Positions 1-64,000 of a stretch of DNA of 64,000 nt are shown here, piece after piece. Origin of the DNA: Labrys wisconsinensis (GTDB lineage Bacteria; Pseudomonadota; Alphaproteobacteria; Rhizobiales; Labraceae). Location of the stretch: NCBI RefSeq assembly GCF_030814995.1, contig NZ_JAUSVX010000004.1, positions 310,001 through 374,000 on the forward strand, read 5' to 3'. The translations under genes and the position numbers were made by a program. The notes beneath the pieces are model-generated. The model was not told the DNA's origin. It did not search any database and worked only from the letters and a program-made list of their open reading frames with translations. Numbering within the stretch: position 1 is the first letter of the stretch; each line of letters opens with the position of its first letter.

Positions 1-258
1 GTGGACGATGTTGGAGGGGATGAGGGCGACGCCGCCGCCCGTCAGGCGAAGGACCTCGTCGCCGATATGGAAGTCGACCAGGCCCTCGATGATGTAGACG
101 ATCTGCTCGTGCGGATGGGAATGGGGCAGCGTCTCGTGCCCCGGCCAGAGCCGGTGCAGCGCCAGCGTGGCGCCGGTGCCGGAAAAGGCCTTGCGCTCGA
201 TGCCGCGGCGCACTGGCGTCCACGCGATGGCATCCCAATCGACCTGATGAACCGGCAT
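1..258 (-). CDS. Cupin-domain protein (C-terminus cut by window edge)
   Basis: Only the first 86 residues are in the window; the gene continues past position 1. The visible part starts MPVHQVDWDAI and carries a cupin motif 1, LPHSHPHEQIVYIIEG, with the usual metal-binding histidines and glutamine, followed by GDEVLRLTGGGVALIPSNIVH, which fits motif 2. Small cupins of this kind either bind a metal and isomerise or oxidise a small ligand, or act as pathway accessory proteins. It starts 4 bases after the aldolase stop, so it is the last visible gene of the minus-strand operon that begins at 3020. The substrate is unknown. Confidence 0.8.
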   Translation of the reverse strand, partial: MPVHQVDWDAIAWTPVRRGIERKAFSGTGATLALHRLWPGHETLPHSHPHEQIVYIIEGLVDFHIGDEVLRLTGGGVALIPSNIVH

Positions 259-262
259 GTCG

Positions 263-1033
263 TCACTCCGTCCTGGATGCGCGCACCATGCGCGCGGCGC
301 GGCCGGCCTCGGCCAGCAGCAGGCTCTGGTCCGAACCGCAGATGAACAGGCTGATGCCGAGGGCGGCGAAGGCCGCGGCCGCCTCGGGCCTGCCGATGAA
401 GATCCCGACGGTCCGTCCGTGCCGGCGCCCGGCCGCCGCGACATGGGCGATGGCCTCGCGCAGCGCCGGATCGTCCGGCCCGGCGCAGCCGAGCGACAGG
501 GCGAGGTCCGCCGGGCCGATCAGCAGCGCGTCGAGACCCTCGACCGCGGCGATGGCGTCGACGGCGCCGAGCGCCTCGGCGTCCTCGATCTGGGCGACGA
601 GCACGCGCTCGGCATCGGCCCGGGCGCGATAGGTCGCGGCATCCTCGGTGCCGAAGCGGCCGGCCCGCGGCGAGGGCGAGAAGCCCCTCTGGCCGCGGCC
701 GTATTCGGCGGCGCGCAGCAGCGCTTCGGCGTCCTGCGGCCCACGCACATGCGGCGCCACGATGCCGGCAGCGCCGAGGTCGAGCTGCGCCGCGATCGCG
801 ACGGGATCGAGGGCGGGGACCCGCGTCAGCAGCGGCAGGCCGACGCCGCGCGCCGCGGCGGCCAGCCGGTCCATCGCCGCAAGGTCGATCGGAGCGTGCT
901 CGGCGTCCGCCACGGCGAAGTCGAGGCCGGCCAGGCCCAGGAGCTCGGCCTGGTGATGCGCCGGCGTCTTGATGAAGGTCCCGGCGAGGACCTCGCCGGC
1001 CCGGACGCGGGCGCGGAACGAGGCCGCCGTCAC
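263..1033 (-). CDS. HpcH/HpaI-family aldolase
   Basis: A 256-residue TIM-barrel class II aldolase of the HpcH/HpaI (2,4-dihydroxyhept-2-ene-1,7-dioate aldolase/citrate-lyase beta) family. Visible landmarks are GTFIKTPAHHQAELLG near the N-terminus, FAVADAEHAP at about residue 39, LTRVPALDP, GAAGIVAPHVRG and LLIGPADLALSLG; the acidic residues after strands 5 and 6 (QIEDAEAL) fit metal binding. Members split 2-keto-3-deoxy or 4-hydroxy-2-keto acids into pyruvate and an aldehyde. The start overlaps the stop of the upstream hydrolase by 4 bases, so the two are translationally coupled. The real substrate cannot be read from sequence. Confidence 0.9.
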   Translation of the reverse strand: MTAASFRARVRAGEVLAGTFIKTPAHHQAELLGLAGLDFAVADAEHAPIDLAAMDRLAAAARGVGLPLLTRVPALDPVAIAAQLDLGAAGIVAPHVRGPQDAEALLRAAEYGRGQRGFSPSPRAGRFGTEDAATYRARADAERVLVAQIEDAEALGAVDAIAAVEGLDALLIGPADLALSLGCAGPDDPALREAIAHVAAAGRRHGRTVGIFIGRPEAAAAFAALGISLFICGSDQSLLLAEAGRAARMVRASRTE

Positions 1034-1947
1034 GGCAGGCCCATCAGGCGGGCGGCATTGGCCGAGACCATCCTGCGGATTGGGTCTTCGCCATAGCCGA
1101 GGTCGAGCAGCAGGCCGATCATCTGCCGGAAGCCTTCGACGGGTGTCGGATTGTTCTTCTGGCCGAGGTCGGAGCCGAAAAAGGTGTTGTCGACGCCGGC
1201 CGCCTCGATCACCTGCTTGAGGTGTTCGTGGTCGAACAGGAAGAAGGTCGAGGGCACGAACATGCAGATCGAGTGCTCGATCATCACGCCCATGCGGACG
1301 AGCTGCGACACGTCCTGGAACGAAGCTTCGTTCACATAGGTCGGGTGGTTCAGGAACAGCCGCTTGACGCCGCGGCGCCCCGCCTCCTCGTAGAACGGCC
1401 AGAGCTCGTCGATATGGTGGTGCCCGCCGGAGACGGCGGCATCCGCCTCCGCGACGAGGTCGAGGATGAGCTTGACCGCGTCGGTGACCGTGCCGCGCTC
1501 GTCGACCAGCCTCTGGCCGACCGGCTCCACGGTCTTCCGGCTGTTGACCGGGAACTTGTTCTTGAACTCGGCATCCTTCTTGTCGTGGTCGATATGGTTC
1601 TGGGCGTGGGCGGTGGCCATCCAGACGATGCGCGCGCCCTGCTTCAGGGCATAGTCGACCGCGCTCGGATTGAGGCCGCCGAGCGGGTTGTTGAGCACGA
1701 CGGCGCCCAGCACCGTGGTCCGGCTCGGATGGTGCTTGTTGATGAGATGCGCGATCGGCATCGTCGGGTAGTAGTGGTCCTTCAGCAGGATCGCCGCCAT
1801 GCCGGCCTCGGCCGCCTGCCGCGCCACCTCGATATGGTCGACGGCGCGCGGCATCAGCGAGGGGCCGCTGTGCACGTGCAGGTCGATCGCACCCTGCATC
1901 AGACGGTCGATCCTCTCGGCGCGGTCGTGATCCGGTGCCTGGCTCAT
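1030..1947 (-). CDS. DUF6282-type metal-dependent hydrolase (amidohydrolase-like)
   Basis: 305 residues from the ATG at 1947, inside a much longer open frame; this start is chosen because the conserved part begins right after it (LMQGAIDLHVHSGPS) and because it overlaps the upstream gene's stop as ATGA. The early HVH pair, a mid-protein SGGHHHIDELWPFYEEAG stretch and the late FFGSDLGQKNNP aspartate are the expected metal and catalytic positions of a TIM-barrel amidohydrolase. The protein resembles the uncharacterised DUF6282 group rather than a named dihydroorotase or enamidase. It probably hydrolyses a cyclic amide, ester or lactone made by the neighbouring flavoprotein; this is inference from context. 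Confidence 0.75.
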   Translation of the reverse strand: MSQAPDHDRAERIDRLMQGAIDLHVHSGPSLMPRAVDHIEVARQAAEAGMAAILLKDHYYPTMPIAHLINKHHPSRTTVLGAVVLNNPLGGLNPSAVDYALKQGARIVWMATAHAQNHIDHDKKDAEFKNKFPVNSRKTVEPVGQRLVDERGTVTDAVKLILDLVAEADAAVSGGHHHIDELWPFYEEAGRRGVKRLFLNHPTYVNEASFQDVSQLVRMGVMIEHSICMFVPSTFFLFDHEHLKQVIEAAGVDNTFFGSDLGQKNNPTPVEGFRQMIGLLLDLGYGEDPIRRMVSANAARLMGLP

Positions 1948-3020
1948 GACGGTGTCTCCTCCTGGGCGGGCGTGGGGACCGGCACGAAGCCGCGCCAATG
2001 GTCCCGGCGCAGCGGCATGTCGGCGAAGGTCCGGCGGGCGTCGGCGGCCCGGCCGACCAGCGCTTCGGCCGTGAGCCCCTTGCCGGCGAGATAGGCGTCG
2101 AGCTCGCCGAGGCTGCGGCCGATCACCTCGTAGCCGCGCAGCATCACGGCCGAGGCGAAGCCCACGGCGCTGGCGCCGGCGAGCAGCATGCGCGCCATGT
2201 CGCGCCCGTCCTGCGCGCCGTTGATGCCGATCAGCGGCCGCTCGCGCCCGAGCCGGGCGCGGGTCAGCGCCAACCATTGGCAGGTGAGCGGCAGGTTCCA
2301 AAAGCCGCCGACGGCCAGGCTCGTGCCCAGCATCGGCGCCATGGTGTCGAGGTCCGGCACCAGGCCGAGCAGGCGCCCGGCCATGACGACGGAATCGGCG
2401 CCGGCGGCGAAGGCGGCATCGGCCAGCTCCGGCACGCGCTCGCTCTGGCCGGTCAGCTTGATCCAGAGCGGCAACGACACCGCGGCCCGGACGGCGGCGA
2501 CGATGGTCCCGACCCGTTCGGGGCTGAGCTCCGTCGACACCGCGCCTGCGGCGGCCTGGCTCGCATAGGGCGTGCCGATGTTGAATTCCAGCACGCGCAG
2601 GCCCGCGGCCTCCACCTGCCGGGCCATGGCGAGGGCCGGCTCGAGCGCGCCGAGGATCAGGCTCGCCACCAGCACGCAGTCGTGGCGGCGCGCCAGCGCA
2701 TCCGCCCGGCGGCATTGGTCGAGCCAGGCCTCGAAGGGCAGCGGCGTCAGGCCGGAGCGGCTCGCCAGCGTCACCTCGCGCGGCGCCGAAGCGTCCCACG
2801 GCACCGGCCGCCAGTCGGCGTCGAGCGCGACATATTCGGCCCGCTGCAACTGGTCCCTGGCCGCGTCGGATTCGTTGGTGGACTTCACCACCACGGCGCC
2901 CGCGCCCGCCCGGATGGCGGCCTCGACGCCGGCGAGGTCGATCAGGTGCTCGCCGGCCGCGGCGATCAGCGGGTTCTTGAGCCGGACGGCTCCGATGCGG
3001 GTCTGCAGTCTTGCGGTCAT
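1944..3020 (-). CDS. Dihydroorotate dehydrogenase-like flavoprotein
   Basis: 358 residues from the ATG at 3020 (MTARLQTRIGAVRLKNPLIAAAG). It is an FMN TIM-barrel of the DHODH class-1/PreA superfamily: NPLIAAAGEHL at the N-terminus, AVVVKSTNES, LEFNIGTPYAS (where DHODH has its NxSxPN stretch), LPLWIKLTG with the FMN-contacting lysine, and the phosphate-binding GINGAQDGRDMARMLLAGA. It is not expected to be the housekeeping pyrD, because it leads a catabolic operon with a cyclic amidohydrolase and an aldolase. It may oxidise or reduce a heterocycle or enone. An operator-like site lies 68 bases upstream of the start. Confidence 0.8.
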   Translation of the reverse strand: MTARLQTRIGAVRLKNPLIAAAGEHLIDLAGVEAAIRAGAGAVVVKSTNESDAARDQLQRAEYVALDADWRPVPWDASAPREVTLASRSGLTPLPFEAWLDQCRRADALARRHDCVLVASLILGALEPALAMARQVEAAGLRVLEFNIGTPYASQAAAGAVSTELSPERVGTIVAAVRAAVSLPLWIKLTGQSERVPELADAAFAAGADSVVMAGRLLGLVPDLDTMAPMLGTSLAVGGFWNLPLTCQWLALTRARLGRERPLIGINGAQDGRDMARMLLAGASAVGFASAVMLRGYEVIGRSLGELDAYLAGKGLTAEALVGRAADARRTFADMPLRRDHWRGFVPVPTPAQEETPS

Positions 3021-3087
3021 CGAGGGGCTCGAGAAGGCCTTGCCGGAGCTGCGTGCCGGTCGCGACGGGAGGCGTCTCCGCCAGATC

Positions 3088-3113
3088 GTTTCAATCAATA
3101 AAACGATGTTTCA
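3088..3113. promoter_or_regulatory. Operator-like site 1 of the IclR regulon
   Basis: Layout is GTTTCA-N4-ATAAAAC-N3-GTTTCA. The right part, AATAAAACGATGTTTCATC, is nearly an inverted repeat (AAAC-GAT-GTTT) and looks like the AAAC-N3-GTTT cores bound by IclR-family proteins such as KdgR. It lies 68 bases upstream of the flavoprotein start on the minus strand. The same spacing recurs at 6331 and 8893. Confidence 0.65.
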
Positions 3114-3169
3114 TCAGACGGTACGCATGCCGGCCGCCGAAGTCAACCGGAATCCGTTTCCGCTACGGC

Positions 3170-3976
3170 TCAGCCGCCACGGCGCCGGAAGAACAGGAAG
3201 GCCGCGAGCAGCGCGCTGGAGAAGGCGATCAGCACGGTGGCCGCCGCCGCGATCGTCGGGGTGAGCGCCTCGCGCGCCGCCGAGAACATCTCGCGCGGCA
3301 GCGTGCGCTGCCCGGGGCCGGCCAGGAACAGGGTGACGACGATCTCGTCGAGCGAGGTGGTGAAGGCGAACAGCGCGCCGGAGGCGACGCCGGGCGCGAT
3401 CAGCGGCAGGGTGATCTTGCGGAAGGCGAGCCAGGGCGGGGCGCCCATGCTGGCGGCAGCGCGCAGCAGGCGGGCGTCGAGGCCGGCATGGGCCGCGCCC
3501 ACCGTCACCACGACGAAGGGCACGGCCAGCGCGGTGTGGGCCAGCACCAGGCCGGGCAGCGTGTGGGTCAGCTGCAGCGTCGAGAACACGAAATACATGC
3601 CGACCCCGACGATCACGGCCGGCGCGATGAGCGGGGCCAGCACCAGGCCCTGCATCAGCCGCCGCCCCGGCAGGCCGGGCCGGGCTAGGCCGAGCGCCGC
3701 CGCCGTTCCCAGCACCGTCGCCAGCGCGGTGGTCGCCAGGGCGATGACGAGGCTGTTGCCGAGCGCCCCGCGCCAGACCGGCGAGCCGAAGAAATCGGCG
3801 TACCAGCGCAGCGACAGGCCCTCGAGCGGGAAGCCGAGATAGCGTCCCGCGTTGAAGGAGAGCGGCACGATCACCAGGATCGGCAGCATCAGGAAGGCGA
3901 GGACCAGGGCGGCGGCCAGGGCCAGCAGGGCCGATCCCAGCCGGGCCGTCGCGGTCGTCTTGCCGGACGTGGTCAT
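3170..3976 (-). CDS. ABC transporter permease, PotC-like
   Basis: 268 residues with about six hydrophobic segments; the first runs from about residue 13 to 40. The EAA-type cytoplasmic loop is LLRAAASMGAPPWLAFRKITLPLIAPG, shown here only as its landmarks LRAAASMGA and ITLPLIAPG. Family and operon place are those of the second permease of spermidine/putrescine-type (PotABCD) importers. It sits 9 bases after the first permease (3986-5176) and is the last gene of the transporter operon. It should pair with that permease in the inner membrane. The ligand is unknown. Confidence 0.9.
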   Translation of the reverse strand: MTTSGKTTATARLGSALLALAAALVLAFLMLPILVIVPLSFNAGRYLGFPLEGLSLRWYADFFGSPVWRGALGNSLVIALATTALATVLGTAAALGLARPGLPGRRLMQGLVLAPLIAPAVIVGVGMYFVFSTLQLTHTLPGLVLAHTALAVPFVVVTVGAAHAGLDARLLRAAASMGAPPWLAFRKITLPLIAPGVASGALFAFTTSLDEIVVTLFLAGPGQRTLPREMFSAAREALTPTIAAAATVLIAFSSALLAAFLFFRRRGG

Positions 3977-3985
3977 CGCTCCCCC

Positions 3986-5176
3986 TCAGATGCCGGTGGC
4001 GGCGGAGCGGCCGAGCCGCGTCTGGGCGACGAACAGCACCGCGGTCAGCCCCAGCAGGATCATGCCGAGCGCCGAGGCGAGGCCCCAGTTCAGCGTGCCC
4101 GTCGTGAACAGGGCGATGTAGGAGCCGATCATCTGGTCGCCCGGTCCGCCGAGCAGGGCGGGCGTGATGTAGAAGCCGATGGTGACGATGAACACGAGCA
4201 TGCCGCCGGCCATCAGTCCCGGCAGGATCTGCGGCAGGTAGACCCGGACGAAGGCGTGCAGCGGCCGGGCCCCGAGCGAGGCGGCCGCGCGCATCAGGCG
4301 CGGATCGGCGGCCCGCATCGCCGTGAGCAGCGGGAAGATCATGAACGGCAGCATGACGTGGACGAGCGCCAGGATGACCCCGGTGCGGCTGAACAGCAGC
4401 CCGAGCGGGGCGTCGATCAGGCCGGCGAACCGCAGCACGTCGTTGACGACGCCGCGGTCCTGCAGCAGCACGATCCAGGCGGTCATGCGCACCAGGATCG
4501 AGGTCCAGAACGGCAGCAGCACCAGGATCAGGAGGAGGTTGCGCCGGCGCTCGGACACCCGCGCGAGATAGGCACAGAGCGGGAAGGCCAGCAGCATGCA
4601 GGCGAGCGTCGTGGCCGCCCCGATCGCCAGCGTGCGCAGCAGGATGGTGCGATAGAGGCCGCCTTCCGGGCGGAAGTCGACGAGGCCGCGGTCATAGTCC
4701 CATTTGAGGTCGACCGCCGAGAGCAGGTGGAAGCCGTCGGCGGGGCCGACGGCGCGCTTGAGCACCTGCCAGGTTGCCGGCTGCGTCCAGCGCCCGTCGG
4801 CGGCTTCGAGGGCGGCGCGGTCGAGCGGCGCCTCGGGGGCGAGGGCCTTGAGCTTGCGCAGCGTGCCGAACAGGAACTCGCGCCCGGTCGGGGTCTCGTA
4901 GGACATGCGCCGGGCCAGGGCCGCGAGCCGCTCCGGCGCGGCGGCTTTCAGCTCGCGGCCGATGGTGGCGAAGGCCGCGTCCGGCGGCAGGCCGCGCCCG
5001 TCCCAGGCGGCGAGCTGGCCGGCGGTCTCCGGCAGCGCCTGGCCGAGCTCGGGATCGGCGACGCTGCGCCAGGCCACCATGCCGAGCGGCACCAGGAAGG
5101 TGAGGGTGAGGAACAGCAGCAGCGGCGCGGCCAGAGCATAGCCGCCCAGGGCCGTCCCGAGGTCGCGCCGCGTCAT
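3986..5176 (-). CDS. ABC transporter permease, PotB-like, with long N-terminal insert
   Basis: 396 residues, longer than the usual 280-300 for PotB. After a first membrane helix (about residues 12-35) there is an extra soluble stretch of roughly 130 residues before the six-helix core starts at about residue 180 (TILLRTLAIGAATTLACML). The EAA loop is visible around DPRLMRAAASLGARPLHAF. Such a large periplasmic insert is known in some Hyphomicrobiales polyamine/opine-type permeases. The gene follows the binding protein by 12 bases and precedes the PotC-like partner by 9, so the three are one operon. Confidence 0.88.
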   Translation of the reverse strand: MTRRDLGTALGGYALAAPLLLFLTLTFLVPLGMVAWRSVADPELGQALPETAGQLAAWDGRGLPPDAAFATIGRELKAAAPERLAALARRMSYETPTGREFLFGTLRKLKALAPEAPLDRAALEAADGRWTQPATWQVLKRAVGPADGFHLLSAVDLKWDYDRGLVDFRPEGGLYRTILLRTLAIGAATTLACMLLAFPLCAYLARVSERRRNLLLILVLLPFWTSILVRMTAWIVLLQDRGVVNDVLRFAGLIDAPLGLLFSRTGVILALVHVMLPFMIFPLLTAMRAADPRLMRAAASLGARPLHAFVRVYLPQILPGLMAGGMLVFIVTIGFYITPALLGGPGDQMIGSYIALFTTGTLNWGLASALGMILLGLTAVLFVAQTRLGRSAATGI

Positions 5177-5188
5177 CGCCGTGCCCGC

Positions 5189-6229
5189 CTACTTCGCCGA
5201 CCAGCTCGTCCAGCGCGCCATCAGCGCGTCGAGATTGTCGTTCCAGAAGGCGTCGTCGATCTTGAGCACCGTCCGGGCATTGTCCGGGGCGGTCGGGATG
5301 TCGGCGAGCACCTTGGGATCGAGCTTGGACAAGGCCGAAGCCGCGGTGATGCCGATCGGCTGGAACGCCGGCAGCGCCGCCTGCACCTCGCCGCGCGAGG
5401 CGAATTCGAGCAGCTTGTAGGCGGCGTCCTTGTTCGGCGAGTTCTTCAGGATCACCCAGCTGTCGATCGTCTGCAGGGACTGGTTCCAGACGATGCCGAA
5501 ATCCTTGTGGTCGTTGTGGATGGCGTTGGTGACGCGCCCGTTATAGCTCGTGGTCATCGCCACCTCGCCGGAGGCGAGCAGCTGCATCGGCTGCGCGCCC
5601 GTCTTCCAGAACACCAGCGCGGGCTTGATCCGGTCGAGCGCCGCGAAGGCGCGGTCGACCCCCTGCTGCGTCTTCAGCGCCGCATAGACGTCGGCCGGCG
5701 CGACGCCGTCGGCCATCAGGGCGATCTCCAGATTGCCCTTCGGCCCCTGGCGCAGGGCGCGCTTGCCCGGGAAGCCCTTGAGGTCGAAGAAGTCCTTCCA
5801 GTCGGCTGGTCCCTGCTTCAGCGCCGCCTTGTCGTAGGCGAGCACGAAATTGTAGATCGCCGAGCCGACGCCACAGGCATGCACGGCGCCCGGCACATAG
5901 GCCTGCTTGCCGCCGGCCCGGTCATAGTCGATGGTCTCGAACACGCCTTCGGCGCAGCCGAGCTCCAGCTCGTCCGATTCCACCTGCACCACGTCCCAGC
6001 CGCTGTCCGGCGCCTCGGCCTTGGTGCGCAGGATGCCGATGCCGCCATCCCAGGAATCCTCAGTCACCGGGATGCCGCTCGCCGCCGCGAAGGGGGCGAA
6101 GATGGCCTTGTGCTGGGCCTCCTGGTAGCTGCCGCCCCAGGAGACCACGGTGAGGTCCCGCGCCTGCGCACCCGCGCCGGCGAGGCAGGCGGCGAGAAGG
6201 ATCGCCGCGCCCGAAATCTTGATCGTCAT
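5189..6229 (-). CDS. Periplasmic substrate-binding protein of PotD type
   Basis: 346 residues from the ATG at 6229. Residues 1-23 (MTIKISGAAILLAACLAGAG...AQA) form a Sec signal peptide with cleavage before RDLTVVSWGG. The mature protein has the PotD-like start VVSWGGSYQEA and an inner WDVVQVESDELELGCAEG. Family members capture polyamines, opines or amino-acid-like amines and deliver them to PotB/PotC permeases. It heads the permease operon (12 bases to the next gene) and has an operator-like site about 100 bases upstream. Polyamine specificity is not established: the ligand could be another amine, which would suit the aminotransferase next door. Confidence 0.9.
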   Translation of the reverse strand: MTIKISGAAILLAACLAGAGAQARDLTVVSWGGSYQEAQHKAIFAPFAAASGIPVTEDSWDGGIGILRTKAEAPDSGWDVVQVESDELELGCAEGVFETIDYDRAGGKQAYVPGAVHACGVGSAIYNFVLAYDKAALKQGPADWKDFFDLKGFPGKRALRQGPKGNLEIALMADGVAPADVYAALKTQQGVDRAFAALDRIKPALVFWKTGAQPMQLLASGEVAMTTSYNGRVTNAIHNDHKDFGIVWNQSLQTIDSWVILKNSPNKDAAYKLLEFASRGEVQAALPAFQPIGITAASALSKLDPKVLADIPTAPDNARTVLKIDDAFWNDNLDALMARWTSWSAK

Positions 6230-6330
6230 GTCGTTCCCCTGTTCTTGATCGTTGCTTTCGCTGCCCGAAGATCCGGAAGCCGCCCGCCGGCGGGTCCGGA
6301 GCTCCGGCAGAGTCCCAAAGTCCGGGCAGA

Positions 6331-6356
6331 GTTTCGCTGACGGGAACCGTGTTCCG
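6331..6356. promoter_or_regulatory. Operator-like site 2 of the IclR regulon (weaker copy)
   Basis: Reads GTTTCG-N4-CGGGAAC-CGT-GTTCCG. The core GGAAC-CGT-GTTCC is a perfect 5-3-5 inverted repeat, and the element has exactly the 6-4-7-3-6 layout of the sites at 3088 and 8893, though with several base changes. It lies 102 bases upstream of the binding-protein start. Confidence 0.45.
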
Positions 6357-6372
6357 ATCGACGAAACCCTGC

Positions 6373-7476
6373 CTAGGCGAGCACCACGCAGTCTTCGGCC
6401 GGCAGGGCGAGGCCGACGCGCTCCAGCCGGCGCGGCACCACGACGCCGGCGGCCGCCCCGATCTTCACCTGCACGGCCGTGCCCTCCGCCTCGACCTGGA
6501 GGCGCAGATGGTCGCCGTGGAAGGCCGCGTCGGCGACGATGCCGTCGATCGTGCCGCCGCCGGCCGGACGCAACGCCACCGCCTCCGGCCGGACCGCCAG
6601 CACCGCCGCGCCGCCTTCGGCGAGGCCCTCGCTGCGCCAGCCCTCGACCATGGCGCCATTGGGCAGGCGCAGCCGGGCTCGGTCCTGGTCGAGCGCCGTC
6701 ACCGTGCCCTCGATCAGGTTGGTCTCGCCGACGAAGCCGGCGACGAAGCGGCTGGCCGGACGCCGGTAGAGCGTCTCGGGCGCGGCGATCTGGGCGATCC
6801 GCCCCTGGTGGAACACCGCGACCCGGTCCGACATGGTCAGGGCCTCGTCCTGGTCGTGCGTGACGTAGACGAAGGTGATGCCGAGCTGGCGATGGATCTG
6901 CTTGAGCTCGGCCTGCATGCTCTCGCGCAGCGCCTTGTCGAGGGCGCCGAGCGGCTCGTCCATCAGCACCAGGCGCGGCCGGTAGACCAGAGCGCGCGCC
7001 AGCGCGACGCGCTGCTGCTGGCCGCCGGAGAGCTGCTGGGGCTTGCGGCCGCCGAGGCCGGCGAGATGCACCAGCGCCAGCGCCTGCTCGACGAGCCGGG
7101 CCTGCTCGGCCCTCGGCATCTTCCGCACCCCGAGGGGGAAGGCGATGTTCTCGGCCACGCTCATGTGCGGGAACAGCGCATAGCTCTGGAACACCACGCC
7201 CATCTCGCGGCCATAGGCGGGAAGGCGGGTGATGTCCCGGCCGTTGAGGCGGATCTCGCCCCGGTCCGGCCATTCGAAGCCGGCCAGCATCATCAGCGTG
7301 GTGGTCTTGCCCGACCCGCTCGGCCCCAGCAGCGTGAGGAACTCGCCGGCGCGGATGTCGAGGTCGAGGCCGTCGACGACCGGCGTCCGGCCGTCATAGC
7401 TCCGCGACACGCCGCGGAAGCTGACGATCGGCGTCGAGAGCTCGGTGCGGGCGCCGCTCTGCGGGATCGCGTTCAT
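6373..7476 (-). CDS. ABC transporter ATPase, PotA-like
   Basis: 367 residues from the ATG at 7476 (MNAIPQSG); a start 30 bases earlier would overlap the aminotransferase, so the later one is preferred. Walker A is GPSGSGKTT, the signature is [15 protein letters not shown], Walker B is [12 protein letters not shown] and the switch histidine is in VTHDQDEA. The C-terminal ~120 residues are a TOBE-type regulatory domain. It energises the importer encoded by 3170-6229. It follows the aminotransferase by 13 bases, so transport and metabolism genes share a transcript. Operator-like site 2 lies between its stop and the binding protein. Confidence 0.93.
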
Positions 7477-7489
7477 GCCCTCTCCCGCC

Positions 7490-8866
7490 TCACTGCAGCC
7501 CTGCAAGGTCCCGCTGCACCTGATCGAGCGCCTCGCCGACCGCGTCGACCACGGTGGCCAGTTCCGCTTCCTCGATGATCAGGGGCGGGGCGCAGAGCAG
7601 CGAGTCGCCGAGGGCGCGCAGCAGCACGCCGCGTGCGCGCAATGCATCCGAGACCCGCGCCGCCACCTTCATCTCGGCCGGGTAGGGGGCCCGGGTGCGC
7701 TTGTCCGCCACCATCTCCAGGGCCGCCATCATGCCGATGCCCCGGACCTCGCCGACCAGGGGATGGTCGGCATAGCGGCGCAGGCCCTCCTGCAGCAGCG
7801 CGCCCATGCGGCGGGCCCGGCCGACGATGTCGATCTCGTCGTAGATGCGCAGGGTCTCGAGCGCGACCGCCGCCCCGACGGGATGGCCGCCATAGGTGAA
7901 GCCCTGGCCGAAGCCGCCCAGCCGGTCGGTCTGGTCGGCGATCGCCTGGTAGATCGGCTCGGAAACCATCAGCGCCGAGATCGGGAAATAGGCCGAGGAC
8001 AGGCCCTTGGCGCAGGTCAGCATGTCTGGCCGGATGCCGAAGGCGTCGCAGCCCCAGTAATGGCCGGTGCGCCCGAAGCCGCAGATCACCTCGTCGGCCA
8101 CCATCAGCACGTCATGGCGCCTCAGCACCGCCTGCACCTTCTCGAAATAGCCGGCCGGCGGCACGATGACGCCGCCCGTGCCCATCACCGGCTCGGCGAA
8201 GAAGGCGCCGACCGTGTCCGGGCCTTCGCGCAGGATCGTCTCCTCCAGCTCCCGGGCCAGCCGGACGGCGAAGGCGTCCTCGCTCTCGCCGGCCTGCGCC
8301 TGGCGGTAGTGGTGCGGGCAGCTGACATGCAGGAAGCCGGGCAGCGGGATGCCGAAGCCGCGATGCATGTTGGGCAGGCCGGTGAGGCTGGCGGAGGCGA
8401 CCGTGGTGCCGTGATAGGCGCGGGCGCGGCCGATGATCTTGCGCTTTTCCGGCTTGCCGATGGCCTCGTGATAGTACCAGACCAGCTTGATGGCGGTGTC
8501 GACCGCCTCCGAGCCCGAGGACTGCAGCATCACCTTGGTGAGGCCCGCCGGCGCCCGCTCGACCAGCGCCTCAGTCAGGTCGATCACCGGCTCGGCGACG
8601 CGGTGGGCGAAGGCCTGCTGGTAGGGCAGGGCCAGGAGCTGGCGATGGGCGGCGTCCGCCAGGCGGCGGTTGCTGAAGCCGAGCGCGGCGCACCACAGGC
8701 CGGACATGCCCTCGATGAAGCGGTTGCCGTCGACATCGACGACATGCACGCCCTCGCCCCCGCGGATGACCGTCGGGCCGATCTGCTCGTGCAGGCGCAG
8801 ATTGGTCTGCGGGTGCAGGTGGAAGGCCGCGTCGCGGGCAAAGGGCGAGTTCGTCGTCACGGACAT
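7490..8866 (-). CDS. Class III PLP-dependent omega-aminotransferase
   Basis: 458 residues from the ATG at 8866 (MSVTTNSPFARD). An upstream in-frame start at 8926 is rejected because it would put operator-like site 3 inside the gene. Class III features are clear: VHVVDVDGNRFIEGMSGLW near the N-terminus, LQSSGSEAVDTAIK, the cofactor aspartate in MVADEVICGFGRTG, and the Schiff-base lysine in LTCAKGLSSAY. Relatives transfer an omega-amino group from beta-alanine, GABA, diamines or polyamines to pyruvate. Together with the polyamine-type importer this suggests an amine substrate. Confidence 0.92.
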   Translation of the reverse strand: MSVTTNSPFARDAAFHLHPQTNLRLHEQIGPTVIRGGEGVHVVDVDGNRFIEGMSGLWCAALGFSNRRLADAAHRQLLALPYQQAFAHRVAEPVIDLTEALVERAPAGLTKVMLQSSGSEAVDTAIKLVWYYHEAIGKPEKRKIIGRARAYHGTTVASASLTGLPNMHRGFGIPLPGFLHVSCPHHYRQAQAGESEDAFAVRLARELEETILREGPDTVGAFFAEPVMGTGGVIVPPAGYFEKVQAVLRRHDVLMVADEVICGFGRTGHYWGCDAFGIRPDMLTCAKGLSSAYFPISALMVSEPIYQAIADQTDRLGGFGQGFTYGGHPVGAAVALETLRIYDEIDIVGRARRMGALLQEGLRRYADHPLVGEVRGIGMMAALEMVADKRTRAPYPAEMKVAARVSDALRARGVLLRALGDSLLCAPPLIIEEAELATVVDAVGEALDQVQRDLAGLQ

Positions 8867-8892
8867 TCGGCTGCTCGAAGGGTTCGGATGTC

Positions 8893-8918
8893 GTTTCACT
8901 CTATAAAACTGAGTTTCA
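8893..8918. promoter_or_regulatory. Operator-like site 3 of the IclR regulon
   Basis: GTTTCA-N4-ATAAAAC-N3-GTTTCA, identical in all fixed positions to site 1. It lies 27-52 bases upstream of the aminotransferase start and about 190 bases from the divergent IclR gene, in a 244-base intergenic region, so it could serve both promoters. Confidence 0.65.
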
Positions 8919-9110
8919 GTATACAAGACGATATTCTTCGAATCAAGACCGGTTGGCGATTCGAGTTCGACGGAGATATTCCCGTATTTTCAATGTGATG
9001 ACGGTGTGACCTTGATTTCGCGGCCTCGTTCTGATTTGAATTTTGTTTCGAGCAGAGAAACGCGAGGCGAGGGGCTGAGTCCCCGCGCGGCCGGGAAGGG
9101 CAGGGCGACC

Positions 9111-9911
9111 ATGGCGACGGGAGACAAGGCCGATACCGGCGTGAGGTCCGTGCAGCTGGCCTTCGACGTGCTCGAGGCCGTCGCGGCGGAGCAGGACGAG
9201 ATCGGCGTCAGCGAGCTCGCCAACCGGCTCGCGACGACGAAGGGGACGGTGTTCCGGCATCTGCAGACGCTGGCCGAGCGCGGCTATGTCTCGCAGAACC
9301 CGTCGAGCACCCGCTACAAGCTCGGCGTGCGGGCGCATCTGCTCGGGCAGGCCGCGGCCGGGCGCATCGACCTGCTCGCGGCGTCCGAACCGCCGGCGCG
9401 GGCGCTGCGGGAGGAGACGGGCATCACCGTGGTGGTGTCGGCGGTCAGCGTCCGCGGCGTCACGGTCATGACGACGCTGCTCGGAAAATCGCCGCTGGAG
9501 ATCGGCGTGCGGCCGGGCAGCGAGCTGACGCTGCACGCCACGGCGCAGGGAAAGGCCGCGGCAGCCTTCGCCCATCCCTCGCTGATGCCGGCGATCCGGC
9601 GCCGCGGCCTGACGCGCGAGACCGAGCACACGATCCAGGACTTCGACGCCCTTGCCGACGAGCTGGCGCGCTGCGCGGCCCGGGGCTACGCCACGGCGCC
9701 GGAGGAGGAGACGCTCGGCATCAACGCCCTCGCCGCGCCCATCCTCGGCCGGGACGGCCATGCCCTCGGCACCATCGCCATCGTCGGCTCGATCCAGCAC
9801 ATCCCGCGCGACCCGGCCACCGAACAGATCGACGCCGTCCTGCGGGCGGCGGCGAAGGTGTCGTGGGAGCTGGGCTATGCCGGCCGCATCCCGCCCGGCG
9901 CGCCACGATGA
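9111..9911 (+). CDS. IclR-family transcriptional regulator
   Basis: 266 residues from the ATG at 9111 (MATGDKADTGVRSVQLAFDVLEAVAA). An earlier in-frame ATG at 9006 would add a poorly conserved 35-residue tail. The winged helix lies at about residues 12-75 (GVSELANRLATTKGTVFRHLQTLAERGYV) and the GAF-like IclR effector domain follows (LHATAQGKAAAAF; APEEETLGINALAAPI). It is divergent from the aminotransferase-ABC genes. It is the obvious candidate to bind the three repeated sites, and its effector is probably the imported compound or a breakdown product. Confidence 0.93.
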   Translation: MATGDKADTGVRSVQLAFDVLEAVAAEQDEIGVSELANRLATTKGTVFRHLQTLAERGYVSQNPSSTRYKLGVRAHLLGQAAAGRIDLLAASEPPARALREETGITVVVSAVSVRGVTVMTTLLGKSPLEIGVRPGSELTLHATAQGKAAAAFAHPSLMPAIRRRGLTRETEHTIQDFDALADELARCAARGYATAPEEETLGINALAAPILGRDGHALGTIAIVGSIQHIPRDPATEQIDAVLRAAAKVSWELGYAGRIPPGAPR

Positions 9912-9972
9912 CGGCGGGCGGGACGCCGCGGCAGGCCATACTTGTCTAGACAGGACCGGTCAGCTGTGATCG

Positions 9973-10518
9973 ATGTCGAGGCGCACCGAGGCCTTCGCTT
10001 CGGCAGGGCGCCGCGCCGTGACCATCCGACCGATCCTGCTCTATCCCGATCCGCGCCTGCGCCAGGCCTCGGAGCCCGTGCACGCCTTCGACGCCGGGCT
10101 CCGCGCCCTGGCCGCCGATCTGCTCGACACCATGCGCGCCGCGCCGGGCATCGGCATCACCGCGCCCCATATCGGCGTCGCCCAGCGCCTGGTCGTGCTC
10201 GAGCTTTCGCCCGAGCAGGGTGTACGGACCTATGTCAACCCGCGGATCGTCGAGGCCTCCACCGAGCGGATCCGGCACCGGGAGGGCAGCGTCTCCATGC
10301 CCGGCGCGACCGAGGAGGTCGAGCGCCATGCCCGCGTGCGGGTCGCCTACCAGGACCTCGACGGCGCCGAGCGGATCGAGGAGGCCGACGGCCTGCTCGC
10401 CGTCTGCCACCAGCACGAGATCGACCAGCTCGACGGCATCTTCTGGATCCAGCGCCTGTCCCGGCTGAAACGGGAGCGGCTGGTCACGCGCTGGGAGAAG
10501 CAGCGGCGCGGCGCCTGA
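9973..10518 (+). CDS. Peptide deformylase-like protein with lost metal ligands
   Basis: 181 residues; a GTG at 10018 (VTIRPILLYPDPRL) is an alternative start that would fit the family's usual N-terminus. The fold is deformylase-like, but the motifs are degenerate. Motif I is GIGITAPHIG (residues 59-68; usual glutamine replaced by histidine). Motif II is EGSVS, with Ser106 where the metal-binding cysteine should be. Motif III is HQHEIDQLDG, with His148 and Glu149 kept but Gln152 in place of the second histidine. Two of three metal ligands are therefore missing, and normal deformylase activity is doubtful. It is probably an accessory paralogue, with the true def elsewhere. Confidence 0.85.
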   Translation: MSRRTEAFASAGRRAVTIRPILLYPDPRLRQASEPVHAFDAGLRALAADLLDTMRAAPGIGITAPHIGVAQRLVVLELSPEQGVRTYVNPRIVEASTERIRHREGSVSMPGATEEVERHARVRVAYQDLDGAERIEEADGLLAVCHQHEIDQLDGIFWIQRLSRLKRERLVTRWEKQRRGA

Positions 10519-10541
10519 GGGGGGCGATTCGCGCTTGCAAT

Positions 10542-10556
10542 GTTCTTGTTTTGTTC
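10542..10556. promoter_or_regulatory. LexA box (GTTC-N7-GTTC)
   Basis: GTTCTTGTTTTGTTC is a perfect alphaproteobacterial LexA direct repeat with the required 7-base spacer. It ends 12 bases before the ATG of the downstream phosphodiesterase, where LexA would block transcription. It predicts DNA-damage induction of that gene. Confidence 0.7.
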
Positions 10557-10568
10557 TAGTCTCGACGC

Positions 10569-11228
10569 ATGCAGCCGGACCTGCCCTTCGACGATCCCCT
10601 GCCGGAGCAGCGCGCACCGGAACGGAGGACCTTCGAGCGGCGTCCCTCGACCGTCTCGCCGTGGCATCCGCCGATCCCGGGACTGGAGATGAAGCGGCTC
10701 GACCGGCTGTTCTTCGCCCTGCGGCTCGGTCCGCAGGCAGGCTCGCGCGCGCTCGAGATCGGATCCCGCATCCGCCCGCAGGCCGGGCGCAGCGGCTCCT
10801 GGACCGGGCTGGACCGGCTGCACGCCACCCTGCACATGGCCGACGAGACGGAGGGCCTGAGGCAGAGCCGGGTCGCCATGGCGCTCGAAGCCGGCGCCAT
10901 GATCCGTTTGCCGGCCTTCGACGTCGCCTTCGGCCGGCTCGATGCCTGGCCCGACGGCGCCGGTGGCGCCCACCTCGTCCTGCTTTGCGACGTCGGCCGA
11001 CTCGAGCTGGAGGCATTGCGCCGGGACCTGGGGGCCGCGATGCGGCAGGCGGGGTTCCGCCGCTTCGAAAAGCGCTTCGATCCGCATGTGACGCTGCGCT
11101 ACGGCGGCCGGCCGCTGGCGCCGAGAGAGGTCGGCCCGGTGCAATGGACCGTGCAGGACTTTGCGCTGATCCACAGCCAGGTCGGGCTGGCGCGCCACGA
11201 TGTCAAGCGCTGCTGGCCGCTCGCCTGA
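10569..11228 (+). CDS. RNA 2',3'-cyclic phosphodiesterase / 2'-5' RNA ligase family protein
   Basis: 219 residues. It has the two HxTx catalytic signatures of the 2H phosphoesterase superfamily: HATLHM at about residue 85 and HVTLRY at about residue 173. After an N-terminal proline/arginine-rich stretch, DRLFFALRLGP matches the usual RLFFALxxP start of ThpR/LigT proteins, so the first ~40 residues are an extension. The family hydrolyses 2',3'-cyclic phosphates at RNA ends or reversibly joins 2'-5' linkages. A LexA box sits immediately upstream, so it is probably an SOS gene. It is not in an operon with the deformylase-like gene (50-base gap containing the box). Confidence 0.85.
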   Translation: MQPDLPFDDPLPEQRAPERRTFERRPSTVSPWHPPIPGLEMKRLDRLFFALRLGPQAGSRALEIGSRIRPQAGRSGSWTGLDRLHATLHMADETEGLRQSRVAMALEAGAMIRLPAFDVAFGRLDAWPDGAGGAHLVLLCDVGRLELEALRRDLGAAMRQAGFRRFEKRFDPHVTLRYGGRPLAPREVGPVQWTVQDFALIHSQVGLARHDVKRCWPLA

Positions 11229-11260
11229 GAGCGGCGCACCGGCGACCGTCGCGAGCCCTC

Positions 11261-11560
11261 TCAGCCGCCCCCCGCGATGACGGCCGCTCCGGCTCCGAAC
11301 AGCAGCCAGGCCAGCGCGGGATGCAGCACCAGGCGCGCCGGGCCCGTCCGCGCCGCGAAGCCGAGCCCGTGCGCGAACAGGCCGGCGGCGCCGAGCATCA
11401 GGAGCGGCAGCCCGGCATGGACGCGCCCGTTCGGGACGCCGTGGAGGGCATAGGGATAGAGCAGCAGCAGGAGGCTCACCCCGCCGGCGGCCATGAGCGA
11501 CAGCGCTCGCGTCCAGGGCCGGCCGGTGGGCCGCGCCTCGACGTCAGTGGCCCCGGTCAT
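11261..11560 (-). CDS. ybgE: Cyd operon protein YbgE
   Basis: 99 residues from the ATG at 11560 (MTGATDVEARP), close to the 97 of the E. coli protein. Three hydrophobic segments are visible: ALSLMAAGGVSLLLLLYPYAL, LPLLMLGAAGLFAHGLGFA and HPALAWLLFGAGAAVIA. YbgE is a small inner-membrane protein encoded with cytochrome bd; its exact role is unclear. It is the last gene of the cydPABX-ybgE operon, and its start overlaps the end of cydX by 17 bases. Confidence 0.8.
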   Translation of the reverse strand: MTGATDVEARPTGRPWTRALSLMAAGGVSLLLLLYPYALHGVPNGRVHAGLPLLMLGAAGLFAHGLGFAARTGPARLVLHPALAWLLFGAGAAVIAGGG

Positions 11561-11669
11561 CGACGGGCACGCGGACGGGCTCGCTCTCGTGCAGCTCGAG
11601 CCACATGGCGTTGAGGATCGAGAAGGCGCCGGCGAACCCGACGCCGAGGATCCAGGCGAAGTACCACAT
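11544..11669 (-). CDS. cydX: Cytochrome bd small subunit CydX
   Basis: A 41-residue gene read directly from the minus strand: it begins MWYFAWILGVGFAGAFSILN and ends VPVDDRGH. The MWYFAWxLG start, single membrane helix and conserved WLE in AMWLELHES are diagnostic for CydX (YbgT). CydX stabilises the heme environment of CydAB. It begins 15 bases after the cydB stop and overlaps the start of ybgE. Confidence 0.92.
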   Translation of the reverse strand: MWYFAWILGVGFAGAFSILNAMWLELHESEPVRVPVDDRGH

Positions 11670-11684
11670 GGGCGATATCCTCCT

Positions 11685-12824
11685 TCAGTAGATGCCGGGC
11701 GGGTTGCCCGCGACATGGGCGAGCGTGACGCGCCCGCGCAGCACGCGGTAGACCCAGGCGGTGTAGGCCAGGATGATGGGCAGGAAGACCGCGGTCGCCC
11801 CGAGCATGATGGCGAGCGTCAGGTGGCTCGACGACGCGTCCCACACGGTGAGGCCGGCGTCGGGCGCGAGCGAGGACGGCAGCAGGAAGGGGAAGACCGC
11901 AAGACCCGCGGTCGCGATGACGCCGGCGAGGGCAAGGCCGCTGGCCGGGAAGGCGAGGCCCGGCCGGCCGGCGCGCAGCAGGGCCGCAGCGCCGAGGGTG
12001 CCGGCCCACACGAGCAGCGGCGCGGCCACCGTCCAGGGCTGCTCGCGATAGTTGGCCATCCAGGCGCCGGAGGCGCGCACGACGTGCTTCATCAGCGGAT
12101 TCGAGGGCCCGTCATGGGCGAGAGGGCCGACGACGACGTAACCATCGATGCCGACCGCCACCCAGATGCCGGCGACGATGAACAGGACGAGCGTGACGAG
12201 GGCGGCGCGCCGGGCGAAGAGAGCGGCGCGAGAGGCCACCGGCTCGCCGGCCTTCAGCGCGAGATAGGCGCCGCCGTGCATCACCAGCATCGCGACGCTG
12301 ACCAGGCCGCAGAGCAGGGCGAAGGGATTGAGCAGTCCGAGCAGGGTGCCCTCGTAGGTCATGCGCAGCGTCTCGTCGAAGCGGAACGGCACGCCCTGCA
12401 GCACGTTGCCGAAGGCGACGCCGAAGACGAGCGCCGGCACGACGCCGCCGACGAAGAGCGCCCAGTCCCAGGTTCTGCGCCAGGTCGGGTGTGCGACCTT
12501 CGAGCGGAACTTGAAGGCGACGGGACGCAGGATCAGCGCGCAGAGCACCAGGAACATGGCGAGGTAGAAGCCGGAGAAGGCCACGGCGTAGAGCGGCGGC
12601 CAGGCGGCGAAGATGGCGCCGCCGCCGAGGACGAACCAGACCTGGTTGCCCTCCCAGACCGGGCCGACGGTGTTGATGGCCACGCGCCGCTCGTCGTCCG
12701 TGCGGCCGACGAAGGGCAGCAAGGCCGCGGTGCCGAGGTCGAAGCCGTCGGTCACGGCGAAGCCGATGAGCAGGATGCCGAGGAGCGCCCACCAGATCAG
12801 GCGCAGCGTTTCGTAGTCGAGCAT
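11685..12824 (-). CDS. cydB: Cytochrome bd ubiquinol oxidase subunit II
   Basis: 379 residues, the usual length for E. coli-type CydB. The N-terminus [16 protein letters not shown] is typical, followed by the conserved TDGFDLG and [21 protein letters not shown]. Eight to nine hydrophobic helices are visible. With CydA it forms the high-affinity quinol oxidase of the inner membrane, which reduces oxygen to water without pumping protons and supports growth at low oxygen. It lies 18 bases after cydA. Confidence 0.96.
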
Positions 12825-12842
12825 GGCAATGCCTTTCGGGAC

Positions 12843-14402
12843 CTATTCGGCGGCGACCGGGACGGCGATCGGGGACGGGGCGCGATCCGGCTCGGACAGG
12901 CCCGGCCCGAGCCGGATCGCCTTGATCATGAGGTAGACGTCGACGACCAGCAGCGTCGAATAGAAGACGATGAAGCCGACGAGCGTGGTGAGGACGTTGC
13001 CGGCGGACAGGCTCGACACCGCCAGGAAGGTCGGCAGAACGCCCTCGATCACCCAGGGCTGGCGGCCGACCTCGGCGACGTACCAGCCGAGCTCGGCGGC
13101 GATCCAGGGCAGCGGCAGCACCCAGAGCGCCACCCGCAGGAAGGCCGGCGAGGCCAGGAGGCGGCGGCGCGAGGCGAGGTAGAAGGCCACGGCGAAGAGG
13201 CCGATGAAGAAGAAGCCGAGGCCGACCATGATCCGGAAGCTCCAGAACAGCGGCGAGACCTGCGGCACCGTGCTCCAGGCGGCCTGCTCCACCTCCGCAT
13301 CCGTGGCGTTGCGGATGTCGGGCCGGATCTTCTTGAGCAGCAGGGCATAGCCGAGGTCGTCGCCATGGGCGGCGAGGTCGGCCCGGGCCAGCGCGTCGGT
13401 GCGGTCGGCGCGCAGCCTCTCCACCGCCGCATAGGCGAGGAGGCCCGAGCGGATCCGCACCTGGGCATGGGCCGCGAGCTGGTTGATGCCCGGCACCTCG
13501 GTGCTGATCGAGCGCGTGGCGATCAGGCCGAGCATCCACGGCACCTTGATCTCGTAGTCGGTGCGCCGCGCCGCCTGGTTGGGCAGGCCGAACAGCGTGA
13601 AGGAAGCGGGAGCGGGCTCGGTGTCCCACATCGCCTCGATCGCGGCGATCTTCATCTTCTGGTTCTCGCCGGCGGTGTAGCCGCTCTCGTCGCCGAGGAC
13701 GACGACCGACAGCGCCGCCGCCAGGCCGAAGCTCGCCGCCACGGTCATGGAGCGCTTGGCGAGCTCCACGTGCCGGCCGCGCAGGAGATAGAAGGCGCTG
13801 ATCGAGAGCACGAAGACCGCGCCGGTGACGTAGCCGGCGCTCACCGTGTGCACGAACTTGGCCTGCGCCACCGGATTGAAGATCACGGCCATGAAGTCCG
13901 TCACCTCCATGCGCATCGTATCGGGGTTGAAGCGCGCGCCGACGGGATGCTGCATCCAGCCGTTGGCGATCAGGATCCACAGCGCCGAGAGATTGGAGCC
14001 GAGGGCCACCAGCCAGGTCACCGCCAGGTGCGCCACCTTCGAGAGGCGGTCCCAGCCGAAGAAGAACAGGCCGATGAAGGTGGCCTCGAGGAAGAAGGCC
14101 ATCAGCCCTTCGATCGCCAGCGGCGCGCCGAAGACGTCTCCGACATAGTGGCTGTAATAGGCCCAGTTCATGCCGAACTGGAACTCCATGGTGATGCCGG
14201 TGGCCACGCCCATGGCGAAGTTGATGCCGAAGAGCACGCCCCAGAACTTCGTCGCCTGCCGCCAGATCTCGCGGCCGGTCATGACGTAGACGCTCTCCAT
14301 GATGCCGAGCAGGACCGCGAGGCCCAACGTCAGCGGGACGAAGAGGAAGTGGTACATGGCCGTGAGGCCGAATTGCAGGCGTGAGAGCTGCACAACGTCC
14401 AT
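12843..14402 (-). CDS. cydA: Cytochrome bd ubiquinol oxidase subunit I
   Basis: 519 residues from the ATG at 14402 (MDVVQLSRLQFGLTAMYHF), which aligns with the E. coli start; an upstream GTG at 14411 is less likely. The His in TAMYHFLFVPL is a heme b595 ligand, and VGRQPWVIEGVLPT is the conserved quinol-site GRQPW motif. The length and a long soluble loop around residues 240-360 indicate the E. coli-like long Q-loop form rather than the cyanide-insensitive short type. Operon order is cydP-cydA-cydB-cydX-ybgE, behind an FNR/FixK box. The cydDC assembly exporter is not in this window. Confidence 0.97.
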   Translation of the reverse strand: MDVVQLSRLQFGLTAMYHFLFVPLTLGLAVLLGIMESVYVMTGREIWRQATKFWGVLFGINFAMGVATGITMEFQFGMNWAYYSHYVGDVFGAPLAIEGLMAFFLEATFIGLFFFGWDRLSKVAHLAVTWLVALGSNLSALWILIANGWMQHPVGARFNPDTMRMEVTDFMAVIFNPVAQAKFVHTVSAGYVTGAVFVLSISAFYLLRGRHVELAKRSMTVAASFGLAAALSVVVLGDESGYTAGENQKMKIAAIEAMWDTEPAPASFTLFGLPNQAARRTDYEIKVPWMLGLIATRSISTEVPGINQLAAHAQVRIRSGLLAYAAVERLRADRTDALARADLAAHGDDLGYALLLKKIRPDIRNATDAEVEQAAWSTVPQVSPLFWSFRIMVGLGFFFIGLFAVAFYLASRRRLLASPAFLRVALWVLPLPWIAAELGWYVAEVGRQPWVIEGVLPTFLAVSSLSAGNVLTTLVGFIVFYSTLLVVDVYLMIKAIRLGPGLSEPDRAPSPIAVPVAAE

Positions 14403-14407
14403 GGTGG

Positions 14408-14593
14408 TCACGGCACGGTATTCCCTGCAGAAGGGCTGGCGGCCGGCGGGCCGATGAGCCGGGTTTCGACGCGTCCCGCATCCACCTGCGGCCTGCGGGC
14501 CGGCCCGAACACGAGCCAGCCGGCGGCGATGACCACCGCGACCTTGGCGGCGACCACGATGACGACGTCACGCAGGAGAGGATGCCTGGACAT
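14408..14593 (-). CDS. cydP: Cytochrome oxidase putative small subunit CydP
   Basis: 61 residues from the ATG at 14593 (MSRHPLLRDVVIVVAAKVAV). One membrane helix (about residues 8-30) is followed by a proline-rich tail with RRPQVDAGRVETRLIG. The layout and place right before cydA match the CydP family of bd-oxidase-associated small proteins. The function is inferred from this association only. It starts 34 bases downstream of an FNR/FixK box on the minus strand and ends 5 bases before cydA. Confidence 0.75.
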   Translation of the reverse strand: MSRHPLLRDVVIVVAAKVAVVIAAGWLVFGPARRPQVDAGRVETRLIGPPAASPSAGNTVP

Positions 14594-14627
14594 GGATCTC
14601 GTATGCCGGTTGCCCGGCGCCGCCGCC

Positions 14628-14641
14628 TTGATCTGGATCAG
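14628..14641. promoter_or_regulatory. FNR/FixK box of the cyd operon
   Basis: TTGATCTGGATCAG matches TTGAT-N4-ATCAA at nine of ten fixed positions. It is 35 bases upstream of the cydP start on the minus strand, between cydP and the universal stress gene. This predicts activation of cytochrome bd at low oxygen by the FixK encoded at 19476-20162. Confidence 0.75.
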
Positions 14642-14677
14642 GCGAAGGGCATGCCGCCGGGCGAGGTCGCGGGCCAC

Positions 14678-15535
14678 TCAATGCGCCATCAGCACCGGCA
14701 TCGGCGCGTGGTCGAGGACGTGCCGCGTGACGCCGCCGAGCAGCAGCTGCCGCAAACGGCTGTGCGTGTAGGCACCCATGACCAGCAGGCTCGCGTTCTC
14801 CTGGCTGCAGACGGTCAGCAGGGCCTCGCCGACGGGAACGGCGTCGTCCGGTGCCGCGACCGCCGGCCGCGCGACCACGCCGTGCCAGCGCAGGTATTGC
14901 CCGAGGTCGGACAGGTCGGCCCGGGCGGGCTGCGCGCCGGGCGCGGTGAAGATCGTGACGTGCGCCGCCTCCTGCAGCAGCGGCATCGCCTGCGCCACGG
15001 CCCTGGCGCCCTCGAGGCTGCCGTTCCAGGCGATCATGACATGCCGCAGGAGATCGTCCGGAACCCGGTCGCCGACCACGAGCGTGGGCCGGCCCGAGGC
15101 GAAGACGGCCGCGTCGAAAGCTTCCACCACGAACGGGTCGGTCCAGAGCGGCCTGTCGACGACGATGAGATCGCTGACGCGCCCGGCGGCGGCGACGATG
15201 GTCGAGACCTCGCCGATCGCCTCGCGCCAGGATGCGAAGGTCGCGTCGAGCCGGTCGTCCGGGCTCATCGGCAGGTCTCTGGCGGCGCACCACGCCTCCA
15301 GGGTGGCGCATGCCCGCGACGCCGACTCGATATTGTCGCGCTCGATCGATTCCGCCGTCACGCCCGCCGCCTGCAGCACCTCGGGGAGGCTGGCGTAGAG
15401 GACCTTGGCATCGGGGCGCACGAACAGCACCTCGACATGGGCATGGGTCCGTCCGGCGAGGCGAACGGCGGCCTCGAGCCTGTGGCCGGCATCGATACCG
15501 GGGCCGGTGGGCACAAGAATGCAACGACAGGGCAT
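14678..15535 (-). CDS. Universal stress protein, tandem UspA domains
   Basis: 285 residues from the ATG at 15535 (MPCRCILVPTGPG). Two UspA folds are joined: residues 1 to about 145, and 150-285 (HVMIAWNGSLEGARAVAQAMPLL ... LLVMGAYTHSRLRQLLLGGVTRHVL, given as landmarks). The second half ends with the ATP-binding type G-x2-G-x9-G-S/T-like motif MGAYTHSRLRQLLLGG. It lies in the low-oxygen block and has an FNR-like box 54 bases upstream. In related bacteria such proteins help survival without oxygen; the direct ligand here is not known. Confidence 0.88.
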   Translation of the reverse strand: MPCRCILVPTGPGIDAGHRLEAAVRLAGRTHAHVEVLFVRPDAKVLYASLPEVLQAAGVTAESIERDNIESASRACATLEAWCAARDLPMSPDDRLDATFASWREAIGEVSTIVAAAGRVSDLIVVDRPLWTDPFVVEAFDAAVFASGRPTLVVGDRVPDDLLRHVMIAWNGSLEGARAVAQAMPLLQEAAHVTIFTAPGAQPARADLSDLGQYLRWHGVVARPAVAAPDDAVPVGEALLTVCSQENASLLVMGAYTHSRLRQLLLGGVTRHVLDHAPMPVLMAH

Positions 15536-15588
15536 GGCGCGATCTCTCCGTGAGAGCCGCATTCGAGCCGCGGCGGCGGGCGTCCGCT

Positions 15589-15602
15589 CTGATCCAGCTC
15601 AA
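15589..15602. promoter_or_regulatory. FNR/FixK-like box upstream of usp (14678-15535)
   Basis: CTGATCCAGCTCAA keeps eight of the ten TTGAT-N4-ATCAA positions. It is 54 bases upstream of the universal stress gene on the minus strand and 42 bases from the box at 15644 that faces the divergent CBS gene. Confidence 0.55.
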
Positions 15603-15643
15603 GGCCCGGCATCGAAGACAGGCGCCGGCAGCCGCCGCGGCGT

Positions 15644-15657
15644 TTGAGCGAGATCAA
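15644..15657. promoter_or_regulatory. FNR/FixK box upstream of the CBS gene
   Basis: TTGAGCGAGATCAA matches nine of ten fixed positions of the FNR/FixK consensus. It lies 77 bases upstream of the CBS-BON gene start at 15735, at a distance compatible with class II or I activation. Confidence 0.65.
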
Positions 15658-15734
15658 CGACGGCGCGCCGCAAGCGGGGCCATGCTGCCTGCAGACGGGG
15701 GCGGATCGTCCGCCCATCGAGCCGGGAGCGCACC

Positions 15735-16487
15735 ATGCGGATCAGGGACATCATGTCGAAGCCGGTGATCACCGTCGCGCGGACCGCGACGCTCGCCGAG
15801 GCGATCCATCGGATGCTCGATGCCCATGTCAGCGGCCTGCCGGTGGTGGACGAGGCCGGCGGGCTGGTCGGCGTGATCAGCGAGGGCGACCTGCTGCGGC
15901 GGGCCGAGATGGGGACCCAGCCGCAGCATTCCCGCTGGCTGGAGTGGCTGATCCAGCCTGGCCGCCTCGCCTCCGAATATGTCCGGGCCAATGGGCGGCT
16001 GGTGCATGAGCTGATGACGCTGGAGCCGGTCACCGTCGACGAGGATGCCCCGCTCCAGGAGGCGGTCTCGCTGATGGAGCGCTGGCGGATCAAGCGGCTG
16101 CCGGTGATGGGCCGGGACGGGCTCGTCGGCATCGTCACCCGGGCCGACATCATCCGCGGCCTCGCCGGGTTCCTGGCTCCCGCCTACGAGGAGCAGGCCA
16201 CGAGCGATGCGGAGATCCGCAGCCGCATCCTGGCCGAGCTCGCGGCGCAGAGCTGGGCCCCCACCGCCGCGCTCGACATCGAGGTCGAGAGCGGCGTGGT
16301 CCGGCTCCGCGGCACGATCTTCGACGAGCGCGAGCGGGATGCCGTCCGCGTCGCCGCCGAGAACGTCGTCGGGGTGCGCCGCGTCGAGGACCATCTCGTC
16401 TGGGTCGAGCCCAATACCGGCATGACCATCTCGTCACCACTCGACGAGCGGCGGGATGGCGCCGCCACGCCGGACAAGGCTGCGTAG
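15735..16487 (+). CDS. CBS-pair and BON domain protein
   Basis: 250 residues. CBS 1 spans about residues 3-60 (IRDIMSKPVITVARTATLAEA), CBS 2 about 92-150 (HELMTLEPVTVDEDAPLQEA ... RDGLVGIVTRADII), and a BON domain covers about 165-235 (GVVRLRGTIFDERERDAV). CBS pairs sense adenine nucleotides or other ligands; BON domains are thought to bind membranes or other macromolecules. The protein has no enzymatic domain. It is followed after 9 bases by a universal stress gene and preceded by an FNR box, so it is probably an energy-state sensor made at low oxygen. Confidence 0.92.
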   Translation: MRIRDIMSKPVITVARTATLAEAIHRMLDAHVSGLPVVDEAGGLVGVISEGDLLRRAEMGTQPQHSRWLEWLIQPGRLASEYVRANGRLVHELMTLEPVTVDEDAPLQEAVSLMERWRIKRLPVMGRDGLVGIVTRADIIRGLAGFLAPAYEEQATSDAEIRSRILAELAAQSWAPTAALDIEVESGVVRLRGTIFDERERDAVRVAAENVVGVRRVEDHLVWVEPNTGMTISSPLDERRDGAATPDKAA

Positions 16488-16496
16488 GGGCCGGCC

Positions 16497-17351
16497 ATGC
16501 CGCTCTGCGATATCTGCTTCGTCTGCTTCGATCCGACGCTCGACGAGCGCCGAGGGGCGGCTGCGGCCTATGCCGTGGACCTCGCTGCCCGGCATTCGGC
16601 CCACCTGACCCTTGTCGTCGGAGTCGCGCAGACGTCCATCGCCTCGCTGTCGCCGGTCTTCGACCTCGCCGGCATCGAGGCGGAGGCCAACGCCCGGAGC
16701 CGCGAGCGGGCCGAGACCTTCGGGGAACGGCTCCGCGAGCTCGCCGCGGTGGCGGGCGTGTCGGCCAGCGTCGAGATTCGCCAGGGCGCGCTGTTCCCGG
16801 TCTACGAGGCGGTGGCGCGGGTTGCGCGGGTGCACGACCTCGCGGTGGTCGATGCGCCGCGTCCGGGCTTCGATATGCACCGCGAATTCGTCGAGGACCT
16901 GATCGAGTCCTCCGGCGCGCCGGTGGTGCTGGTGCCCCAGGGTTGGACGGCCGGGGCTCGGATCCGCCGGGCGCTGCTGGCCTGGGACGGTGGGCGGGAG
17001 GCGGCCCGGGCCATGCACCAGGCCGCCCCGATCCTCGACGGGTGCGGCAGCATCGACGTGGTCCGCATCTCCGGCGAGTCGTCGCGAGCCCGGCGTGCCG
17101 CGGCCGAGACCGTGGGCGGCGCCGACGCCGCGCGGCATCTCGCCCGCCACTGCGCCGAGGTCTCCGTCTCCGATCGGCCGGCCCGCGACGGCCGGGTGTT
17201 CGACACCTTGCAGCTCCATGCCGGGCTGACCGGTGCGGACCTGATCGTCATGGGCTTCTACGGCCACTCGCGCCTGCGCGAATCCATTCTCGGCGGCGCG
17301 ACGCGGGACGCGCTGTCGTCGTGCGCGATGCCCGTCCTCCTCGCCGCGTGA
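16497..17351 (+). CDS. Universal stress protein, tandem UspA domains
   Basis: 284 residues starting MPLCDICFVCFDPTLDE. It has two UspA folds; the second starts at about residue 155 (ARIRRALLAWDGGREAARAM) and ends with the nucleotide-binding type motif MGFYGHSRLRESILGGATRD. It is in an operon with the CBS-BON gene (9-base gap). Sequence similarity to the other two Usp proteins in this block is modest, so they are old paralogues rather than a recent duplication. Confidence 0.88.
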   Translation: MPLCDICFVCFDPTLDERRGAAAAYAVDLAARHSAHLTLVVGVAQTSIASLSPVFDLAGIEAEANARSRERAETFGERLRELAAVAGVSASVEIRQGALFPVYEAVARVARVHDLAVVDAPRPGFDMHREFVEDLIESSGAPVVLVPQGWTAGARIRRALLAWDGGREAARAMHQAAPILDGCGSIDVVRISGESSRARRAAAETVGGADAARHLARHCAEVSVSDRPARDGRVFDTLQLHAGLTGADLIVMGFYGHSRLRESILGGATRDALSSCAMPVLLAA

Positions 17352-17469
17352 TCCGGCCGACTGTCGCACTCTGCCGGCGGCCGTGAGCGGGCCGGCAGGG
17401 TTTGAGCCATATCGAGGGCCGCGGGCGGGCGCGGCGCAGGCTTCGACCATTGCCCGGCGGGACATCGCC

Positions 17470-17919
17470 ATGCTCCATCGCATCATCCTCCATCTCGCCC
17501 GCGCGCCCGATCATCCCGACGGCAGCGACCGCATCGGCTACGAGCTGCTCGCACCGCTCGACGGTGACGGCCATCTCGACCCGATCGGCTGGCAGCAGGT
17601 TCGCGCCCTGTGTCACGTGCGCCGTTTCGCGCCCGACGAGCCCGAGCGCGGTGGCCTGCTCGTCCACCGCCCCGGCGGCACGGGCGGCGCGACCTGGCTG
17701 ATCGATTTCGGCCGCGGCGCCGCCGGCGACGATGAAAGCGGCCATCGCCTCGAGACCCATGTCTTTCGGAAAGGCGAATGCATCTCGATCGGCAATGCCC
17801 GGCGCCGCCTCAGGACCTTCAGGATCGTCGACGTGCAACCCGTGCGCGAACGCCTCGCTCCGTCGCGCCGTCCAACCGGCGAAGCGCCGGGTCGGCGCCG
17901 GGTCCGTGTTCCCTGGTGA
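17470..17919 (+). CDS. Conserved hypothetical protein of the low-oxygen block
   Basis: 149 residues from the ATG at 17470 (MLHRIILHLARAPDHPDGS). I do not recognise a named domain, but the layout HLARxPxxPxGS...GYELLAPLD...RRFAPDE..GLLVHRPGG...TWLIDF recurs in proteins encoded beside universal stress and FNR-regulated genes in proteobacteria. There is no signal peptide or membrane helix, and the C-terminus is arginine-rich (PGRRRVRVPW). A weak FNR-like half-site (TTGAGCCATATCGA at 17402-17415) lies upstream. Function unknown. Confidence 0.65.
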   Translation: MLHRIILHLARAPDHPDGSDRIGYELLAPLDGDGHLDPIGWQQVRALCHVRRFAPDEPERGGLLVHRPGGTGGATWLIDFGRGAAGDDESGHRLETHVFRKGECISIGNARRRLRTFRIVDVQPVRERLAPSRRPTGEAPGRRRVRVPW

Positions 17920-17988
17920 CGAGGCGAGGCTGCCGGAGTGCGGGTATCCCGCAGGCAGCCTGCCCTCGATCCTGACGGACGATGAATG

Positions 17989-19389
17989 CTAGATCGACGG
18001 CGCGTGCCGGATCGAGCACGGATCGAGGTAGCGGTCGAACACCGCGCAGATCGCGCGCACGAAAGGCCGTCCCCTCTCCGTTACCGTGAGATAGCGGTCG
18101 CGCCGCCGGATCAGGCCGTCCTGCTCGAAGCGGCAGAGCCGGACGAGGTCGGGCAGAAGGCCGTCCGGGCTGACGTCGTGGCGGCCGGCGACGTCGAGCA
18201 GGTCGACGGCGAGGTCGCACATCAACCGCGCGATGATCTCGCCGCGGAACCGATCCTCGGTGCTCAGCACGAGGCCGCGCGCGACGGGCAGGTGCCCTCG
18301 TCCGACGGCCGTGCGCCAGAGCGGCACCTTCACGACATTCTGGACATATCCCGCCGGCAAATGACCGATGGACGATGCGCCCAGGCCGATGAGCGTCTCG
18401 GCCTGGTCCGTGGTGTATCCCTGGAAGTTCCGGCGGACCGTCCCGCGAGCCAGCGCCCGCGCCAGCCGGTCGCCTGGCCTGGCGAAATGGTCGAGGCCGA
18501 CGCGGACATAGCCGCGCTCCTCCAGGTCGTCGGCCGCGACCTCCTGCTGGCGGAAGCGCTCGAGCGGGCCTGGCAGAGCCTCCTCCGGAATCAGGCGCTG
18601 GGCCGGCTTCATCCACGGCACGTGCGCATAGCCGAACAGGGCGATGCGGTCGGGCGCCAGGGTCAGCACCTGCTCCACCGTCGCTCTGAGGCCCATGGTC
18701 GTCTGATGCGGCAGGCCGTACATCAGGTCCAGGTTGATCGCGGCGATGCCGGCCTCGCGCAGCGTCTCGACCGCCCAGCGCGTCCGGGAGAATGGCTGCC
18801 AGCGGTGCACCGCCCGCTGGACCTTGGGATCGACGTCCTGCACGCCGAGGCTGATGCGGTTCACGCCGGCCGAGACGGCGGCCTCGATCCAGTCCCGCGT
18901 CAGCGTGCGCGGATCGCATTCCACCGCGAGCTCGGTGTCCGGGCCGAGGCGGAAGCCGGTCCGCAGCCGGTCGAGGATGCTGCCGAAGTCGGCGCCCGAC
19001 AGGATGTTCGGGGTGCCGCCGCCGAAATGGATCGCGCCGACGTTCAGGCGGCGACCGACCGCCTCGGTGACCAGCGCGATCTCGTCGAGCAGCCTCGCCG
19101 CATAATCCGCCACCGGCTCGGCGCGGGGACTCGCCGCCGTGTGGCAGCCGCAATACCAGCACAGCTGCTCGCAGAAGGGCACGTGCAGGTAGAGCGAGAC
19201 CGCGTCGGCCGGATCGAGCCGGCGCAGCCAGCCGCGATACTGCGCCTCGCCGACGCCCTCGTGGAAATGCGGCGCCGTGGGATAGCTGGTGTAGCGCGGA
19301 ACCCGGCCGTCGTAGCGGGCGATCAGCTCGGCCGCCGAGCGAGGCCCCCAGCGCGGGCAATCGGGCTTGAGCGTGCAGGCTTGCGGCAT
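17989..19389 (-). CDS. hemN: Oxygen-independent coproporphyrinogen III oxidase
   Basis: 466 residues from the ATG at 19389 (MPQACTLKPDCPRWG). The radical SAM cluster motif is HVPFCEQLCWYCGCHT (C-x3-C-x2-C). IHFGGGTPNILS, ECDPRTLTRDW and GVQDVDPKVQRAVHR match HemN proper rather than HemW. It converts coproporphyrinogen III to protoporphyrinogen IX without oxygen, using two SAM. Heme supply at low oxygen fits the neighbouring cytochrome bd and FixL. An FNR/FixK box lies 57 bases upstream. Confidence 0.95.
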   Translation of the reverse strand: MPQACTLKPDCPRWGPRSAAELIARYDGRVPRYTSYPTAPHFHEGVGEAQYRGWLRRLDPADAVSLYLHVPFCEQLCWYCGCHTAASPRAEPVADYAARLLDEIALVTEAVGRRLNVGAIHFGGGTPNILSGADFGSILDRLRTGFRLGPDTELAVECDPRTLTRDWIEAAVSAGVNRISLGVQDVDPKVQRAVHRWQPFSRTRWAVETLREAGIAAINLDLMYGLPHQTTMGLRATVEQVLTLAPDRIALFGYAHVPWMKPAQRLIPEEALPGPLERFRQQEVAADDLEERGYVRVGLDHFARPGDRLARALARGTVRRNFQGYTTDQAETLIGLGASSIGHLPAGYVQNVVKVPLWRTAVGRGHLPVARGLVLSTEDRFRGEIIARLMCDLAVDLLDVAGRHDVSPDGLLPDLVRLCRFEQDGLIRRRDRYLTVTERGRPFVRAICAVFDRYLDPCSIRHAPSI

Positions 19390-19445
19390 GGTCGACCTCG
19401 GCTGGACCGGATGGTCACGCATAGCCACCGGCTCGCCGGCGCGCC

Positions 19446-19459
19446 TTGATCCCGCTCAA
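19446..19459. promoter_or_regulatory. FNR/FixK box upstream of hemN
   Basis: TTGATCCCGCTCAA matches nine of ten positions of TTGAT-N4-ATCAA, 57 bases upstream of hemN on the minus strand and just after the fixK stop. Control of hemN by FNR/FixK proteins is common in this bacterial group. Confidence 0.72.
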
Positions 19460-19475
19460 TGCCCGCCGGCCGGCG

Positions 19476-20162
19476 TCAGGCGTTGAGCCGGCGCAGGGCG
19501 GCCTTGTTGCGCAGCACGATGTTGCGCCGGGCCGCCGGCAGGGCGATGACGCCGTCGCGCTCGAGCTGGGTGAGGGTTCGCGACACGGTCTCGATGGTAA
19601 GGCCGAGATAGTCGGCGATGTCGCTGCGCGACATCGGCAGCTCGATGGCGTCGACATGGACCCGATCCGCCATCTCGAGCAGGAAGGTCGCGACCTTCTC
19701 CGTCGCCGACTTGCGGCCGAGCAGGATCATATGCTGCTGGGCCCGTTCGAGGTTGAGCAGCGCCGTTGCGACCACCTGCCGGGCGAGCGGCATGTCGCCG
19801 GCGGCCAGGATCTCCAGGCTGCAGCGGCGATAGGCGACCACGACGGCCTCGCCCACCGCCTCGGCGGAGCAGTGGTAGTCCGTGCCGCGCTCGATGCCGA
19901 AGATGTCGCCGGCGACATGGAAGGCCTCGATCTGGCGGCGGCCGTCGCTCAGGATCTTGCAGGTCCGCACCACGCCGGCGGTGACCTTGAAGTACCAGCG
20001 GGCCTCGTCGCCTTCCCCGTAGATCTCCTCGTCCTTGTGGACGCTGCGGGCGATCCCCATCGCCGGCGCCTCCCCTCGGGCGGCGGCCGCCGGCCCGCCC
20101 GCCCGCATCGGGGTGGCGGGTGCGGCGGGATCGATCCCGGTCGTTGCCGGTGCGGTCTGCAT
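19476..20162 (-). CDS. fixK: Crp/Fnr-family regulator, FixK type
   Basis: 228 residues from the ATG at 20162; a shorter start at MGIARSVHKDEEIYGEGDEA (residue 35) is possible. The cyclic-nucleotide-fold domain spans about residues 45-150. The helix-turn-helix is SRSDIADYLGLTIETVSRTL, whose E-x2-SR recognition pattern reads TTGAT half-sites. The N-terminal cysteine cluster of oxygen-sensing FNR is absent, so it is a FixK-type protein that depends on FixLJ for its expression. It most likely acts on the eight boxes in this block. Confidence 0.88.
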   Translation of the reverse strand: MQTAPATTGIDPAAPATPMRAGGPAAAARGEAPAMGIARSVHKDEEIYGEGDEARWYFKVTAGVVRTCKILSDGRRQIEAFHVAGDIFGIERGTDYHCSAEAVGEAVVVAYRRCSLEILAAGDMPLARQVVATALLNLERAQQHMILLGRKSATEKVATFLLEMADRVHVDAIELPMSRSDIADYLGLTIETVSRTLTQLERDGVIALPAARRNIVLRNKAALRRLNA

Positions 20163-20283
20163 CAGAGCCTCCTCGGTGGGCCATGGCCCATCGGTACCGG
20201 CATGCCTCGCCGGCGGAAATTCCGGTTCGACGCTGAGGAGAGGTCCTTAAGGCGGGTCCCTCAGGGGTTTTCCGGAGGCGGCC

Positions 20284-20664
20284 TCAGCCCGGTGCGGTGA
20301 CCAGCGCGCTGCGGATGGTCTCGACCAGGGCTCCGTCCGTCAGCGGCTTCTCCAGGACCTTGCGGATGCCGGAGCGCGCTGCCCGCGCGCGCATGTCGTT
20401 GCTGACCCGGCTGGCAATGAGGATGGCGGGCAGGCCGACGCTGCGCCCGCGCAGCGCGTCGACGAGCTCGATGCCGTTCATCGCCGGCATGCTGTAGTCG
20501 ACGACGAGGCAGCCGGTGGCCGGCAGGTCCTTCGCGCCGAGAATGGCGGCGGGGCCCTCGTAGAGCTGCACGCGCAGGCCCTCCATCTCGAGGGCGAAGC
20601 GCAGGGCCTGCCGCACGGCCGAATCATCGTCGACCACCAGGATCGGTCCAAGCTTGGCGGTCAT
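20284..20664 (-). CDS. Single-domain response regulator (possible FixT-like feedback protein)
   Basis: 126 residues, receiver domain only: ILVVDDDSAVRQAL acidic pair, phospho-acceptor Asp56 in LVVDYSMPAMNG, and the conserved lysine in VLEKPLTDG. There is no output domain. It lies between fixJ and fixK and has a FNR/FixK box upstream. FixT of Sinorhizobium and Caulobacter, which inhibits FixL, is a small receiver-like protein under FixK control, so a similar feedback role is possible. Unlike Caulobacter FixT, only one cysteine (Cys52) is seen. A phosphate-sink role is the alternative. Confidence 0.8.
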   Translation of the reverse strand: MTAKLGPILVVDDDSAVRQALRFALEMEGLRVQLYEGPAAILGAKDLPATGCLVVDYSMPAMNGIELVDALRGRSVGLPAILIASRVSNDMRARAARSGIRKVLEKPLTDGALVETIRSALVTAPG

Positions 20665-20731
20665 CCGACATCCTGCCGCAGCGCCGGGAAACGGCGAGCG
20701 TCATCCATGCCAGCCCGGCGCTCGCGGCGAC

Positions 20732-20745
20732 TTGATATGCGTCAA
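20732..20745. promoter_or_regulatory. FNR/FixK box upstream of the lone receiver gene
   Basis: TTGATATGCGTCAA matches nine of ten fixed positions. It is 68 bases upstream of the receiver-only gene on the minus strand, right after the fixJ stop, so the receiver gene has its own oxygen-controlled promoter. Confidence 0.7.
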
Positions 20746-20752
20746 CCCGGCG

Positions 20753-21385
20753 TCAGGGCTGCGGATCGCCGCCCCGGCCGACACCGGCGGCGAGCGCCAT
20801 CCGCACCAGCTCGGACAGGCTGGAGGCCCGCATCTTGGTCATGAGATTGGCGCGATAGATCTCGACCGTGCGCGGGCTGATGGCGAGGTGGGCGGCGATG
20901 GTCTTGTTCGGGTGGCCTTCGAGCAGGCCGTCCAGAACCTGGCGCTCGCGCTCGGACAGGGATTCGACACGGGTGCCGAGGTCGGCGGCGGCGGACCTGC
21001 GGTCGAGGTCCCAGCGCTGGCGATCGAGCGCGGCGCGCACCGACTCGATGATGGCGCCGTCGTCGAAGGGCTTCTCGATGAAGTCAGCCGCGCCGTCCTT
21101 CATGGCGGCGACGGCGAGGGGGATGTCGCCGTGTCCGGTGATCACGATCACCGGCATCGCGCTGCCGAGATCCCTGAGCCGGCGCAGCAGCTCCAGGCCG
21201 TCCATGCCCGGCATGCGGACGTCGGTGACGACGCAGCCGGCTGTCGCGCCGGTGCAGGCCTGGAGGAAGGCCTCGGCCGAGTCGTAGAGCCGGGTCGAGA
21301 TCCCGGCCGTGGCGAACAGGAAGGCGAGCGACTGCCGGACGGCGATATCGTCGTCGACCACGTGCACCGCGAGATCATGCGCCAT
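20753..21385 (-). CDS. fixJ: Two-component response regulator FixJ
   Basis: 210 residues from the ATG at 21385 ([20 protein letters not shown]). The receiver has phospho-acceptor Asp55 ([13 protein letters not shown]), the [10 protein letters not shown] switch and Lys105 in FIEKPF. The LuxR-type HTH ([20 protein letters not shown]) fills the C-terminus. FixJ is phosphorylated by FixL at low oxygen and activates fixK. Its start overlaps the end of fixL by 11 bases, so the two are translationally coupled. Confidence 0.93.
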
Positions 21386-22877
21386 CGGTGAGGTCCTCGT
21401 CCGCTGCGGTCCGCAGGGTGAAACGGAACACGGTGCCCCCGCCCGGGTTGGGCTCGGTCCACAGCCGGCCGCCATGGGTCTCGACGATCGTCCGGCAGAT
21501 CGACAGGCCGACGCCCATGCCGTAGGGCTTGGTGGTGACGAAGGGTTGGAAGAGCTGCGGCGCGATCGCCGGGTCGATGCCGGGGCCGGTATCGGCGACC
21601 CGCACTTCCACCAGGCCGCCCTCGGCCGCGCCGGTCTCGATGGCGAGCGCGGGGCTCGGGCTGTCCTGCATGGCCTCGATGGCGTTGCGGATGAGATTGA
21701 GGATCACCTGCTGCACCTGGATCCGGTCGACGAAGACGCGCTCGATATCCGAGTCGAGGTTGAACGAGACCCGGATGCCCCGTTCCTTGGCGCCGACCAG
21801 CGCCAGCGCCGCCGCCTCCTGCACCACCTTGGAGAGGTTCTCCACGCGGTGCTCGTTCTCGCCGCGGGCCACGAATTCACGCAGATGCCGGATGATCTGG
21901 CCGGCCCGGATCGCCTGGTCCGCGGCCTGGCCGACCGCGTCGCGCAGCAGCGCGGCATTCGGGTCCTGGCTGTGCTCCAGCAGCCGCCGGCAGCCCTTGA
22001 GATAGTTGGCGATCGCCGTCAGCGGCTGATTGATCTCGTGAGCCAGGGTCGAGGCCATCTCGCCCAGCGCCGTGAAGCGCGACATGTGGACCAGCTCCGC
22101 CTGCAGCTCCTGCAGGCGCGCCTCGGTCTGCTGGCGCTCGGTGAGGTCGCGGATGAAGCCGGTGAAGAAGCGGGCTTCGGCCGACCGCATCTCGCCGACC
22201 GACAGCTCCATCGGGAAGGTCGAGCCGTCCTTGCGCTGGCCGACCACGACGCGGCCGATGCCGATGATCCGGCGCTCGCCGGTGGTGAGGTAGCGGCCGA
22301 CATAGCCGTCGTGCTGCTCGCGATAGGGCGAGGGCATGAGCATGCTCACGTTGCGTCCGACGACCTCCTCCGGCGCGTAGCCGAACAGGCGCTGCGCCGT
22401 GGCGCTGAAGGATTGCACGACCGCGCGCTCGTCGATCACGACCATGGCGTCGGGAACCGTCTCGAGGATCGAGCGCAGATGCGCTTCGCGCGCCGTCAGC
22501 CGCGCCGCCGCCTCGACCTCCCGCGAGATGTCCTGGATCACGACCACGAAGCCGTGCGCTTCGCCGCCGGCTCCGATCAGGGGCGTGATGGTCCGATGGC
22601 AGGTCAGCACCTGCCCGTCGCGGCGCGTGACGACGACGTCCGCGCGGGAGGCTGAAGCAGAGCCGGCGGTTGCGGGCGCTGCCTCCTCGCCGCCATGGGA
22701 CGGGCGGGCCTGCGTCACGGCGAGCCCGGTCGCATCCGCAAGGCCGATGACCTCCTCGGCGCCGAGGCTGCGCGCGACCACCCGCCCGGCGGGGTCGGTC
22801 AGCACCACCGCGGGGTTCACCGCGGATCGCGGCGATCGCGCGCCGTGCGTGGTCGGATCGTCGTCCTCGTTCAGCAC
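21375..22877 (-). CDS. fixL: Oxygen-sensing histidine kinase FixL
   Basis: 500 residues with no membrane helices, so probably cytosolic. An N-terminal PAS-like region (about 20-118) precedes the heme PAS domain (about 130-250). The heme PAS has the PYREQHDGY motif with His189 as proximal heme ligand and IIGIGR with Arg209 at the FixL oxygen-switch position. The HisKA histidine is His280 (TLAHEINQP). ATPase boxes are [15 protein letters not shown] and GMGVGLSI. Oxygen bound to heme turns the kinase off. The first PAS resembles that of other soluble FixL proteins but its ligand is unknown. Confidence 0.94.
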
Positions 22878-22978
22878 GTCCGCTCGTCCGCCTCCTGCAG
22901 GCTTCCTTCTAGGCGTCCTGCGCGCGGGTGGGAAGCGTGCGCGCCCGGCGCAGAGCGCATATCGAAGCGGGCGCCGCT

Positions 22979-22992
22979 TTGATCGGCGTCAA
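22979..22992. promoter_or_regulatory. FNR/FixK box between fixL and adh
   Basis: TTGATCGGCGTCAA matches nine of ten fixed positions. It lies 102 bases upstream of fixL (minus) and 60 bases upstream of the alcohol dehydrogenase start (plus). The distance fits activation of the dehydrogenase better. Confidence 0.7.
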
Positions 22993-23051
22993 TGCATCCG
23001 CCCGGCTCCCGCTCTCCCATGCGAGCCGACGCACGACACGGAGGCGGCCCC

Positions 23052-24035
23052 ATGCACGCGATGGTCCTGAACCGGCCGCGCCGCCCCCTCGAATGGACGG
23101 AACGCCCGGACCCGGTGCCCAAGGCCGGCGAGATCCGCCTGCGGGTGGAGGCCTGCGGGGTGTGCCGGACCGACCTGCACATCGTCGACGGTGACCTGCG
23201 GCACCCGCGCCTGCCCGTGGTGCCGGGCCACGAGATCGTCGGGCGGGTCGACGCCATCGGCCCGTTCGTCCGCGGCTTCGTGCTCGGCCAGCGGGTCGGC
23301 GTGCCCTGGCTCGGCCACGCCTGCGGGCATTGCGCCTATTGCGCCGGCGGCCGCGAGAACCTGTGCGACGACCCGCTGTTCACGGGCTACACCTGCGACG
23401 GCGGCTTCGCCTCCCATGCGATCGCCGACGCCAAATTCGCCTTTCAGCTCGACGAGCGCGCCGATCCGGTCACCCTCGCGCCGCTGCTCTGTGCTGGCCT
23501 GATCGGCTGGCGCAGCCTGAAGCTGGCGGGAGCGGGCGAAGCCATCGGTCTCTACGGCTTCGGCGCCGCGGCTCACATCGTCGCGCAGCTCTGCCTGCAT
23601 CAGGGCCGCCGCGTCCACGCCTTCACCCGTCCGGGTGATGCGCAGGCCCAGTCCTTCGCCCGCTCCCTCGGCGCCGTCTGGGCCGGCGGTTCCGACGAGC
23701 CGGCGGCCGAGCCGCTGGATGCCGCCATCATCTTCGCGCCCGTCGGCTGGCTGGTGCCGGCTGCCCTTCGCGCGGTCCGCAAGGGCGGCAAGGTCGTGTG
23801 CGGCGGGATCCACATGAGCGACATCCCGGCCTTCCCCTACGGGCTGCTCTGGGAGGAGCGCCAGCTTCTGTCCGTGGCCAACCTCACGCGCGCCGACGCG
23901 GCGGAGTTCCTCGCCGCCGTCGCCGCTGCGCCGGTGCGGACCGCGACGACCCGCTATGCGCTCGAGCAGGCGAACACGGCCCTCGCCGATCTGCGCGACG
24001 GGCGCCTGCAGGGCGCGGCCGTGCTGGTGCCCTGA
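23052..24035 (+). CDS. Zinc-dependent alcohol dehydrogenase (AdhA type)
   Basis: 327 residues from the ATG at 23052 (MHAMVLNRPRRPLEWTE). The catalytic zinc site is ACGVCRTDLHI plus PGHEIVG. The structural zinc cysteines are in CGHCAYCAGGRENLC. The nucleotide-binding motif is GLYGFGAAAHIVAQ, and PLLCAGLIGWRSLK is typical for the AdhA/YdjJ branch. It probably reduces acetaldehyde or other aldehydes with NAD(P)H when oxygen is short, or the reverse. A FNR/FixK box is 60 bases upstream. It stands alone; the next gene has its own box. Confidence 0.92.
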   Translation: MHAMVLNRPRRPLEWTERPDPVPKAGEIRLRVEACGVCRTDLHIVDGDLRHPRLPVVPGHEIVGRVDAIGPFVRGFVLGQRVGVPWLGHACGHCAYCAGGRENLCDDPLFTGYTCDGGFASHAIADAKFAFQLDERADPVTLAPLLCAGLIGWRSLKLAGAGEAIGLYGFGAAAHIVAQLCLHQGRRVHAFTRPGDAQAQSFARSLGAVWAGGSDEPAAEPLDAAIIFAPVGWLVPAALRAVRKGGKVVCGGIHMSDIPAFPYGLLWEERQLLSVANLTRADAAEFLAAVAAAPVRTATTRYALEQANTALADLRDGRLQGAAVLVP

Positions 24036-24059
24036 GGAGCGGCTGCGTCGCCGCGGCGA

Positions 24060-24073
24060 TTGAGGCAGATCAA
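24060..24073. promoter_or_regulatory. FNR/FixK box upstream of usp (24146-24994)
   Basis: TTGAGGCAGATCAA matches nine of ten fixed positions, 72 bases upstream of the third universal stress gene. Confidence 0.7.
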
Positions 24074-24145
24074 GGACGGTTAGCCGGCACAGTGGCGGGA
24101 TGAATCGATCGCCAGACGACAGGGCTTCCGTAGAGGCAGGCGCCG

Positions 24146-24994
24146 ATGATCAAGGACATACTGGTTCATCTCGACGGCGGTGCCGAAGACGAGACGCGCG
24201 TCGCCCATGCCCGGATGCTCGCCGAAGCCAACGGGGCGCGGCTGGTCGGCGTGCTGACGGCGCTCCTCCCGGCGTTCCGTGTGCTCGCCGACGGCGTCGG
24301 CGACGAGGGGGCGAGGCACTACGATGCGGATGCGCGGGCGCGCTGCGAGACGCACATGGCGCGGCTCGAGGCCATCCGGCTGGAGCTCTGTCGTCGCTTC
24401 GCCAATTCGGCGGCGATGCGGGAGGTCCTGCGCATCGACGGCTTCCCCGAGACCGTCTGCGCGCAGCTGGTCCGGGAGGTGCGCCGCGCCGATCTCCTGG
24501 TCGCGACCTGCCCCTATCGGGCCGGCCATCGCCGGTGGGACGGCCTGGTCGAGGCCGCCATGCTCGAAGGCGGACGGCCGCTCTACCTCGTGCCGCCCGG
24601 CCGCCCGCCGGCGGATCGGATCCGCTCGGTCGTGGTGGCCTGGAAGGATGGACGCGAGCTCGCGCGCGCAGTCGGCGACGCCATGCCCCTCCTTGCGGAC
24701 GCCGCCGGCGCCACGCTCGTCTGCGTGCCCGAGCCCGAGAATCCCGACCCGTCGGACGGCCTCGACGCATGGGCCGAGCACCTGCGCTGGCACGGGGTCC
24801 GGGCGAGCTGCCGCATGCTCGACGGCGATGCCGGGCCCGTGGGCCGGCTGATGATCGAGGAGGCCCATCGCCTCGGGGCGGACCTGATCGTGCTCGGGGC
24901 CTACGGTCATTCCCGCCTGAGGGAATGGCTGGTGGGCGGCACGACGCGCGACCTGCTGCGGCTCAGCGACATTCCGCTGCTCGTCGCCCATTGA
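24146..24994 (+). CDS. Universal stress protein, tandem UspA domains
   Basis: 282 residues starting MIKDILVHLDGGAEDETRVA. It has two UspA folds; the second begins at about residue 152 (RIRSVVVAWKDGRELARAVG) and ends in LIVLGAYGHSRLREWLVGGT, the nucleotide-binding type glycine motif. It follows the alcohol dehydrogenase but has its own FNR/FixK box. It converges on the phosphoketolase gene, 123 bases away, a gap in which I see no clear terminator. Confidence 0.88.
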   Translation: MIKDILVHLDGGAEDETRVAHARMLAEANGARLVGVLTALLPAFRVLADGVGDEGARHYDADARARCETHMARLEAIRLELCRRFANSAAMREVLRIDGFPETVCAQLVREVRRADLLVATCPYRAGHRRWDGLVEAAMLEGGRPLYLVPPGRPPADRIRSVVVAWKDGRELARAVGDAMPLLADAAGATLVCVPEPENPDPSDGLDAWAEHLRWHGVRASCRMLDGDAGPVGRLMIEEAHRLGADLIVLGAYGHSRLREWLVGGTTRDLLRLSDIPLLVAH

Positions 24995-25117
24995 AGGGGC
25001 GATCGCGGCCGGCCGAAGGCCCGGCGACAGCTCGCGGGCTTCGACCAATCCGTCGAGCCTGGGCACTGCAGGTCCGACTCCACGCGCGCTCGAAGCCCGA
25101 GCGGCAGCTCCACCGGA

Positions 25118-27505
25118 TCACAGCTCCGCCGGCCAGCGCCAATCGCGCACCTCGGGCATGTCGAGGCCGTATTGCCGGATATAGCGATCGTGCTCGATCA
25201 GCTTGTCGCGGATCGCCTGCTTGGCGTAGACGGCGGCGGCGCCGAGCTTGGGCACGCGGTCGATCACGTCGGCGACCAGGTGGAAGCGGTCGAGCCGGTT
25301 GCGCACCACCATGTCGAACGGCGTCGTGGTCGAGCCCTCCTCCTCGTAGCCGCGCACGTGCATGTTGTCGTGGTTGGTGCGCTTGTAGGCCAGGCGGTGA
25401 ATCAGCCAGGGGTAGCCGTGATAGGCGAAGATCACCGGCTTGTTGGTGGTGAACAGCGCGTCGAAGTCGCTGTCGGTCAGCCCGTGCGGATGCTGGGTCC
25501 TGGGCTGCAGTGTCATCAGGTCGACGACGTTGACCACCCGCACCTTCAGGCCCTGCACGTGGCGGCGCAGGAAATCGACCGCGGCCAGGGTCTCCAGCGT
25601 CGGCACGTCGCCGGCGCAGGCCATCACCACGTCCGGCTCCTCGTCGCGGTCGTTGCTCGCCCATTCCCAGATGCCGATGCCCTGGGTGCAATGCTTGATC
25701 GCCGCATCCATGCCGAGCCATTGCGGCGCCGGCTGCTTGCCCGCGACGATGACGTTGATGCGGTTCCAGCTCCTCAGGCAATGGTCGGTGACGTAGAGCA
25801 GCGTGTTGGCGTCCGGCGGCAGGTAGACCCGCACGATGTCCGCCTTCTTGTTGACGACATGGTCGATGAAGCCGGGGTCCTGGTGGCTGAAGCCGTTATG
25901 GTCCTGGCGCCAGACATGCGAGGTCAGGAGGTAGTTGAGCGAGGCGATCGGGCGGCGCCACGGCACGTCCCGCGCGGTCTTCAGCCATTTCGCATGCTGG
26001 TTGAACATCGAATCGACGATGTGGATGAAGGCCTCGTAGCAGGAGAACAGGCCGTGCCGGCCGGTGAGCAGGTAGCCTTCGAGCCAGCCCTGGCAGAGGT
26101 GCTCGCTCAAGACCTCCATCACGCGGCCATCGGGCGCCAGGTGGTCGTCCTCCGGCAGCCGCGCGGCGTTCCAGGCCCGGTCGGTGGCCTCGAACACCGC
26201 CTGCAGCCGGTTGGAGGCGGTCTCGTCCGGGCCGAAGACGCGGAAGTTGCGGCTCGCCCGGTTGGCCCGCAGGGTATCGCGCAGGAGGGCGCCCATGACG
26301 GCCGTCGCCTCGGCGCTGTCGCCGCCGGGATGGGCCACCGGCACGGCATAGGCGGTGAAGTCGGGCAGGCGCAGCGGCCGGCGCAGCGCGCCGCCATTGG
26401 CATGCGGATTGGCGCTCATGCGCGCCTCCCCGGCGGGGGCCAGCGCCGCGATGTCCGCCTTCAGCCGGCCGGCCTGGTCGAACAGCTCCTGCGGCCGGTA
26501 GCTCGCCATCCAGGTCTCCAGGAGCTGGAGATGGCCGGGCTTGGCCATGTCGCTGAACGGCACCTGGTGCGAGCGCCAGGATCCCTCGGTCTTGAGGCCG
26601 TCCACGGTCTTGGGCCCGGTCCAGCCCTTGGGGCTGCGCAGCACGATCATCGGCCAGCGCGGCCGCTCGGTGCGGCCCTCCTCCCGCACGGCCCACTGGA
26701 TGGCGCGGATCCCGGCGAAGGCCCGGTCCATCGCCGCGGCCATGGCCTGGTGCATCGCCTCCGGCTCGTGGCCCTCGACGAAGAGCGGGTCGTAGCCGTA
26801 GCCGCGCAGCAGGCTCTCCAGCTCGTCGCCGCCGATGCGCGCCAGCACGGTCGGGTTGGCGATCTTGTAGCCGTTGAGGTGCAGGATCGGCAGCACGGCC
26901 CCGTCGGTCGCCGGGTCGAGGAACTTGTTGGCGTGCCAGGAGGTCGCCAGCGGCCCGGTCTCGGCCTCGCCGTCGCCGACGACGCAGGCGACCACGAGGC
27001 TCGGATTGTCCAGCACCGCGCCATAGGCATGGGCGAGGGAATAGCCGAGCTCGCCGCCCTCATGGATCGAGCCGGGCGTCTCCGGCGCGGCGTGACTCGG
27101 AATGCCACCGGGGAAGGAGAACTGCCGGAACAGGCGCTTCATGCCCTCCTCGTCCTCCGAGACGTCGGGGTAGAGCTCGCTGTAGGTGCCTTCCAGATAG
27201 GTGTTGGCGACCACGCCCGGCGCGCCGTGCCCGGGCCCGGCGATGAACAGCACCTCGGCGTTCTGCTCGCGGATCACCCGGTTGAGGTGGACATAGAGGA
27301 AGTTCAACCCCGGCACCGTGCCCCAATGGCCGAGCAGCCGCGGCTTGACGTGCTCGAGCTTCAAGGGCTCGCGCAGCAGCGGGTTGTCGAGCAGGTAGAC
27401 TTGGCCGACCGAGAGATAGTTCGCCGCGCGCCACCAGGCGTCCATGTGCTGCAGCGTCTGCGGCGAGAGCGGGGCGGTTTCCGTTGGCTGCGCCTTGCTG
27501 TCCAT
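25118..27505 (-). CDS. xfp: Xylulose-5-phosphate/fructose-6-phosphate phosphoketolase
   Basis: 795 residues, the normal length. The thiamine-diphosphate half has GPGHGAPG, a typical GHGAP motif, plus [23 protein letters not shown]-type landmarks (here SFPGGIPSH and [10 protein letters not shown]) and the ThDP-binding [16 protein letters not shown]. It splits xylulose-5-P or fructose-6-P with phosphate to acetyl phosphate and a triose or tetrose phosphate. Acetate kinase (27613-28809) lies directly upstream on the same strand and turns acetyl phosphate into acetate and ATP. An FNR/FixK box lies 98 bases upstream, so this is probably an energy bypass at low oxygen. Confidence 0.96.
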
Positions 27506-27602
27506 CGTGCTGCTCCAGAGCCTGGTGGAATCGATACCGCATCAACGACGCACCGTGATGACGGCATGCCGCCAGAGGTTGAGCGAGGCGCCGCGTCCCG
27601 CA

Positions 27603-27616
27603 TTGACCGGGATCAA
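27603..27616. promoter_or_regulatory. FNR/FixK box between ackA and xfp
   Basis: TTGACCGGGATCAA matches nine of ten fixed positions. It overlaps the acetate kinase stop codon and lies 98 bases upstream of phosphoketolase on the minus strand, so phosphoketolase may have its own low-oxygen promoter inside the ackA-xfp unit. Confidence 0.65.
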
Positions 27617-28809
27617 GCCGCGGCGGCCGGCGCCGGCTTGCCGGCGAAGACCGACCAGGCCTCCTCGGCGATCACCTGTTCCTCATCGGTCGGGACGACC
27701 AGCACGGCGACCGGGCCGCCGCCGTCGATCTGCGCCGCGTTTCCGGCATTGGCGGTGTCGTCCAGCGTCACGCCGAGCCAGGCGAGGCGCCGGCATACGG
27801 CGGCCCGGATCGGCGGCTGGTGCTCGCCGATGCCGGCGGTGAACACGAGCGCATCGAGCCCGCCGACCGTGTTGGCGAGGGCCGCGACCTCGCGGGCGAT
27901 GCGGAAGGTGAAGAGATCGAGCGCCTCTCGGGCCTCGGGCGCCTCGCTCTCCAGCAGCACGCGGCTGTCGGCGCTGATCCCCGACACGCCGAGCAGGCCC
28001 GAACGGTTGTAGAGCAGGTCCTCCAGAGCCTCGACGGAGAGGCCCTGCGTCTTCATCAGATGGATCGCCACGCCCGGATCGAGCGCGCCGCAGCGCGTCG
28101 CCATCGGGATGCCGTCGAGGGTGGAGAAGCTCATGCTGGTGTCGCGGCTGACGCCGCCTTCGAGCGCGCACAGGCTGGCGCCGCTGCCGAGATGGGCGAC
28201 CACGACGCGCTTGTCCGCGAGCGCCGGCCGGCTGTGCGCGAGCTGCCCGGCGATGAACTTGTAGGACAGGCCGTGGAAGCCGTAGCGCTTCACCCCGGCC
28301 TCGAACAGCGCGCGCGGCAGGGCGAAGCGGCGCACCAGCGCATCCTGGGTGCGGTGGAAGGCGGTGTCGAAGGAGGCGGCCTGCCCGAGGCGGGGGCGCT
28401 GGCGCCGGATCGCCCGGATCAGCGCGACGCTCCTCGGCTGGTGCAGCGGCGCCAGCGGCACCAGCGCCTCGATCGCATCGAGGCTCGCCGCGTCGATCGC
28501 CACCGGCTCGCCGAAATGGTCGCCGCCGTGGACGACGCGGTGTCCGACCCCGGCGAGAGCCTCGAGCGGCACGCGCCCGGCGAGCCAGGCGAGCACCTCC
28601 TCCACGATCGCCTGCAGGTCCGCGCCCGGAGCCCTCAGCGACTGGTCGGCCGGGCCGCCGTCGCCCTCGAAGCGCAGCGTGACCGGCTGGTGGCGCAGAT
28701 CGATCAGGGCCTTGCCGAGCCGCCGCGGCGGTTCGGCTCCAACACCGAAGAGACCGAGCTTGATGGTCGAGGAGCCGGCATTGACGGTCAGCAGGACGGG
28801 ATCCTTCAC
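27613..28809 (-). CDS. ackA: Acetate kinase
   Basis: 398 residues. Family signatures are present: LLTVNAGSSTIKLGLF at the N-terminus, the catalytic GHRVVHGGDHF, RYGFHGLSYKFI, VVAHLGSGASLCA, FTAGIGEHQP and the final EEQVIAEEAW. It moves phosphate from acetyl phosphate to ADP. It is paired with phosphoketolase (107-base gap), an arrangement that recurs in proteobacteria able to ferment through acetyl phosphate. A phosphotransacetylase is not seen here. Confidence 0.96.
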   Translation of the reverse strand: MKDPVLLTVNAGSSTIKLGLFGVGAEPPRRLGKALIDLRHQPVTLRFEGDGGPADQSLRAPGADLQAIVEEVLAWLAGRVPLEALAGVGHRVVHGGDHFGEPVAIDAASLDAIEALVPLAPLHQPRSVALIRAIRRQRPRLGQAASFDTAFHRTQDALVRRFALPRALFEAGVKRYGFHGLSYKFIAGQLAHSRPALADKRVVVAHLGSGASLCALEGGVSRDTSMSFSTLDGIPMATRCGALDPGVAIHLMKTQGLSVEALEDLLYNRSGLLGVSGISADSRVLLESEAPEAREALDLFTFRIAREVAALANTVGGLDALVFTAGIGEHQPPIRAAVCRRLAWLGVTLDDTANAGNAAQIDGGGPVAVLVVPTDEEQVIAEEAWSVFAGKPAPAAAA

Positions 28810-28879
28810 CAGGGCTCTCCTTCCCGGCCCGCCCTGCGGGCCCGGCCCGCCCAGCGGGGCGGAAGGGTTGCTGCGATCG

Positions 28880-28907
28880 CCGGCCGCGGCACGACTGCCG
28901 CGGCCGG
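28880..28907. terminator. Strong GC hairpin after the NUDIX gene
   Basis: A 12-bp perfect stem (CCGGCCGCGGCA / TGCCGCGGCCGG) with a 4-base loop lies 4 bases past the NUDIX stop on the minus strand and upstream of ackA. There is no T-run after it, so it may be a U-tract-less terminator or only an mRNA-stabilising hairpin. Confidence 0.5.
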
Positions 28908-28911
28908 TGCG

Positions 28912-29391
28912 TCAGGGCGTCGCGCCGTCCTCCTGCCGGACCAGGGCTTCGAGCCGGTCGAGGAACGGCGCCTGGGCGGCGAGGATCTTGTCGCGGGCGG
29001 CTTCCAGGGTGAACCAGGCCGCCCGATCGACCTCAGGGAAGCTGCGCAGGTGTCCGCTCTTCGGCGGCCATTCGATCTCGAACCGGTTGCTGCTGAAGGC
29101 CGAGACGTCGAACGCGCCCGCCAGGGCGAAGGCCTCCACCCATTTGCCGCCGGCCTGGCGCACCTGGCCGAGCGGCGCCAGTGGGCCGTCCGCGGTGAAG
29201 CCGAGCTCCTCGGAGAACTCGCGCCGCGCCGCGGCTTCGCCGTCCTCGCCCTCGGTCTTCTCGCCCTTGGGGATCGTCCAGGCACCGCGGTCCTTCTTCT
29301 GCCAGAACGGACCGCCGGGATGGACCAGCAGGACGCGCACACCGTCCGCGACCCGCCGGTACATCAGGATTCCCGCGCTGTGCTTGGCCAC
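28912..29391 (-). CDS. NUDIX hydrolase
   Basis: 159 residues with a GTG start at 29391 (read as MAKHSAGILMYRR); an upstream ATG start at 29538 would add an unrelated arginine-rich tail. The NUDIX box is intact (GEKTEG...REFSEELG: G-x5-E-x7-RE-x2-EE-x-G). WTIPKGEK and FFEVDxA-type DRAAWFTLEAA follow family usage for NTP pyrophosphohydrolases with DUF-like C-terminus. The substrate could be a diadenosine polyphosphate or oxidised nucleotide. It is separated from ackA by a strong hairpin, so it is probably its own unit. Confidence 0.88.
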   Translation of the reverse strand: MAKHSAGILMYRRVADGVRVLLVHPGGPFWQKKDRGAWTIPKGEKTEGEDGEAAARREFSEELGFTADGPLAPLGQVRQAGGKWVEAFALAGAFDVSAFSSNRFEIEWPPKSGHLRSFPEVDRAAWFTLEAARDKILAAQAPFLDRLEALVRQEDGATP

Positions 29392-29577
29392 GCCTGGCTC
29401 CTCTCGTGCCGCTCCGATCCTCGGTGAGGAGGCGGCCGAGGCGCCATCGTCGCTCTCCGGGCGACGCAGTGCAACCAGGGGCAGATGCATCATCGGCAAA
29501 CGCCGTGGCGCCGGAGCTGTTCCCGGCCGGGCCGTCATGCGCCCGAGGGATCGGCGGCTCGCCCGGCCGCCTGGGCC

Positions 29578-30453
29578 TCAGCCGGCCTGCCTCGGCGCGG
29601 CGACCAGCGTCTCGACCACGGAGTCGATGCCGGTTCGCCCCTTCACGGCGTGACGCCCGCCGTCCCGAAAGGCGATCCAGCCCTCGTTGAAGCCGTCGAG
29701 CATCCGCATGCGCGCGAGAGGATGGCGCATGCCCTGCTCGCGGAAAAGCGCCTCCCAGCGCTTGCGCGGCACGGCAACCGCCCGCACCGGCCGCCCGAGG
29801 ACACGTGCGAAGGCGGCTGCGATGTCGTCGGGCGCGACGCGGCGAGGGCCTTCCAGCTCGACGACGCGCGTGCCCTGCCACTCCTCCTGGATCAGCCGGG
29901 CCGCCTCGATCCCGACATCCGCCGCCGCGACCATCGGGATCGGCTTGTCCGTCGGCACGAGAAAGCTCTGCATCAGGCCGGTCTCGCGCACCGGCGCCAC
30001 GTCCCACGCGGCATTGTCGGCGAACCAGGCCGGCCGCAGCATCGTCAGCGGCAGGGCCAGATCGTGCAGCGCCGCCTCCATCATCGTGCGCTGGGAGAGC
30101 AGGTTGTCGTGCTCCGCGTCCGCACCGATGGTCGACAGGCAGAGGATCCGTGCCGGAGCGGCCGCGCGCAACGCCTCCGCGACACTTTCGATCACCGCGC
30201 GCGCCTCGGGATAGCCAGGCTCGGGGTCGAACACGGGCGGGGGCAGGATGAACGCCGCCGCGGCGCCGGCGAAGGCCGCGGTCAGGGCCGCCGCATCTTC
30301 CATGTCGGCAATCGCGATCTCGCATCCCTGCGCCGCCCAGTCCTCGCCCTTGCGGGGGTCGCGCAGCACGGCGCGGACGGGCTGGCCGGCGGCGAGAAGG
30401 GCGCGGGCGAGCGTGCCGCCCACCTTGCCGGTGATGCCGGTGATTGCGAACAT
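29578..30453 (-). CDS. NmrA/SDR-like NAD(P)-binding oxidoreductase
   Basis: 291 residues from the ATG at 30453 (MFAITGITGKVGGTLARALL). The glycine motif TGITGKVG begins at residue 5, which marks the atypical short-chain/NmrA group. The catalytic YxxxK is not evident, consistent with NmrA-like or QOR2-type proteins (quinone reductase or redox sensor). It is divergent from a LysR regulator, with a perfect inverted repeat in the shared promoter, so it is the likely target of that regulator. Confidence 0.85.
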   Translation of the reverse strand: MFAITGITGKVGGTLARALLAAGQPVRAVLRDPRKGEDWAAQGCEIAIADMEDAAALTAAFAGAAAAFILPPPVFDPEPGYPEARAVIESVAEALRAAAPARILCLSTIGADAEHDNLLSQRTMMEAALHDLALPLTMLRPAWFADNAAWDVAPVRETGLMQSFLVPTDKPIPMVAAADVGIEAARLIQEEWQGTRVVELEGPRRVAPDDIAAAFARVLGRPVRAVAVPRKRWEALFREQGMRHPLARMRMLDGFNEGWIAFRDGGRHAVKGRTGIDSVVETLVAAPRQAG

Positions 30454-30550
30454 GGTGAGACCTCGTGACTGCCTGCTCCGCTCCTGGTCGAGCGGCTGCC
30501 GGATGGATAGCGCCGCGGGGAGCGTTGCCGTGAGCGCGCTTGAGTCATAA

Positions 30551-30568
30551 GATTGGTGACATCCAATC
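30551..30568. promoter_or_regulatory. LysR-type operator between NmrA and LysR genes
   Basis: GATTGGTGACATCCAATC is a perfect 6-6-6 inverted repeat that contains a T-N11-A LysR box. It is 15 bases upstream of the LysR start and 98 upstream of the oxidoreductase, as expected for autoregulation plus divergent activation. Confidence 0.7.
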
Positions 30569-30582
30569 AACGGGTCAGGACG

Positions 30583-31566
30583 ATGGCGTTCGACGGGCGC
30601 GTGGTCTCGAATGTCGGCGTCCTCGCCGCGGTGGTCGAAGGCGGCAGCTTCGCCCGCGCAGCCGAGGCGCTGGGCCTGTCGCGATCCGGCGTCAGCCGGG
30701 CGGTCGCCCGCCTGGAGGCGCGGATCGGCGTGCGGCTGCTCGACCGGACGACCCGGGCCGTGGCGCTGACGGACGAGGGGCGCAGGCTCTATGCCGAGAT
30801 TGCGCCGTTGCTGACCGGGATCGAGGACGCGGTCACCCAGGCGGCCGGCTCGTCGGTGGCGGTGCGGGGCCGGTTGCGCGTCAATGTCGACGCCTTCTTC
30901 TCCCGCATGATGCTCACGCCCCATATCGCGGCCTTCCTGTCGCTGCACCCGGACCTGTCGCTCGAGCTGGTGGCGAAGGACCAGCTCGGCGACCTCGTCG
31001 GCGAAGGTTTCGACATCGCGGTGCGGTTCGGCACGCCGCCGGAGTCGTCCCTGATCGCCCGGAAGCTGCTCGAGACTCACACGATCACCGTCGCCGCGCC
31101 GGCCTATGTCGCGGCGCGCGGACGGCCGGCATTGCCTGCGGACCTTGCCGACCATGCCTGCATCCAGGTGCGGGACAGTTCCAGCGGCCAGCCGATCGAG
31201 TCCTGGCGCTTCATCCGCGGCAACGAGGCCGTCGAGGTCCGCACGCGGGGGCGTCTGCTGGTCGCCGAGTTCGGCACGATGCTCGGCGCCTGCCTCGACG
31301 GCGTCGGCATCGCCAGGATCAAGGCGATCGGCGTGCAGCACCTCATCCGCGAAGGCGCCCTGGTCGAGCTGCTGCCGGATTGGCGCGGCGAGAGCTTTCC
31401 GCTGCACGTGCTCTACCCCTCGCGTCACCTGCCGCCCGCCAAGGTGCGCGCCTTCATCGATTTTCTCGTGGCGCGGCTGACGCCGGGCGAGGGGAGGGCG
31501 ACATCCCGGCCGTCCGGTTCAGCCGAGCCGGTGCCCCGGACGCGGTGGCGCGTCGGCGCCCACTGA
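30583..31566 (+). CDS. LysR-family transcriptional regulator
   Basis: 327 residues from the ATG at 30583 (MAFDGRVVSNVGVLAAVVEGGSFARAAEALG). The winged helix is at about residues 8-65 (SFARAAEALGLSRSGVSRAV), and the periplasmic-binding-like effector domain follows from about residue 90. The last ~30 residues (RATSRPSGSAEPVPRTRWRVGAH) are an unconserved tail. The subfamily is that of regulators which act on a divergent oxidoreductase gene, here 29578-30453. Confidence 0.92.
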   Translation: MAFDGRVVSNVGVLAAVVEGGSFARAAEALGLSRSGVSRAVARLEARIGVRLLDRTTRAVALTDEGRRLYAEIAPLLTGIEDAVTQAAGSSVAVRGRLRVNVDAFFSRMMLTPHIAAFLSLHPDLSLELVAKDQLGDLVGEGFDIAVRFGTPPESSLIARKLLETHTITVAAPAYVAARGRPALPADLADHACIQVRDSSSGQPIESWRFIRGNEAVEVRTRGRLLVAEFGTMLGACLDGVGIARIKAIGVQHLIREGALVELLPDWRGESFPLHVLYPSRHLPPAKVRAFIDFLVARLTPGEGRATSRPSGSAEPVPRTRWRVGAH

Positions 31567-31653
31567 CGGCGGGCCTGCACGCCGCCAACGCCTTTCATCC
31601 CGGGCAAGGGGCGGCCATGATGCAGGACGCGAGCCGTTCAGGGGAGCACAGCC

Positions 31654-33012
31654 GTGCCGTCGACCCTCCTTCTCCGCAATGCCGACATGGTCGTCACCAT
31701 GAACGAGGACCGGCGCGAGATCGCCGGCGGCGGCGTGTTCGCGCAGGACAACCGCATCGTCGCGATCGGCCCCTCGGCCGAGTTGCCGCAGACGGCGGAC
31801 GAGGTGATCGACCTCGCCGGCCACGTGCTGCTGCCCGGCCTCGTCAACACCCATCACCACATGTTCCAGAGCCTGACCCGGGCGGTGCCGGCCGCGCAGG
31901 ATGCCGAGCTGTTCGGCTGGCTGAAGGCGCTCTACCCGATCTGGGCCGGGCTGACGCCTGACATGGTGCGGGTGTCGAGCGAGACCGCCATGGCCGAGCT
32001 GGTCCTGTCGGGCTGCACCACTTCTAGCGACCATCTCTACATCTATCCCAACGGCGTCCGGCTGGAGGACTCGCTGGAAGCCGCCGCGGCGATCGGTCTG
32101 CGCTTCCACGCGGCGCGCGGGGCGATGAGCCTCGGCGAGAGCCGGGGCGGCCTGCCGCCCGACAGCCTGGTCGAGGACGAGGCCGCGATCCTGAAGGAGA
32201 CGCAGCGCCTGATCGAGCGCCATCACGACGCCGGGCGCTTCTCGATGCGCCGCATCGTCGTGGCGCCGTGCTCGCCCTTCTCCGTCAGCCGCGACCTGAT
32301 GCGCGAGGCGGCGCGGCTGGCGCGGGCCTATGGCGTGTCGCTGCACACCCATCTCGCCGAGAACGACAGCGACGTCGCCTATAGCCGGGAGATGTTCGGC
32401 ATGAGCCCGGCCGACTATGCCGAGGACCTCGGCTGGGTCGGCCCGGACGTCTGGCACGCGCACTGCGTCAAGCTGGACGAGGCCGGCATCCGGCTGTTCG
32501 GCCGCACACGCACGGGTGTCGCCCATTGTCCCTGCTCGAACATGCGCCTCGCCTCCGGCATCGCGCCGGTCCGGCGCATGCGCTGCGCGGGCGTCGCGGT
32601 CGGCCTCGGCGTCGACGGCAGCGCCTCCAACGACGGCGGCCACCTCCTCGGCGAGGCGCGGCAGGCCATGCTGCTCGCCCGCGTCGGTCACGGTCCGGCT
32701 GACATGACCGCCCGCCAGGCGCTGGAGATCGCCACGCGCGGCGGCGCCGCGGTGCTGAACCGCGACGACATCGGCGTGCTGGCGCCCGGCATGGCCGCGG
32801 ACCTCGTCGCCTTCGACCTTCGCACGCCCGGCTTCGCCGGCGCCGGCCACGACCCGGTGGCGGCGCTGGTGTTCTGCGCGCCGGCCACGGTGGCCTGGAG
32901 CGTGATCGACGGCCGGGTCGTGGTGCGGGAGGGCCGGCTCGCCACGGTCGATCTGCCGGTGCTGGTGGAGCGGCACAATCGTCTGGCGCGGCGGCTGGTG
33001 CGGGGAGATTAG
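31654..33012 (+). CDS. 8-oxoguanine deaminase-like amidohydrolase
   Basis: 452 residues, Atz/Trz subgroup of the amidohydrolase superfamily. Metal ligands are NTHHHMFQSLTRAVP (HxH), HLAENDSDV plus the following histidine in WHAHCVKLDE, and the catalytic aspartate in GLGVDGSASND. The short GLVNTHHHMFQ and GAMSLGESRGGLPPDS stretches match the 8-oxoguanine deaminase/hydroxydechloroatrazine hydrolase branch. It would deaminate an aminated purine or triazine in the cytosol. No transporter or purine gene is adjacent, so the substrate is uncertain. Confidence 0.85.
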   Translation: MPSTLLLRNADMVVTMNEDRREIAGGGVFAQDNRIVAIGPSAELPQTADEVIDLAGHVLLPGLVNTHHHMFQSLTRAVPAAQDAELFGWLKALYPIWAGLTPDMVRVSSETAMAELVLSGCTTSSDHLYIYPNGVRLEDSLEAAAAIGLRFHAARGAMSLGESRGGLPPDSLVEDEAAILKETQRLIERHHDAGRFSMRRIVVAPCSPFSVSRDLMREAARLARAYGVSLHTHLAENDSDVAYSREMFGMSPADYAEDLGWVGPDVWHAHCVKLDEAGIRLFGRTRTGVAHCPCSNMRLASGIAPVRRMRCAGVAVGLGVDGSASNDGGHLLGEARQAMLLARVGHGPADMTARQALEIATRGGAAVLNRDDIGVLAPGMAADLVAFDLRTPGFAGAGHDPVAALVFCAPATVAWSVIDGRVVVREGRLATVDLPVLVERHNRLARRLVRGD

Positions 33013-33139
33013 GCGCCGTCCGGAAGGAGGCGTCCGCCATGGCGGGGATAGGCGCCCATGGGGGCTGACATAGCCCCATCTCAGCCGCTATCGGGACAGG
33101 ACCGGCCCTGGCGACGGTGACGGCGGCGAGCGCATCGAA

Positions 33140-33171
33140 CCCGCCCCCGGTGCGGATGCGCCGGGGGCGGG
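33140..33171. terminator. Hairpin between convergent genes
   Basis: An 11-bp perfect stem (CCCGCCCCCGG / CCGGGGGCGGG) with a 10-base loop lies 7 bases past the DUF1236 stop and 127 bases past the amidohydrolase stop. It can work in both directions. No T-run follows. Confidence 0.6.
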
Positions 33172-33178
33172 CATGGCC

Positions 33179-34345
33179 TTACTGGATCACGTCGACCACG
33201 GCGTGGCTGCCCGGGTCGACCAGCACGATCTCGTCGCCCTGGTCGCCGGTGACGAAGAAGTCGTAGCTGCGGATATCGGGCACTTCGCCGACCACCGCGT
33301 CGGGCAGCGGCACCAGCTCGATGTCGGAGGGCACGTTCGCGCCCGCCTGGAGGTCGAAGCTGCGCTGCACGGCGGCGATGCGCCGCTCACGGGCATAGTC
33401 GAGGATCTCGCGGCGCTGCGCCATCGTCAGCCGGATGCCGCCGGTGCGCTGCATCATCGCCCGCTGGCCGCTGCCCTGCCGGATCACCTCGACCACCCTG
33501 CGCGTCTGCGGCTCGACGATGACGACCTCGTCCTGGACGATCACATAGTCGTAGCCCCGGTATTCCGGCGCGATCTCGACGATGTCGGGCGGCAGCGGCA
33601 GTGGCCGCACCCGGGTCGGCAGCGCCGTGCCGATCGCGACGTTCACGTCGACGTCGACATTGGAGCGCTCGCCGGTGCGAAACAGCGTGTCGCGCACCCG
33701 GTTGGCCTTGTCCCGGGAAACGTTGAGGCTGCCGGTGACGTCGACGTCGCCGCGGCCGCCGACGCGCGCCTCCCCGGTCTGCATTCGGTTGTCGTTGTCG
33801 CCATTGGCCGGCTGCCGGCCGAACTGCTGACGCTTGTTCAGCTCCTGCGGCTGCTGGCCGAGCTGCTGGCGCCTGGTCTGGTCCTCGGGCTGCTGCACGA
33901 CCTTCCGGCGCTGCTCGGTGTTCATCTGCTCGGTCGTGTTGACCTTGGGCTTCATGCCGTTCGCCGGCTGCTGCTCGCCCATCCTCTGCTTGGCGGGGGG
34001 ACAGTCGGCCTTGCCGGGCGGGCACCGGCCCTGGTCGGCCTGCCGCTGCTGACGGTCGGCCGGCGTCGCGGTGTCGGCGCTCTCGGCCGGCCGCTTCTTT
34101 GTCGGGCCGGACTCCTGGGCCTGCATGGGCTGCTGGCCGGCATCGTTCGGCTGCCGCCTCTGCTCGCCCGTCGCCTGTTTCGGCCTCTCCATCTTGTTGG
34201 CGGGCTCCTGCCGCGGGGCCACGGTCTCGCCCTGCTGCATCTGGCGCTGCTTCGGGATCTGCTCGTCCTGGGCGACGGCGCCGCCGGCGGTCAATCCGAT
34301 CGCGAAGGCCGCTGCGGCCACGCTGGAAAACAATCTGCTCCTCAT
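33179..34345 (-). CDS. DUF1236 repeat protein, exported
   Basis: 388 residues from the ATG at 34345. Residues 1-26 form a Sec signal peptide (cleavage after GGAVA). About residues 27-185 are low-complexity, rich in Q, K, P and R, and probably disordered. Two DUF1236 units end the protein, each finishing V-V-(E/D)-V-I: one around residues 262-300 (APEYRGYDYVIVQDEVVIVE) and one at the C-terminus (VPDIRSYDFFVTG). DUF1236 proteins are found widely in Hyphomicrobiales and have no known function; an envelope role is likely. It is monocistronic. Confidence 0.85.
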   Translation of the reverse strand: MRSRLFSSVAAAAFAIGLTAGGAVAQDEQIPKQRQMQQGETVAPRQEPANKMERPKQATGEQRRQPNDAGQQPMQAQESGPTKKRPAESADTATPADRQQRQADQGRCPPGKADCPPAKQRMGEQQPANGMKPKVNTTEQMNTEQRRKVVQQPEDQTRRQQLGQQPQELNKRQQFGRQPANGDNDNRMQTGEARVGGRGDVDVTGSLNVSRDKANRVRDTLFRTGERSNVDVDVNVAIGTALPTRVRPLPLPPDIVEIAPEYRGYDYVIVQDEVVIVEPQTRRVVEVIRQGSGQRAMMQRTGGIRLTMAQRREILDYARERRIAAVQRSFDLQAGANVPSDIELVPLPDAVVGEVPDIRSYDFFVTGDQGDEIVLVDPGSHAVVDVIQ

Positions 34346-34575
34346 TGGAAGCCTCCTATCGATTTCGGGTTCGAGCCCGGATGTTTCCGAGCTCGTCAAG
34401 AACTGAAACCGTCGAGAGGCAGATTGTTCCTGTCCGGCCGTCGAATGCAGGATCCGGTCATGGATTGCGGGGGCAGCGATATATTCGAAGATAGAGAGCG
34501 CTCGCGCGCGAACACGGGATGGAACCTCGGGTTTGACTGAACCGAAGCTTGCCGCCCCGCTGCGCCGGCGTTCTG

Positions 34576-35070
34576 TCAACCGGGGTGCCGCATCCAGGCG
34601 CGCAGCAGGACCAGCGTCAGCGCGATGGCCACGTTGGCGGGCGGCCACTCCATGTGGGTGTGGCCGTCCCGCTCCTTCCAGGCCGAGACCCGGTGATCCG
34701 GCCCGGCCGCGGCATGGCCGGAACCGCCGGCGACCCGCCAGAGCTGCGCGTCGGGGTGGGGGCTTTCCTCGACGCTCCAGCGCCAGCCCGGCAGGCGGCG
34801 TGCGAGACAGGCCTCGACCTCCTCGCGCGATGCGGTGAAGCGGGGCACGGGCGAGCCGTCGGCGCAGCACGGTTGCGCCGCATCGCCATCGACCAGGCCC
34901 AGCAGCCGGGCGATGGCGATGTCGAGCCCGCGGTCGGGGCCGGCCGCTGCTTCCAGCCGCGCCAGGATGCCCGGCGCGACGCGACGCGGATCACGCCGGG
35001 TCGAACCGGCCTGTCTCGGCGGAAATTCAGGCCTGACGGGCGAAAACGCCCCGGAAATCGTCGCCATCAT
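34576..35070 (-). CDS. Hypothetical protein, LexA box upstream
   Basis: 164 residues (start at 35070 or 35067). It resembles a small alphaproteobacterial and phage-borne protein type with ILARLEAAAGPDRGLDIAIARLLG, then a FTASREEVEACLARRLPGWRW segment, then VAIALTLVLLRAWM at the end; I know no function for it. The related phage proteins have the order 'SRIEAAxGPDRELDAxIA...YTASLDAALxLVPxGW...ALxxAALxAR'. There is no signal peptide. A perfect LexA box lies 65 bases upstream, so it is probably damage-inducible and may be a prophage remnant or domesticated phage gene. Confidence 0.65.
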   Translation of the reverse strand: MMATISGAFSPVRPEFPPRQAGSTRRDPRRVAPGILARLEAAAGPDRGLDIAIARLLGLVDGDAAQPCCADGSPVPRFTASREEVEACLARRLPGWRWSVEESPHPDAQLWRVAGGSGHAAAGPDHRVSAWKERDGHTHMEWPPANVAIALTLVLLRAWMRHPG

Positions 35071-35134
35071 CGCTCTTTCCTATCCATGTCGCCGATCGGC
35101 GCGCCGCGCCCGAATCAGCTTGTGATCTCGATGA

Positions 35135-35149
35135 GAACAAAAAGAGAAC
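35135..35149. promoter_or_regulatory. LexA box (GAAC-N7-GAAC)
   Basis: GAACAAAAAGAGAAC is a perfect direct repeat with the 7-base spacer used by alphaproteobacterial LexA. It is 65 bases upstream of the minus-strand hypothetical gene. The 200 bases between it and the MarR stop hold no gene that I can see. Confidence 0.65.
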
Positions 35150-35349
35150 ATACCACTTGGTGCCGCGGCCCGCAAAGGAGGGGCGACATCGATCGTCCTC
35201 GCCGGTGATGTGCGGGTCCGCCCATGCCCGGGCATGACTAGCGACCGGGGTGCGCGTCTTCGGTGTCCGATCGCACGTCGCTGCCGGCCGCGGCGACGCC
35301 GCGCCGGGGGCGGCTCGCGCTTCTCCGGCGCAGGCGCGCCGGACGCGGC

Positions 35350-35802
35350 TCAGCGCAGCTTGCGCAGGAGGGCGAGCAATTCGGCCTGTTCCTGGCGCGA
35401 CAGCGGCGCCAGCGTCTCCCCGGTCACCGCCACCGCGGCGGGGAAGGAGGATTCGACCAGAGCCTTCCCGGCCTCGGTGAGGCAGACGAGGTGGCGCCGC
35501 CCGTCGGTCTCGTCGGCGCGGACCTCCGTCAGCCCGCGCTTGATCAGGCGGTCGATCACGCCCTTGATCGTCGCCACGTCCATGGCGGTCAGGCGGCCGA
35601 GCAGGTTCTGCGACAGGGGCCCCTTCTCGTAGAGCTTGGAGAGCGAGGCCCATTGCGTCGGCGTCAGCGCCTCGCCGAAGCGCTCGGCGAAGATGGTGGT
35701 GTGGCGCTGCACCACCTGGCGCAGGATGAAGCCGACCTGCTCGTCGAGGATATAGCCGGTGGAGTCCTCGGCAGTCTTCCTGGCTTTCGGTGAGGCCGTC
35801 AT
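35350..35802 (-). CDS. MarR-family regulator, probable nicotinate-regulon repressor (NicR-like)
   Basis: 150 residues from the ATG at 35802 (MTASPKARKTAEDSTGYILDEQVGFILRQ). The winged helix is visible as LTPTQWASLSKLYEKGPLSQ, then NLLGRLTAMDVATIKGVIDRL, with the wing RADETDGRRHLVCLTEAGK. It is divergent from the nicotinate dehydrogenase genes, as is NicR in other proteobacteria, which responds to 6-hydroxynicotinate. A palindrome-like 18-bp site lies between it and the dehydrogenase and recurs four more times in the window. The binding assignment is inference. Confidence 0.85.
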   Translation of the reverse strand: MTASPKARKTAEDSTGYILDEQVGFILRQVVQRHTTIFAERFGEALTPTQWASLSKLYEKGPLSQNLLGRLTAMDVATIKGVIDRLIKRGLTEVRADETDGRRHLVCLTEAGKALVESSFPAAVAVTGETLAPLSRQEQAELLALLRKLR

Positions 35803-35946
35803 GCACAGTCCTTCCCCGGCGTCGGCCCGAGAGCCGGCAGTCCGATATGCGTTTTCCGCGCGGCCGCGGGCGGGATCGGCCTCTCCATCCGGCAAGGGAT
35901 GCCGCATCGGCGGGGGCTGTTGCAAGGGCCGCGCTCTTGGGTCATC

Positions 35947-35964
35947 TTGTGTGTATACAAACGA
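35947..35964. promoter_or_regulatory. Nic-regulon operator A
   Basis: TTGTGTGTATACAAACGA; the reverse strand, TCGTTTGTATACACACAA, aligns with sites B-E. It is 69 bases upstream of the dehydrogenase small subunit and 145 upstream of the MarR gene. Confidence 0.7.
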
Positions 35965-36032
35965 TCCAGGGGCAATGGAATGACGATGGCGGCCCGGTTC
36001 GGCGCGCGGCGCGGCGGCATGGCTGGGGACCG

Positions 36033-36527
36033 ATGAGGGCGAGCCGTCCGATCGCCCTGCACGTCAACGGCGCCGAGCATGCGGTGACGGCCGAGCCGTC
36101 GACGCCGCTGCTCTATCTCCTGCGCAACGACCTCGCCCTGAACGGCCCGAAATTTGGCTGCGGCCTCGGCGAATGCGGCGCCTGCACCGTGCTGCTCGAC
36201 GGCGTGGCGGCCCGCAGCTGCGTGGTGCCGGCCGCCATGGCCGAGGGCCGCGCCGTGGTGACGCTGGAGGGCCTGGCGCAGGGCGAAACGCTCGACCCGG
36301 TGCAGCAGGCCTTCATCGACGCCCAGGCGGCGCAGTGCGGCTATTGCCTCAACGGCATGATCATGACGGCCAAGGCTCTGCTCGACCGGGTGGCCGAGCC
36401 GGACGAGGCGGCCATTCGCGAGGAGCTGCGCTTCAACCTCTGCCGCTGCGGCACCCATGTCGAGATCCTGCGCGCGGTGCGGCTGGCGGCCGAGCGCCAC
36501 CGGGCGGCCCGGAGCGCGGCACCGTGA
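36033..36527 (+). CDS. nicA: Nicotinate dehydrogenase small subunit, (2Fe-2S)2 protein
   Basis: 164 residues from the ATG at 36033 (MRASRPIALHVNGAEHAV). Both clusters of the xanthine-oxidase family are complete: the plant-type Cys43/48/51/63 (FGCGLGECGACTVLLDG) and Cys102/105/137/139 (QCGYCLNGMI ... CRCG). It passes electrons from the molybdenum site of NicB to its cytochrome c domain. The stop overlaps the NicB GTG start. No FAD subunit is present, as in Pseudomonas NicAB. Related isoquinoline and aldehyde oxidases look alike; the nicotinate assignment rests on the gene context. Confidence 0.88.
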   Translation: MRASRPIALHVNGAEHAVTAEPSTPLLYLLRNDLALNGPKFGCGLGECGACTVLLDGVAARSCVVPAAMAEGRAVVTLEGLAQGETLDPVQQAFIDAQAAQCGYCLNGMIMTAKALLDRVAEPDEAAIREELRFNLCRCGTHVEILRAVRLAAERHRAARSAAP

Positions 36528-39500
36528 GCGCGGCCGAGCCGCTGTCGCGCGCGGCGCTGCTCCAGCGCAGCGGCGTGCTCGCCGTGGTGCGGCCCGGCCG
36601 GGATGGGGAGGACGAGCTGTTCCTCTGCCTGACCGAGGAAGGCGGCATCCTCGGCTTCAACGGCCATGTCGACCTCGGCACTGGCATCCGCACGGCGTTG
36701 GCGCAGATCGTCGCCGAGGAGCTCGACGTCGGCCTCGCCGACGTCACCATGGTGCTCGGCCACACCGCCCTGGCGCCGAACCAGGGTCCGACCATCGCCA
36801 GCGAGACCATCCAGGTCACCGCCGCGCCGCTGCGCCGTGCCGCAGCCCAGGCCCGCCGCCATCTCCTGGCGCTCGCCGCCGAGGTGCTCGACCGGCCGCT
36901 GGAGAGCCTGTCGACGCGCGAAGGCCGGGTGACGGCCGGGGAGGGCGGTCATGCCGCCGCCTATGGCGAGCTCCTCGGCAACCGGCGCATCCGCCTCGAG
37001 CTCGACGAGACGACGCCGGTCAAGCCGCCGGCCGAGTACCGTATCGTCGGCCGGCCGGTCGAGCGCACCGACATCCCGGCCAAGGCGACGGGCCGCGCCG
37101 TCTATGTCCACGACATGCGCCTGCCCGGCATGGTCCATGGCCGGGTGGTGCGCCCGCCCTATGCCGGCATCGACGGCGGCGAGTTCATCGGCCGCAGCCT
37201 GGTCTCGGTCGACGAGACCTCGGTCGCCGACATCCCCGGCATTCTCGCCGTGGTGCGGGAGGGCGACTTCCTCGGCGTGGTCGCCGAGCGCGAGGAGCAC
37301 GCGGTCGAGGCGGCCGCGGCGCTGAAGGCGACATGGCGGCCCTGGGCCGACGGGGAGGGGCTCGCCAATCTGGAGACGGCGCTGCGGGCCCGGCCGGTGC
37401 AATCGCGCCGCCTCGTCGACCAAGGCGATGTCGAGGCGGCGCTCGCCGTCGCGCCGAAGCGGCTCGATCGCACCTATCTCTGGCCCTACCAGCTGCACGG
37501 CTCGATCGGCCCGTCCTGCGCCGTGGCCGACTTCACGCCGGACGGCCTCAGGGTCTGGTCCGGCACGCAGAACCCCCATGCCATGCGTGCCGACCTCGCC
37601 CTGCTCACCGGCCTGCCGGAGGCTGGCATCGAGGTCGTGCGGCTGGAGGCGGCGGGGTGTTATGGCCGCAACTGCGCCGACGACGTCACCGCCGATGCGG
37701 CGCTGCTGTCGCGGGCGGTCGGCCGGCCGGTGCGGGTGCAGCTCACCCGCGAGCAGGAGCACCAGTGGGAGCCGAAGGGCGCCGCGCAGGTGATCGACGT
37801 CGCCGGCGCGCTCGGGCCCGGCGACAGCCTGGCGGCCTATGATTTCCAGACGCGCTATCCCTCCAACGCCGCCCCGACCCTGGCGCTGCTGCTGACCGGG
37901 CGCGTGCCGCCCGAGCCGGCCGTGCTGCAGATGGGCGATCGCACGGCGCTGCCCTCCTACGACTACCGGAACCTGCGCGTCACCGTTCACGACATGGCGC
38001 CGATCGTGCGCGCGTCCTGGCTGCGCGGCGTCTCGGCCATGCCGAACGTCTTCGCCCACGAGAGCTTCATCGACGAGCTCGCCGTCGAGGCCGGCGCCGA
38101 CCCGGTCGCGTTCCGCCTGCGCCATCTCACCGACCCGCGCGCCGCCGAGCTGACGCGGGCGACGGCCGAGCGCGCCGGCTGGACGCCGCGCACCGGCCCG
38201 GCCGGCGCCGAGGCGGAGGACGAGGTGGTGCACGGGCGCGGCTTCGCCCAGGCCCGCTATGTCCACGGCAAATGGCCCGGCGTCGGCGCCGCCTGGTCGG
38301 CCTGGGTGGCCGACGTGGCGGTCAACCGCTCGACCGGCGAGGTCAGCGTCACCCGGGTCGTCGTCGGCCAGGACACGGGCATGATGATCAACCCCGCGGG
38401 GGTGCAGCACCAGATCCACGGCAATGTCGTGCAGTCGACCAGCCGCATCCTCAAGGAGGAGGTCAGCTTCAGCGAGACCCGCGCCGTCGCCAGCCGGGAA
38501 TGGGGCGCCTATCCCATCCTGACCTTTCCCGAGCTGCCGGCCATCGACGTGGTCATGCTGGACCGGCCGGACCAGCCGCCGATGGGGGCGGGCGAATCCG
38601 CCTCGGTGCCGAGCGCGGCGGCGATCGTCAATGCGGTCTACGACGCCACCGGCGTGCGCTTCCGCGAGCTGCCGCTGACGCCCGAGCGGGTGCTGGCCGG
38701 GCTCGGCCGCCTGCCGCCGCGGCCGGCCGCCCCGCCGCCCCGCCGCAAGCGCCGCTTCGCCTGGCTGGCCGGCTTCGGCGCGCTCTTCGCCGGCCTCGGC
38801 GGGCTCGCCGCCACGGCCCTGCCGATCCGGCCCGCCATCGCCCCGATCGAGCGGCCCGATCCCGCTGCCTTCGCGCCGCAGACCATCGAGCGCGGCCGGC
38901 TCATGGCGGCGCTCGGCGCCTGCGCGGTCTGCCATACCGTGGCGGGCGGACGGGCCCTTGCCGGCGGCCTGGCGCTCGAGACCCCGTTCGGCACGGTGAC
39001 GACCACCAACATCACGCCCGATGTCGAGACCGGCATCGGCGCCTGGTCCTATCCCGCTTTCGAGCGGGCGATGCGCGAGGGCGTCCACCGCGACGGACGG
39101 CATCTCTACCCTGCCTTCCCCTATCCGAGCTTCGCCAAGGCCAGCGATGCCGACCTGCAGGCGCTCTACGCCTTCCTGATGGCGCAGCCCGCGGTGAAGC
39201 AGGCCAATGTGGAAAGCCGGCTAACTTTTCCCTTCAACCTTCGGCCGCTGATGGCCGGCTGGAACCTGCTGTTCAACCGCGGTACCAGTCCGGCACCCGA
39301 TCCGACCCGCCCGGACGCCTGGAACCGCGGGCGCACCCTCGTCGACGGGCTCGGCCATTGCGGCGCCTGCCACACGCCGCGCAACGCCCTCGGGGCCGAG
39401 CGCGGCGGGGCGGCCTATCTCGCTGGCGGCGAGGCCGAGGGCTGGGATGCGCCGGCGCTGACCCGGCTGTCCGCGGCGCCGGTGCCCTGGAGCGAAAAGG

Positions 39501-40030
39501 AACTCTACGCCTATCTCCGCACCGGCGCATCGGCCCATCACGGCGCCGCGGCCGGGCCGATGGCGCCCGTCGTGGACGAGCTGAAGGCGCTGCCGGATGC
39601 GGATATCCGCGCCATGGCGGCCTATCTCGCCAGCTTCAACGATGCCCTGCCGCCGGACGAGGCCGAGGCGAAGGCGCAGGCGGCCGCGGCCGGCGTGCCG
39701 GTGCCGGCGGGCTTCAGCGCCGCAGCCCGGCTCTATGACGGGGCCTGCGCCACCTGCCACGAGGCGGGGCGCGGGGCGGTGCTGGCGGGCGCCGGCCAGC
39801 CGCTCGGCCTCCACACCAGCCTCCACGCGGAGCGGCCCGACACCTTCCTGCGGGCCGTGCTGGCAGGGATCGAGCGGCCGGCGGACGGCGCCATGCCGGG
39901 CTTCGCGGCGACGCTGGACGACCGCCAGATCGCCGAGCTTGCGGCCTATGTCCGCGCCCGCTTCGCGCCGGGCCGGCCGCCATGGCAGGATGTGGCCGAG
40001 ACCGCGGCGCGGCTGCGGGCCGCACCGTGA
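36524..40030 (+). CDS. nicB: Nicotinate dehydrogenase large subunit: molybdopterin domain fused to triheme cytochrome c
   Basis: 1168 residues from the GTG at 36524, which overlaps the nicA stop (GTGA). Residues 1 to about 735 are an aldehyde-oxidase-type molybdopterin domain (GFNGHVDLGTGIRTALAQI; GEYR-like PAEYRIVGRPVERTDIP; GAGESASVPSAAAI). A membrane helix follows at about 745-768 (FAWLAGFGALFAGLGGLAA). Three c-type heme motifs are at residues 800 (CAVCH), 946 (CGACH) and 1075 (CATCH). This is the NicB architecture of Pseudomonas: it hydroxylates nicotinate at C6 with water and sends electrons to the respiratory chain. Isonicotinate or another N-heterocycle cannot be excluded. Confidence 0.9.
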   Translation: MSAAEPLSRAALLQRSGVLAVVRPGRDGEDELFLCLTEEGGILGFNGHVDLGTGIRTALAQIVAEELDVGLADVTMVLGHTALAPNQGPTIASETIQVTAAPLRRAAAQARRHLLALAAEVLDRPLESLSTREGRVTAGEGGHAAAYGELLGNRRIRLELDETTPVKPPAEYRIVGRPVERTDIPAKATGRAVYVHDMRLPGMVHGRVVRPPYAGIDGGEFIGRSLVSVDETSVADIPGILAVVREGDFLGVVAEREEHAVEAAAALKATWRPWADGEGLANLETALRARPVQSRRLVDQGDVEAALAVAPKRLDRTYLWPYQLHGSIGPSCAVADFTPDGLRVWSGTQNPHAMRADLALLTGLPEAGIEVVRLEAAGCYGRNCADDVTADAALLSRAVGRPVRVQLTREQEHQWEPKGAAQVIDVAGALGPGDSLAAYDFQTRYPSNAAPTLALLLTGRVPPEPAVLQMGDRTALPSYDYRNLRVTVHDMAPIVRASWLRGVSAMPNVFAHESFIDELAVEAGADPVAFRLRHLTDPRAAELTRATAERAGWTPRTGPAGAEAEDEVVHGRGFAQARYVHGKWPGVGAAWSAWVADVAVNRSTGEVSVTRVVVGQDTGMMINPAGVQHQIHGNVVQSTSRILKEEVSFSETRAVASREWGAYPILTFPELPAIDVVMLDRPDQPPMGAGESASVPSAAAIVNAVYDATGVRFRELPLTPERVLAGLGRLPPRPAAPPPRRKRRFAWLAGFGALFAGLGGLAATALPIRPAIAPIERPDPAAFAPQTIERGRLMAALGACAVCHTVAGGRALAGGLALETPFGTVTTTNITPDVETGIGAWSYPAFERAMREGVHRDGRHLYPAFPYPSFAKASDADLQALYAFLMAQPAVKQANVESRLTFPFNLRPLMAGWNLLFNRGTSPAPDPTRPDAWNRGRTLVDGLGHCGACHTPRNALGAERGGAAYLAGGEAEGWDAPALTRLSAAPVPWSEKELYAYLRTGASAHHGAAAGPMAPVVDELKALPDADIRAMAAYLASFNDALPPDEAEAKAQAAAAGVPVPAGFSAAARLYDGACATCHEAGRGAVLAGAGQPLGLHTSLHAERPDTFLRAVLAGIERPADGAMPGFAATLDDRQIAELAAYVRARFAPGRPPWQDVAETAARLRAAP

Positions 40031-40638
40031 TGGGGGAGGCCGGCATGGCGCTGGAGCCGCTGGGACAGCGGGCTCTGCATGTGGCGATCGACATGCAGCG
40101 GCTGTTCGCCGAGCCGACGGACTGGTACGTGCCGGCCCTTGCCGGCATCGTCGCGAATGTCGAGCGGCTGGCGCGAGAACGGGCGGACCTGACGCTGTTC
40201 GCCCGCTTCCTCGTGCCGCCGAGCGCGGCCGAGGCGCCGGGGCGCTGGCGCCGCCATTACCAGCGCTGGCCGTCGGTGGCCGGCGACCGGCTCGATCCCG
40301 CGCTCATCGACCTGGTCGCGCCGCTGGCGACGCTGGCCCGGCCCGACCGGGTCATCGACAAGCACGGCTATTCGGTTTTCGGCGCGGAGGGCTTCGCCGG
40401 GATGCTGGCGCATCGGGGCGTGGACGCGCTGGTCTTCAGCGGCGTCGAGACCGATGTCTGCGTGCTGGCGAGCGTGCTCGACGCGGTCGACCTCGGCCTG
40501 CGCGTCGTGGTCGTGTCGGACGCGGTGACGAGCGCGGACCTCGATGTCCACGCCATCGTGCTCGGCCGGCTGCTGCCGCGCCTTGATGCCCAGGTCGAGA
40601 TTGCCACGACCGAGGCCGTGCTCGCCGCCTGGGCGTAG
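40030..40638 (+). CDS. Isochorismatase-family cysteine hydrolase
   Basis: 202 residues from the ATG at 40030, which shares one base with the nicB stop. The Asp-Lys-Cys triad is visible: Asp in [12 protein letters not shown], Lys in [11 protein letters not shown] and Cys in [17 protein letters not shown]. Members hydrolyse amides such as nicotinamide, maleamate or N-carbamoyl compounds. Inside this operon it might make nicotinate from an amide or act on a ring-opened intermediate. It is not the standard PncA length pattern, and the substrate is open. Confidence 0.85.
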
Positions 40639-40642
40639 CCGC

Positions 40643-41839
40643 CTACTTCACCACGCTCGGGATCTTCTCGGCCGGCGGCGTGTTGCGGCTGCGGCCGAGG
40701 CGGACCTGTCCGTCGATCACCACCATGCCGATGCCGGGCAGGTCGCCGAGCTGGATGCTGTCGAGGAAATCCCGGCCGGCGGAATGCTGCGCCTTGTCCA
40801 TGAACACGAAATCGGCGGCGCGGCCCGGCTCGATCAGGCCGCAGTCGAGGCTGCGCATGCGCGCGGTGTTGCCGGTGGCGAAGCAGAAGGCGATCTCGGC
40901 CGGCACGTCGCCGAGGGAGGAGAGCAGCGAGACCATGCGGGCGATGCCGAGGGGCTGCACGCCGGAGCCGGCCGGCCCGTCGGTGCCGAGGATGACGCGT
41001 TCCAGCTGCCCCATTTCGCGCGCGGTGCGCAGGGTGTAGAGCGCGGCGCGCTCGTTGCCGTTGTGCACCAGCTCCAGGCCGCGGCGGCAGCCCTCGCAGA
41101 TGCAGCGGATCTCCTTGTCCGGCAGGGCCGTGTGGCCGCCATTGACATGGCCGACCACGTCCGTGTCCGCCTCCAGCACCACGTCGGCGCCGATCAGCCC
41201 GGAGCCGGGGATCGAGGGGCCGCCGGTGTGGATGGTCGACTGGATGCCGTATTTGCGGGCCCAGGCCACCATCTGACGGGCCGTCGCGCCGTCCTTGACG
41301 CCGCCGAGCCCGACCTCGCCGAGCAGCCTGACGCCGGCCGCGGCGAGCTCCTTGAAGTCCTCCTCCACCATGCCCGGCTCGATGACAGGCGCGCCGGCAT
41401 GGATCTTGACCCCGCCGGGCCGGAAGGCGGTGAAGGCGCGCTGGGCGAAGATCGCCATGGCCTTGAGGCCGACCACGTCGCGCGGCCGGCCGGGCGTGTG
41501 CACCTCGCCGGCCGAGATCATCGTGGTGACGCCGCCGTTCATGGTCGAGTCGATCCAGCCGAGCTGGTTCTGGCGCGGCGTCCAGTCGCCGGCGACGGGA
41601 TGGACGTGGCTGTCGATCAGCCCGGGCGCCAGCACCGTGCCGTTGGCGTCAACGACGTTGGCGGCCCCTTCCGTGTCGAGATCCCCATAGCGGCCGACCG
41701 CGGCGATGCGCCCGCCGACGGCGACGACGGTGTCGGCGTCCAGGATCGGGTTGGCGATGTCGCCGCTCAGCATCAGGCCGACATTGCGAATCACCAGCTT
41801 GTGGTCGGGATGGGTTTGGGCGGCGACGGGCTCGGCCAT
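40643..41839 (-). CDS. ena: Enamidase (6-oxo-tetrahydronicotinate hydrolase)-like amidohydrolase
   Basis: 398 residues from the ATG at 41839 ([23 protein letters not shown]). The amidohydrolase HxH is at His78/His80 ([14 protein letters not shown]). Further metal-ligand candidates are EVGLGG-type [37 protein letters not shown] and the late aspartate in [14 protein letters not shown]. It resembles the Fe/Zn enamidase of Eubacterium barkeri, which opens 1,4,5,6-tetrahydro-6-oxonicotinate to 2-formylglutarate and ammonia. It converges on the cysteine hydrolase and is divergent from the ferredoxin across operator B. Confidence 0.82.
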
Positions 41840-41921
41840 GATGGTCCCTCTGTCCTCTCCGGCCGCGGTGCCGCGGCCCCGGAGCGCCACCCGGTTGACA
41901 GGCCGGGCGTGCGCTGCAATA

Positions 41922-41939
41922 TTGTTAGCACACAAACGA
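41922..41939. promoter_or_regulatory. Nic-regulon operator B
   Basis: TTGTTAGCACACAAACGA (reverse TCGTTTGTGTGCTAACAA). It lies between the divergent enamidase (83 bases away) and ferredoxin (38 bases away) and shares 14 of 18 bases with site A in the same orientation. Confidence 0.7.
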
Positions 41940-41977
41940 GTTTTGGCAACGACCGTTCAGGCCCGACGAGTCTGCCC

Positions 41978-42307
41978 ATGACCTTCGCCGTCACCGACGC
42001 CCGCATCCGCTGCAAGTATATGGACTGCGTCTCGGTCTGTCCGGTCGACTGTTTCTACGAGGGCGAGACCATGCTGGTCATCCACCCCGTGGAATGCATC
42101 CATTGCGGCGTGTGCGAGCCGGAATGCCCGGCCGACGCGATCGTGCCCGACACGGCGGCGGGCGCCGCGCCCTGGCTCGAGCTCAATGCGCGGCTCGCGG
42201 CGGTCTGGCCGAACATCACGCGCAAGGGCACGCCGCCCGCCGATGCCGACGCCTGGAAGGGCGTGCCGGGCAAGCTGGCCTATCTCTCGCAAGGCCCCGG
42301 CGGCTGA
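41978..42307 (+). CDS. 7Fe-type ferredoxin (FdxA-like)
   Basis: 109 residues. The N-terminal cluster residues are [15 protein letters not shown] and the C-terminal ones [12 protein letters not shown], the layout of FdxA ferredoxins with one [3Fe-4S] and one [4Fe-4S] cluster. It is followed after 61 bases by a ferredoxin-NADP reductase. As 6-hydroxynicotinate reductase (EC 1.3.7.1) takes electrons from ferredoxin, this protein is the likely donor for the product of 48174-49661. Operator B precedes it. Confidence 0.92.
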
Positions 42308-42368
42308 TGCCGGCCTTCCCGCGCCACTGTCCCGTTCCGCAACGCTTTCCCGTCCGACGAGCCGTCCC

Positions 42369-43142
42369 ATGAGCAATTTCCACGAAGAGCGCGTCCTCAG
42401 CGTCCACCACTGGACCGACACCCTGTTCAGCTTCAGGACGACGCGCGACGCGACGTTCCGCTTCCGCAACGGCGAGTTCACCATGATCGGGCTCCGGGTG
42501 GACGACCGGCCGCTGCTGCGCGCCTACAGCGTCGTCAGCACCAATTACGACGAGACCCTCGAATTCTTCTCGATCAAGGTGCCGGACGGGCCGCTGACCT
42601 CGCGCCTGCAGCACCTCAAGGTCGGCGACCCCATCATCGTCGGCAAGAAGGCGACGGGCACGCTGGTGCTCGACAATCTCCGGCAGGGGAGGCACCTCTA
42701 CCTCCTCGGCACCGGCACCGGCCTTGCCCCGTTCCTGTCGCTCATCCGCGACCCCGAGACCTACGAGCGCTTCGAGAAGGTGGTCCTGGTGCACGGCTGC
42801 CGCCAGGTGGCCGAGCTCGCCTATGGCGAGATGATCACCAGGACGCTGCCGGAGGACGAGTTCCTCGGCGAGTTCGTGCGCGAGCAGCTCATCTACTATC
42901 CCACGGTGACGCGCGAGGATTTCCGCAACCGCGGCCGCATCACCGACCTCATGCGCTCGGGCAGGTTCTACGAGGATATCGGGCTGCCGCCGCTCGACCG
43001 GGAGCACGACCGCTTCATGCTCTGCGGCAGCCCGCAGATGCTCGTCGACCTCAAGGCCATGTTCCTGGAGCACGGCCTGCAGGAGGGCAATCACGGCGAG
43101 CCGGGCGACTTCGTCATCGAGCGGGCCTTCGTGGAGAAGTGA
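42369..43142 (+). CDS. fpr: Ferredoxin--NADP reductase
   Basis: 257 residues from the ATG at 42369 (MSNFHEERVLSVHHWTD). The FAD motif is LLRAYSVVS, the pyrophosphate stretch SIKVPDGPLTS, the NADP motif GTGTGLAPFLS, and the C-terminus MLCGSPQML ... FVIERAFVEK is that of bacterial subclass I FPR. It would reduce the upstream ferredoxin with NADPH and thereby feed the reductive step of the pathway. The gene ends 29 bases inside the convergent regulator gene. Confidence 0.93.
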   Translation: MSNFHEERVLSVHHWTDTLFSFRTTRDATFRFRNGEFTMIGLRVDDRPLLRAYSVVSTNYDETLEFFSIKVPDGPLTSRLQHLKVGDPIIVGKKATGTLVLDNLRQGRHLYLLGTGTGLAPFLSLIRDPETYERFEKVVLVHGCRQVAELAYGEMITRTLPEDEFLGEFVREQLIYYPTVTREDFRNRGRITDLMRSGRFYEDIGLPPLDREHDRFMLCGSPQMLVDLKAMFLEHGLQEGNHGEPGDFVIERAFVEK

Positions 43143-43899
43143 CGGCGAGGGCGTTGCGCGTCGCCTCGTCGGCGAGGTCGAGGCCGAAGCGCTCGGCCAG
43201 CCGCCCGATGCGGTAGCGCAGCGTCGAGACGTGCAGGCCGAGCCGGTCGGCGCTGGCCTGGTAGCGCCCGCCGGTGCGGGCGAAGACGAGCGCCGTCTCG
43301 GCGAGAACCGGCTCTGCCGCGGCGATGCGGGTGAGGAGCGCGGTCGCGCCCTCCTCCGCCGCCGGCTCCCGTCCGGCGCCCCGCGCCGCCTCGAGCCGGC
43401 GCTCCGCCGCCAGCATCGCTCCGGCGATCCGCGCCAGCGCCGCGAGCAGCGCGGCCTCGGCCGCTGCCACCGCGTGGGTCCGGGGGGCATGCAGGCTGAT
43501 GACCAGCCGGCGGCCGGCCGCATCCCGCGCCTGCGTCGGCAGCACGGCGACTGCGCGATAGCCCTGCACGCCGGCGTCGATGCGATAGAGCGGGAATGCC
43601 GCGTCCGCCTGCATATCCGCGCAGAGGAAGGGCTCGCCGCTGTCAAGCACGTGCCGTGCCGGGCTGGCGGCCAGCGGCCAGCGCGTCGGCAGGCCTTCGA
43701 ACAGCGGCCCGCCCGCGCCGTGCTGGGCGAGGAGATGCACGAGGCCGCCCTCGACGCCGAGCAGGCCGCTGGCCGACCAGGGCGGCACGAGGGCGCAGAA
43801 GGATCCGAGCACGGCCGGAGCCATGGGCTCGCCGGCCTCGGCCGCGCCGTCGAGACGGGAGGCGAAACGGGCGATCAGGCCGGCATCCATGGTGGTCAT
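43114..43899 (-). CDS. PucR/CdaR-type regulator with GAF-like sensor
   Basis: 261 residues from the ATG at 43899 (MTTMDAGLIARFASRLDGAA); other ATGs at 43890 and 43911 are possible. An N-terminal GAF-like sensor (about residues 15-165) is followed by a PucR-type HTH at the C-terminus: LVFARTGGRYQASADRLGLH and STLRYRIGRLAERFGLDL. It is divergent from the luciferase-like monooxygenase, and a perfect 7-1-7 palindrome touches its start. It overlaps the end of fpr by 29 bases. It probably controls the monooxygenase rather than the nic genes. Confidence 0.82.
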   Translation of the reverse strand: MTTMDAGLIARFASRLDGAAEAGEPMAPAVLGSFCALVPPWSASGLLGVEGGLVHLLAQHGAGGPLFEGLPTRWPLAASPARHVLDSGEPFLCADMQADAAFPLYRIDAGVQGYRAVAVLPTQARDAAGRRLVISLHAPRTHAVAAAEAALLAALARIAGAMLAAERRLEAARGAGREPAAEEGATALLTRIAAAEPVLAETALVFARTGGRYQASADRLGLHVSTLRYRIGRLAERFGLDLADEATRNALAVTSPRRPAR

Positions 43900-43914
43900 C
43901 CTATGAATCATAGG
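43900..43914. promoter_or_regulatory. Palindrome CCTATGA-A-TCATAGG
   Basis: A perfect 7-1-7 inverted repeat directly upstream of the regulator's ATG (43899) and 92 bases upstream of the divergent monooxygenase. Its position suggests autoregulation by the PucR-type protein. Confidence 0.6.
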
Positions 43915-44005
43915 ACAACTACGCCCTGGCTGCCGCGGTTTCGAGGGAAGATTCGCGGCCGGCCCGCTGGCATGATCGGCCTCGCCTCGACCGATAGGAC
44001 CGATC

Positions 44006-45307
44006 ATGCCGCGCCAGATGCACTTCATGGCCTATCTCAAGACCGGGCCGACCGCGACCCATGCCGGCGGCTGGCGCCATCCGGAATCGACGCTGGGCGA
44101 TATTTTCGAGCCGACCCGCTACGAGCACATCGCCCGGGTGCTGGAGGATGCCTGCTTCGACGGCTGCTTCTTCGCCGACCTCTTCGGCCTCTACGACATC
44201 CACAGGGGCGGCTTCGACACCTATGTCGAGCGCGGCGGCCAGATCAGCTTCCTCGACCCGATGGTGGTGCTGCCGATCATGGCGCGGGCGACGACCCGTC
44301 TCGGCCTCGGCGCGACGCTGTCGACCACGCTGTTCAACGCCTACCATCTCGCCCGCTCGCTGCTGTCGCTCGACGTCCTGAGCAAGGGCCGCGTCGCCTG
44401 GAACATCGTGACGTCGGCGACCGAGCTCGAGGCGCAGAACTTCGGCCTCGCCAATCTGCCGCCGAAGGAGGCGCGCTACGACCATGCCGACGAGGTGCTG
44501 GAGGCCTGCATGGCGCTCTGGCGCAGCTGGGAGCCCGACGCCTTCGTGCTCGACAAGGCGGCCGGCCGCCTCGCCGATCCGGCCAAGGTGCATTATGCCG
44601 ACTATGCCGGCACCAGCGTGCGCACGCGCGGGCCGCTGTCGATCCCGCCGAGCGCCCAGGGCCACCCCGTGCTGATGCAGGCCGGCGCCTCGGAGCGCGG
44701 CCGGGACTTCGCGGCGCGCTGGGCCGAGGTGGTGTTCGCGGCCCAGTCCGGCAAGGACGCCATGCGGGCCTTCTACCGCGATCTCAAGGACCGCATGGAC
44801 CGGCGGGGCCGCCGGCCCGAGGACTGCGCCGTCCTGGTGCAGACCACCTGCATCGTCGGCGAGACCGATGCGATCGCCCGCGACAAGGCCGACTATGTCA
44901 ACAGTCTCGCCGAGGAGGAGCTCATGCTCGCCAATACGTCCAGCAATGTCGGCGTCGACATGAGCCGCTACCGCGAGGGCGAGGCGCTGGCGAGCCTGCA
45001 GGGCGCGCAGGGCATCCAGGGCGCCGTCGACCTCCTGGAGCAGGTGCGGGCGCAGCAGAACCTCACCCTCGGCGAGGCGGCGCGGCGGCTCCTGCCCAAC
45101 CAGATCATCGGCTCGCCCGTCACCGTCGCCGACCGGCTGGAGGAGCTGTTCCGCGCCGAGGCCTGCGACGGCTTCGTGCTGACGCCGGCGACCTTCCCCA
45201 CCAGCCACGAGGCCTTCGCCCGCGCCGTAGTGCCGGAGCTGCAGCGCCGAGGCCTGTTCCGCACGGCGTATCGGGGGCGGACGCTGCGCGAGCACTTGAG
45301 GGAGTGA
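44006..45307 (+). CDS. Luciferase-like FMN-dependent monooxygenase (NtaA/SnaA/DszA family)
   Basis: 433 residues starting MPRQMHFMAYLKTGPTATHAG. The family order is clear: a bacterial-luciferase TIM barrel with FADLFGLYD, LGLGATLSTTLFNAYHLARS, GRVAWNIVTSATELEAQNFG and LMQAGASERGRDFAA. Members oxidise chelators, sulfonates or heterocycles with FMNH2 and oxygen. No flavin reductase is adjacent; fpr could supply reduced flavin indirectly. It lies inside the nicotinate region but has no copy of the nic operator, only the PucR-side palindrome, so it may serve a different substrate. Confidence 0.9.
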   Translation: MPRQMHFMAYLKTGPTATHAGGWRHPESTLGDIFEPTRYEHIARVLEDACFDGCFFADLFGLYDIHRGGFDTYVERGGQISFLDPMVVLPIMARATTRLGLGATLSTTLFNAYHLARSLLSLDVLSKGRVAWNIVTSATELEAQNFGLANLPPKEARYDHADEVLEACMALWRSWEPDAFVLDKAAGRLADPAKVHYADYAGTSVRTRGPLSIPPSAQGHPVLMQAGASERGRDFAARWAEVVFAAQSGKDAMRAFYRDLKDRMDRRGRRPEDCAVLVQTTCIVGETDAIARDKADYVNSLAEEELMLANTSSNVGVDMSRYREGEALASLQGAQGIQGAVDLLEQVRAQQNLTLGEAARRLLPNQIIGSPVTVADRLEELFRAEACDGFVLTPATFPTSHEAFARAVVPELQRRGLFRTAYRGRTLREHLRE

Positions 45308-45342
45308 GGCGTGCGAACGCTATCGGCGGCACCAACCGCGAC

Positions 45343-45472
45343 CGTCATGGACGGGCTTGTCCCGTCCATCCACGCGAACTCCGTCGGTTGATGAAAGTGC
45401 ACGGGCTGCGGCTGCGAGGGCCCCGCGTTCGTCGCGTTCGCGTGGATGGACGGGACAAGCCCGTCCATGACG
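45343..45472. repeat. REP doublet 1 (inverted pair)
   Basis: Two 37-base units at 45343-45379 and 45436-45472 are inverted copies of each other, separated by 56 bases. Each unit contains a 9-bp stem, ATGGACGGG / CCCGTCCAT, with a 5-base loop. This is the REPIN arrangement (two REPs in inverted orientation). Confidence 0.85.
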
Positions 45473-45541
45473 ATGAGGTTCTGACGCAATGAAAGCCGAC
45501 GCGCTGTTGCCTTCGGCGTCACGATCGCCGAGCTTCCTGCC

Positions 45542-45826
45542 ATGGGAGGCCATGTCTATATCCTGACCAATCGTGCGAACGGCACGCTCTACACTGGCGT
45601 CACCGCCAACCTCGCCGAACGGATCTTCCAGCACCGGGAGGGGCGCGGCTCCACCTTCACCAGGCGCTATGGCCTGAAGAGGCTGGTCTGGTACGAGGCC
45701 TTCGACGATATCCGTGACGCCATCCAGCGCGAGAGCGCGATGAAGCACTGGCCCCGCGCCTGGAAGATCCGGCTCATCCTGGCCATGAACCCGGGCTGGG
45801 CGGACCTCTACGAGGGGCTGGCGTAG
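45542..45826 (+). CDS. GIY-YIG nuclease superfamily protein, flanked by REP doublets
   Basis: 94 residues, a bare GIY-YIG domain: HVYILTNRANGTLYTGVT holds the two YI/YxG strands, the catalytic arginine is in LAERIFQHREG and the metal-binding glutamate in AIQRESAMKHW. The family (COG2827, YhbQ-like) is of unclear function. The gene lies exactly between two inverted repeat doublets (45343-45472 and 45874-46069), a layout like that of REP-associated transposases in other bacteria. It cuts between the monooxygenase and the convergent nic genes. Whether it moves the repeats is speculation. Confidence 0.88.
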   Translation: MGGHVYILTNRANGTLYTGVTANLAERIFQHREGRGSTFTRRYGLKRLVWYEAFDDIRDAIQRESAMKHWPRAWKIRLILAMNPGWADLYEGLA

Positions 45827-45873
45827 CCCCCGCGCGGAATCCCGGGCTCGGACAGCAGCTGCCCCATCCGCGC

Positions 45874-46069
45874 CGTCATGGACGGGCTTGTCCCGTCCAT
45901 CCCTAGCGAAATCGATCTCGATTTCGCGGGGAACACCGGTGGTGCCGCGGAGGGCGCTGACCGATGTCGAGACGACCGGCGGTGCCAGGACGGTCACCGG
46001 TTGATGTCGCCGCGAACAAGAGCCGTCGTCGCGGTCGCGTGGATGGACGGGACAAGCCCGTCCATGACG
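45874..46069. repeat. REP doublet 2 (inverted pair)
   Basis: Units at 45874-45910 (3' end diverged) and 46033-46069 are inverted copies of the same 37-base element as in doublet 1, with a spacer of 122 bases. Each holds the same 9-bp stem. The doublet separates the GIY-YIG gene from the PF06684 gene. Confidence 0.85.
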
Positions 46070-46114
46070 CTGTGGTTCCCGCGCGATGAAGGCGCACCCT
46101 CGCCGCCTCACCCC

Positions 46115-46702
46115 CTACCGCAGCCCGTCCTCGCCCTTGATCTCGGCCTTGGTCAGGCCGCCGATCCGGGGGAGCGGGCGGCCGGAATCGGTCACCACCA
46201 CCGCCACCATGATCTCGTCGGCGCGCGGCGCGTCGTTGACGCGCACCTCCATGCCGTCGAAATGGCTGCGGACATAGGCGGCGTCCTTGTGGCCGAGCGG
46301 CACGTCGAGGGCAACGCCGGGGCCACCGCACTTCTTGGCGGAGGGCACCAGCGCCGCGCCCTTGCCCAGCACCTTGCGCAGCGGCGCGCCGAGCCTGGGG
46401 TGCAGGATCGCGGCGGCGTGCTCCAGCTCGCCGTTCTCGCCGACCGCGGCGGCCTTGCCGTAGCTTTCCGCCGCCGGGCCCTCGATGCCGAGCGCCGCGA
46501 CGGCGCGCCGGCCGAGGAGGTCGCCGAGCTCCTCGCCGATTTCCATCAGCGGCGTCAGGTCTTCCACGTAGCGCCCGGCGAAGGGGTTGGCGATGACGGC
46601 CACGGCAGCGGCGCGGCGGGTCGGCGGATCGACCGGCCGGCCCATCTCGCTGTGCACCTCGTCGACGATGGTCACCAGCTTGCGGATCGAAGCTTTGGTC
46701 AT
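46115..46702 (-). CDS. PF06684 'amino acid synthesis' family protein, copy 2
   Basis: 195 residues. It is a paralogue of the next gene: shared AAVAVIANPFAGRYVEDL near residue 32, SYGKAAAVGENGELEHAAA, CGGPGVALDVPLGHKDAAYV and the identical ending EIKGEDGLR. PF06684 (formerly DUF1185) structures are reported to have a chorismate-mutase-like fold; no reaction is established. It overlaps its partner as ATGA and closes the operon that starts with the 6-hydroxynicotinate-reductase-like gene behind operator C. Confidence 0.85.
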   Translation of the reverse strand: MTKASIRKLVTIVDEVHSEMGRPVDPPTRRAAAVAVIANPFAGRYVEDLTPLMEIGEELGDLLGRRAVAALGIEGPAAESYGKAAAVGENGELEHAAAILHPRLGAPLRKVLGKGAALVPSAKKCGGPGVALDVPLGHKDAAYVRSHFDGMEVRVNDAPRADEIMVAVVVTDSGRPLPRIGGLTKAEIKGEDGLR

Positions 46703-47283
46703 CTCAGGCCGTCCTCTCCCTTGATCTCGCTGGCCTTGAGCCCGCCGACGCGCGCATGCACCCGCGGGCCGGTGGTCATCACCAGCGCCAGCACCAGCTC
46801 GTCCGCCTTCGGCCCGTCGGGCAGGCCGACCTCCATCGCGTCGAAATGGCTGCGGACATAGGAGGCGTTGATATGCGTCACCGGCACGTCGAGCCGCGTG
46901 CCGGGGCCGCCGACCTTCTTGGTCGAGGGCACGATCGCCTTGGCGTCGCCGAGCAGCTCGCGCATGGCATAGCCCCCCGGCACGTGCCAGAGCGCTCCGT
47001 GCTCCAGCTCGCCGGCGGCGCCGACGATGGCGCCCTTGCCGTAGCCCTCGATCGCGGCGGCCTCGCCCCCGAGCGCGGCGAGCAGGCGCCGGGCCATGGC
47101 GAGGCCGAGCGGCTTCAGGTCCTCCATGAAGCCGGCAATGTCCTCGACATAGCGGCCGGCGAAGGGGTTGGCGATGACGGCCAGCGCCGCGCCGCGCTTC
47201 AGCGGCACGGCGGCGACGGGGCCGCCCTCGTGAAGGATCTCCTCGACGGTGATGAGCTGCTTGCGGACGGCGACGTCAGGCAT
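46699..47283 (-). CDS. PF06684 'amino acid synthesis' family protein, copy 1
   Basis: 194 residues, paralogue of the gene at 46115-46702 with roughly half of positions the same. Conserved landmarks are AALAVIANPFAGRYVEDIAG, GYGKGAIVGAAGELEHGAL, VGGPGTRLDVPVTHINASYV and RSHFDAMEV. The two copies probably form a hetero-oligomer. It overlaps the UPF0280 stop by 8 bases. Operon membership points to a role in the reductive nicotinate pathway, such as an isomerase or hydrolase after ring reduction, or a subunit of the reductase; the sequence does not decide. Confidence 0.85.
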   Translation of the reverse strand: MPDVAVRKQLITVEEILHEGGPVAAVPLKRGAALAVIANPFAGRYVEDIAGFMEDLKPLGLAMARRLLAALGGEAAAIEGYGKGAIVGAAGELEHGALWHVPGGYAMRELLGDAKAIVPSTKKVGGPGTRLDVPVTHINASYVRSHFDAMEVGLPDGPKADELVLALVMTTGPRVHARVGGLKASEIKGEDGLR

Positions 47284-48169
47284 GGGCGGGGATCCTGGCT
47301 GAGAAGAGGGCGGGGCCGGCGGCGAGGCGCGTCTCGCCGGCGAGACGGGTCTCGCCCTGGAGATGCAGCGCAGCGCCTTCGATCAGGCCGGCGGCGCGCA
47401 GGCTTTCGGCCATGGCGAGGCCGCGGGCGAGGGCTGCATCGACCTCGCCCGCCGTCAGCGGGCCGACCGCGCGGGTGACGAGGCGCGCGCCGAGGTCGCT
47501 GTCGGGCTGGATGTCGCGAGCCGGCCGGCGCGTCACCGCGGGATGGCCGGGCAGGTCGACCGCGTTGGCGATCACGGTGGCGGCCGCGTCCGCCATGGCC
47601 GATGTCCGCGCCAGCACCGTGACGGCGTCGGCGATGCCGAGGGAGAAGCTGCGGCCGCGCCGCCCGCTGGTGGCGATGCCGCGCACCGGCATGGAGGCGG
47701 CGATCGTGCTCGTGCCGAACAGGCCCGGCCGGTCGGGCCGGTCGACCAGGCCGATGCGGAAGCTCTCCCCCGGGGCGAGATGCAGGGCGATGTCGCCGCC
47801 ATTGTTGACGAACGCCCGGTCGAGGGCCGCGGCCGCCAGCATGGCGGCGAGGATCTCCTCGGCCACGGCGCCGGCGACCGCCGCCATCGGCGTGATGAAC
47901 AGGACGTCGGCGAAGGGCATGACGGCCGCATGCATGCGTCGGGCGACCGGGCCTTGCGGCAGCGGCCGGCCCGTCCCGGCCGGGGCGCGCAGCAAGGCGA
48001 GCTCGCCGCAGAGCTCGGCCAGCAGCCCGTCGAAGCGCCGCGCCGCCGTGCCATAGGCGGCGGTGACCGCCGCCGGCTGCCCGAAGGCTGCGATCACCAG
48101 GTCGATCGGCCCCTGCTGCAGGTGCAGCCGCCGGCCGTCGGGCAGCATGCGGGCGATCGGGGGCTCCAT
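47276..48169 (-). CDS. UPF0280 (ApbE-superfamily) protein
   Basis: 297 residues from the ATG at 48169 (MEPPIARMLPDGRRLHLQQGPID). COG2122-type features are FGQPAAVTAAYGTAARRFDGLL, ADVLFITPMAAVAGAVAEEIL, AFVNNGGDIALHL and GRSFSLGIADAVTVLA with the acidic DAVTVLARTSAMADAAATV end. The NGGDI stretch resembles the NxGGD/NxGGN region of ApbE flavin transferases. It starts 4 bases after the reductase-like gene stops. Since the Eubacterium 6-hydroxynicotinate reductase carries covalent flavin, this protein is a candidate maturase for its neighbour. Confidence 0.85.
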   Translation of the reverse strand: MEPPIARMLPDGRRLHLQQGPIDLVIAAFGQPAAVTAAYGTAARRFDGLLAELCGELALLRAPAGTGRPLPQGPVARRMHAAVMPFADVLFITPMAAVAGAVAEEILAAMLAAAALDRAFVNNGGDIALHLAPGESFRIGLVDRPDRPGLFGTSTIAASMPVRGIATSGRRGRSFSLGIADAVTVLARTSAMADAAATVIANAVDLPGHPAVTRRPARDIQPDSDLGARLVTRAVGPLTAGEVDAALARGLAMAESLRAAGLIEGAALHLQGETRLAGETRLAAGPALFSARIPAHA

Positions 48170-48173
48170 CGCC

Positions 48174-49661
48174 CTACCCGTGCGAGCGGCGCGCGCCCTG
48201 CGGCGCGAACGGCCAGGGATTGTCGTGCCGGTGCGGCAGGCTGAGGCGGCCGCCGGGATCGAGGGTCGTGAGCGGGCGGACATAGTCCATATGGCCGCCG
48301 AGGGCCGCGTAGTCGGAGAGCTTCAGGGTGAACTCGATCGGCGCCACCAGGGCCGGGGTCGGCACATAGCCGAAGGCGTTCTCCGGCAGGCGCGTCACGT
48401 CGACCATGAAGGTGATGCCGCCACCCGGCCAGACATAGACCGGCGCGCCGCCGCAGGTGACATAGGTCAAGGCGTCCTTGACCGAGCGGGTCAGGCGCAC
48501 CGGATTCTCGGTGACGCCGGCGCGCAGCGAGCCGCCGGCGCCGCCGATGAACAGCACGGTCGAGAGCGCCGGCTCGCAATTCTCGGCGATGCGATCCACC
48601 GGCTCGACCAGGGCCTGCGGCATCTCGGCCTGGACCGGCCGCAGCGCCTCGTCGAGCTCGTAATAGGCGGCGTGCTCGCCCGTGGTGGAGACCATCAGCA
48701 GGCGCAGGCCGGGACGGGCGACCTTCGGGTCGAACGGGCCGAGGATGGCGAGGGGATCGTCGATGTCGGTGCCGCCCCAGCCGGTGCCGGGCTGCGCCAC
48801 CTGGAAATAGCGCCCGGGCGTCGAGCGCCGTCCCTTCAGCCTGATGCCGGTATCGGGGATGCCGAGCAGCTTGCCGGCCTGGTGCTCGGACAGCACGCCG
48901 GTGATGTGGTCGTCGACCACCACCACCTCGTCGACCTTGCCGTGCCACTGCTTGGCGAAGATGCCGATGGTGGCCGAGCCGCAGCCGACGCGCATGCGCG
49001 TCTCGGTCTGGCCGTTGACGATGGGCGCCCGGCCGGCCTGGACCACCAGCGTCGCGCCGCCGTCGATGCTCATCTCGACCGCCTTGCCGTTGCACAGCTC
49101 CAGGAGCGCGTCGCAGGTGACGCGGCCCTCCTTCTTCGAGCCGCCGGTGAGGTGGTGCACACCGCCGAGCGAGAGCATCTGCGAGCCGTATTCGCCGGTT
49201 GTGACATGGCCGACCGCCTCGCCCTCGACCCGCACCATATGCGTCTCCGGGCCGATGAAGCGGTCGGTGTCGATCTTCACCTTGACGCCGCAATAGCTGA
49301 AGATGCCTTCGGTCACCACCGTGACCATGTCGACGCCGTCGACCTCGGAGGAGACGATGAAGGGCGCCGGCTTGTAGTCGGGATAGGTGGTGCCGGCGCC
49401 GATGGCGGTGACGAAGGTCTCGGCCTGCGGCACGATGCTGCCGTCCCACTCGTCGGAGCGGACGAAGGGCACGACCTCGCCGCCATGCGACAGGGTGCGG
49501 TCGAGCAGCACGTGCGGGTCGACGCGCACCAGCTCGCCGTCGGCATTGGCATAGCGGTCGCAGGCGCCGGTCATGCCGGGCTTGATGAAGCACATCACCG
49601 GGCAGGCGTCGCAGCGGATCTTGTCGTCCTTCACCGGAACGGCATCGGCATCAGCGGGCAT
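48174..49661 (-). CDS. hnr: 6-hydroxynicotinate reductase-like iron-sulfur protein
   Basis: 495 residues. The N-terminus has a cysteine motif KIRCDACPVMCFIKPGMTG plus AC (Cys17, 20, 24, 34), and further cysteines at 124, 183, 190 and 227 (VGCGSATIGIF). The sequence type is that annotated as 6-hydroxynicotinate reductase, first described in Eubacterium barkeri, where it holds Fe-S clusters and a covalent flavin and reduces 6-hydroxynicotinate to the 1,4,5,6-tetrahydro-6-oxo form with ferredoxin. It lies in a regulon with NicAB, enamidase, ferredoxin and reductase, which supports the function. It leads the operon to 46115, behind operator C. Confidence 0.8.
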   Translation of the reverse strand: MPADADAVPVKDDKIRCDACPVMCFIKPGMTGACDRYANADGELVRVDPHVLLDRTLSHGGEVVPFVRSDEWDGSIVPQAETFVTAIGAGTTYPDYKPAPFIVSSEVDGVDMVTVVTEGIFSYCGVKVKIDTDRFIGPETHMVRVEGEAVGHVTTGEYGSQMLSLGGVHHLTGGSKKEGRVTCDALLELCNGKAVEMSIDGGATLVVQAGRAPIVNGQTETRMRVGCGSATIGIFAKQWHGKVDEVVVVDDHITGVLSEHQAGKLLGIPDTGIRLKGRRSTPGRYFQVAQPGTGWGGTDIDDPLAILGPFDPKVARPGLRLLMVSTTGEHAAYYELDEALRPVQAEMPQALVEPVDRIAENCEPALSTVLFIGGAGGSLRAGVTENPVRLTRSVKDALTYVTCGGAPVYVWPGGGITFMVDVTRLPENAFGYVPTPALVAPIEFTLKLSDYAALGGHMDYVRPLTTLDPGGRLSLPHRHDNPWPFAPQGARRSHG

Positions 49662-49727
49662 GGCGGCCTCGGTGGGAAGGCCCGCCGGCCGGGGCCTCGC
49701 GTAGGAGCCGGGCGACCGGGCGGAAAT

Positions 49728-49746
49728 TCATTTGTATACTAACGAT
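49728..49746. promoter_or_regulatory. Nic-regulon operator C
   Basis: TCATTTGTATACTAACGAT, 67 bases upstream of the 6-hydroxynicotinate-reductase-like gene on the minus strand. It matches the five-site consensus TCGTTTGTRYACTAACAAT at 17 of 19 positions. Confidence 0.7.
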
Positions 49747-49810
49747 ACTCGGCTTTCGACCATGACGTGTCAAGGGCGCCGTCCTGGACCGCGGACCCGC
49801 TGCCATGGCC

Positions 49811-50701
49811 TCAGCGGACGGCATAATGGCTCGGATCCTGCGCCGAGCGCAGCTTCGGCGCCAGATAATCCGCCTGCGCCGGGAAGCGCGCCACGGCGTT
49901 GAGGGCGATGCGGCCGGCGATCGGGGCGAGCTCGAGGCGCCGGTCGTTGCCGATGATGCCGACCTGCGGCGGCGCGAAATAATTGGCATAGACCGCGGTG
50001 ATGAAGGTCATGCTGGTGAAGCTCGCGCCGATCTCGCGCGCCAGCGTCGCCTCCGGCGCCAGGCTGTGGTTGATCAGGTCGGCGCCGAGCGAGCGGTAGG
50101 CATTGGCCTCGGCCGGGCTCTGCAGGCGAGGCCCCCAGCAATGGGCGCAGACGAGCCCCGCCGAAAGGCCGTAGACCCGCTGCTCGGCCGGCCAGAGCTC
50201 GCGCGCCGTCGCCTCGACCACGCCGGACAGGATCGGGCACATCAGCTGCTTGCCGCTGGCATCGTAGCGCAGCCGGCCCGGCAGCAGCGAGAACTGCGTC
50301 TGGGTGAGCTCGATCACGTCTCCTGATATGACGAAATCGCTCTCCAGGATGGCGCGGTTGAGCGCGCCGCTGGTCGACATCGCCAGGATCTTGCCGACGC
50401 CCGCTTCGCGCAGCACCCAGTAGAGCCGGCGCTGCGAGCTGTGATCCATCTCGTCCAGCCGGTTGCCGTGGGAGAAGACGACGAGGACGCGCCGCGGCCT
50501 GCCGTCCTCGGTGATCGTGCCGTCGAGCTCGACCAGCTTCCACTCGTCCGACACGCCGAACGGCGTCGCGAACGCCATGTCGCGCTGGATCAGCTTGACG
50601 CCCGGCTCGGCCACGTCCTCTGGGAAGCGCAGGCCCCAGGTGGCGCTGCCGCAGATGATGGCGTGGTCGACCTTCGGGATGGGCAGGGTCTGGTCCGGCA
50701 T
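49811..50701 (-). CDS. S-methyl-5'-thioadenosine/purine nucleoside phosphorylase-like protein
   Basis: 296 residues of the PNP/MTAP family: HAIICGSATWGLRFP at the N-terminus (nucleoside phosphorylase I strand), FSHGNRLDEMDHSSQRRLYW as the phosphate-loop region, AMSTSGALNRAIL, and AHCWGPRLQSPAEANAYRSLGAD-type segment (landmarks GPRLQSPAEANAYR and GADLINHSLAPEATLAREIG). It is the last gene of the ABC importer operon, 7 bases after the ATPase. It may release a base from an imported nucleoside, perhaps nicotinate from its riboside; this is inference from the operator upstream of the transporter. Confidence 0.82.
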   Translation of the reverse strand: MPDQTLPIPKVDHAIICGSATWGLRFPEDVAEPGVKLIQRDMAFATPFGVSDEWKLVELDGTITEDGRPRRVLVVFSHGNRLDEMDHSSQRRLYWVLREAGVGKILAMSTSGALNRAILESDFVISGDVIELTQTQFSLLPGRLRYDASGKQLMCPILSGVVEATARELWPAEQRVYGLSAGLVCAHCWGPRLQSPAEANAYRSLGADLINHSLAPEATLAREIGASFTSMTFITAVYANYFAPPQVGIIGNDRRLELAPIAGRIALNAVARFPAQADYLAPKLRSAQDPSHYAVR

Positions 50702-50708
50702 GGCAGCG

Positions 50709-51779
50709 TCAGCCTTCGAGCACGATGGTATGGGCGGGGTCCCAGGTCAGCGTCACCGCGCTGCCCGGCCCCAGGCCTTCGGTCATGCGGTTCTGCACGA
50801 AGACCGTGAGCAGGCGGGCGGCCGCCTCGACCTTGTAGGTGACGGAGTTGCCGGCGAAGATCTCGGTGGCGACGGTGCCTTCGAGACGGTTGAGGCCGTC
50901 CTGGGCGGCGGCCCGGCCTGGCGTCAGCGTGAACTTCTCCGGACGGACGGCGAGCGTGACCTTGGACCCCGGGGGCGCCGCGTCGCGGGTGTCGACGGCG
51001 AGGCCGCCGCCGATCGGGATGCGGGTGAGGCCGTCGGCGCGGCCGGCGACCTGACCATCGAAGAAGTTGGCAGTGCCGAGAAAGCCCGCGGCGAAGGCGG
51101 TCTTCGGCCGCTCGTAGATCTCGCGCGGCGCGCCGATCTGCTCGACCCGGCCCTCGCTCATGATGGCGATGCGGTCGGACAGGGTCAGCGCCTCCTCCTG
51201 GTCGTGGGTGACGAACACCGTGGTGATGCCGACATTGCGCTGGATCTGCTTCAATTCGATCTGCATCTCCTCGCGCAGCTTTTTGTCGAGCGCGCCGAGC
51301 GGCTCGTCGAGCAGCAGCACGCGCGGGTTGGTCGCAAGAGCCCGCGCCAGCGCGATGCGCTGCTGCTGGCCGCCGGACATCTGGCGCGGCTTGCGCGGGC
51401 CGTAGCTCTCCAGCCGCACCAGCTTGAGCAGATCGGCGACGCGCTCGGCGATGCGAGCCTTTGGCTCGTGGCGCACGGAGAGGCCGAATCCGACATTGTC
51501 GGCGACGCTCATGTGCGGGAACAGCGCGTAGTTCTGGAACATCATGCCGATGTCGCGCTTGTGCACCGGGATGTTCTGCACCGGCCGGCCGCCGATCGAG
51601 ATCTCGCCTTCGTCGGGGTCGATGAACCCGGCGATCGAGCGCAGCAGCGTCGTCTTGCCGCCGCCGGAGGGGCCGAGCAGCCCGAAGAACTCGCCGTCGG
51701 CGATGGTCATCGACACGTCCGCCAGGGCGGTGACCTTGCCGTAGCGCTTGGCGACCTTGCTGATGCCGACCACGCTCAT
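50709..51779 (-). CDS. ABC transporter ATPase, PotA-like
   Basis: 356 residues. Walker A is GPSGGGKTTLL, the signature MSGGQQQRIALARAL, Walker [13 protein letters not shown] and the switch histidine in VTHDQEEAL. A TOBE domain forms the C-terminus (LAVRPEKFTLTPG). It follows the permease by a single base and precedes the phosphorylase by 7, so the four genes 53506-49811 are one operon behind operator D. It would drive import through 51781-53506. Confidence 0.93.
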   Translation of the reverse strand: MSVVGISKVAKRYGKVTALADVSMTIADGEFFGLLGPSGGGKTTLLRSIAGFIDPDEGEISIGGRPVQNIPVHKRDIGMMFQNYALFPHMSVADNVGFGLSVRHEPKARIAERVADLLKLVRLESYGPRKPRQMSGGQQQRIALARALATNPRVLLLDEPLGALDKKLREEMQIELKQIQRNVGITTVFVTHDQEEALTLSDRIAIMSEGRVEQIGAPREIYERPKTAFAAGFLGTANFFDGQVAGRADGLTRIPIGGGLAVDTRDAAPPGSKVTLAVRPEKFTLTPGRAAAQDGLNRLEGTVATEIFAGNSVTYKVEAAARLLTVFVQNRMTEGLGPGSAVTLTWDPAHTIVLEG

Positions 51780-51780
51780 G

Positions 51781-52563
51781 TCAGCGCTCTCCGCCGAATT
51801 TGCTGAAGCGGGCGAAGGCGAGCATCATCGCCATCGACGCCAGGATGATGATGGTGGAGATCGCGTTGATCTCCGGGGTGAAGCCCTTGCGGATCGCCGA
51901 ATAGATCTCGACCGGCAGGGTGGAGACGCCGACCGGCGCCAGGAAATAGGAGACGACGAACTGGTCGAAGGAGATGGCGAAGGCGAACAGCGCCGCCGCC
52001 ACGATGCCGGGCGCCAGAAGCGGCACCGTCACCCGCCAGAAGGTCTGCCAGCCATTGGCGCCGAGGGTCGCCGCCGCCTCCTCCATGGCGATGCTGAAGC
52101 TCTTCAGCCGGCTGCCGACGATGATCACGACATAGGGCAGCGACAGCGCGACATGGCCGAGCAGGATGGCGTGCAGGCCGCGGCCGATGCCGGTCCAGAA
52201 GAAGAAGATCAGCATGGCCGTGCCGGTGATCAGCCAGGGGATGGTGAGCGGGGGCAGCAGCAGCACCTGCAGCAGGCGCTTGCCGAAGAAATCGTAGCGG
52301 GCGAAGGCGAGCGCGGTGAGCGTGCCGAGCCCGGTGGCGATCACCGTGTTGGCGATGGCGATCAGCACGCTGTTGCGCGCCGCGGCCAGCAGCGTCGCGT
52401 TTTCGCTGAGCGCCCGGAACCAGACGAGGTCGAAGTGGAACGGCAGCTCGTAGAGCTGGGAGGTGTTGAAGGCCATGACCATCATCACCAGGATGGGCAT
52501 GTAGAGGAAGATGAGGATCAGGCCGAGATAGGAGCCGGCGAAGAGGCCGCCGAGGGATCTCAT
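51781..52563 (-). CDS. ABC transporter permease, PotC-like
   Basis: 260 residues with six predicted membrane helices (first: SYLGLILIFLYMPILVMMVMAF). The EAA loop is EEAAATLGANGWQTFWRVTV. It lies between the PotB-like permease (10-base gap) and the ATPase (1-base gap). It is part of the importer under nic operator D. Confidence 0.92.
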   Translation of the reverse strand: MRSLGGLFAGSYLGLILIFLYMPILVMMVMAFNTSQLYELPFHFDLVWFRALSENATLLAAARNSVLIAIANTVIATGLGTLTALAFARYDFFGKRLLQVLLLPPLTIPWLITGTAMLIFFFWTGIGRGLHAILLGHVALSLPYVVIIVGSRLKSFSIAMEEAAATLGANGWQTFWRVTVPLLAPGIVAAALFAFAISFDQFVVSYFLAPVGVSTLPVEIYSAIRKGFTPEINAISTIIILASMAMMLAFARFSKFGGER

Positions 52564-52573
52564 GGTCGCCTCC

Positions 52574-53506
52574 TCAGCTCAGGGTCATGTGCTTCTTCAA
52601 GACCGGCGCGCACAGGCCCATGAGGATGAGCACGATCGCCAGCATGATGAAGCCGAGGGCCGCGCCGAGCGGCCAGTTGAACGAAGCGGTGAACTGGTTC
52701 TCGATCAGCGTGCCGAGCATGATCGCCTGCTGGCCGCCGAGGATGCGCGGCTCCATGAAGGAACCGATCACCGGCACGAAGATCAGCACCACCCCGGCGA
52801 CCACCCCGGGCAGGCTCAGCGGCAGGGTGATGCGGCGGAACACCGTGAAGGAGGAAGCGCCGAGGCTGCGCGCCGCCTCGGCCAGGCTGTCGTCGATCGC
52901 CTGCAGCGAGACATAGCAGGTGAGGATCATGTAGGGCAGGTAGGCGTGCACCAGGCCGACGACGATGGCGGCGTAGCTGTACATCAGGTCGAGCGAGGGC
53001 GCGCCCGGCCAGATCGCCCTGAGGCCCTGCGCGACGAGGCCGTTGTTGGTGAGCACCATGGTCCAGGAGAAGGTGCGCACCAGCCCGTTGCTCCAGAACG
53101 GCAGCACGATCAGCAGCAGCAGCGCCTCGCGCCAGCGGTTCCTGACGAACTTGGCGAGCAGCAGCGCCGCGGGATAGCCGAGCACGAAGCAGGTGAGCGT
53201 CACGGTGAAGCCGAGCGTCAGCGAGCGCCAGGCATTGATCCAGTAGAGCGGCTTGGTGAAGAAGTCGGTGTAATGCTTGAGCGTGAACTGGGCCACGCGG
53301 CCGCCGATCGGCGCGACCGTCAGAACGCTGAAATAGAGCATCGCCGCCAGCGGCAGCAGCACGGTGACGAGGAGCACGATATAGGCGCCGCCGGTCAGGC
53401 CGACGATCGCCTGCGCGCGGCGGGCGCCGCCGGTCATCGACGCGAGCCGGCCGGAGGGCGCGGCGCGCGCCACCGCGCCGGCGCTGTCGGCTGCGATGTT
53501 CGACAT
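52574..53506 (-). CDS. ABC transporter permease, PotB-like
   Basis: 310 residues with six hydrophobic helices after a 30-residue soluble start. The EAA loop is LAEAARSLGASSFTVFRRITLP. It is the first gene of the permease-ATPase-phosphorylase operon and starts 20 bases downstream of operator D on the minus strand. Its matching binding protein is at 56300-57361, on the other side of a glycosidase gene. Confidence 0.92.
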   Translation of the reverse strand: MSNIAADSAGAVARAAPSGRLASMTGGARRAQAIVGLTGGAYIVLLVTVLLPLAAMLYFSVLTVAPIGGRVAQFTLKHYTDFFTKPLYWINAWRSLTLGFTVTLTCFVLGYPAALLLAKFVRNRWREALLLLIVLPFWSNGLVRTFSWTMVLTNNGLVAQGLRAIWPGAPSLDLMYSYAAIVVGLVHAYLPYMILTCYVSLQAIDDSLAEAARSLGASSFTVFRRITLPLSLPGVVAGVVLIFVPVIGSFMEPRILGGQQAIMLGTLIENQFTASFNWPLGAALGFIMLAIVLILMGLCAPVLKKHMTLS

Positions 53507-53525
53507 CCTGTTCCCATCTGCATAT

Positions 53526-53544
53526 TCGTTTGTACACTAACATA
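53526..53544. promoter_or_regulatory. Nic-regulon operator D
   Basis: TCGTTTGTACACTAACATA, 20 bases upstream of the PotB-like permease start on the minus strand, a position typical of a repressor. It matches the consensus at 17 of 19 positions. Confidence 0.7.
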
Positions 53545-53640
53545 TATGATCGCGGATCGCTGGCAAGCCCCGTCCTCGAAAGGCTCCAGCCTGGGCATGG
53601 TAGCAGGAAAGCCGGCCGTGCCGACTCGCCATGCCTGCCG

Positions 53641-55881
53641 TCAGGCCGGCAGGCCGTGCACCGAGAGCGGCGCGCCGGGGCGGGCGCCGGAGACGTCGAC
53701 GGCGATGCCGGAGCCTTCGGCCCGCCACGGCGCGTCCCGCCCGTCGAGACGCACGGCGACGACCCGCTCCGGCGGGAGCTGCGGCAGGCGGATCTCGGCC
53801 GCGCCCGGCGCCGCGGCCAGGATGCGGCAGGCGAAGAGCCCGCTCTCGACGACGAGATGCGTGAGGCGCCCGGTGAGCGTGCTGGCAAGGATCGGCACGC
53901 CGCCCTTGGCGAGGGTCAGATGGCCCGCCGCCACGGTCACCGTCACGTCGCCGATCGGCGAGGCGAGGGGGCCGAGCGCCACGTCCTCGCCGGTGTTGAC
54001 GATCTCCCAGCCGCCCCAGGGATTGACGTCCATCACCTCGGCCACGCCGAGCATCGGCAGCATGGCGCCCCAGGTGAGGAAGGGGTCGGTGTCGGGCTGG
54101 TCGTCGATCTCGCCGGTCTCGGCGCTGTAGTTCTCGCCGCACAGGCGCCGGCTGGTCCAGGACTGCATGAACAGGTCGAGGCTCTTCTGCGCAAAGGCGC
54201 TGGCTTCGTCGAGGAAGCCGTAGCGGCGCAGGCCCTGCCAGACGAACCAGTTGACGTTCGGCCAGATGCGGCCGCGCCAATAGACGTTGTCGGCATAGGC
54301 CGGGTCGTCGCGCGTCGCATTGGGAATGACGTAGCGCCCGCCGAACGTGGCGGGATCGTCGAGATGGGCGAGGAGGCGGGCGGCCTGCTCCGGCGAGGCG
54401 GCGCCGCAGATCAGGGGGTAGAAGCTGGTCGGGCCGAGGCTGCGCACGAAGCCCTCGCCGGGCGGCGCATGACGCCGACGGTTGGCGAAGATGCCGCGCG
54501 CTTCGTCCCAGAGCTCGGTGCGGATCTTGTCCCGGCTGGCGGCGGCGAGGCTCGCGAACTCCGCCGCCTCCTCCGGCCGGCCGAGCTCGGCGGCGATCAG
54601 CGCCAGCATCTCCGCGTCGAGCGCCAGGGTGCAGTTGAGGCCGACGTCGAGGAGCGACAGCGTGCGGGTGGCGGGATCGTACACCGCCTCGTCATGGGTG
54701 GCGGAATTGTCCATGCCGGTCTCGTTGCGCGCGCCGAAGGCGGTGCCCTTGTAGAGGGCTTCGCCGACGTCGGAGGTGCCGCAGGAGACGAGGCCCCGCC
54801 CGTCGGGGTCGCGATGCCTGCGCCACCAGCGCTGGTTGCGGGCGAGCAGGCCGTAGCCGGCCTCCAGCAGGGTGCGGTCGCGCCGGCGCAGGTAGAGCAG
54901 CCACAGCATGAAGGCGCCGTTCGGCGCCTGGGTGCGGTCGACCCAGGCATCGTTCGAGGTGACGATGCAGGCGAAATTGCCCTGCGGCGTGGCGCTGGCC
55001 ATGGCCACGGCGAGGTTCTCGGCGGCGAGGCCGCCGTCGAGGAGGCCGGTCATCCCTGCCGCATAGGTCTGGTCGTTCCACCACACGGCGAACGTGCCGA
55101 GGTTCCAGATCCGGCTGACCGCGGTGTAGGGCCGGTTGTTGACCCCGTCCCACAGCGTGTTCCAGCCCATGACGTCGCGGACCACGTCGAGCGCGCCGGC
55201 ATGGCGACCGTGCTGGGACGGCAGGGCCGGCTCGGCGGGGGCGGCGTCGAGGGCGGCACGAGCCCGTTCGATCGCCAGCGCCCGGTCGTCGGCCACCGCG
55301 GCGGCGAAGCGGTTGTCGCGCATCATCTCCAGGTTGAAGCGCAGCGCGATGGTCGGCGCCGCGGTGCCGCGGCTGGCGATCTGGAAATAGCCGTTCGCCT
55401 CGAAGTCGGCGGCGAGCGCCTCGACGCTGTCATGCGCCGTGACCTCGACGGCCGGCGCCGCGCTGACCAGGGCGACGAAGCGATGGCCGACCTTCACCAC
55501 CGCGGCCTGGGCATCGGTGAGATATTCGACCGTCTCGCCGCGCTCGGCCGAGAGGCACAGCGTCACCCAGAAGCGCAGGCCCCATTCCTTCAGCGCCACG
55601 CCGGTCCACGCGCCGACCACGGCATAGGGATCGGGCTTGGCGTAGCGCAAGGCAAGGCGGGTGCCGGCATGGACGGCCTCGATCTCGACCAGGCTGCCGT
55701 CCACCGCGTGCCGGCCGAAGACGGTGCCGTCGCGCGGGGTGATGGTCGTCGCCTTGCGAATGCTGGTCGCATAGAGCACCGGCGTCAGCCGCACCCCGAG
55801 CGGCAGGAACACCATCTCCGCCGGCCGATCCGACCAGCTGTTCCAGGCACGGGCGGCGGGAATGGTGGCGTCGACGAGCAT
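53641..55881 (-). CDS. MGH1-like (GH63-type) glycoside hydrolase
   Basis: 746 residues from the ATG at 55881 (MLVDATIPAARAWNSWSDRPAEM). It has an (alpha/alpha)6-toroid catalytic domain from about residue 220: MGWNTLWDGVNNRPYTAVSR, CIVTSNDAWVDRTQAPNGAF, NETGMDNSATHDEAVYD and YWRGRIWPNVNWFVWQGLRRYG are landmarks of mannosyl-oligosaccharide-glucosidase-like enzymes. There is no signal peptide, so it is cytosolic. It interrupts the importer operon, has no nic operator of its own and is preceded by a repeat doublet, so it may be a later insertion. Its sugar substrate is unknown. Confidence 0.85.
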   Translation of the reverse strand: MLVDATIPAARAWNSWSDRPAEMVFLPLGVRLTPVLYATSIRKATTITPRDGTVFGRHAVDGSLVEIEAVHAGTRLALRYAKPDPYAVVGAWTGVALKEWGLRFWVTLCLSAERGETVEYLTDAQAAVVKVGHRFVALVSAAPAVEVTAHDSVEALAADFEANGYFQIASRGTAAPTIALRFNLEMMRDNRFAAAVADDRALAIERARAALDAAPAEPALPSQHGRHAGALDVVRDVMGWNTLWDGVNNRPYTAVSRIWNLGTFAVWWNDQTYAAGMTGLLDGGLAAENLAVAMASATPQGNFACIVTSNDAWVDRTQAPNGAFMLWLLYLRRRDRTLLEAGYGLLARNQRWWRRHRDPDGRGLVSCGTSDVGEALYKGTAFGARNETGMDNSATHDEAVYDPATRTLSLLDVGLNCTLALDAEMLALIAAELGRPEEAAEFASLAAASRDKIRTELWDEARGIFANRRRHAPPGEGFVRSLGPTSFYPLICGAASPEQAARLLAHLDDPATFGGRYVIPNATRDDPAYADNVYWRGRIWPNVNWFVWQGLRRYGFLDEASAFAQKSLDLFMQSWTSRRLCGENYSAETGEIDDQPDTDPFLTWGAMLPMLGVAEVMDVNPWGGWEIVNTGEDVALGPLASPIGDVTVTVAAGHLTLAKGGVPILASTLTGRLTHLVVESGLFACRILAAAPGAAEIRLPQLPPERVVAVRLDGRDAPWRAEGSGIAVDVSGARPGAPLSVHGLPA

Positions 55882-56299
55882 GGGAGGTCCGTGGGGCAGG
55901 GCGTGGTGGTGAAGATGCGATGGCGGGGCGGAGGAGGGAAGGGGCGGCACGGACGCTCAGGTCAGGCGTGTCCGCGGTTGGGGAGGTTCGTCATGAGCCG
56001 GCTTTTATTCCACCACCGCAGGAACGCGACTGCCGACTGCGTTCGCGTGGATGGCCGGGTCAAGCCCGGCCATGACGGCTGAGAGGTCGCGGGACGAACC
56101 CGATCGCGTTGCAGCGGTCGCGGGATGGCACATGGCCAATTCCTCACCCGCGACCGTCATGGTCGGGCTTGACCCGGCCATCCACGCGAACACTGCGGGC
56201 GGCAGAAGGGGCGCCGGTTCTTGCCGAGCTGAACGCCCCGTTTGCCGATCGAACCCGATCCCTCCCGATCTGCAGGGGAGACCGAGCCCGACACGCCCC
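55882..56299. other. 418-base gap without a gene; holds REP doublet 3
   Basis: Apart from the inverted repeat pair at 56041-56191 I see no gene or RNA. Short frames here are just the repeats read as protein. A TPP-riboswitch-like string at 56078-56130 was considered and rejected. Confidence 0.7.
56041..56191. repeat. REP doublet 3 (inverted pair, diverged subtype)
   Basis: Units at 56041-56077 and 56155-56191 are inverted copies separated by 77 bases. They are the same 37-base element as at 45.3-46.1 kb, with the stem changed to ATGGCCGGG / CCCGGCCAT type (GACGGG to GCCGGG or GTCGGG) but the flanks CCACGCGAAC kept. Confidence 0.85.
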
Positions 56300-57361
56300 T
56301 TACTGCGCGAAGTCGGTCTTCACCTCGGCCCAGAGCTCCTGGATCTCCTGGCGCTTGTCGTCGGGCATCGGCTGCATGAACTTCAGCCGGCCGGCGACCT
56401 CGGGCGCGCCCATGACGACCCGGTTGAAGGCGTCCGCCGGAAGGGCGGCCACGGCCTTGGTGTTGGCCGAGACCGCGGCGCCCGTCTGGGTGTCCCAGCG
56501 GACGTAGAAGTCCGGGCTGATCATGTAGTCGATGAACTTGGCAGCCCCGTCCGGGTTCGGCGCGTTGGCGGCGATGGTCAGGGTGTCGAACCAGCCGACG
56601 GCGCCCTCCTGCGGGAGGACGAACTTGCTCGGCAGCTTGAACTTCTTCACCGCGCGGGCGGCGCCGCCGGCCCAGATCACGCCGATGTCGAAGCTCTTGG
56701 CGGCGAAACCCTTCATCCACTCGTCCTCGGAAGCCCAGAAGGAGCGGATCTGCGGCTTCAGCTCGAGCAGCTTCTTCTTGATCGCCGGCATGTCGGAGGG
56801 GTTGTTGATGTCCTGGCCGAGCGCGATCGCCGCGAGCTCGACGGCCAGGAGCGCATCATCACGGAAGGCGATGCGGCCGGCATATTTGGGGTCCCACAGC
56901 GCGTTGATCGAGGTGATGTCGTCCTTGATCGTGTCAGTGTTGTAGGAGAAGGAGGTGGAGCCCCACACCCAGGGCACGCCCCAGAGCTTGCCCTCGACCG
57001 TGACGCTCGGGTCCTTGGTCAGGGTCGGGTTGACGTCGGGCAGGTTGGTGATCTTGGCCGGGTCGATCGTCTGCACCAGGCCTTCCCCGCGCGCCTGGTT
57101 GAGATAGGTGGAGTTGACCAGCACCACGTCGTAGGCACCGGGGCTGGTGCGCAGCTTGGTCAGCATCTCCTGCTCGGAGGTGAAGTAGTCGTGCACCACC
57201 TTGATGCCCGTCTTCTTCTCGAATTCCTCCACGGCGAACTTCTCGTCCGTGCCGTAGCCGTTCCAGTTCAGCACCTTGATCTCGGCGGCGAACGCCGCGC
57301 CGGTCGAGGCGGCGAGCCCGGCGCCAAGCGCCGCGGCGAGCAAAGTCCGGTGTCCCTTCAT
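56300..57361 (-). CDS. Periplasmic substrate-binding protein, PotD-like, of the nic-regulated importer
   Basis: 353 residues from the ATG at 57361 (MKGHRTLLAAALGAGLAAST). The signal peptide is cleaved after AAFA. The mature protein starts AEIKVLNWNGYGTDEKFAV, a typical PotD/PotF-type beginning, with YDVVLVNSTYLNQAR and GVPWVWGSTSFSYNTD. It has its own copy of the nic operator (site E) 56 bases upstream. It is separated from its presumed permeases by the GH63-like gene. The ligand may be nicotinate-related rather than a polyamine; it is not proven. Confidence 0.88.
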   Translation of the reverse strand: MKGHRTLLAAALGAGLAASTGAAFAAEIKVLNWNGYGTDEKFAVEEFEKKTGIKVVHDYFTSEQEMLTKLRTSPGAYDVVLVNSTYLNQARGEGLVQTIDPAKITNLPDVNPTLTKDPSVTVEGKLWGVPWVWGSTSFSYNTDTIKDDITSINALWDPKYAGRIAFRDDALLAVELAAIALGQDINNPSDMPAIKKKLLELKPQIRSFWASEDEWMKGFAAKSFDIGVIWAGGAARAVKKFKLPSKFVLPQEGAVGWFDTLTIAANAPNPDGAAKFIDYMISPDFYVRWDTQTGAAVSANTKAVAALPADAFNRVVMGAPEVAGRLKFMQPMPDDKRQEIQELWAEVKTDFAQ

Positions 57362-57416
57362 CGCAAGTCCCCTCTCGTGCATGCCTGTTTCAGGCGGTCT
57401 CGGCCCTGCGGCCTTA

Positions 57417-57435
57417 GTGTTTGTACACTAACAAT
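57417..57435. promoter_or_regulatory. Nic-regulon operator E
   Basis: GTGTTTGTACACTAACAAT, 56 bases upstream of the binding-protein start on the minus strand. It matches the consensus at 17 of 19 positions and also forms TTAGTG-N6-CACTAA with the bases before it. Confidence 0.7.
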
Positions 57436-57526
57436 ACACGGCGCGAGGCAGGGCGCAAGATGGCGCGACGGCGCCTGCGCCGCGAGAGAGGCGGATCGCC
57501 GCAGAAGACGGGGCCTGCCCGATGGT

Positions 57527-59023
57527 CTAGGCGCCGCGCAGCATCGCCTGGATCGGCAGGACGGCGTGGTAGAGGGCGGCATAGGCGGCATGGCCGCGCT
57601 CGAACGCGGCGATCTTCGCGCCGGGCTCGAAGGCGGCTTCGGCCTCGGCCCAGCCCGTCGCCTCGCCGGCCTCGATCGCGCCGAGGGCGATGGCGCCCAG
57701 CATGCCGGCACCGAGGGCGGTGGCATGGGCGTGGGCCTTCTGGCGCACCAGCCGGCGCCGCAGGATGGCCGCCAGCATCGCCATCACCTTGGGCTGCGAG
57801 GCGAGACCGCCGACCACGCGCAGCTCCGCCGGCGTCAGGCCGCAATCGGCGAAGGTGTCGAGGATCAGCCGCAGCTGGTAGCAGATCGCCTCGATGAAGG
57901 CGCGCACGAGGTGGGCGCGCGTATGGTGCGAGCGCAGTCCGACCATGGCGCCGCCGGCGAGGGAGTCCCATACCGGCGTGCGCTCGCCCTGCAGATAGGG
58001 CAGGGCCAGCAGGCCGTCGGCGCCGGGCGGCGTCGCGGCGAGGGCGGCGTCGATGTCGCCGCCGGGCTCGCGGCTCTGCAGGATCCCGTCGAGCAGCCAG
58101 GCGAGGGCGCTGCCGGCATTCTGGGTGCTGCCGGTGACGGCGTAGAGGCCGGGGACGACGTGGCGGAAGGAGAAGACGCGGCGGGCGGGATCGATGACGG
58201 GCGCCGGGCTCAGCACGGAGATCCAGGCGCTGGTGCCGAAGCTGGCATAGGCCTCGCCCGGCGCGATGCCGGTGCCGAGGGCGGTCGTCGGCCCGTCGCC
58301 GCCGCCCAGGATGACGGGCAGGCCGGCGGGCAGGCCGAGCACGCCCGCCATGTCAGGCTTCAGCGCGCCGATGCGCGTCGCCGCCTCCGCCAGATCCGGC
58401 GCCAGCGCCCTCGGCAGGCCGAACAGCTCGAACAGCGCCTCGCTCCATCGGCCGGCCGCGAGGTCGTAGAGGCCGGTGCAGGACGCATCGGAATGATCCA
58501 TCGCCGTCACGCCGGTGAGGCGGGCGACCAGCCAGTCCTTGGGCTGGACGAAGCGGGCGGCCCGCGACCAGATCGCCGGCTCGTGGCGGGCCAGCCAGGC
58601 GAGCTTGGGGCCGGTATAGGTGGCGTTGAGCCGGTTGCCGGTGAGGGCGTAGAAGGCCTGCCCGTCCATCGCCGCCTCCGCGGCCTGCGTCTCGCGCACG
58701 GCGCGCTGGTCGCTCCAGATCAGGGCCGGGTGCAGCGGCTCTCCTGCGCCGTCGACCAGCAGCGCCGCGGACATCTGGCCGGTGAAGGCCAGGCCGCAAA
58801 GGCCCGTCAGCCGGCCGGCCCCGGCGAGGTCGCGCACGGCGGCGGCGAAGGCGCGCAGCCAGTCCTGCGGATGCTGCTCCGCCCGCCCGTCGCCGGCATG
58901 GTGCGTCGGGTAGGGGCGGCTGGCGGTGCCGAGGATGCGGGCCGCGCCGGCAGCCGGGGACAGGTCGAGCGCGGTGAGCTTGCAGCTCGACGTGCCGAGA
59001 TCGCAGGCGATGAGGATGTCCAT
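57527..59023 (-). CDS. FGGY-family carbohydrate kinase (xylulokinase-like)
   Basis: 498 residues, the usual xylulokinase length. N-terminal phosphate-binding motif is IACDLGTSSCKLTALDL; the catalytic region has LIWSDQRAVRE and GGGDGPTTALGTG, and the C-terminal FGGY signature is AFIEAICYQLRLILDTF plus VVGGLASQPKVMAMLA. It phosphorylates a ketopentose or other polyol in the cytosol. It is the last gene of the polyol operon 63228-57527, 17 bases after the permease. Confidence 0.9.
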   Translation of the reverse strand: MDILIACDLGTSSCKLTALDLSPAAGAARILGTASRPYPTHHAGDGRAEQHPQDWLRAFAAAVRDLAGAGRLTGLCGLAFTGQMSAALLVDGAGEPLHPALIWSDQRAVRETQAAEAAMDGQAFYALTGNRLNATYTGPKLAWLARHEPAIWSRAARFVQPKDWLVARLTGVTAMDHSDASCTGLYDLAAGRWSEALFELFGLPRALAPDLAEAATRIGALKPDMAGVLGLPAGLPVILGGGDGPTTALGTGIAPGEAYASFGTSAWISVLSPAPVIDPARRVFSFRHVVPGLYAVTGSTQNAGSALAWLLDGILQSREPGGDIDAALAATPPGADGLLALPYLQGERTPVWDSLAGGAMVGLRSHHTRAHLVRAFIEAICYQLRLILDTFADCGLTPAELRVVGGLASQPKVMAMLAAILRRRLVRQKAHAHATALGAGMLGAIALGAIEAGEATGWAEAEAAFEPGAKIAAFERGHAAYAALYHAVLPIQAMLRGA

Positions 59024-59040
59024 GGCCGGCTCCGCCCGGG

Positions 59041-59865
59041 CTACTTGATGGCGCCGAGCGACAGGCCCTTGACCAGGTGCTTCTGGGCCGCGAGCACCAG
59101 CACCACGATCGGCAGCGTCGCGAGCAGGCCCGCGGCCGAGAGCTTGCCCCAGTCGACGGCGAGGAAGCCGACGAATTCCGTCGCCATGTAGACCGGCAGC
59201 GTCTTGGCGTTGAAGCTGGTCAGGGTGAAGGCGAAGAAGAAGTCGTTCCAGGAGAAGATGAAGCCGAGCACGGCGACCGTGACCAGGCCCGGCGCCGCCA
59301 TCGGCACCATGATCGAGCGGAAGGCCCGCCAGGACGAGGCGCCGTCGAGGAAGGCCGCCTCCTCCAATTCGCGCGGCAGGGCGGCGAAGAAGCTGCGCAT
59401 CACCCAGACGATGATGGCGATGACCAGGAGGATATGGGCGATGACGACGCCGATCAGCGTGTCGATCAGGCCGAGGGCGTTGTAGATCTGCACGAAGGGG
59501 ATGATGACAACGATCGCCGGCAGCATGCGGGTGGAGAGGATGAAATCGGCGATCTCCTCGCGCCCGGCGATGCGGTAGCGCGCCAGCACATAGGCGAAGG
59601 GCACGCCGAGCAGCATGCCCGCCGCCACCGCGCCGCAGGCGACGCCGAGGCTGGTGGCGAAGGCCCGGACGAAGCCGCCGGCGCCGAGCACGGCGGCATA
59701 GTTGTCGAGCGTCGGCGCGAACAGGAAGCGGGGCGGCTGCGCGATCACGTCGATCTGCGACTTGAAGGATTGCAGCACCATCCAGGCCACCGGCGCCAGG
59801 AACAGGACCGAGCAGGCGATCAGGACGGCATAGGCCGCCGCACGGGCGAGGGGGCGGGGCGTCAT
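59041..59865 (-). CDS. ABC transporter permease, MalG-type (sugar/polyol)
   Basis: 274 residues from the ATG at 59865 (MTPRPLARAAAYAVLIACSV). Six membrane helices and the EAA loop RELEEAAFLDGASSWRAFRSI are visible; the ending LAAQKHLVKGLSLGAIK is typical for MalG-type permeases of CUT1 importers. It overlaps the upstream permease stop by 4 bases. Confidence 0.93.
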   Translation of the reverse strand: MTPRPLARAAAYAVLIACSVLFLAPVAWMVLQSFKSQIDVIAQPPRFLFAPTLDNYAAVLGAGGFVRAFATSLGVACGAVAAGMLLGVPFAYVLARYRIAGREEIADFILSTRMLPAIVVIIPFVQIYNALGLIDTLIGVVIAHILLVIAIIVWVMRSFFAALPRELEEAAFLDGASSWRAFRSIMVPMAAPGLVTVAVLGFIFSWNDFFFAFTLTSFNAKTLPVYMATEFVGFLAVDWGKLSAAGLLATLPIVVLVLAAQKHLVKGLSLGAIK

Positions 59866-60707
59866 GCGCCGGTCTCCCGTTGGATGAAGCGGCCCGCCGG
59901 CCGGGTGACCAGCATGGTGACGAGGAGCAGGAGGACGCCGATCGTCGCGGCGACCTCCGGCTTGAGGAAGCGGAAGCCCTGCATGAAGGCGCGGATCACC
60001 AGCGTCTCGCTGGCCCGCCCGGGCCCGCCCTGGGTGACGACGTAGATCACGTCGAAGGCCTTGAACGCCTCCATGAAGCGGAAGATCAGGGTGATCACCA
60101 GGATGGCGCGCAGCATCGGCAGGATGACATGGCGCAGCTCCTGCAGCGCGCCGGCGCCGTCCACCCTGGCGGCTTCCAGGGGCTCGCGCGGCAGCGACTG
60201 GAAGCCGGCATGGATCAGCATGAAGCAGAACGGCGTCCACTGCCAGACGTCGATCAGCACGACCGTCATCAGCGCGGTGCGGCTCCCCGTGGCCCAGGGG
60301 AGCGGGCCGACATGGAGGAGGCCGACGAGGTGGTTCACCACCCCGAGCGCCGGATTCAGCATCATCGACCAGGTGAGGCCCGAGACCACCGGCATGATGG
60401 CGAGCGGCAGGATGAAGATCGATACGAACAGGCGCCGCCCGGCATGGACATGCTCCATGGCATAGGCCATCAGGAAGCCAAGCCCGAAGCTCAGCAGCGT
60501 CGAGGACGCCGTGAACACGACGGAATTCCAGGCGACCTGCCAGAAGCCAGCGGTCGCCAGGGTCTCCTGGACGTGCTGGAGCCCGACGCCGCCGGCCACG
60601 CCAAAGGCCATGGTGATGGTGTAGACCAGCGGGTAGACCAGCAGCGCCAGCAGGGCCAGCGTCAGCGGCAGCGTGAGCAGTGCCGCGAAGGCTTTGTTGT
60701 CGAACAC
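59862..60707 (-). CDS. ABC transporter permease, MalF-type (sugar/polyol)
   Basis: 281 residues with a GTG start at 60707 (read as MFDNKAFAALLTLPLTLALL). No ATG is available between this codon and the upstream binding-protein stop, and the frame runs far into that gene without a sensible start. The EAA loop is REPLEAARVDGAGALQELRHV. It lies between the binding protein (44-base gap) and the MalG-type permease. No ATPase gene for this importer is in the window, so it may share one encoded elsewhere. Confidence 0.9.
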   Translation of the reverse strand: MFDNKAFAALLTLPLTLALLALLVYPLVYTITMAFGVAGGVGLQHVQETLATAGFWQVAWNSVVFTASSTLLSFGLGFLMAYAMEHVHAGRRLFVSIFILPLAIMPVVSGLTWSMMLNPALGVVNHLVGLLHVGPLPWATGSRTALMTVVLIDVWQWTPFCFMLIHAGFQSLPREPLEAARVDGAGALQELRHVILPMLRAILVITLIFRFMEAFKAFDVIYVVTQGGPGRASETLVIRAFMQGFRFLKPEVAATIGVLLLLVTMLVTRPAGRFIQRETGA

Positions 60708-60751
60708 CGGCTTGACCTGCTCCGAACGCGACGCTGGCTGGGGAACCGCCC

Positions 60752-62044
60752 TCAGGCCAGGATCCGCTTCCACTGCTCCTCGACGCCGTCGAGCGCGGCC
60801 GAGGCGTCGGTGTTGCCGAGGATGACCTCCTGGGTGGCGGCGCGCAGCGGATCCATCAGCTCGTTGAACTTCAGGTTGGCCGGCGAGATCACCGCCGAGG
60901 CGAGCGAGGTGCCGACGGCCGACAGGAAGTCCTTGCCGAACGTTGCTTCGAGCTCCGGCGACTGCGCCACCGAGGTGCGCGGCGGGAAGATGCCCTTGCG
61001 GGCCAGCGCCAGCTGCGTCGCCTTGGAGGTGGCCCATTGCACGAAGAGCCAGGCCGCTTCCGGGTTCCTGGAAGCGCTGGCGATCGAGATCGACCAGTAG
61101 TGGGAGTGGCCATGGCGCCCGCCGGGACCGGTGGGGAAGGGCGCGGCCGCGACCTTGCCCGTGACGGTGGAGAGCTTGGGGTCCTGCAGGCGGCCGTAGA
61201 TGACGGAGGAATCCAGGAACATCGCCGCCTGGCCGGAGAGCATGGCGGTGTTGATCTCGTCCCAGTCGTAGCTGGTCACGCCCTGCGGCGCGGCGGCGGC
61301 GAGCTTGGCGAAGGCTTCCAGGCCCGCCTTGCTCTCAGCACTGGCGACGACCGGCGTCAGCTTGTCGTCGAGATAGTCGCCGCCATAGGAGCGCACGACG
61401 CCGTAGAGTGGCCACCAGTTGGTCGGTCCGCCGCGCAGGGTGATGCCCGAGATCGGGCCCTTGGCCGAGATGGCCTGCGCCGTCTTGATCAGGCCGTCGA
61501 AATCGGCCGGGACGGGCAGGCTGGCTTCGCTCAGCACGTCCTTGCGGTAGACCAGGATCTGCGCTTCCGAGGTCAGCGCCACCCGGTCGGCATAGCGGCG
61601 GCCGATGGTGGCGATGTTGCGGGCGCTGGGGAAGAAGTCGTTCCAGTCGTACCAGGCCGGGTCGGTGAGCGCGGCCTTGTCCATCAGCGGCTTCAGGTCG
61701 GCGGTCCAGCCCTCCGCCTGGAAGCGCGGCGCCTCGTAATATTGCGTCATGAAGACGTCCTGCTGGAACGCCTTGGCCGAGAGGTCGGTCACCACCTTGG
61801 TGAGATATTGCTGCTCCGGCAGCTTGGAGGCCTGGACGGTGATGCCGGTGAGGTCCTCGAAGGCCGGCAGGAGCGGCTCGATCGCTTCCTGCCAGGGATG
61901 GCGCGACAGGAACAGGTTCAGCGTCGTGCCCTTGTGGGCCTTCCAGTCCGTCTTGCCGAGCTCTTCGGCGCGGCTGCGGCCCAGCATCAGGGCCGGCATG
62001 GCCATCGTCGTTCCCAGAAGCGCAATGAAGTCGCGGCGGCGCAT
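60752..62044 (-). CDS. Sugar/polyol ABC transporter binding protein, Tat-type signal
   Basis: 430 residues from the ATG at 62044. The signal MRRRDFIALLGTTMAMPALM has the RRxDF-type twin arginine, suggesting export by Tat. The mature part is a family-1 solute-binding protein (TTLNLFLSRHPWQEAIEPLL; YRKDVLSEASLPVPADFD; TNWWPLYGVVRSYGGDYLDD). It is the first transporter gene, 80 bases downstream of the dehydrogenase stop. An operator-like site lies in that gap. Confidence 0.92.
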   Translation of the reverse strand: MRRRDFIALLGTTMAMPALMLGRSRAEELGKTDWKAHKGTTLNLFLSRHPWQEAIEPLLPAFEDLTGITVQASKLPEQQYLTKVVTDLSAKAFQQDVFMTQYYEAPRFQAEGWTADLKPLMDKAALTDPAWYDWNDFFPSARNIATIGRRYADRVALTSEAQILVYRKDVLSEASLPVPADFDGLIKTAQAISAKGPISGITLRGGPTNWWPLYGVVRSYGGDYLDDKLTPVVASAESKAGLEAFAKLAAAAPQGVTSYDWDEINTAMLSGQAAMFLDSSVIYGRLQDPKLSTVTGKVAAAPFPTGPGGRHGHSHYWSISIASASRNPEAAWLFVQWATSKATQLALARKGIFPPRTSVAQSPELEATFGKDFLSAVGTSLASAVISPANLKFNELMDPLRAATQEVILGNTDASAALDGVEEQWKRILA

Positions 62045-62078
62045 GAAATCCTCCCGTTTGTCTGCTTTGCCTGCAGTT

Positions 62079-62094
62079 GATATATCGATGTACC
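62079..62094. promoter_or_regulatory. Polyol-module operator-like site 1
   Basis: GATATATCGATGTACC, preceded by T. It shares 13 of 16 bases with the site at 63332 (GATACATCGTTCTACC), counting GATA, ATCG, T and TACC. It is 35 bases upstream of the binding-protein start on the minus strand. Confidence 0.45.
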
Positions 62095-62124
62095 CAATCG
62101 GCTGCTTTGTAAAGGCGAGGCCTC

Positions 62125-63228
62125 TCAGCCGCCTTTCCCGATCCGGTCCGCCGTGTCGCGATAGACCGACCGGAGAGCCGGATCCTCGCCGTGGCGGTCG
62201 GCGACGGCGCGCAGCTCCGCCGGCCCGAAGGCGGGGTGGCCCGGCGCGCCTTCCAGCGCGGCGCTCAGGCGGACCAACCGGGCGAGCACGTCGAGGGCCG
62301 CCTCGACGGCCTCGCCGCGGCGCCGCAGCGCGATCAGCGGCGCGAAGAACCGTTCCCCCGGCTGCATCTTGCGCCAGAGGTCGCGGGCGACGGTGTCGAG
62401 GCGGCGGGGGATGAAGCCGTTGGCGAGACGCTCCCGGCTGGTCGCGGCGTAGCGGACGAGCCCGTCGCGGTCGAGGCCGTGCTCGAGCGCCAGATGCCGC
62501 TGCAGGGCATCGACGAACGGCGTCAGCTCGGCCAGCAGCGCCCCGTCGCCGAACGCCTGCGACAGCAGCGTGTCGCCGCGCGAGCGCCCGAGGATCGCCG
62601 CCGCGTCCGCCAGGCTGTTCACCAGGTAGCGCTTGCGGTCGAACAGGGCGTCGATGCTCTGCGCCGCCTCGATGCCGGGGATGGTCGGGCCGGCCCGCGA
62701 GGCGGCGAGCTCGCCATAGGTCTCGGTCCGGATGGTGGTGGAGGCGGGCCAGGCATTGGCGCAGATGCGGTCGACCACCGTCCGGGGGATGTGGAGGCGC
62801 GCCAGGGCCTCCCCGGCGATCCCGGCCGCTATCAGGGCCTGCGTAAGCGCCTCGTCGACCGCCTCCACGTTCTCGCAGCCGAGAAGGGTGCAGGGCGCGG
62901 CACGGCCGGCGCCGGCGGCGACGAGCTGGCGGGCGACGCCGGCGAGGTTCTCCTTGCGCACCGCCGTGGTCACCAGCGGCGCCTCGCCGAGCCGCCGCAT
63001 CAGCTCGGCCCGGTCCCGCTCCGGGTGCAGGGCACGGGCGATCGGCACCCGGATCTCGCGCGTCGCCCCGCCTTCCTGCATCTCCAGGCCATAGCCGCCC
63101 TGTCGGTCGAGGGCCTCGACCAGGTCGGGCAGCGGGTCGACGACGGTCACCGTCCAGCCGGCCTCGACCAGGCGCGGCACCACCAGCCCGCGGCCGAGGG
63201 CTCCTCCTCCGAAATGGATCGCCTCCAT
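62125..63228 (-). CDS. Mannitol-1-phosphate 5-dehydrogenase-like protein
   Basis: 367 residues from the ATG at 63228 (MEAIHFGGGALGRGLVVPRL). The N-terminal IHFGGGALGRGL is the MtlD-type NAD-binding motif (compare ALHFGAGNIGRGF in E. coli MtlD). Further landmarks are LVTTAVRKENL, LLGCENVEAVDEAL and the C-terminal catalytic region ERLANGFIPRRLDTVARDLW. It would oxidise a sugar-alcohol phosphate. It leads the minus-strand polyol operon and is divergent from the isomerase-like gene. The actual sugar is not fixed by sequence. Confidence 0.82.
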   Translation of the reverse strand: MEAIHFGGGALGRGLVVPRLVEAGWTVTVVDPLPDLVEALDRQGGYGLEMQEGGATREIRVPIARALHPERDRAELMRRLGEAPLVTTAVRKENLAGVARQLVAAGAGRAAPCTLLGCENVEAVDEALTQALIAAGIAGEALARLHIPRTVVDRICANAWPASTTIRTETYGELAASRAGPTIPGIEAAQSIDALFDRKRYLVNSLADAAAILGRSRGDTLLSQAFGDGALLAELTPFVDALQRHLALEHGLDRDGLVRYAATSRERLANGFIPRRLDTVARDLWRKMQPGERFFAPLIALRRRGEAVEAALDVLARLVRLSAALEGAPGHPAFGPAELRAVADRHGEDPALRSVYRDTADRIGKGG

Positions 63229-63331
63229 CCCCACCTCGCAATCCGGCGCCGGGCCGGCGGCGGCCGCCGGCTTCACCCGCCGTCGCGGTCATTGACGAAT
63301 TGACCGGCATCGGCGAGCTTGCTACGCACAT

Positions 63332-63347
63332 GATACATCGTTCTACC
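63332..63347. promoter_or_regulatory. Polyol-module operator-like site 2
   Basis: GATACATCGTTCTACC, preceded by T, between the divergent dehydrogenase (104 bases) and isomerase-like (10 bases) genes. It is close in sequence to the site at 62079. Its regulator is not in the window. Confidence 0.45.
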
Positions 63348-63357
63348 AGGAACCATC

Positions 63358-64000
63358 ATGGCCAAGAGTCGATCCTATGACAAGCGTCCTTCGGTGGTCG
63401 TGCCCGATGCCGGCCACGGCGCGGCGGTCCGCGGCTGGGCGGCGGTGGCCGAGCGGCTCGGAGCCGCGATCGGCGGGGGGGCGGCCGGCGTCCTGACGGT
63501 CGATGCCTATCCCGGCGTCGACCTCGACGAGATCGCCGCGGCCCTCGGCCGGGCGCTGCCGGACCTCGCGGTGTTCGGGGTCCGCGACGCCATGAAGGAG
63601 CCCGCCGCGATCGAGGCCATGCTGGCGCGCTTCCTCACCACCGACCGGGTGTTCGGCTACATGGCGCCCTTCCGCATGGAGGAGTTCTTCCGGCCGGAGG
63701 GGCTGGCGGCGCTGCGCGCGGCGGTGCGCGAGGCCGCCGGGCGCGGGCCGGTGGCCGTCATCGGCGTCGGCGCGGCCCTGGTCACGCCGGGCGACGTGCT
63801 GGTCCTGGCCGACATGCCGCGCTGGGAGATCCAGCTGCGCTTCCGCGCCGGCATGCCGAGCTGGACCTGCGACAATCCCGGCGAGGATTTCCTGCGCAAG
63901 TACAAGCGCGGCTTCTTCGTGGAATGGCGCACCGCGGACCGGCACAAGCTCGACCTGTTCGACCAGGCCGATTTCTTCCTCGACACGACCGTCCGCGGGG
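63358..64000 (+). CDS. Class I mannose-6-phosphate isomerase-like protein (C-terminus cut by window edge)
   Basis: 214 residues are visible, starting MAKSRSYDKRPSVVVPDAGH; the gene runs off the window. The first ~160 residues look like a nucleotide- or P-loop-free alpha/beta region with TTDRVFGYMAPFRMEEFF, then DMPRWEIQLRFRAGMPSWTC and DNPGEDFLRKYKRGFFVEWR, which I associate with proteins annotated as class I mannose-6-phosphate isomerases. The catalytic cupin part would lie beyond the edge. Being divergent from a sugar-phosphate dehydrogenase fits a role in hexose phosphate metabolism. Confidence 0.55.
   Translation, partial: MAKSRSYDKRPSVVVPDAGHGAAVRGWAAVAERLGAAIGGGAAGVLTVDAYPGVDLDEIAAALGRALPDLAVFGVRDAMKEPAAIEAMLARFLTTDRVFGYMAPFRMEEFFRPEGLAALRAAVREAAGRGPVAVIGVGAALVTPGDVLVLADMPRWEIQLRFRAGMPSWTCDNPGEDFLRKYKRGFFVEWRTADRHKLDLFDQADFFLDTTVRG

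Follow-up and report, generated by a model that had tools for sequence, protein, structure and literature searches.

An 18-bp palindrome as probable operator of a BpsR-like MarR regulator of nicotinate-use genes in Labrys wisconsinensis

The genes considered here are concerned with the use of nicotinate, i.e. vitamin B3. In Bordetella, nicotinate genes are repressed by the MarR protein BpsR, which is released by 6-hydroxynicotinate and whose DNA recognition sequence is called unclear in the available passages of its report (PMC6837509). Pseudomonas putida likewise has a MarR-type repressor of nicotinate operons, NicR, but differs in using two regulators (NicR/NicS) and a nicC/nicX pathway, with the nicC and nicX operons under NicR control (PMC10269826, available passages). 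For the nicotinate cluster of Azorhizobium caulinodans and Bradyrhizobiaceae SG-6C, the accessible main text contains neither the word 'marr' nor 'operon' (PMC3511419); relative to that cluster as presented there, we add a regulator, an operator, unlinked members and a second type of transporter. Among open-licence papers we found no description of the motif or regulon reported below, the passages available from PMC7057948 and PMC5343134 being silent on it. Control by a BpsR-like MarR protein is of a known kind, whereas the operator, the scattered regulon and its transporter arms were not found in print in these papers.

A palindrome in front of nicotinate and transporter genes

The DNA analysed (hereafter the window) is a stretch of 64,000 nt from L. 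wisconsinensis (GCF_030814995.1, NZ_JAUSVX010000004.1 positions 310,001-374,000), and searches were extended to the whole genome (8,926,997 bases in 55 contigs, labelled G000). A first-pass annotation of the window had described a directional 19-bp motif, TCGTTTGTRYACTAACAAT, at five places, two of them in reverse. At up to three mismatches we recover exactly five matches in the window, none of them exact, at 35946-35964(-), 41921-41939(-), 49728-49746(+), 53526-53544(+) and 57417-57435(+), with 3, 1, 2, 2 and 2 mismatches respectively (chance mean of 0.01 matches, 100 shuffles). The rest of the genome yields none at this threshold, and the reversed-pattern control gives 0. The five sites and the two reverse orientations are therefore real, but the 19-mer is not the unit. 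Because an asymmetric matrix made from the five sites retrieves symmetric sites in relatives, which carry an 18-bp palindrome, we take the operator unit to be TYRTTNGTATACNAAYRA, starting at 35947, 41922, 49728, 53526 and 57417. A matrix built from the relatives' sites and constrained to be symmetric gives all five window sites scores of 20.4-32.7 and the next best place in the window -1.3, in agreement with the original statement that the motif occurs nowhere else in the window. Searching the genome for the palindrome at up to one mismatch adds a sixth site on another contig (G000:C16:179629-179646, 0 mismatches). All six precede nicotinate-pathway or associated transporter genes, rather than the nicC and nicX genes of a NicR-type regulon: they front nicAB, ena, fdx, hnr and transporters.

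The genes that the first-pass annotation placed behind the five sites are indeed there, with the qualification that sites 1 and 2 lie between divergent genes. Site 1 (35947..35964, TTGTGTGTATACAAACGA, 1 mismatch) separates marR (start at 144 bp) from nicA (start at 68 bp). The latter encodes a nicA-like 2Fe-2S subunit of nicotinate dehydrogenase (36033..36527, + strand; start and name by eye, and no Pfam family was returned for this stretch from a queried range that was probably out of frame). It is followed on the + strand by a nicB-like molybdopterin subunit with C-terminal cytochrome c domains (36482..40030; MoCoBD_1/2, Cytochrom_C) and, overlapping the nicB end, an isochorismatase-family hydrolase (39982..40638; PF00857) which weakly resembles several cysteine hydrolases, nicotinamidases among them. 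Site 2 (41922..41939, TTGTTAGCACACAAACGA, 1 mismatch) lies 82 bp from the start of the enamidase gene (Ena; 40643..41839, - strand; 2vun enamidase, E 1.7e-110) and 38 bp from that of ferredoxin FdxA (41978..42307, +; NF045490, 150.1 against a cut-off of 135 bits), behind which lies a ferredoxin-NADP reductase-like gene (42369..43142, +; below the NCBIfam cut-off). Site 3 (49728..49745, TCATTTGTATACTAACGA, 0 mismatches, score 32.7) is located 66 bp from the start of hnr, the 6-hydroxynicotinate reductase gene (48174..49661, -). The Hnr protein matched no Pfam or NCBIfam family and owes its name to the first-pass annotation and to analogy with the PMC3511419 cluster as described in the accessible text. 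The hnr operon continues with an ApbE-like UPF0280 protein (47276..48169, -) and two AA_synth (DUF1185) proteins (46699..47283, -, 3byq; 46115..46702, -). Nicotinate dehydrogenase, Hnr (by analogy) and enamidase are thus encoded together here, as in the hnr/ena pathway of E. barkeri and A. caulinodans.

The two remaining window sites front an ABC transporter. Site 4 (53526..53543, 1 mismatch) lies 19 bp upstream of an operon on the - strand comprising permease 1 (52574..53506), permease 2 (51781..52563), an ATPase (50709..51779) and a nucleoside-phosphorylase-family protein (PNP_UDP_1; 49811..50701, under all listed NCBIfam cut-offs), for which an earlier aspartate/maleate-isomerase-like assignment was dropped. 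Site 5 (57417..57434, 1 mismatch) lies 34 bp from the start of a Pot-type solute-binding protein gene (56300..57382, -), behind which an MGH1-like glycoside hydrolase is encoded (53641..55884, -). Both sites have counterparts in one other genome of the order, G302 (loci L212 and L211, respectively). A TTG hexamer occurs 23-28 nt upstream of all five window sites, in a range picked post hoc, and likewise, counted by eye, upstream of the sixth.

The palindrome is conserved. It is present at up to one mismatch in 80/80 named Hnr loci (0 mismatches in 77 of them), and in 76/80 the distance from hnr to an upstream site with up to three mismatches is no more than 400 bp; in the other four (L015, L020, L023, L025) hnr is within an operon and the site some 3.7 kb upstream. 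In every eighth locus (10/80), column-shuffled palindromes gave 0-6 matches versus 34 for the real one. Nor do equally good sites accumulate before unrelated genes within the genus: besides the six here, 23/23 sites (up to one mismatch) in four congeners, where the genes are scattered, front regulon genes at separate genome places. Outside the genus the palindrome at one mismatch is, on its own, nonspecific, occurring 16 times in 25 other genomes of the order (five of these in G302) versus 29 for the reversed control.

The MarR regulator and rival binders

The first-pass annotation named the MarR protein encoded next to site 1 (35350..35802, -; PF01047) as the binder, and comparisons across genomes strengthen this proposal. 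Its nearest solved structure is 2nnn (E 8.6e-41), followed by BpsR (6pcp/6pco; E 2.5e-20 against 6pcp). Relatives occur in 77/80 Hnr loci, the three misses being short loci, and at 50% identity or more in 68/69 loci of at least 21 kb. Among 43 other Hnr genomes, where site counts cover the Hnr locus only, the palindrome accompanies 32/34 MarR-positive but 1/9 MarR-negative genomes (p 2.7e-6, counting related genomes as independent and scoring presence by a threshold of 13 fixed after the scores were seen). Both states occur within two families, f94 and f82. The exceptions are two MarR-positive genomes without a site in the fetched locus, G028 and G184 (the latter cut at the contig start), and G122, with two sites and no detected MarR; among the nine MarR-negative genomes, G064 has a completeness of 68% and a locus of 4 kb. 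Where MarR and the best site share one fetched locus they are at most 190 bp apart in 15/21 genomes, and 3.4-8.4 kb apart in the other six. Furthermore, a base-facing residue of the recognition helix, at the place of Arg79 in BpsR, varies together with position 5 of the operator, which is A with 13/16 Q-type and 0/14 K-type helices (p 4.8e-6, again treating related genomes as independent, with a K/Q split that follows lineages). Co-occurrence, proximity and covariation all point to this MarR protein as the probable binder.

Another regulator could bind the sites instead, e.g. the PucR-type protein encoded inside the cluster (43114-44028), a MarR paralog on contig C6 that sits in a second enamidase/AA_synth cluster, or an unlinked factor; we judge this very improbable. 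Relatives of the window PucR occur in 0/80 loci versus 77/80 for MarR, whose ORF is found in 3/4 reference loci with relatives in 76 loci, and by eye no other regulator-like ORF of those reference loci is comparably spread. The paralog was rejected because of its recognition helix, RLTRMDPSTISLVVRAL, which is unlike those co-occurring with the palindrome, and co-occurrence and covariation single out the MarR protein at 35350-35802. A separate operator for the paralog, TTGYTCGANNTCRWRCAA, guessed from two places, found no support (17 forward and 11 reverse matches, the reversed control giving 13 and 12). That the pattern is just an AT-rich core promoter element common to these promoters is harder still to credit, even though the sites rank in the top 0.5% for AT content among 21-bp stretches of a window with 71% GC and a hexamer scan of 41000-58000 finds promoter-like hexamers overlapping sites 2 (on both strands) and 4. 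Against this reading, the pattern keeps its two-fold symmetric form in relatives, is absent from the other promoters of an 8.93-Mb genome (reversed-pattern control 0) and depends for its presence on one MarR protein.

Inducer, transporters and proposed regulation

We consider it highly likely, judging from sequence comparisons, that the sites are operators of this one local BpsR-like MarR protein, presumably acting as a repressor rather than an activator and freed by 6-hydroxynicotinate or a near metabolite. A MarR dimer would bind the 18-bp palindrome, with its upstream edge at about the -10 region, and so block transcription of nicAB with the isochorismatase-like hydrolase, the enamidase and ferredoxin-reductase units, hnr-UPF0280-AA_synth, the two units of the Pot-type ABC transporter and the unlinked Liv-type ABC transporter on C16; site 1 may control marR too. 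Uptake and oxidation of nicotinate would yield 6-hydroxynicotinate or a closely related metabolite, which would fill the BpsR-like pocket and release MarR. The likeness to BpsR lies in the MarR family by sequence, three of four ligand contacts and linkage to nicotinate catabolism. The differences are that the window MarR goes with the reductive Hnr/enamidase pathway and not nicC/nicE, that it has Phe for His23, and that an operator can be proposed for it.

In BpsR, 6-hydroxynicotinate is contacted by Tyr15, His23, Arg26 and His32, with Tyr15, Arg26 and His32 touching its hydroxyl, carboxylate and ring nitrogen (PMC6837509, available passages). The window MarR aligns Tyr, Phe, Arg and His, a set found in 77/78 aligned rows (the remaining row being gapped). 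Class-wide, position 32 is Ala in 25/51 rows (some rows being the same gene twice). Since His23 is replaced by Phe and position 32 is so often Ala, the ligand may differ from 6-hydroxynicotinate. With regulon and operator as proposed, nicotinate, tetrahydro-6-oxonicotinate or a later intermediate might then free MarR, and P. putida NicR, which lacks the BpsR contacts according to the same passages, illustrates that pockets vary among such regulators. We regard a different inducer as rather unlikely, given that the equivalents of Tyr15, Arg26 and His32 are kept and that 8/51 class-wide rows, from five genomes, have all four contacts.

The earlier suggestion that the motif ties a transporter and several genes of unknown function to nicotinate use is supported in that sites front these genes. 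The window transporter has the parts of a Pot/spermidine-type importer (a PotD-like binding protein, a pair of permeases and a TOBE-domain ATPase), its binding protein scoring far under the polyamine equivalog cut-offs (154.7 vs 582 bits for PotD). The 80 Hnr loci contain no relatives of the Pot-type binding protein, permeases, phosphorylase-like protein, glycoside hydrolase or isochorismatase, and the link of these genes therefore rests on the genus and G302, which shares the order binding protein-glycoside hydrolase behind the operator. The Liv-type operon behind the sixth site encodes parts 66-74% identical to parts within the Inquilinus Hnr operon. The phosphorylase-like gene is unsupported as a conserved regulon member, with no match at E<=1e-40 in 288 other class genomes (1/289, L. 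wisconsinensis itself) and, among six close genomes, presence in this one alone at E<=1e-10. ADP-ribosylglycohydrolase and ribokinase-like genes are found in 3/4 congeners. It is possible, and we offer it tentatively, that the operator recruited scavenging of nicotinate N-glycosides, i.e. Pot-type import of nicotinate ribosides or glucosides and lineage-specific, non-homologous cleavage to nicotinate that feeds the pathway. The bond cutters might then, just as tentatively, be the phosphorylase-like protein in the window, the ADP-ribosylglycohydrolase with the ribokinase-like kinase in the 3/4 congeners, and the glycoside hydrolase in the window and G302.

The operator of the BpsR-like MarR protein would provide a concrete recognition sequence for a family whose DNA target is called unclear in the available passages of PMC6837509. 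It also serves as a sequence tag for functionally linked but unlinked operons, and has already led to a transporter on another contig. The AA_synth, UPF0280 and phosphorylase-like proteins, the glycoside hydrolase and the ADP-ribosylglycohydrolase member are likely to be under nicotinate-use control, and their functions therefore become testable.

Proposed operator sites in the window and in Hnr loci

The first-pass annotation had placed a 19-mer operator at five sites in the window (starting at 35947, 41922, 49728, 53526 and 57417). All five were recovered at up to three mismatches against 0.01 expected, none being an exact copy (0/5). At the same threshold the whole 8.93-Mb genome holds five places, all inside the window, and the reversed pattern gave none. 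They stand out as AT-rich against the 71% GC of the window. A matrix from these five picks strong sites in the loci of relatives encoding Hnr, a 6-hydroxynicotinate reductase named by analogy, and among the loci listed these are visibly an 18-bp palindrome. The sites are real, but the 19-mer does not stand as their unit.

Our locus sample, drawn from named genomes encoding an Hnr relative, leans to Bradyrhizobium, Bosea and Afipia. Among these loci (the best 80 of 311 relatives), TYRTTNGTATACNAAYRA occurs at up to one mismatch in all 80 and without mismatch in 77, and 76 have a site no more than 400 bp upstream of hnr; in the remaining four, hnr is internal and the palindrome stands about 3.7 kb before it. 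In every eighth locus (10 of the 80), 34 sites were counted at up to three mismatches, compared to 0–6 for each of 19 palindromes with shuffled columns. The Hnr-locus sites of relatives yielded a second matrix, symmetric by construction, in which T4, T5, G7 and their mirror bases are near-invariant. It scores the five window sites at 20.4–32.7 and the next place in the window at −1.3, bearing out the claim that the pattern occurs nowhere else there.

In Bosea sp. UNC402CLCol, a palindrome at position 20588 of the fetched locus L018 lies upstream of an ORF starting at 20635, NadC/ModD-like by eye, a possible tie between the regulon and NAD synthesis. At about 45300–46100 and 56000–56200 of the window, ORF translations carry repeated peptides (e.g. 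GRACPVHPRE, VDGRDKPVHD), which point to an interspersed repeat family of intergenic DNA.

Genes fronted by the proposed operator beyond the window

At up to one mismatch, TYRTTNGTRYACNAAYRA occurs at six places in the Labrys wisconsinensis genome, once on contig C16 and otherwise at the five sites of the window; at up to two there are 11, versus 4 in the reversed control. After the C16 site lies a Liv-type ABC operon, which we compared with five of the 80 Hnr loci. The transporter within the Inquilinus Hnr operon is 66–74% identical to it in binding protein, permease and ATPases; the corresponding figures for Chelatococcus, Afipia and two Bradyrhizobium are 63–73%, except for one long overlapping frame in locus L082 (56%). 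Since this site fronts a Liv-type transporter akin to those of Hnr operons, the motif picked out, on a separate contig, genes that would be expected by function.

Four congeners carry 6, 6, 6 and 5 sites at up to one mismatch (reversed control 0, 0, 1 and 1). The surroundings of all 23 were fetched, and each precedes genes of the regulon: hnr-UPF0280-AA_synth, enamidase, a nicotinate-dehydrogenase-type operon, ferredoxin reductase-MarR or the Liv operon, to which three of the four congeners add ADP-ribosylglycohydrolase with a PfkB/ribokinase-like kinase and the binding protein and permease of a Pot-type transporter. These loci are dispersed over the genome. In G302, a genome from another family of the same order, five sites at up to one mismatch precede nicAB, ferredoxin reductase, hnr, a Pot-type binding protein with an MGH1-like hydrolase (77% and 66% identical to those of the window) and a permease-ATPase operon (73–82%). 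As counterparts of the window's transporter genes have the operator in front there, the arrangement is not unique to the window. Across 25 genomes outside the genus, however, 16 sites at up to one mismatch (5 in G302, for which alone surroundings were viewed) compare with 29 in the reversed control. This count speaks against a general claim of specificity; site contexts in 43 Hnr genomes covered the Hnr locus only.

In the hnr operon of G302 (L211, 7217–11052), the one AA_synth gene detected is followed by hydantoinase/oxoprolinase A and B genes; close to the nicAB and isochorismatase genes of G302 (L210, 9007–11379) there is a GH3 glycosidase gene. On contig C6 of the Labrys genome (130500–141500), a second cluster holds enamidase, AA_synth and isochorismatase paralogs, PnrA-like and sugar-type ABC genes, and a MarR paralog (44%) whose recognition helix differs. 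A two-mismatch palindrome, TTGTTGATGCTCGAACAA, is found 16 bp upstream of the cluster's AA_synth gene, such matches occurring genome-wide at the control rate. The cluster perhaps serves a related N-heterocycle.

A MarR protein as candidate binder

The MarR gene adjoining site 1 (35350..35802, minus strand) has relatives in 77 of the 80 Hnr loci, the three misses being short loci, and the palindrome lies immediately upstream of marR in nine of the 80. Relatives of the PucR-type regulator and the NtaA/DmoA-family FMN monooxygenase inside the window cluster (43114–45307) were found in 0/80 and 1/80 Hnr loci, respectively; with no operator in front, these two genes seem to form a unit of their own.

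Of 289 genomes drawn class-wide, 44 have Hnr; the exact palindrome occurs in 18/44 Hnr genomes versus 8/245 others (reversed control 3/289). A search for MarR at E≤1e-15 was positive in 34 of the 43 Hnr genomes other than Labrys wisconsinensis. The fetched Hnr loci of these 43 were scanned, a site being called when its score exceeded both 13 and the scores of ten shuffles of that locus. With this threshold, picked after the scores were seen, 32 of 34 MarR-positive but 1 of 9 MarR-negative genomes have a site in the Hnr locus (p 2.7e-6). Families f94 and f82 each contain both kinds of genome. Where MarR and the best site share a fetched locus, they are ≤190 bp apart in 15/21 cases and 3.4–8.4 kb apart in 6/21. 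One Hnr locus (L142, genome G122) has two good palindromes, yet a MarR ortholog was not found in its genome at E≤1e-15.

A hexamer starting with TTG lies 23–28 nt upstream of all five window sites, read towards the downstream operon (TTGACA at two), and 27 nt upstream of the sixth, counted by eye; consensus promoter matches overlap sites 2 and 4 (search range 41000–58000). With this geometry the operator would overlie the −10 region and the start site, in a repressor-like manner.

In PMC6837509, Arg79 of BpsR, the Bordetella repressor, is modelled towards the bases. Most MarR orthologs have K or Q as the aligned helix residue (L in one genome), and position 5 of the operator is A in one or both halves in 13/16 Q-type and 0/14 K-type genomes. 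Direct base contact would give this pattern, which also tracks lineage. The same source describes 6-hydroxynicotinate held by Tyr15, His23, Arg26 and His32, where the window MarR has Tyr, Phe, Arg and His, a pattern kept in 77 of 78 aligned rows (one gapped). Class-wide, among 51 rows that include some genes twice, Tyr and Arg are conserved in 51/51; Phe (23), His (18) and Tyr (10) share position 23, and His (26) and Ala (25) share position 32. A ligand resembling 6-hydroxynicotinate is likely.

Pathway genes and transporter arms

The window enamidase matches the solved structure 2vun. Hnr carries a covalent flavin. UPF0280 (ApbE-like) directly follows hnr in the window (47276–49661) and is present in 80/80 Hnr loci (best 80 of 311), which would fit a role in attaching flavin to Hnr.

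The Pot-type arm of the window includes a phosphorylase-like protein with no match in the other genomes of the 289 class-wide at E≤1e-40. In three of four congeners this arm has ADP-ribosylglycohydrolase and a ribokinase-like kinase; the former was found in neither the Labrys wisconsinensis genome nor G302 at E≤1e-15, and a 49% relative occurs in the fourth congener, with no site listed for it. A glycoside hydrolase lies beside the arm in the window genome and G302. Different glycosidic-bond enzymes with one transporter type and one operator suggest that the Pot-type arm may import nicotinate N-glycosides.

PMC3511419 describes a nicotinate cluster that includes a putative nicotinate transporter, and MarR repressors of nicotinate genes are already known (BpsR, and NicR of Pseudomonas putida). 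We found no report of the operator or regulon in the open-licence literature. New beside these would be the proposed operator, a regulon of the reductive pathway with scattered members, and the putative recruitment of transporter arms to it.
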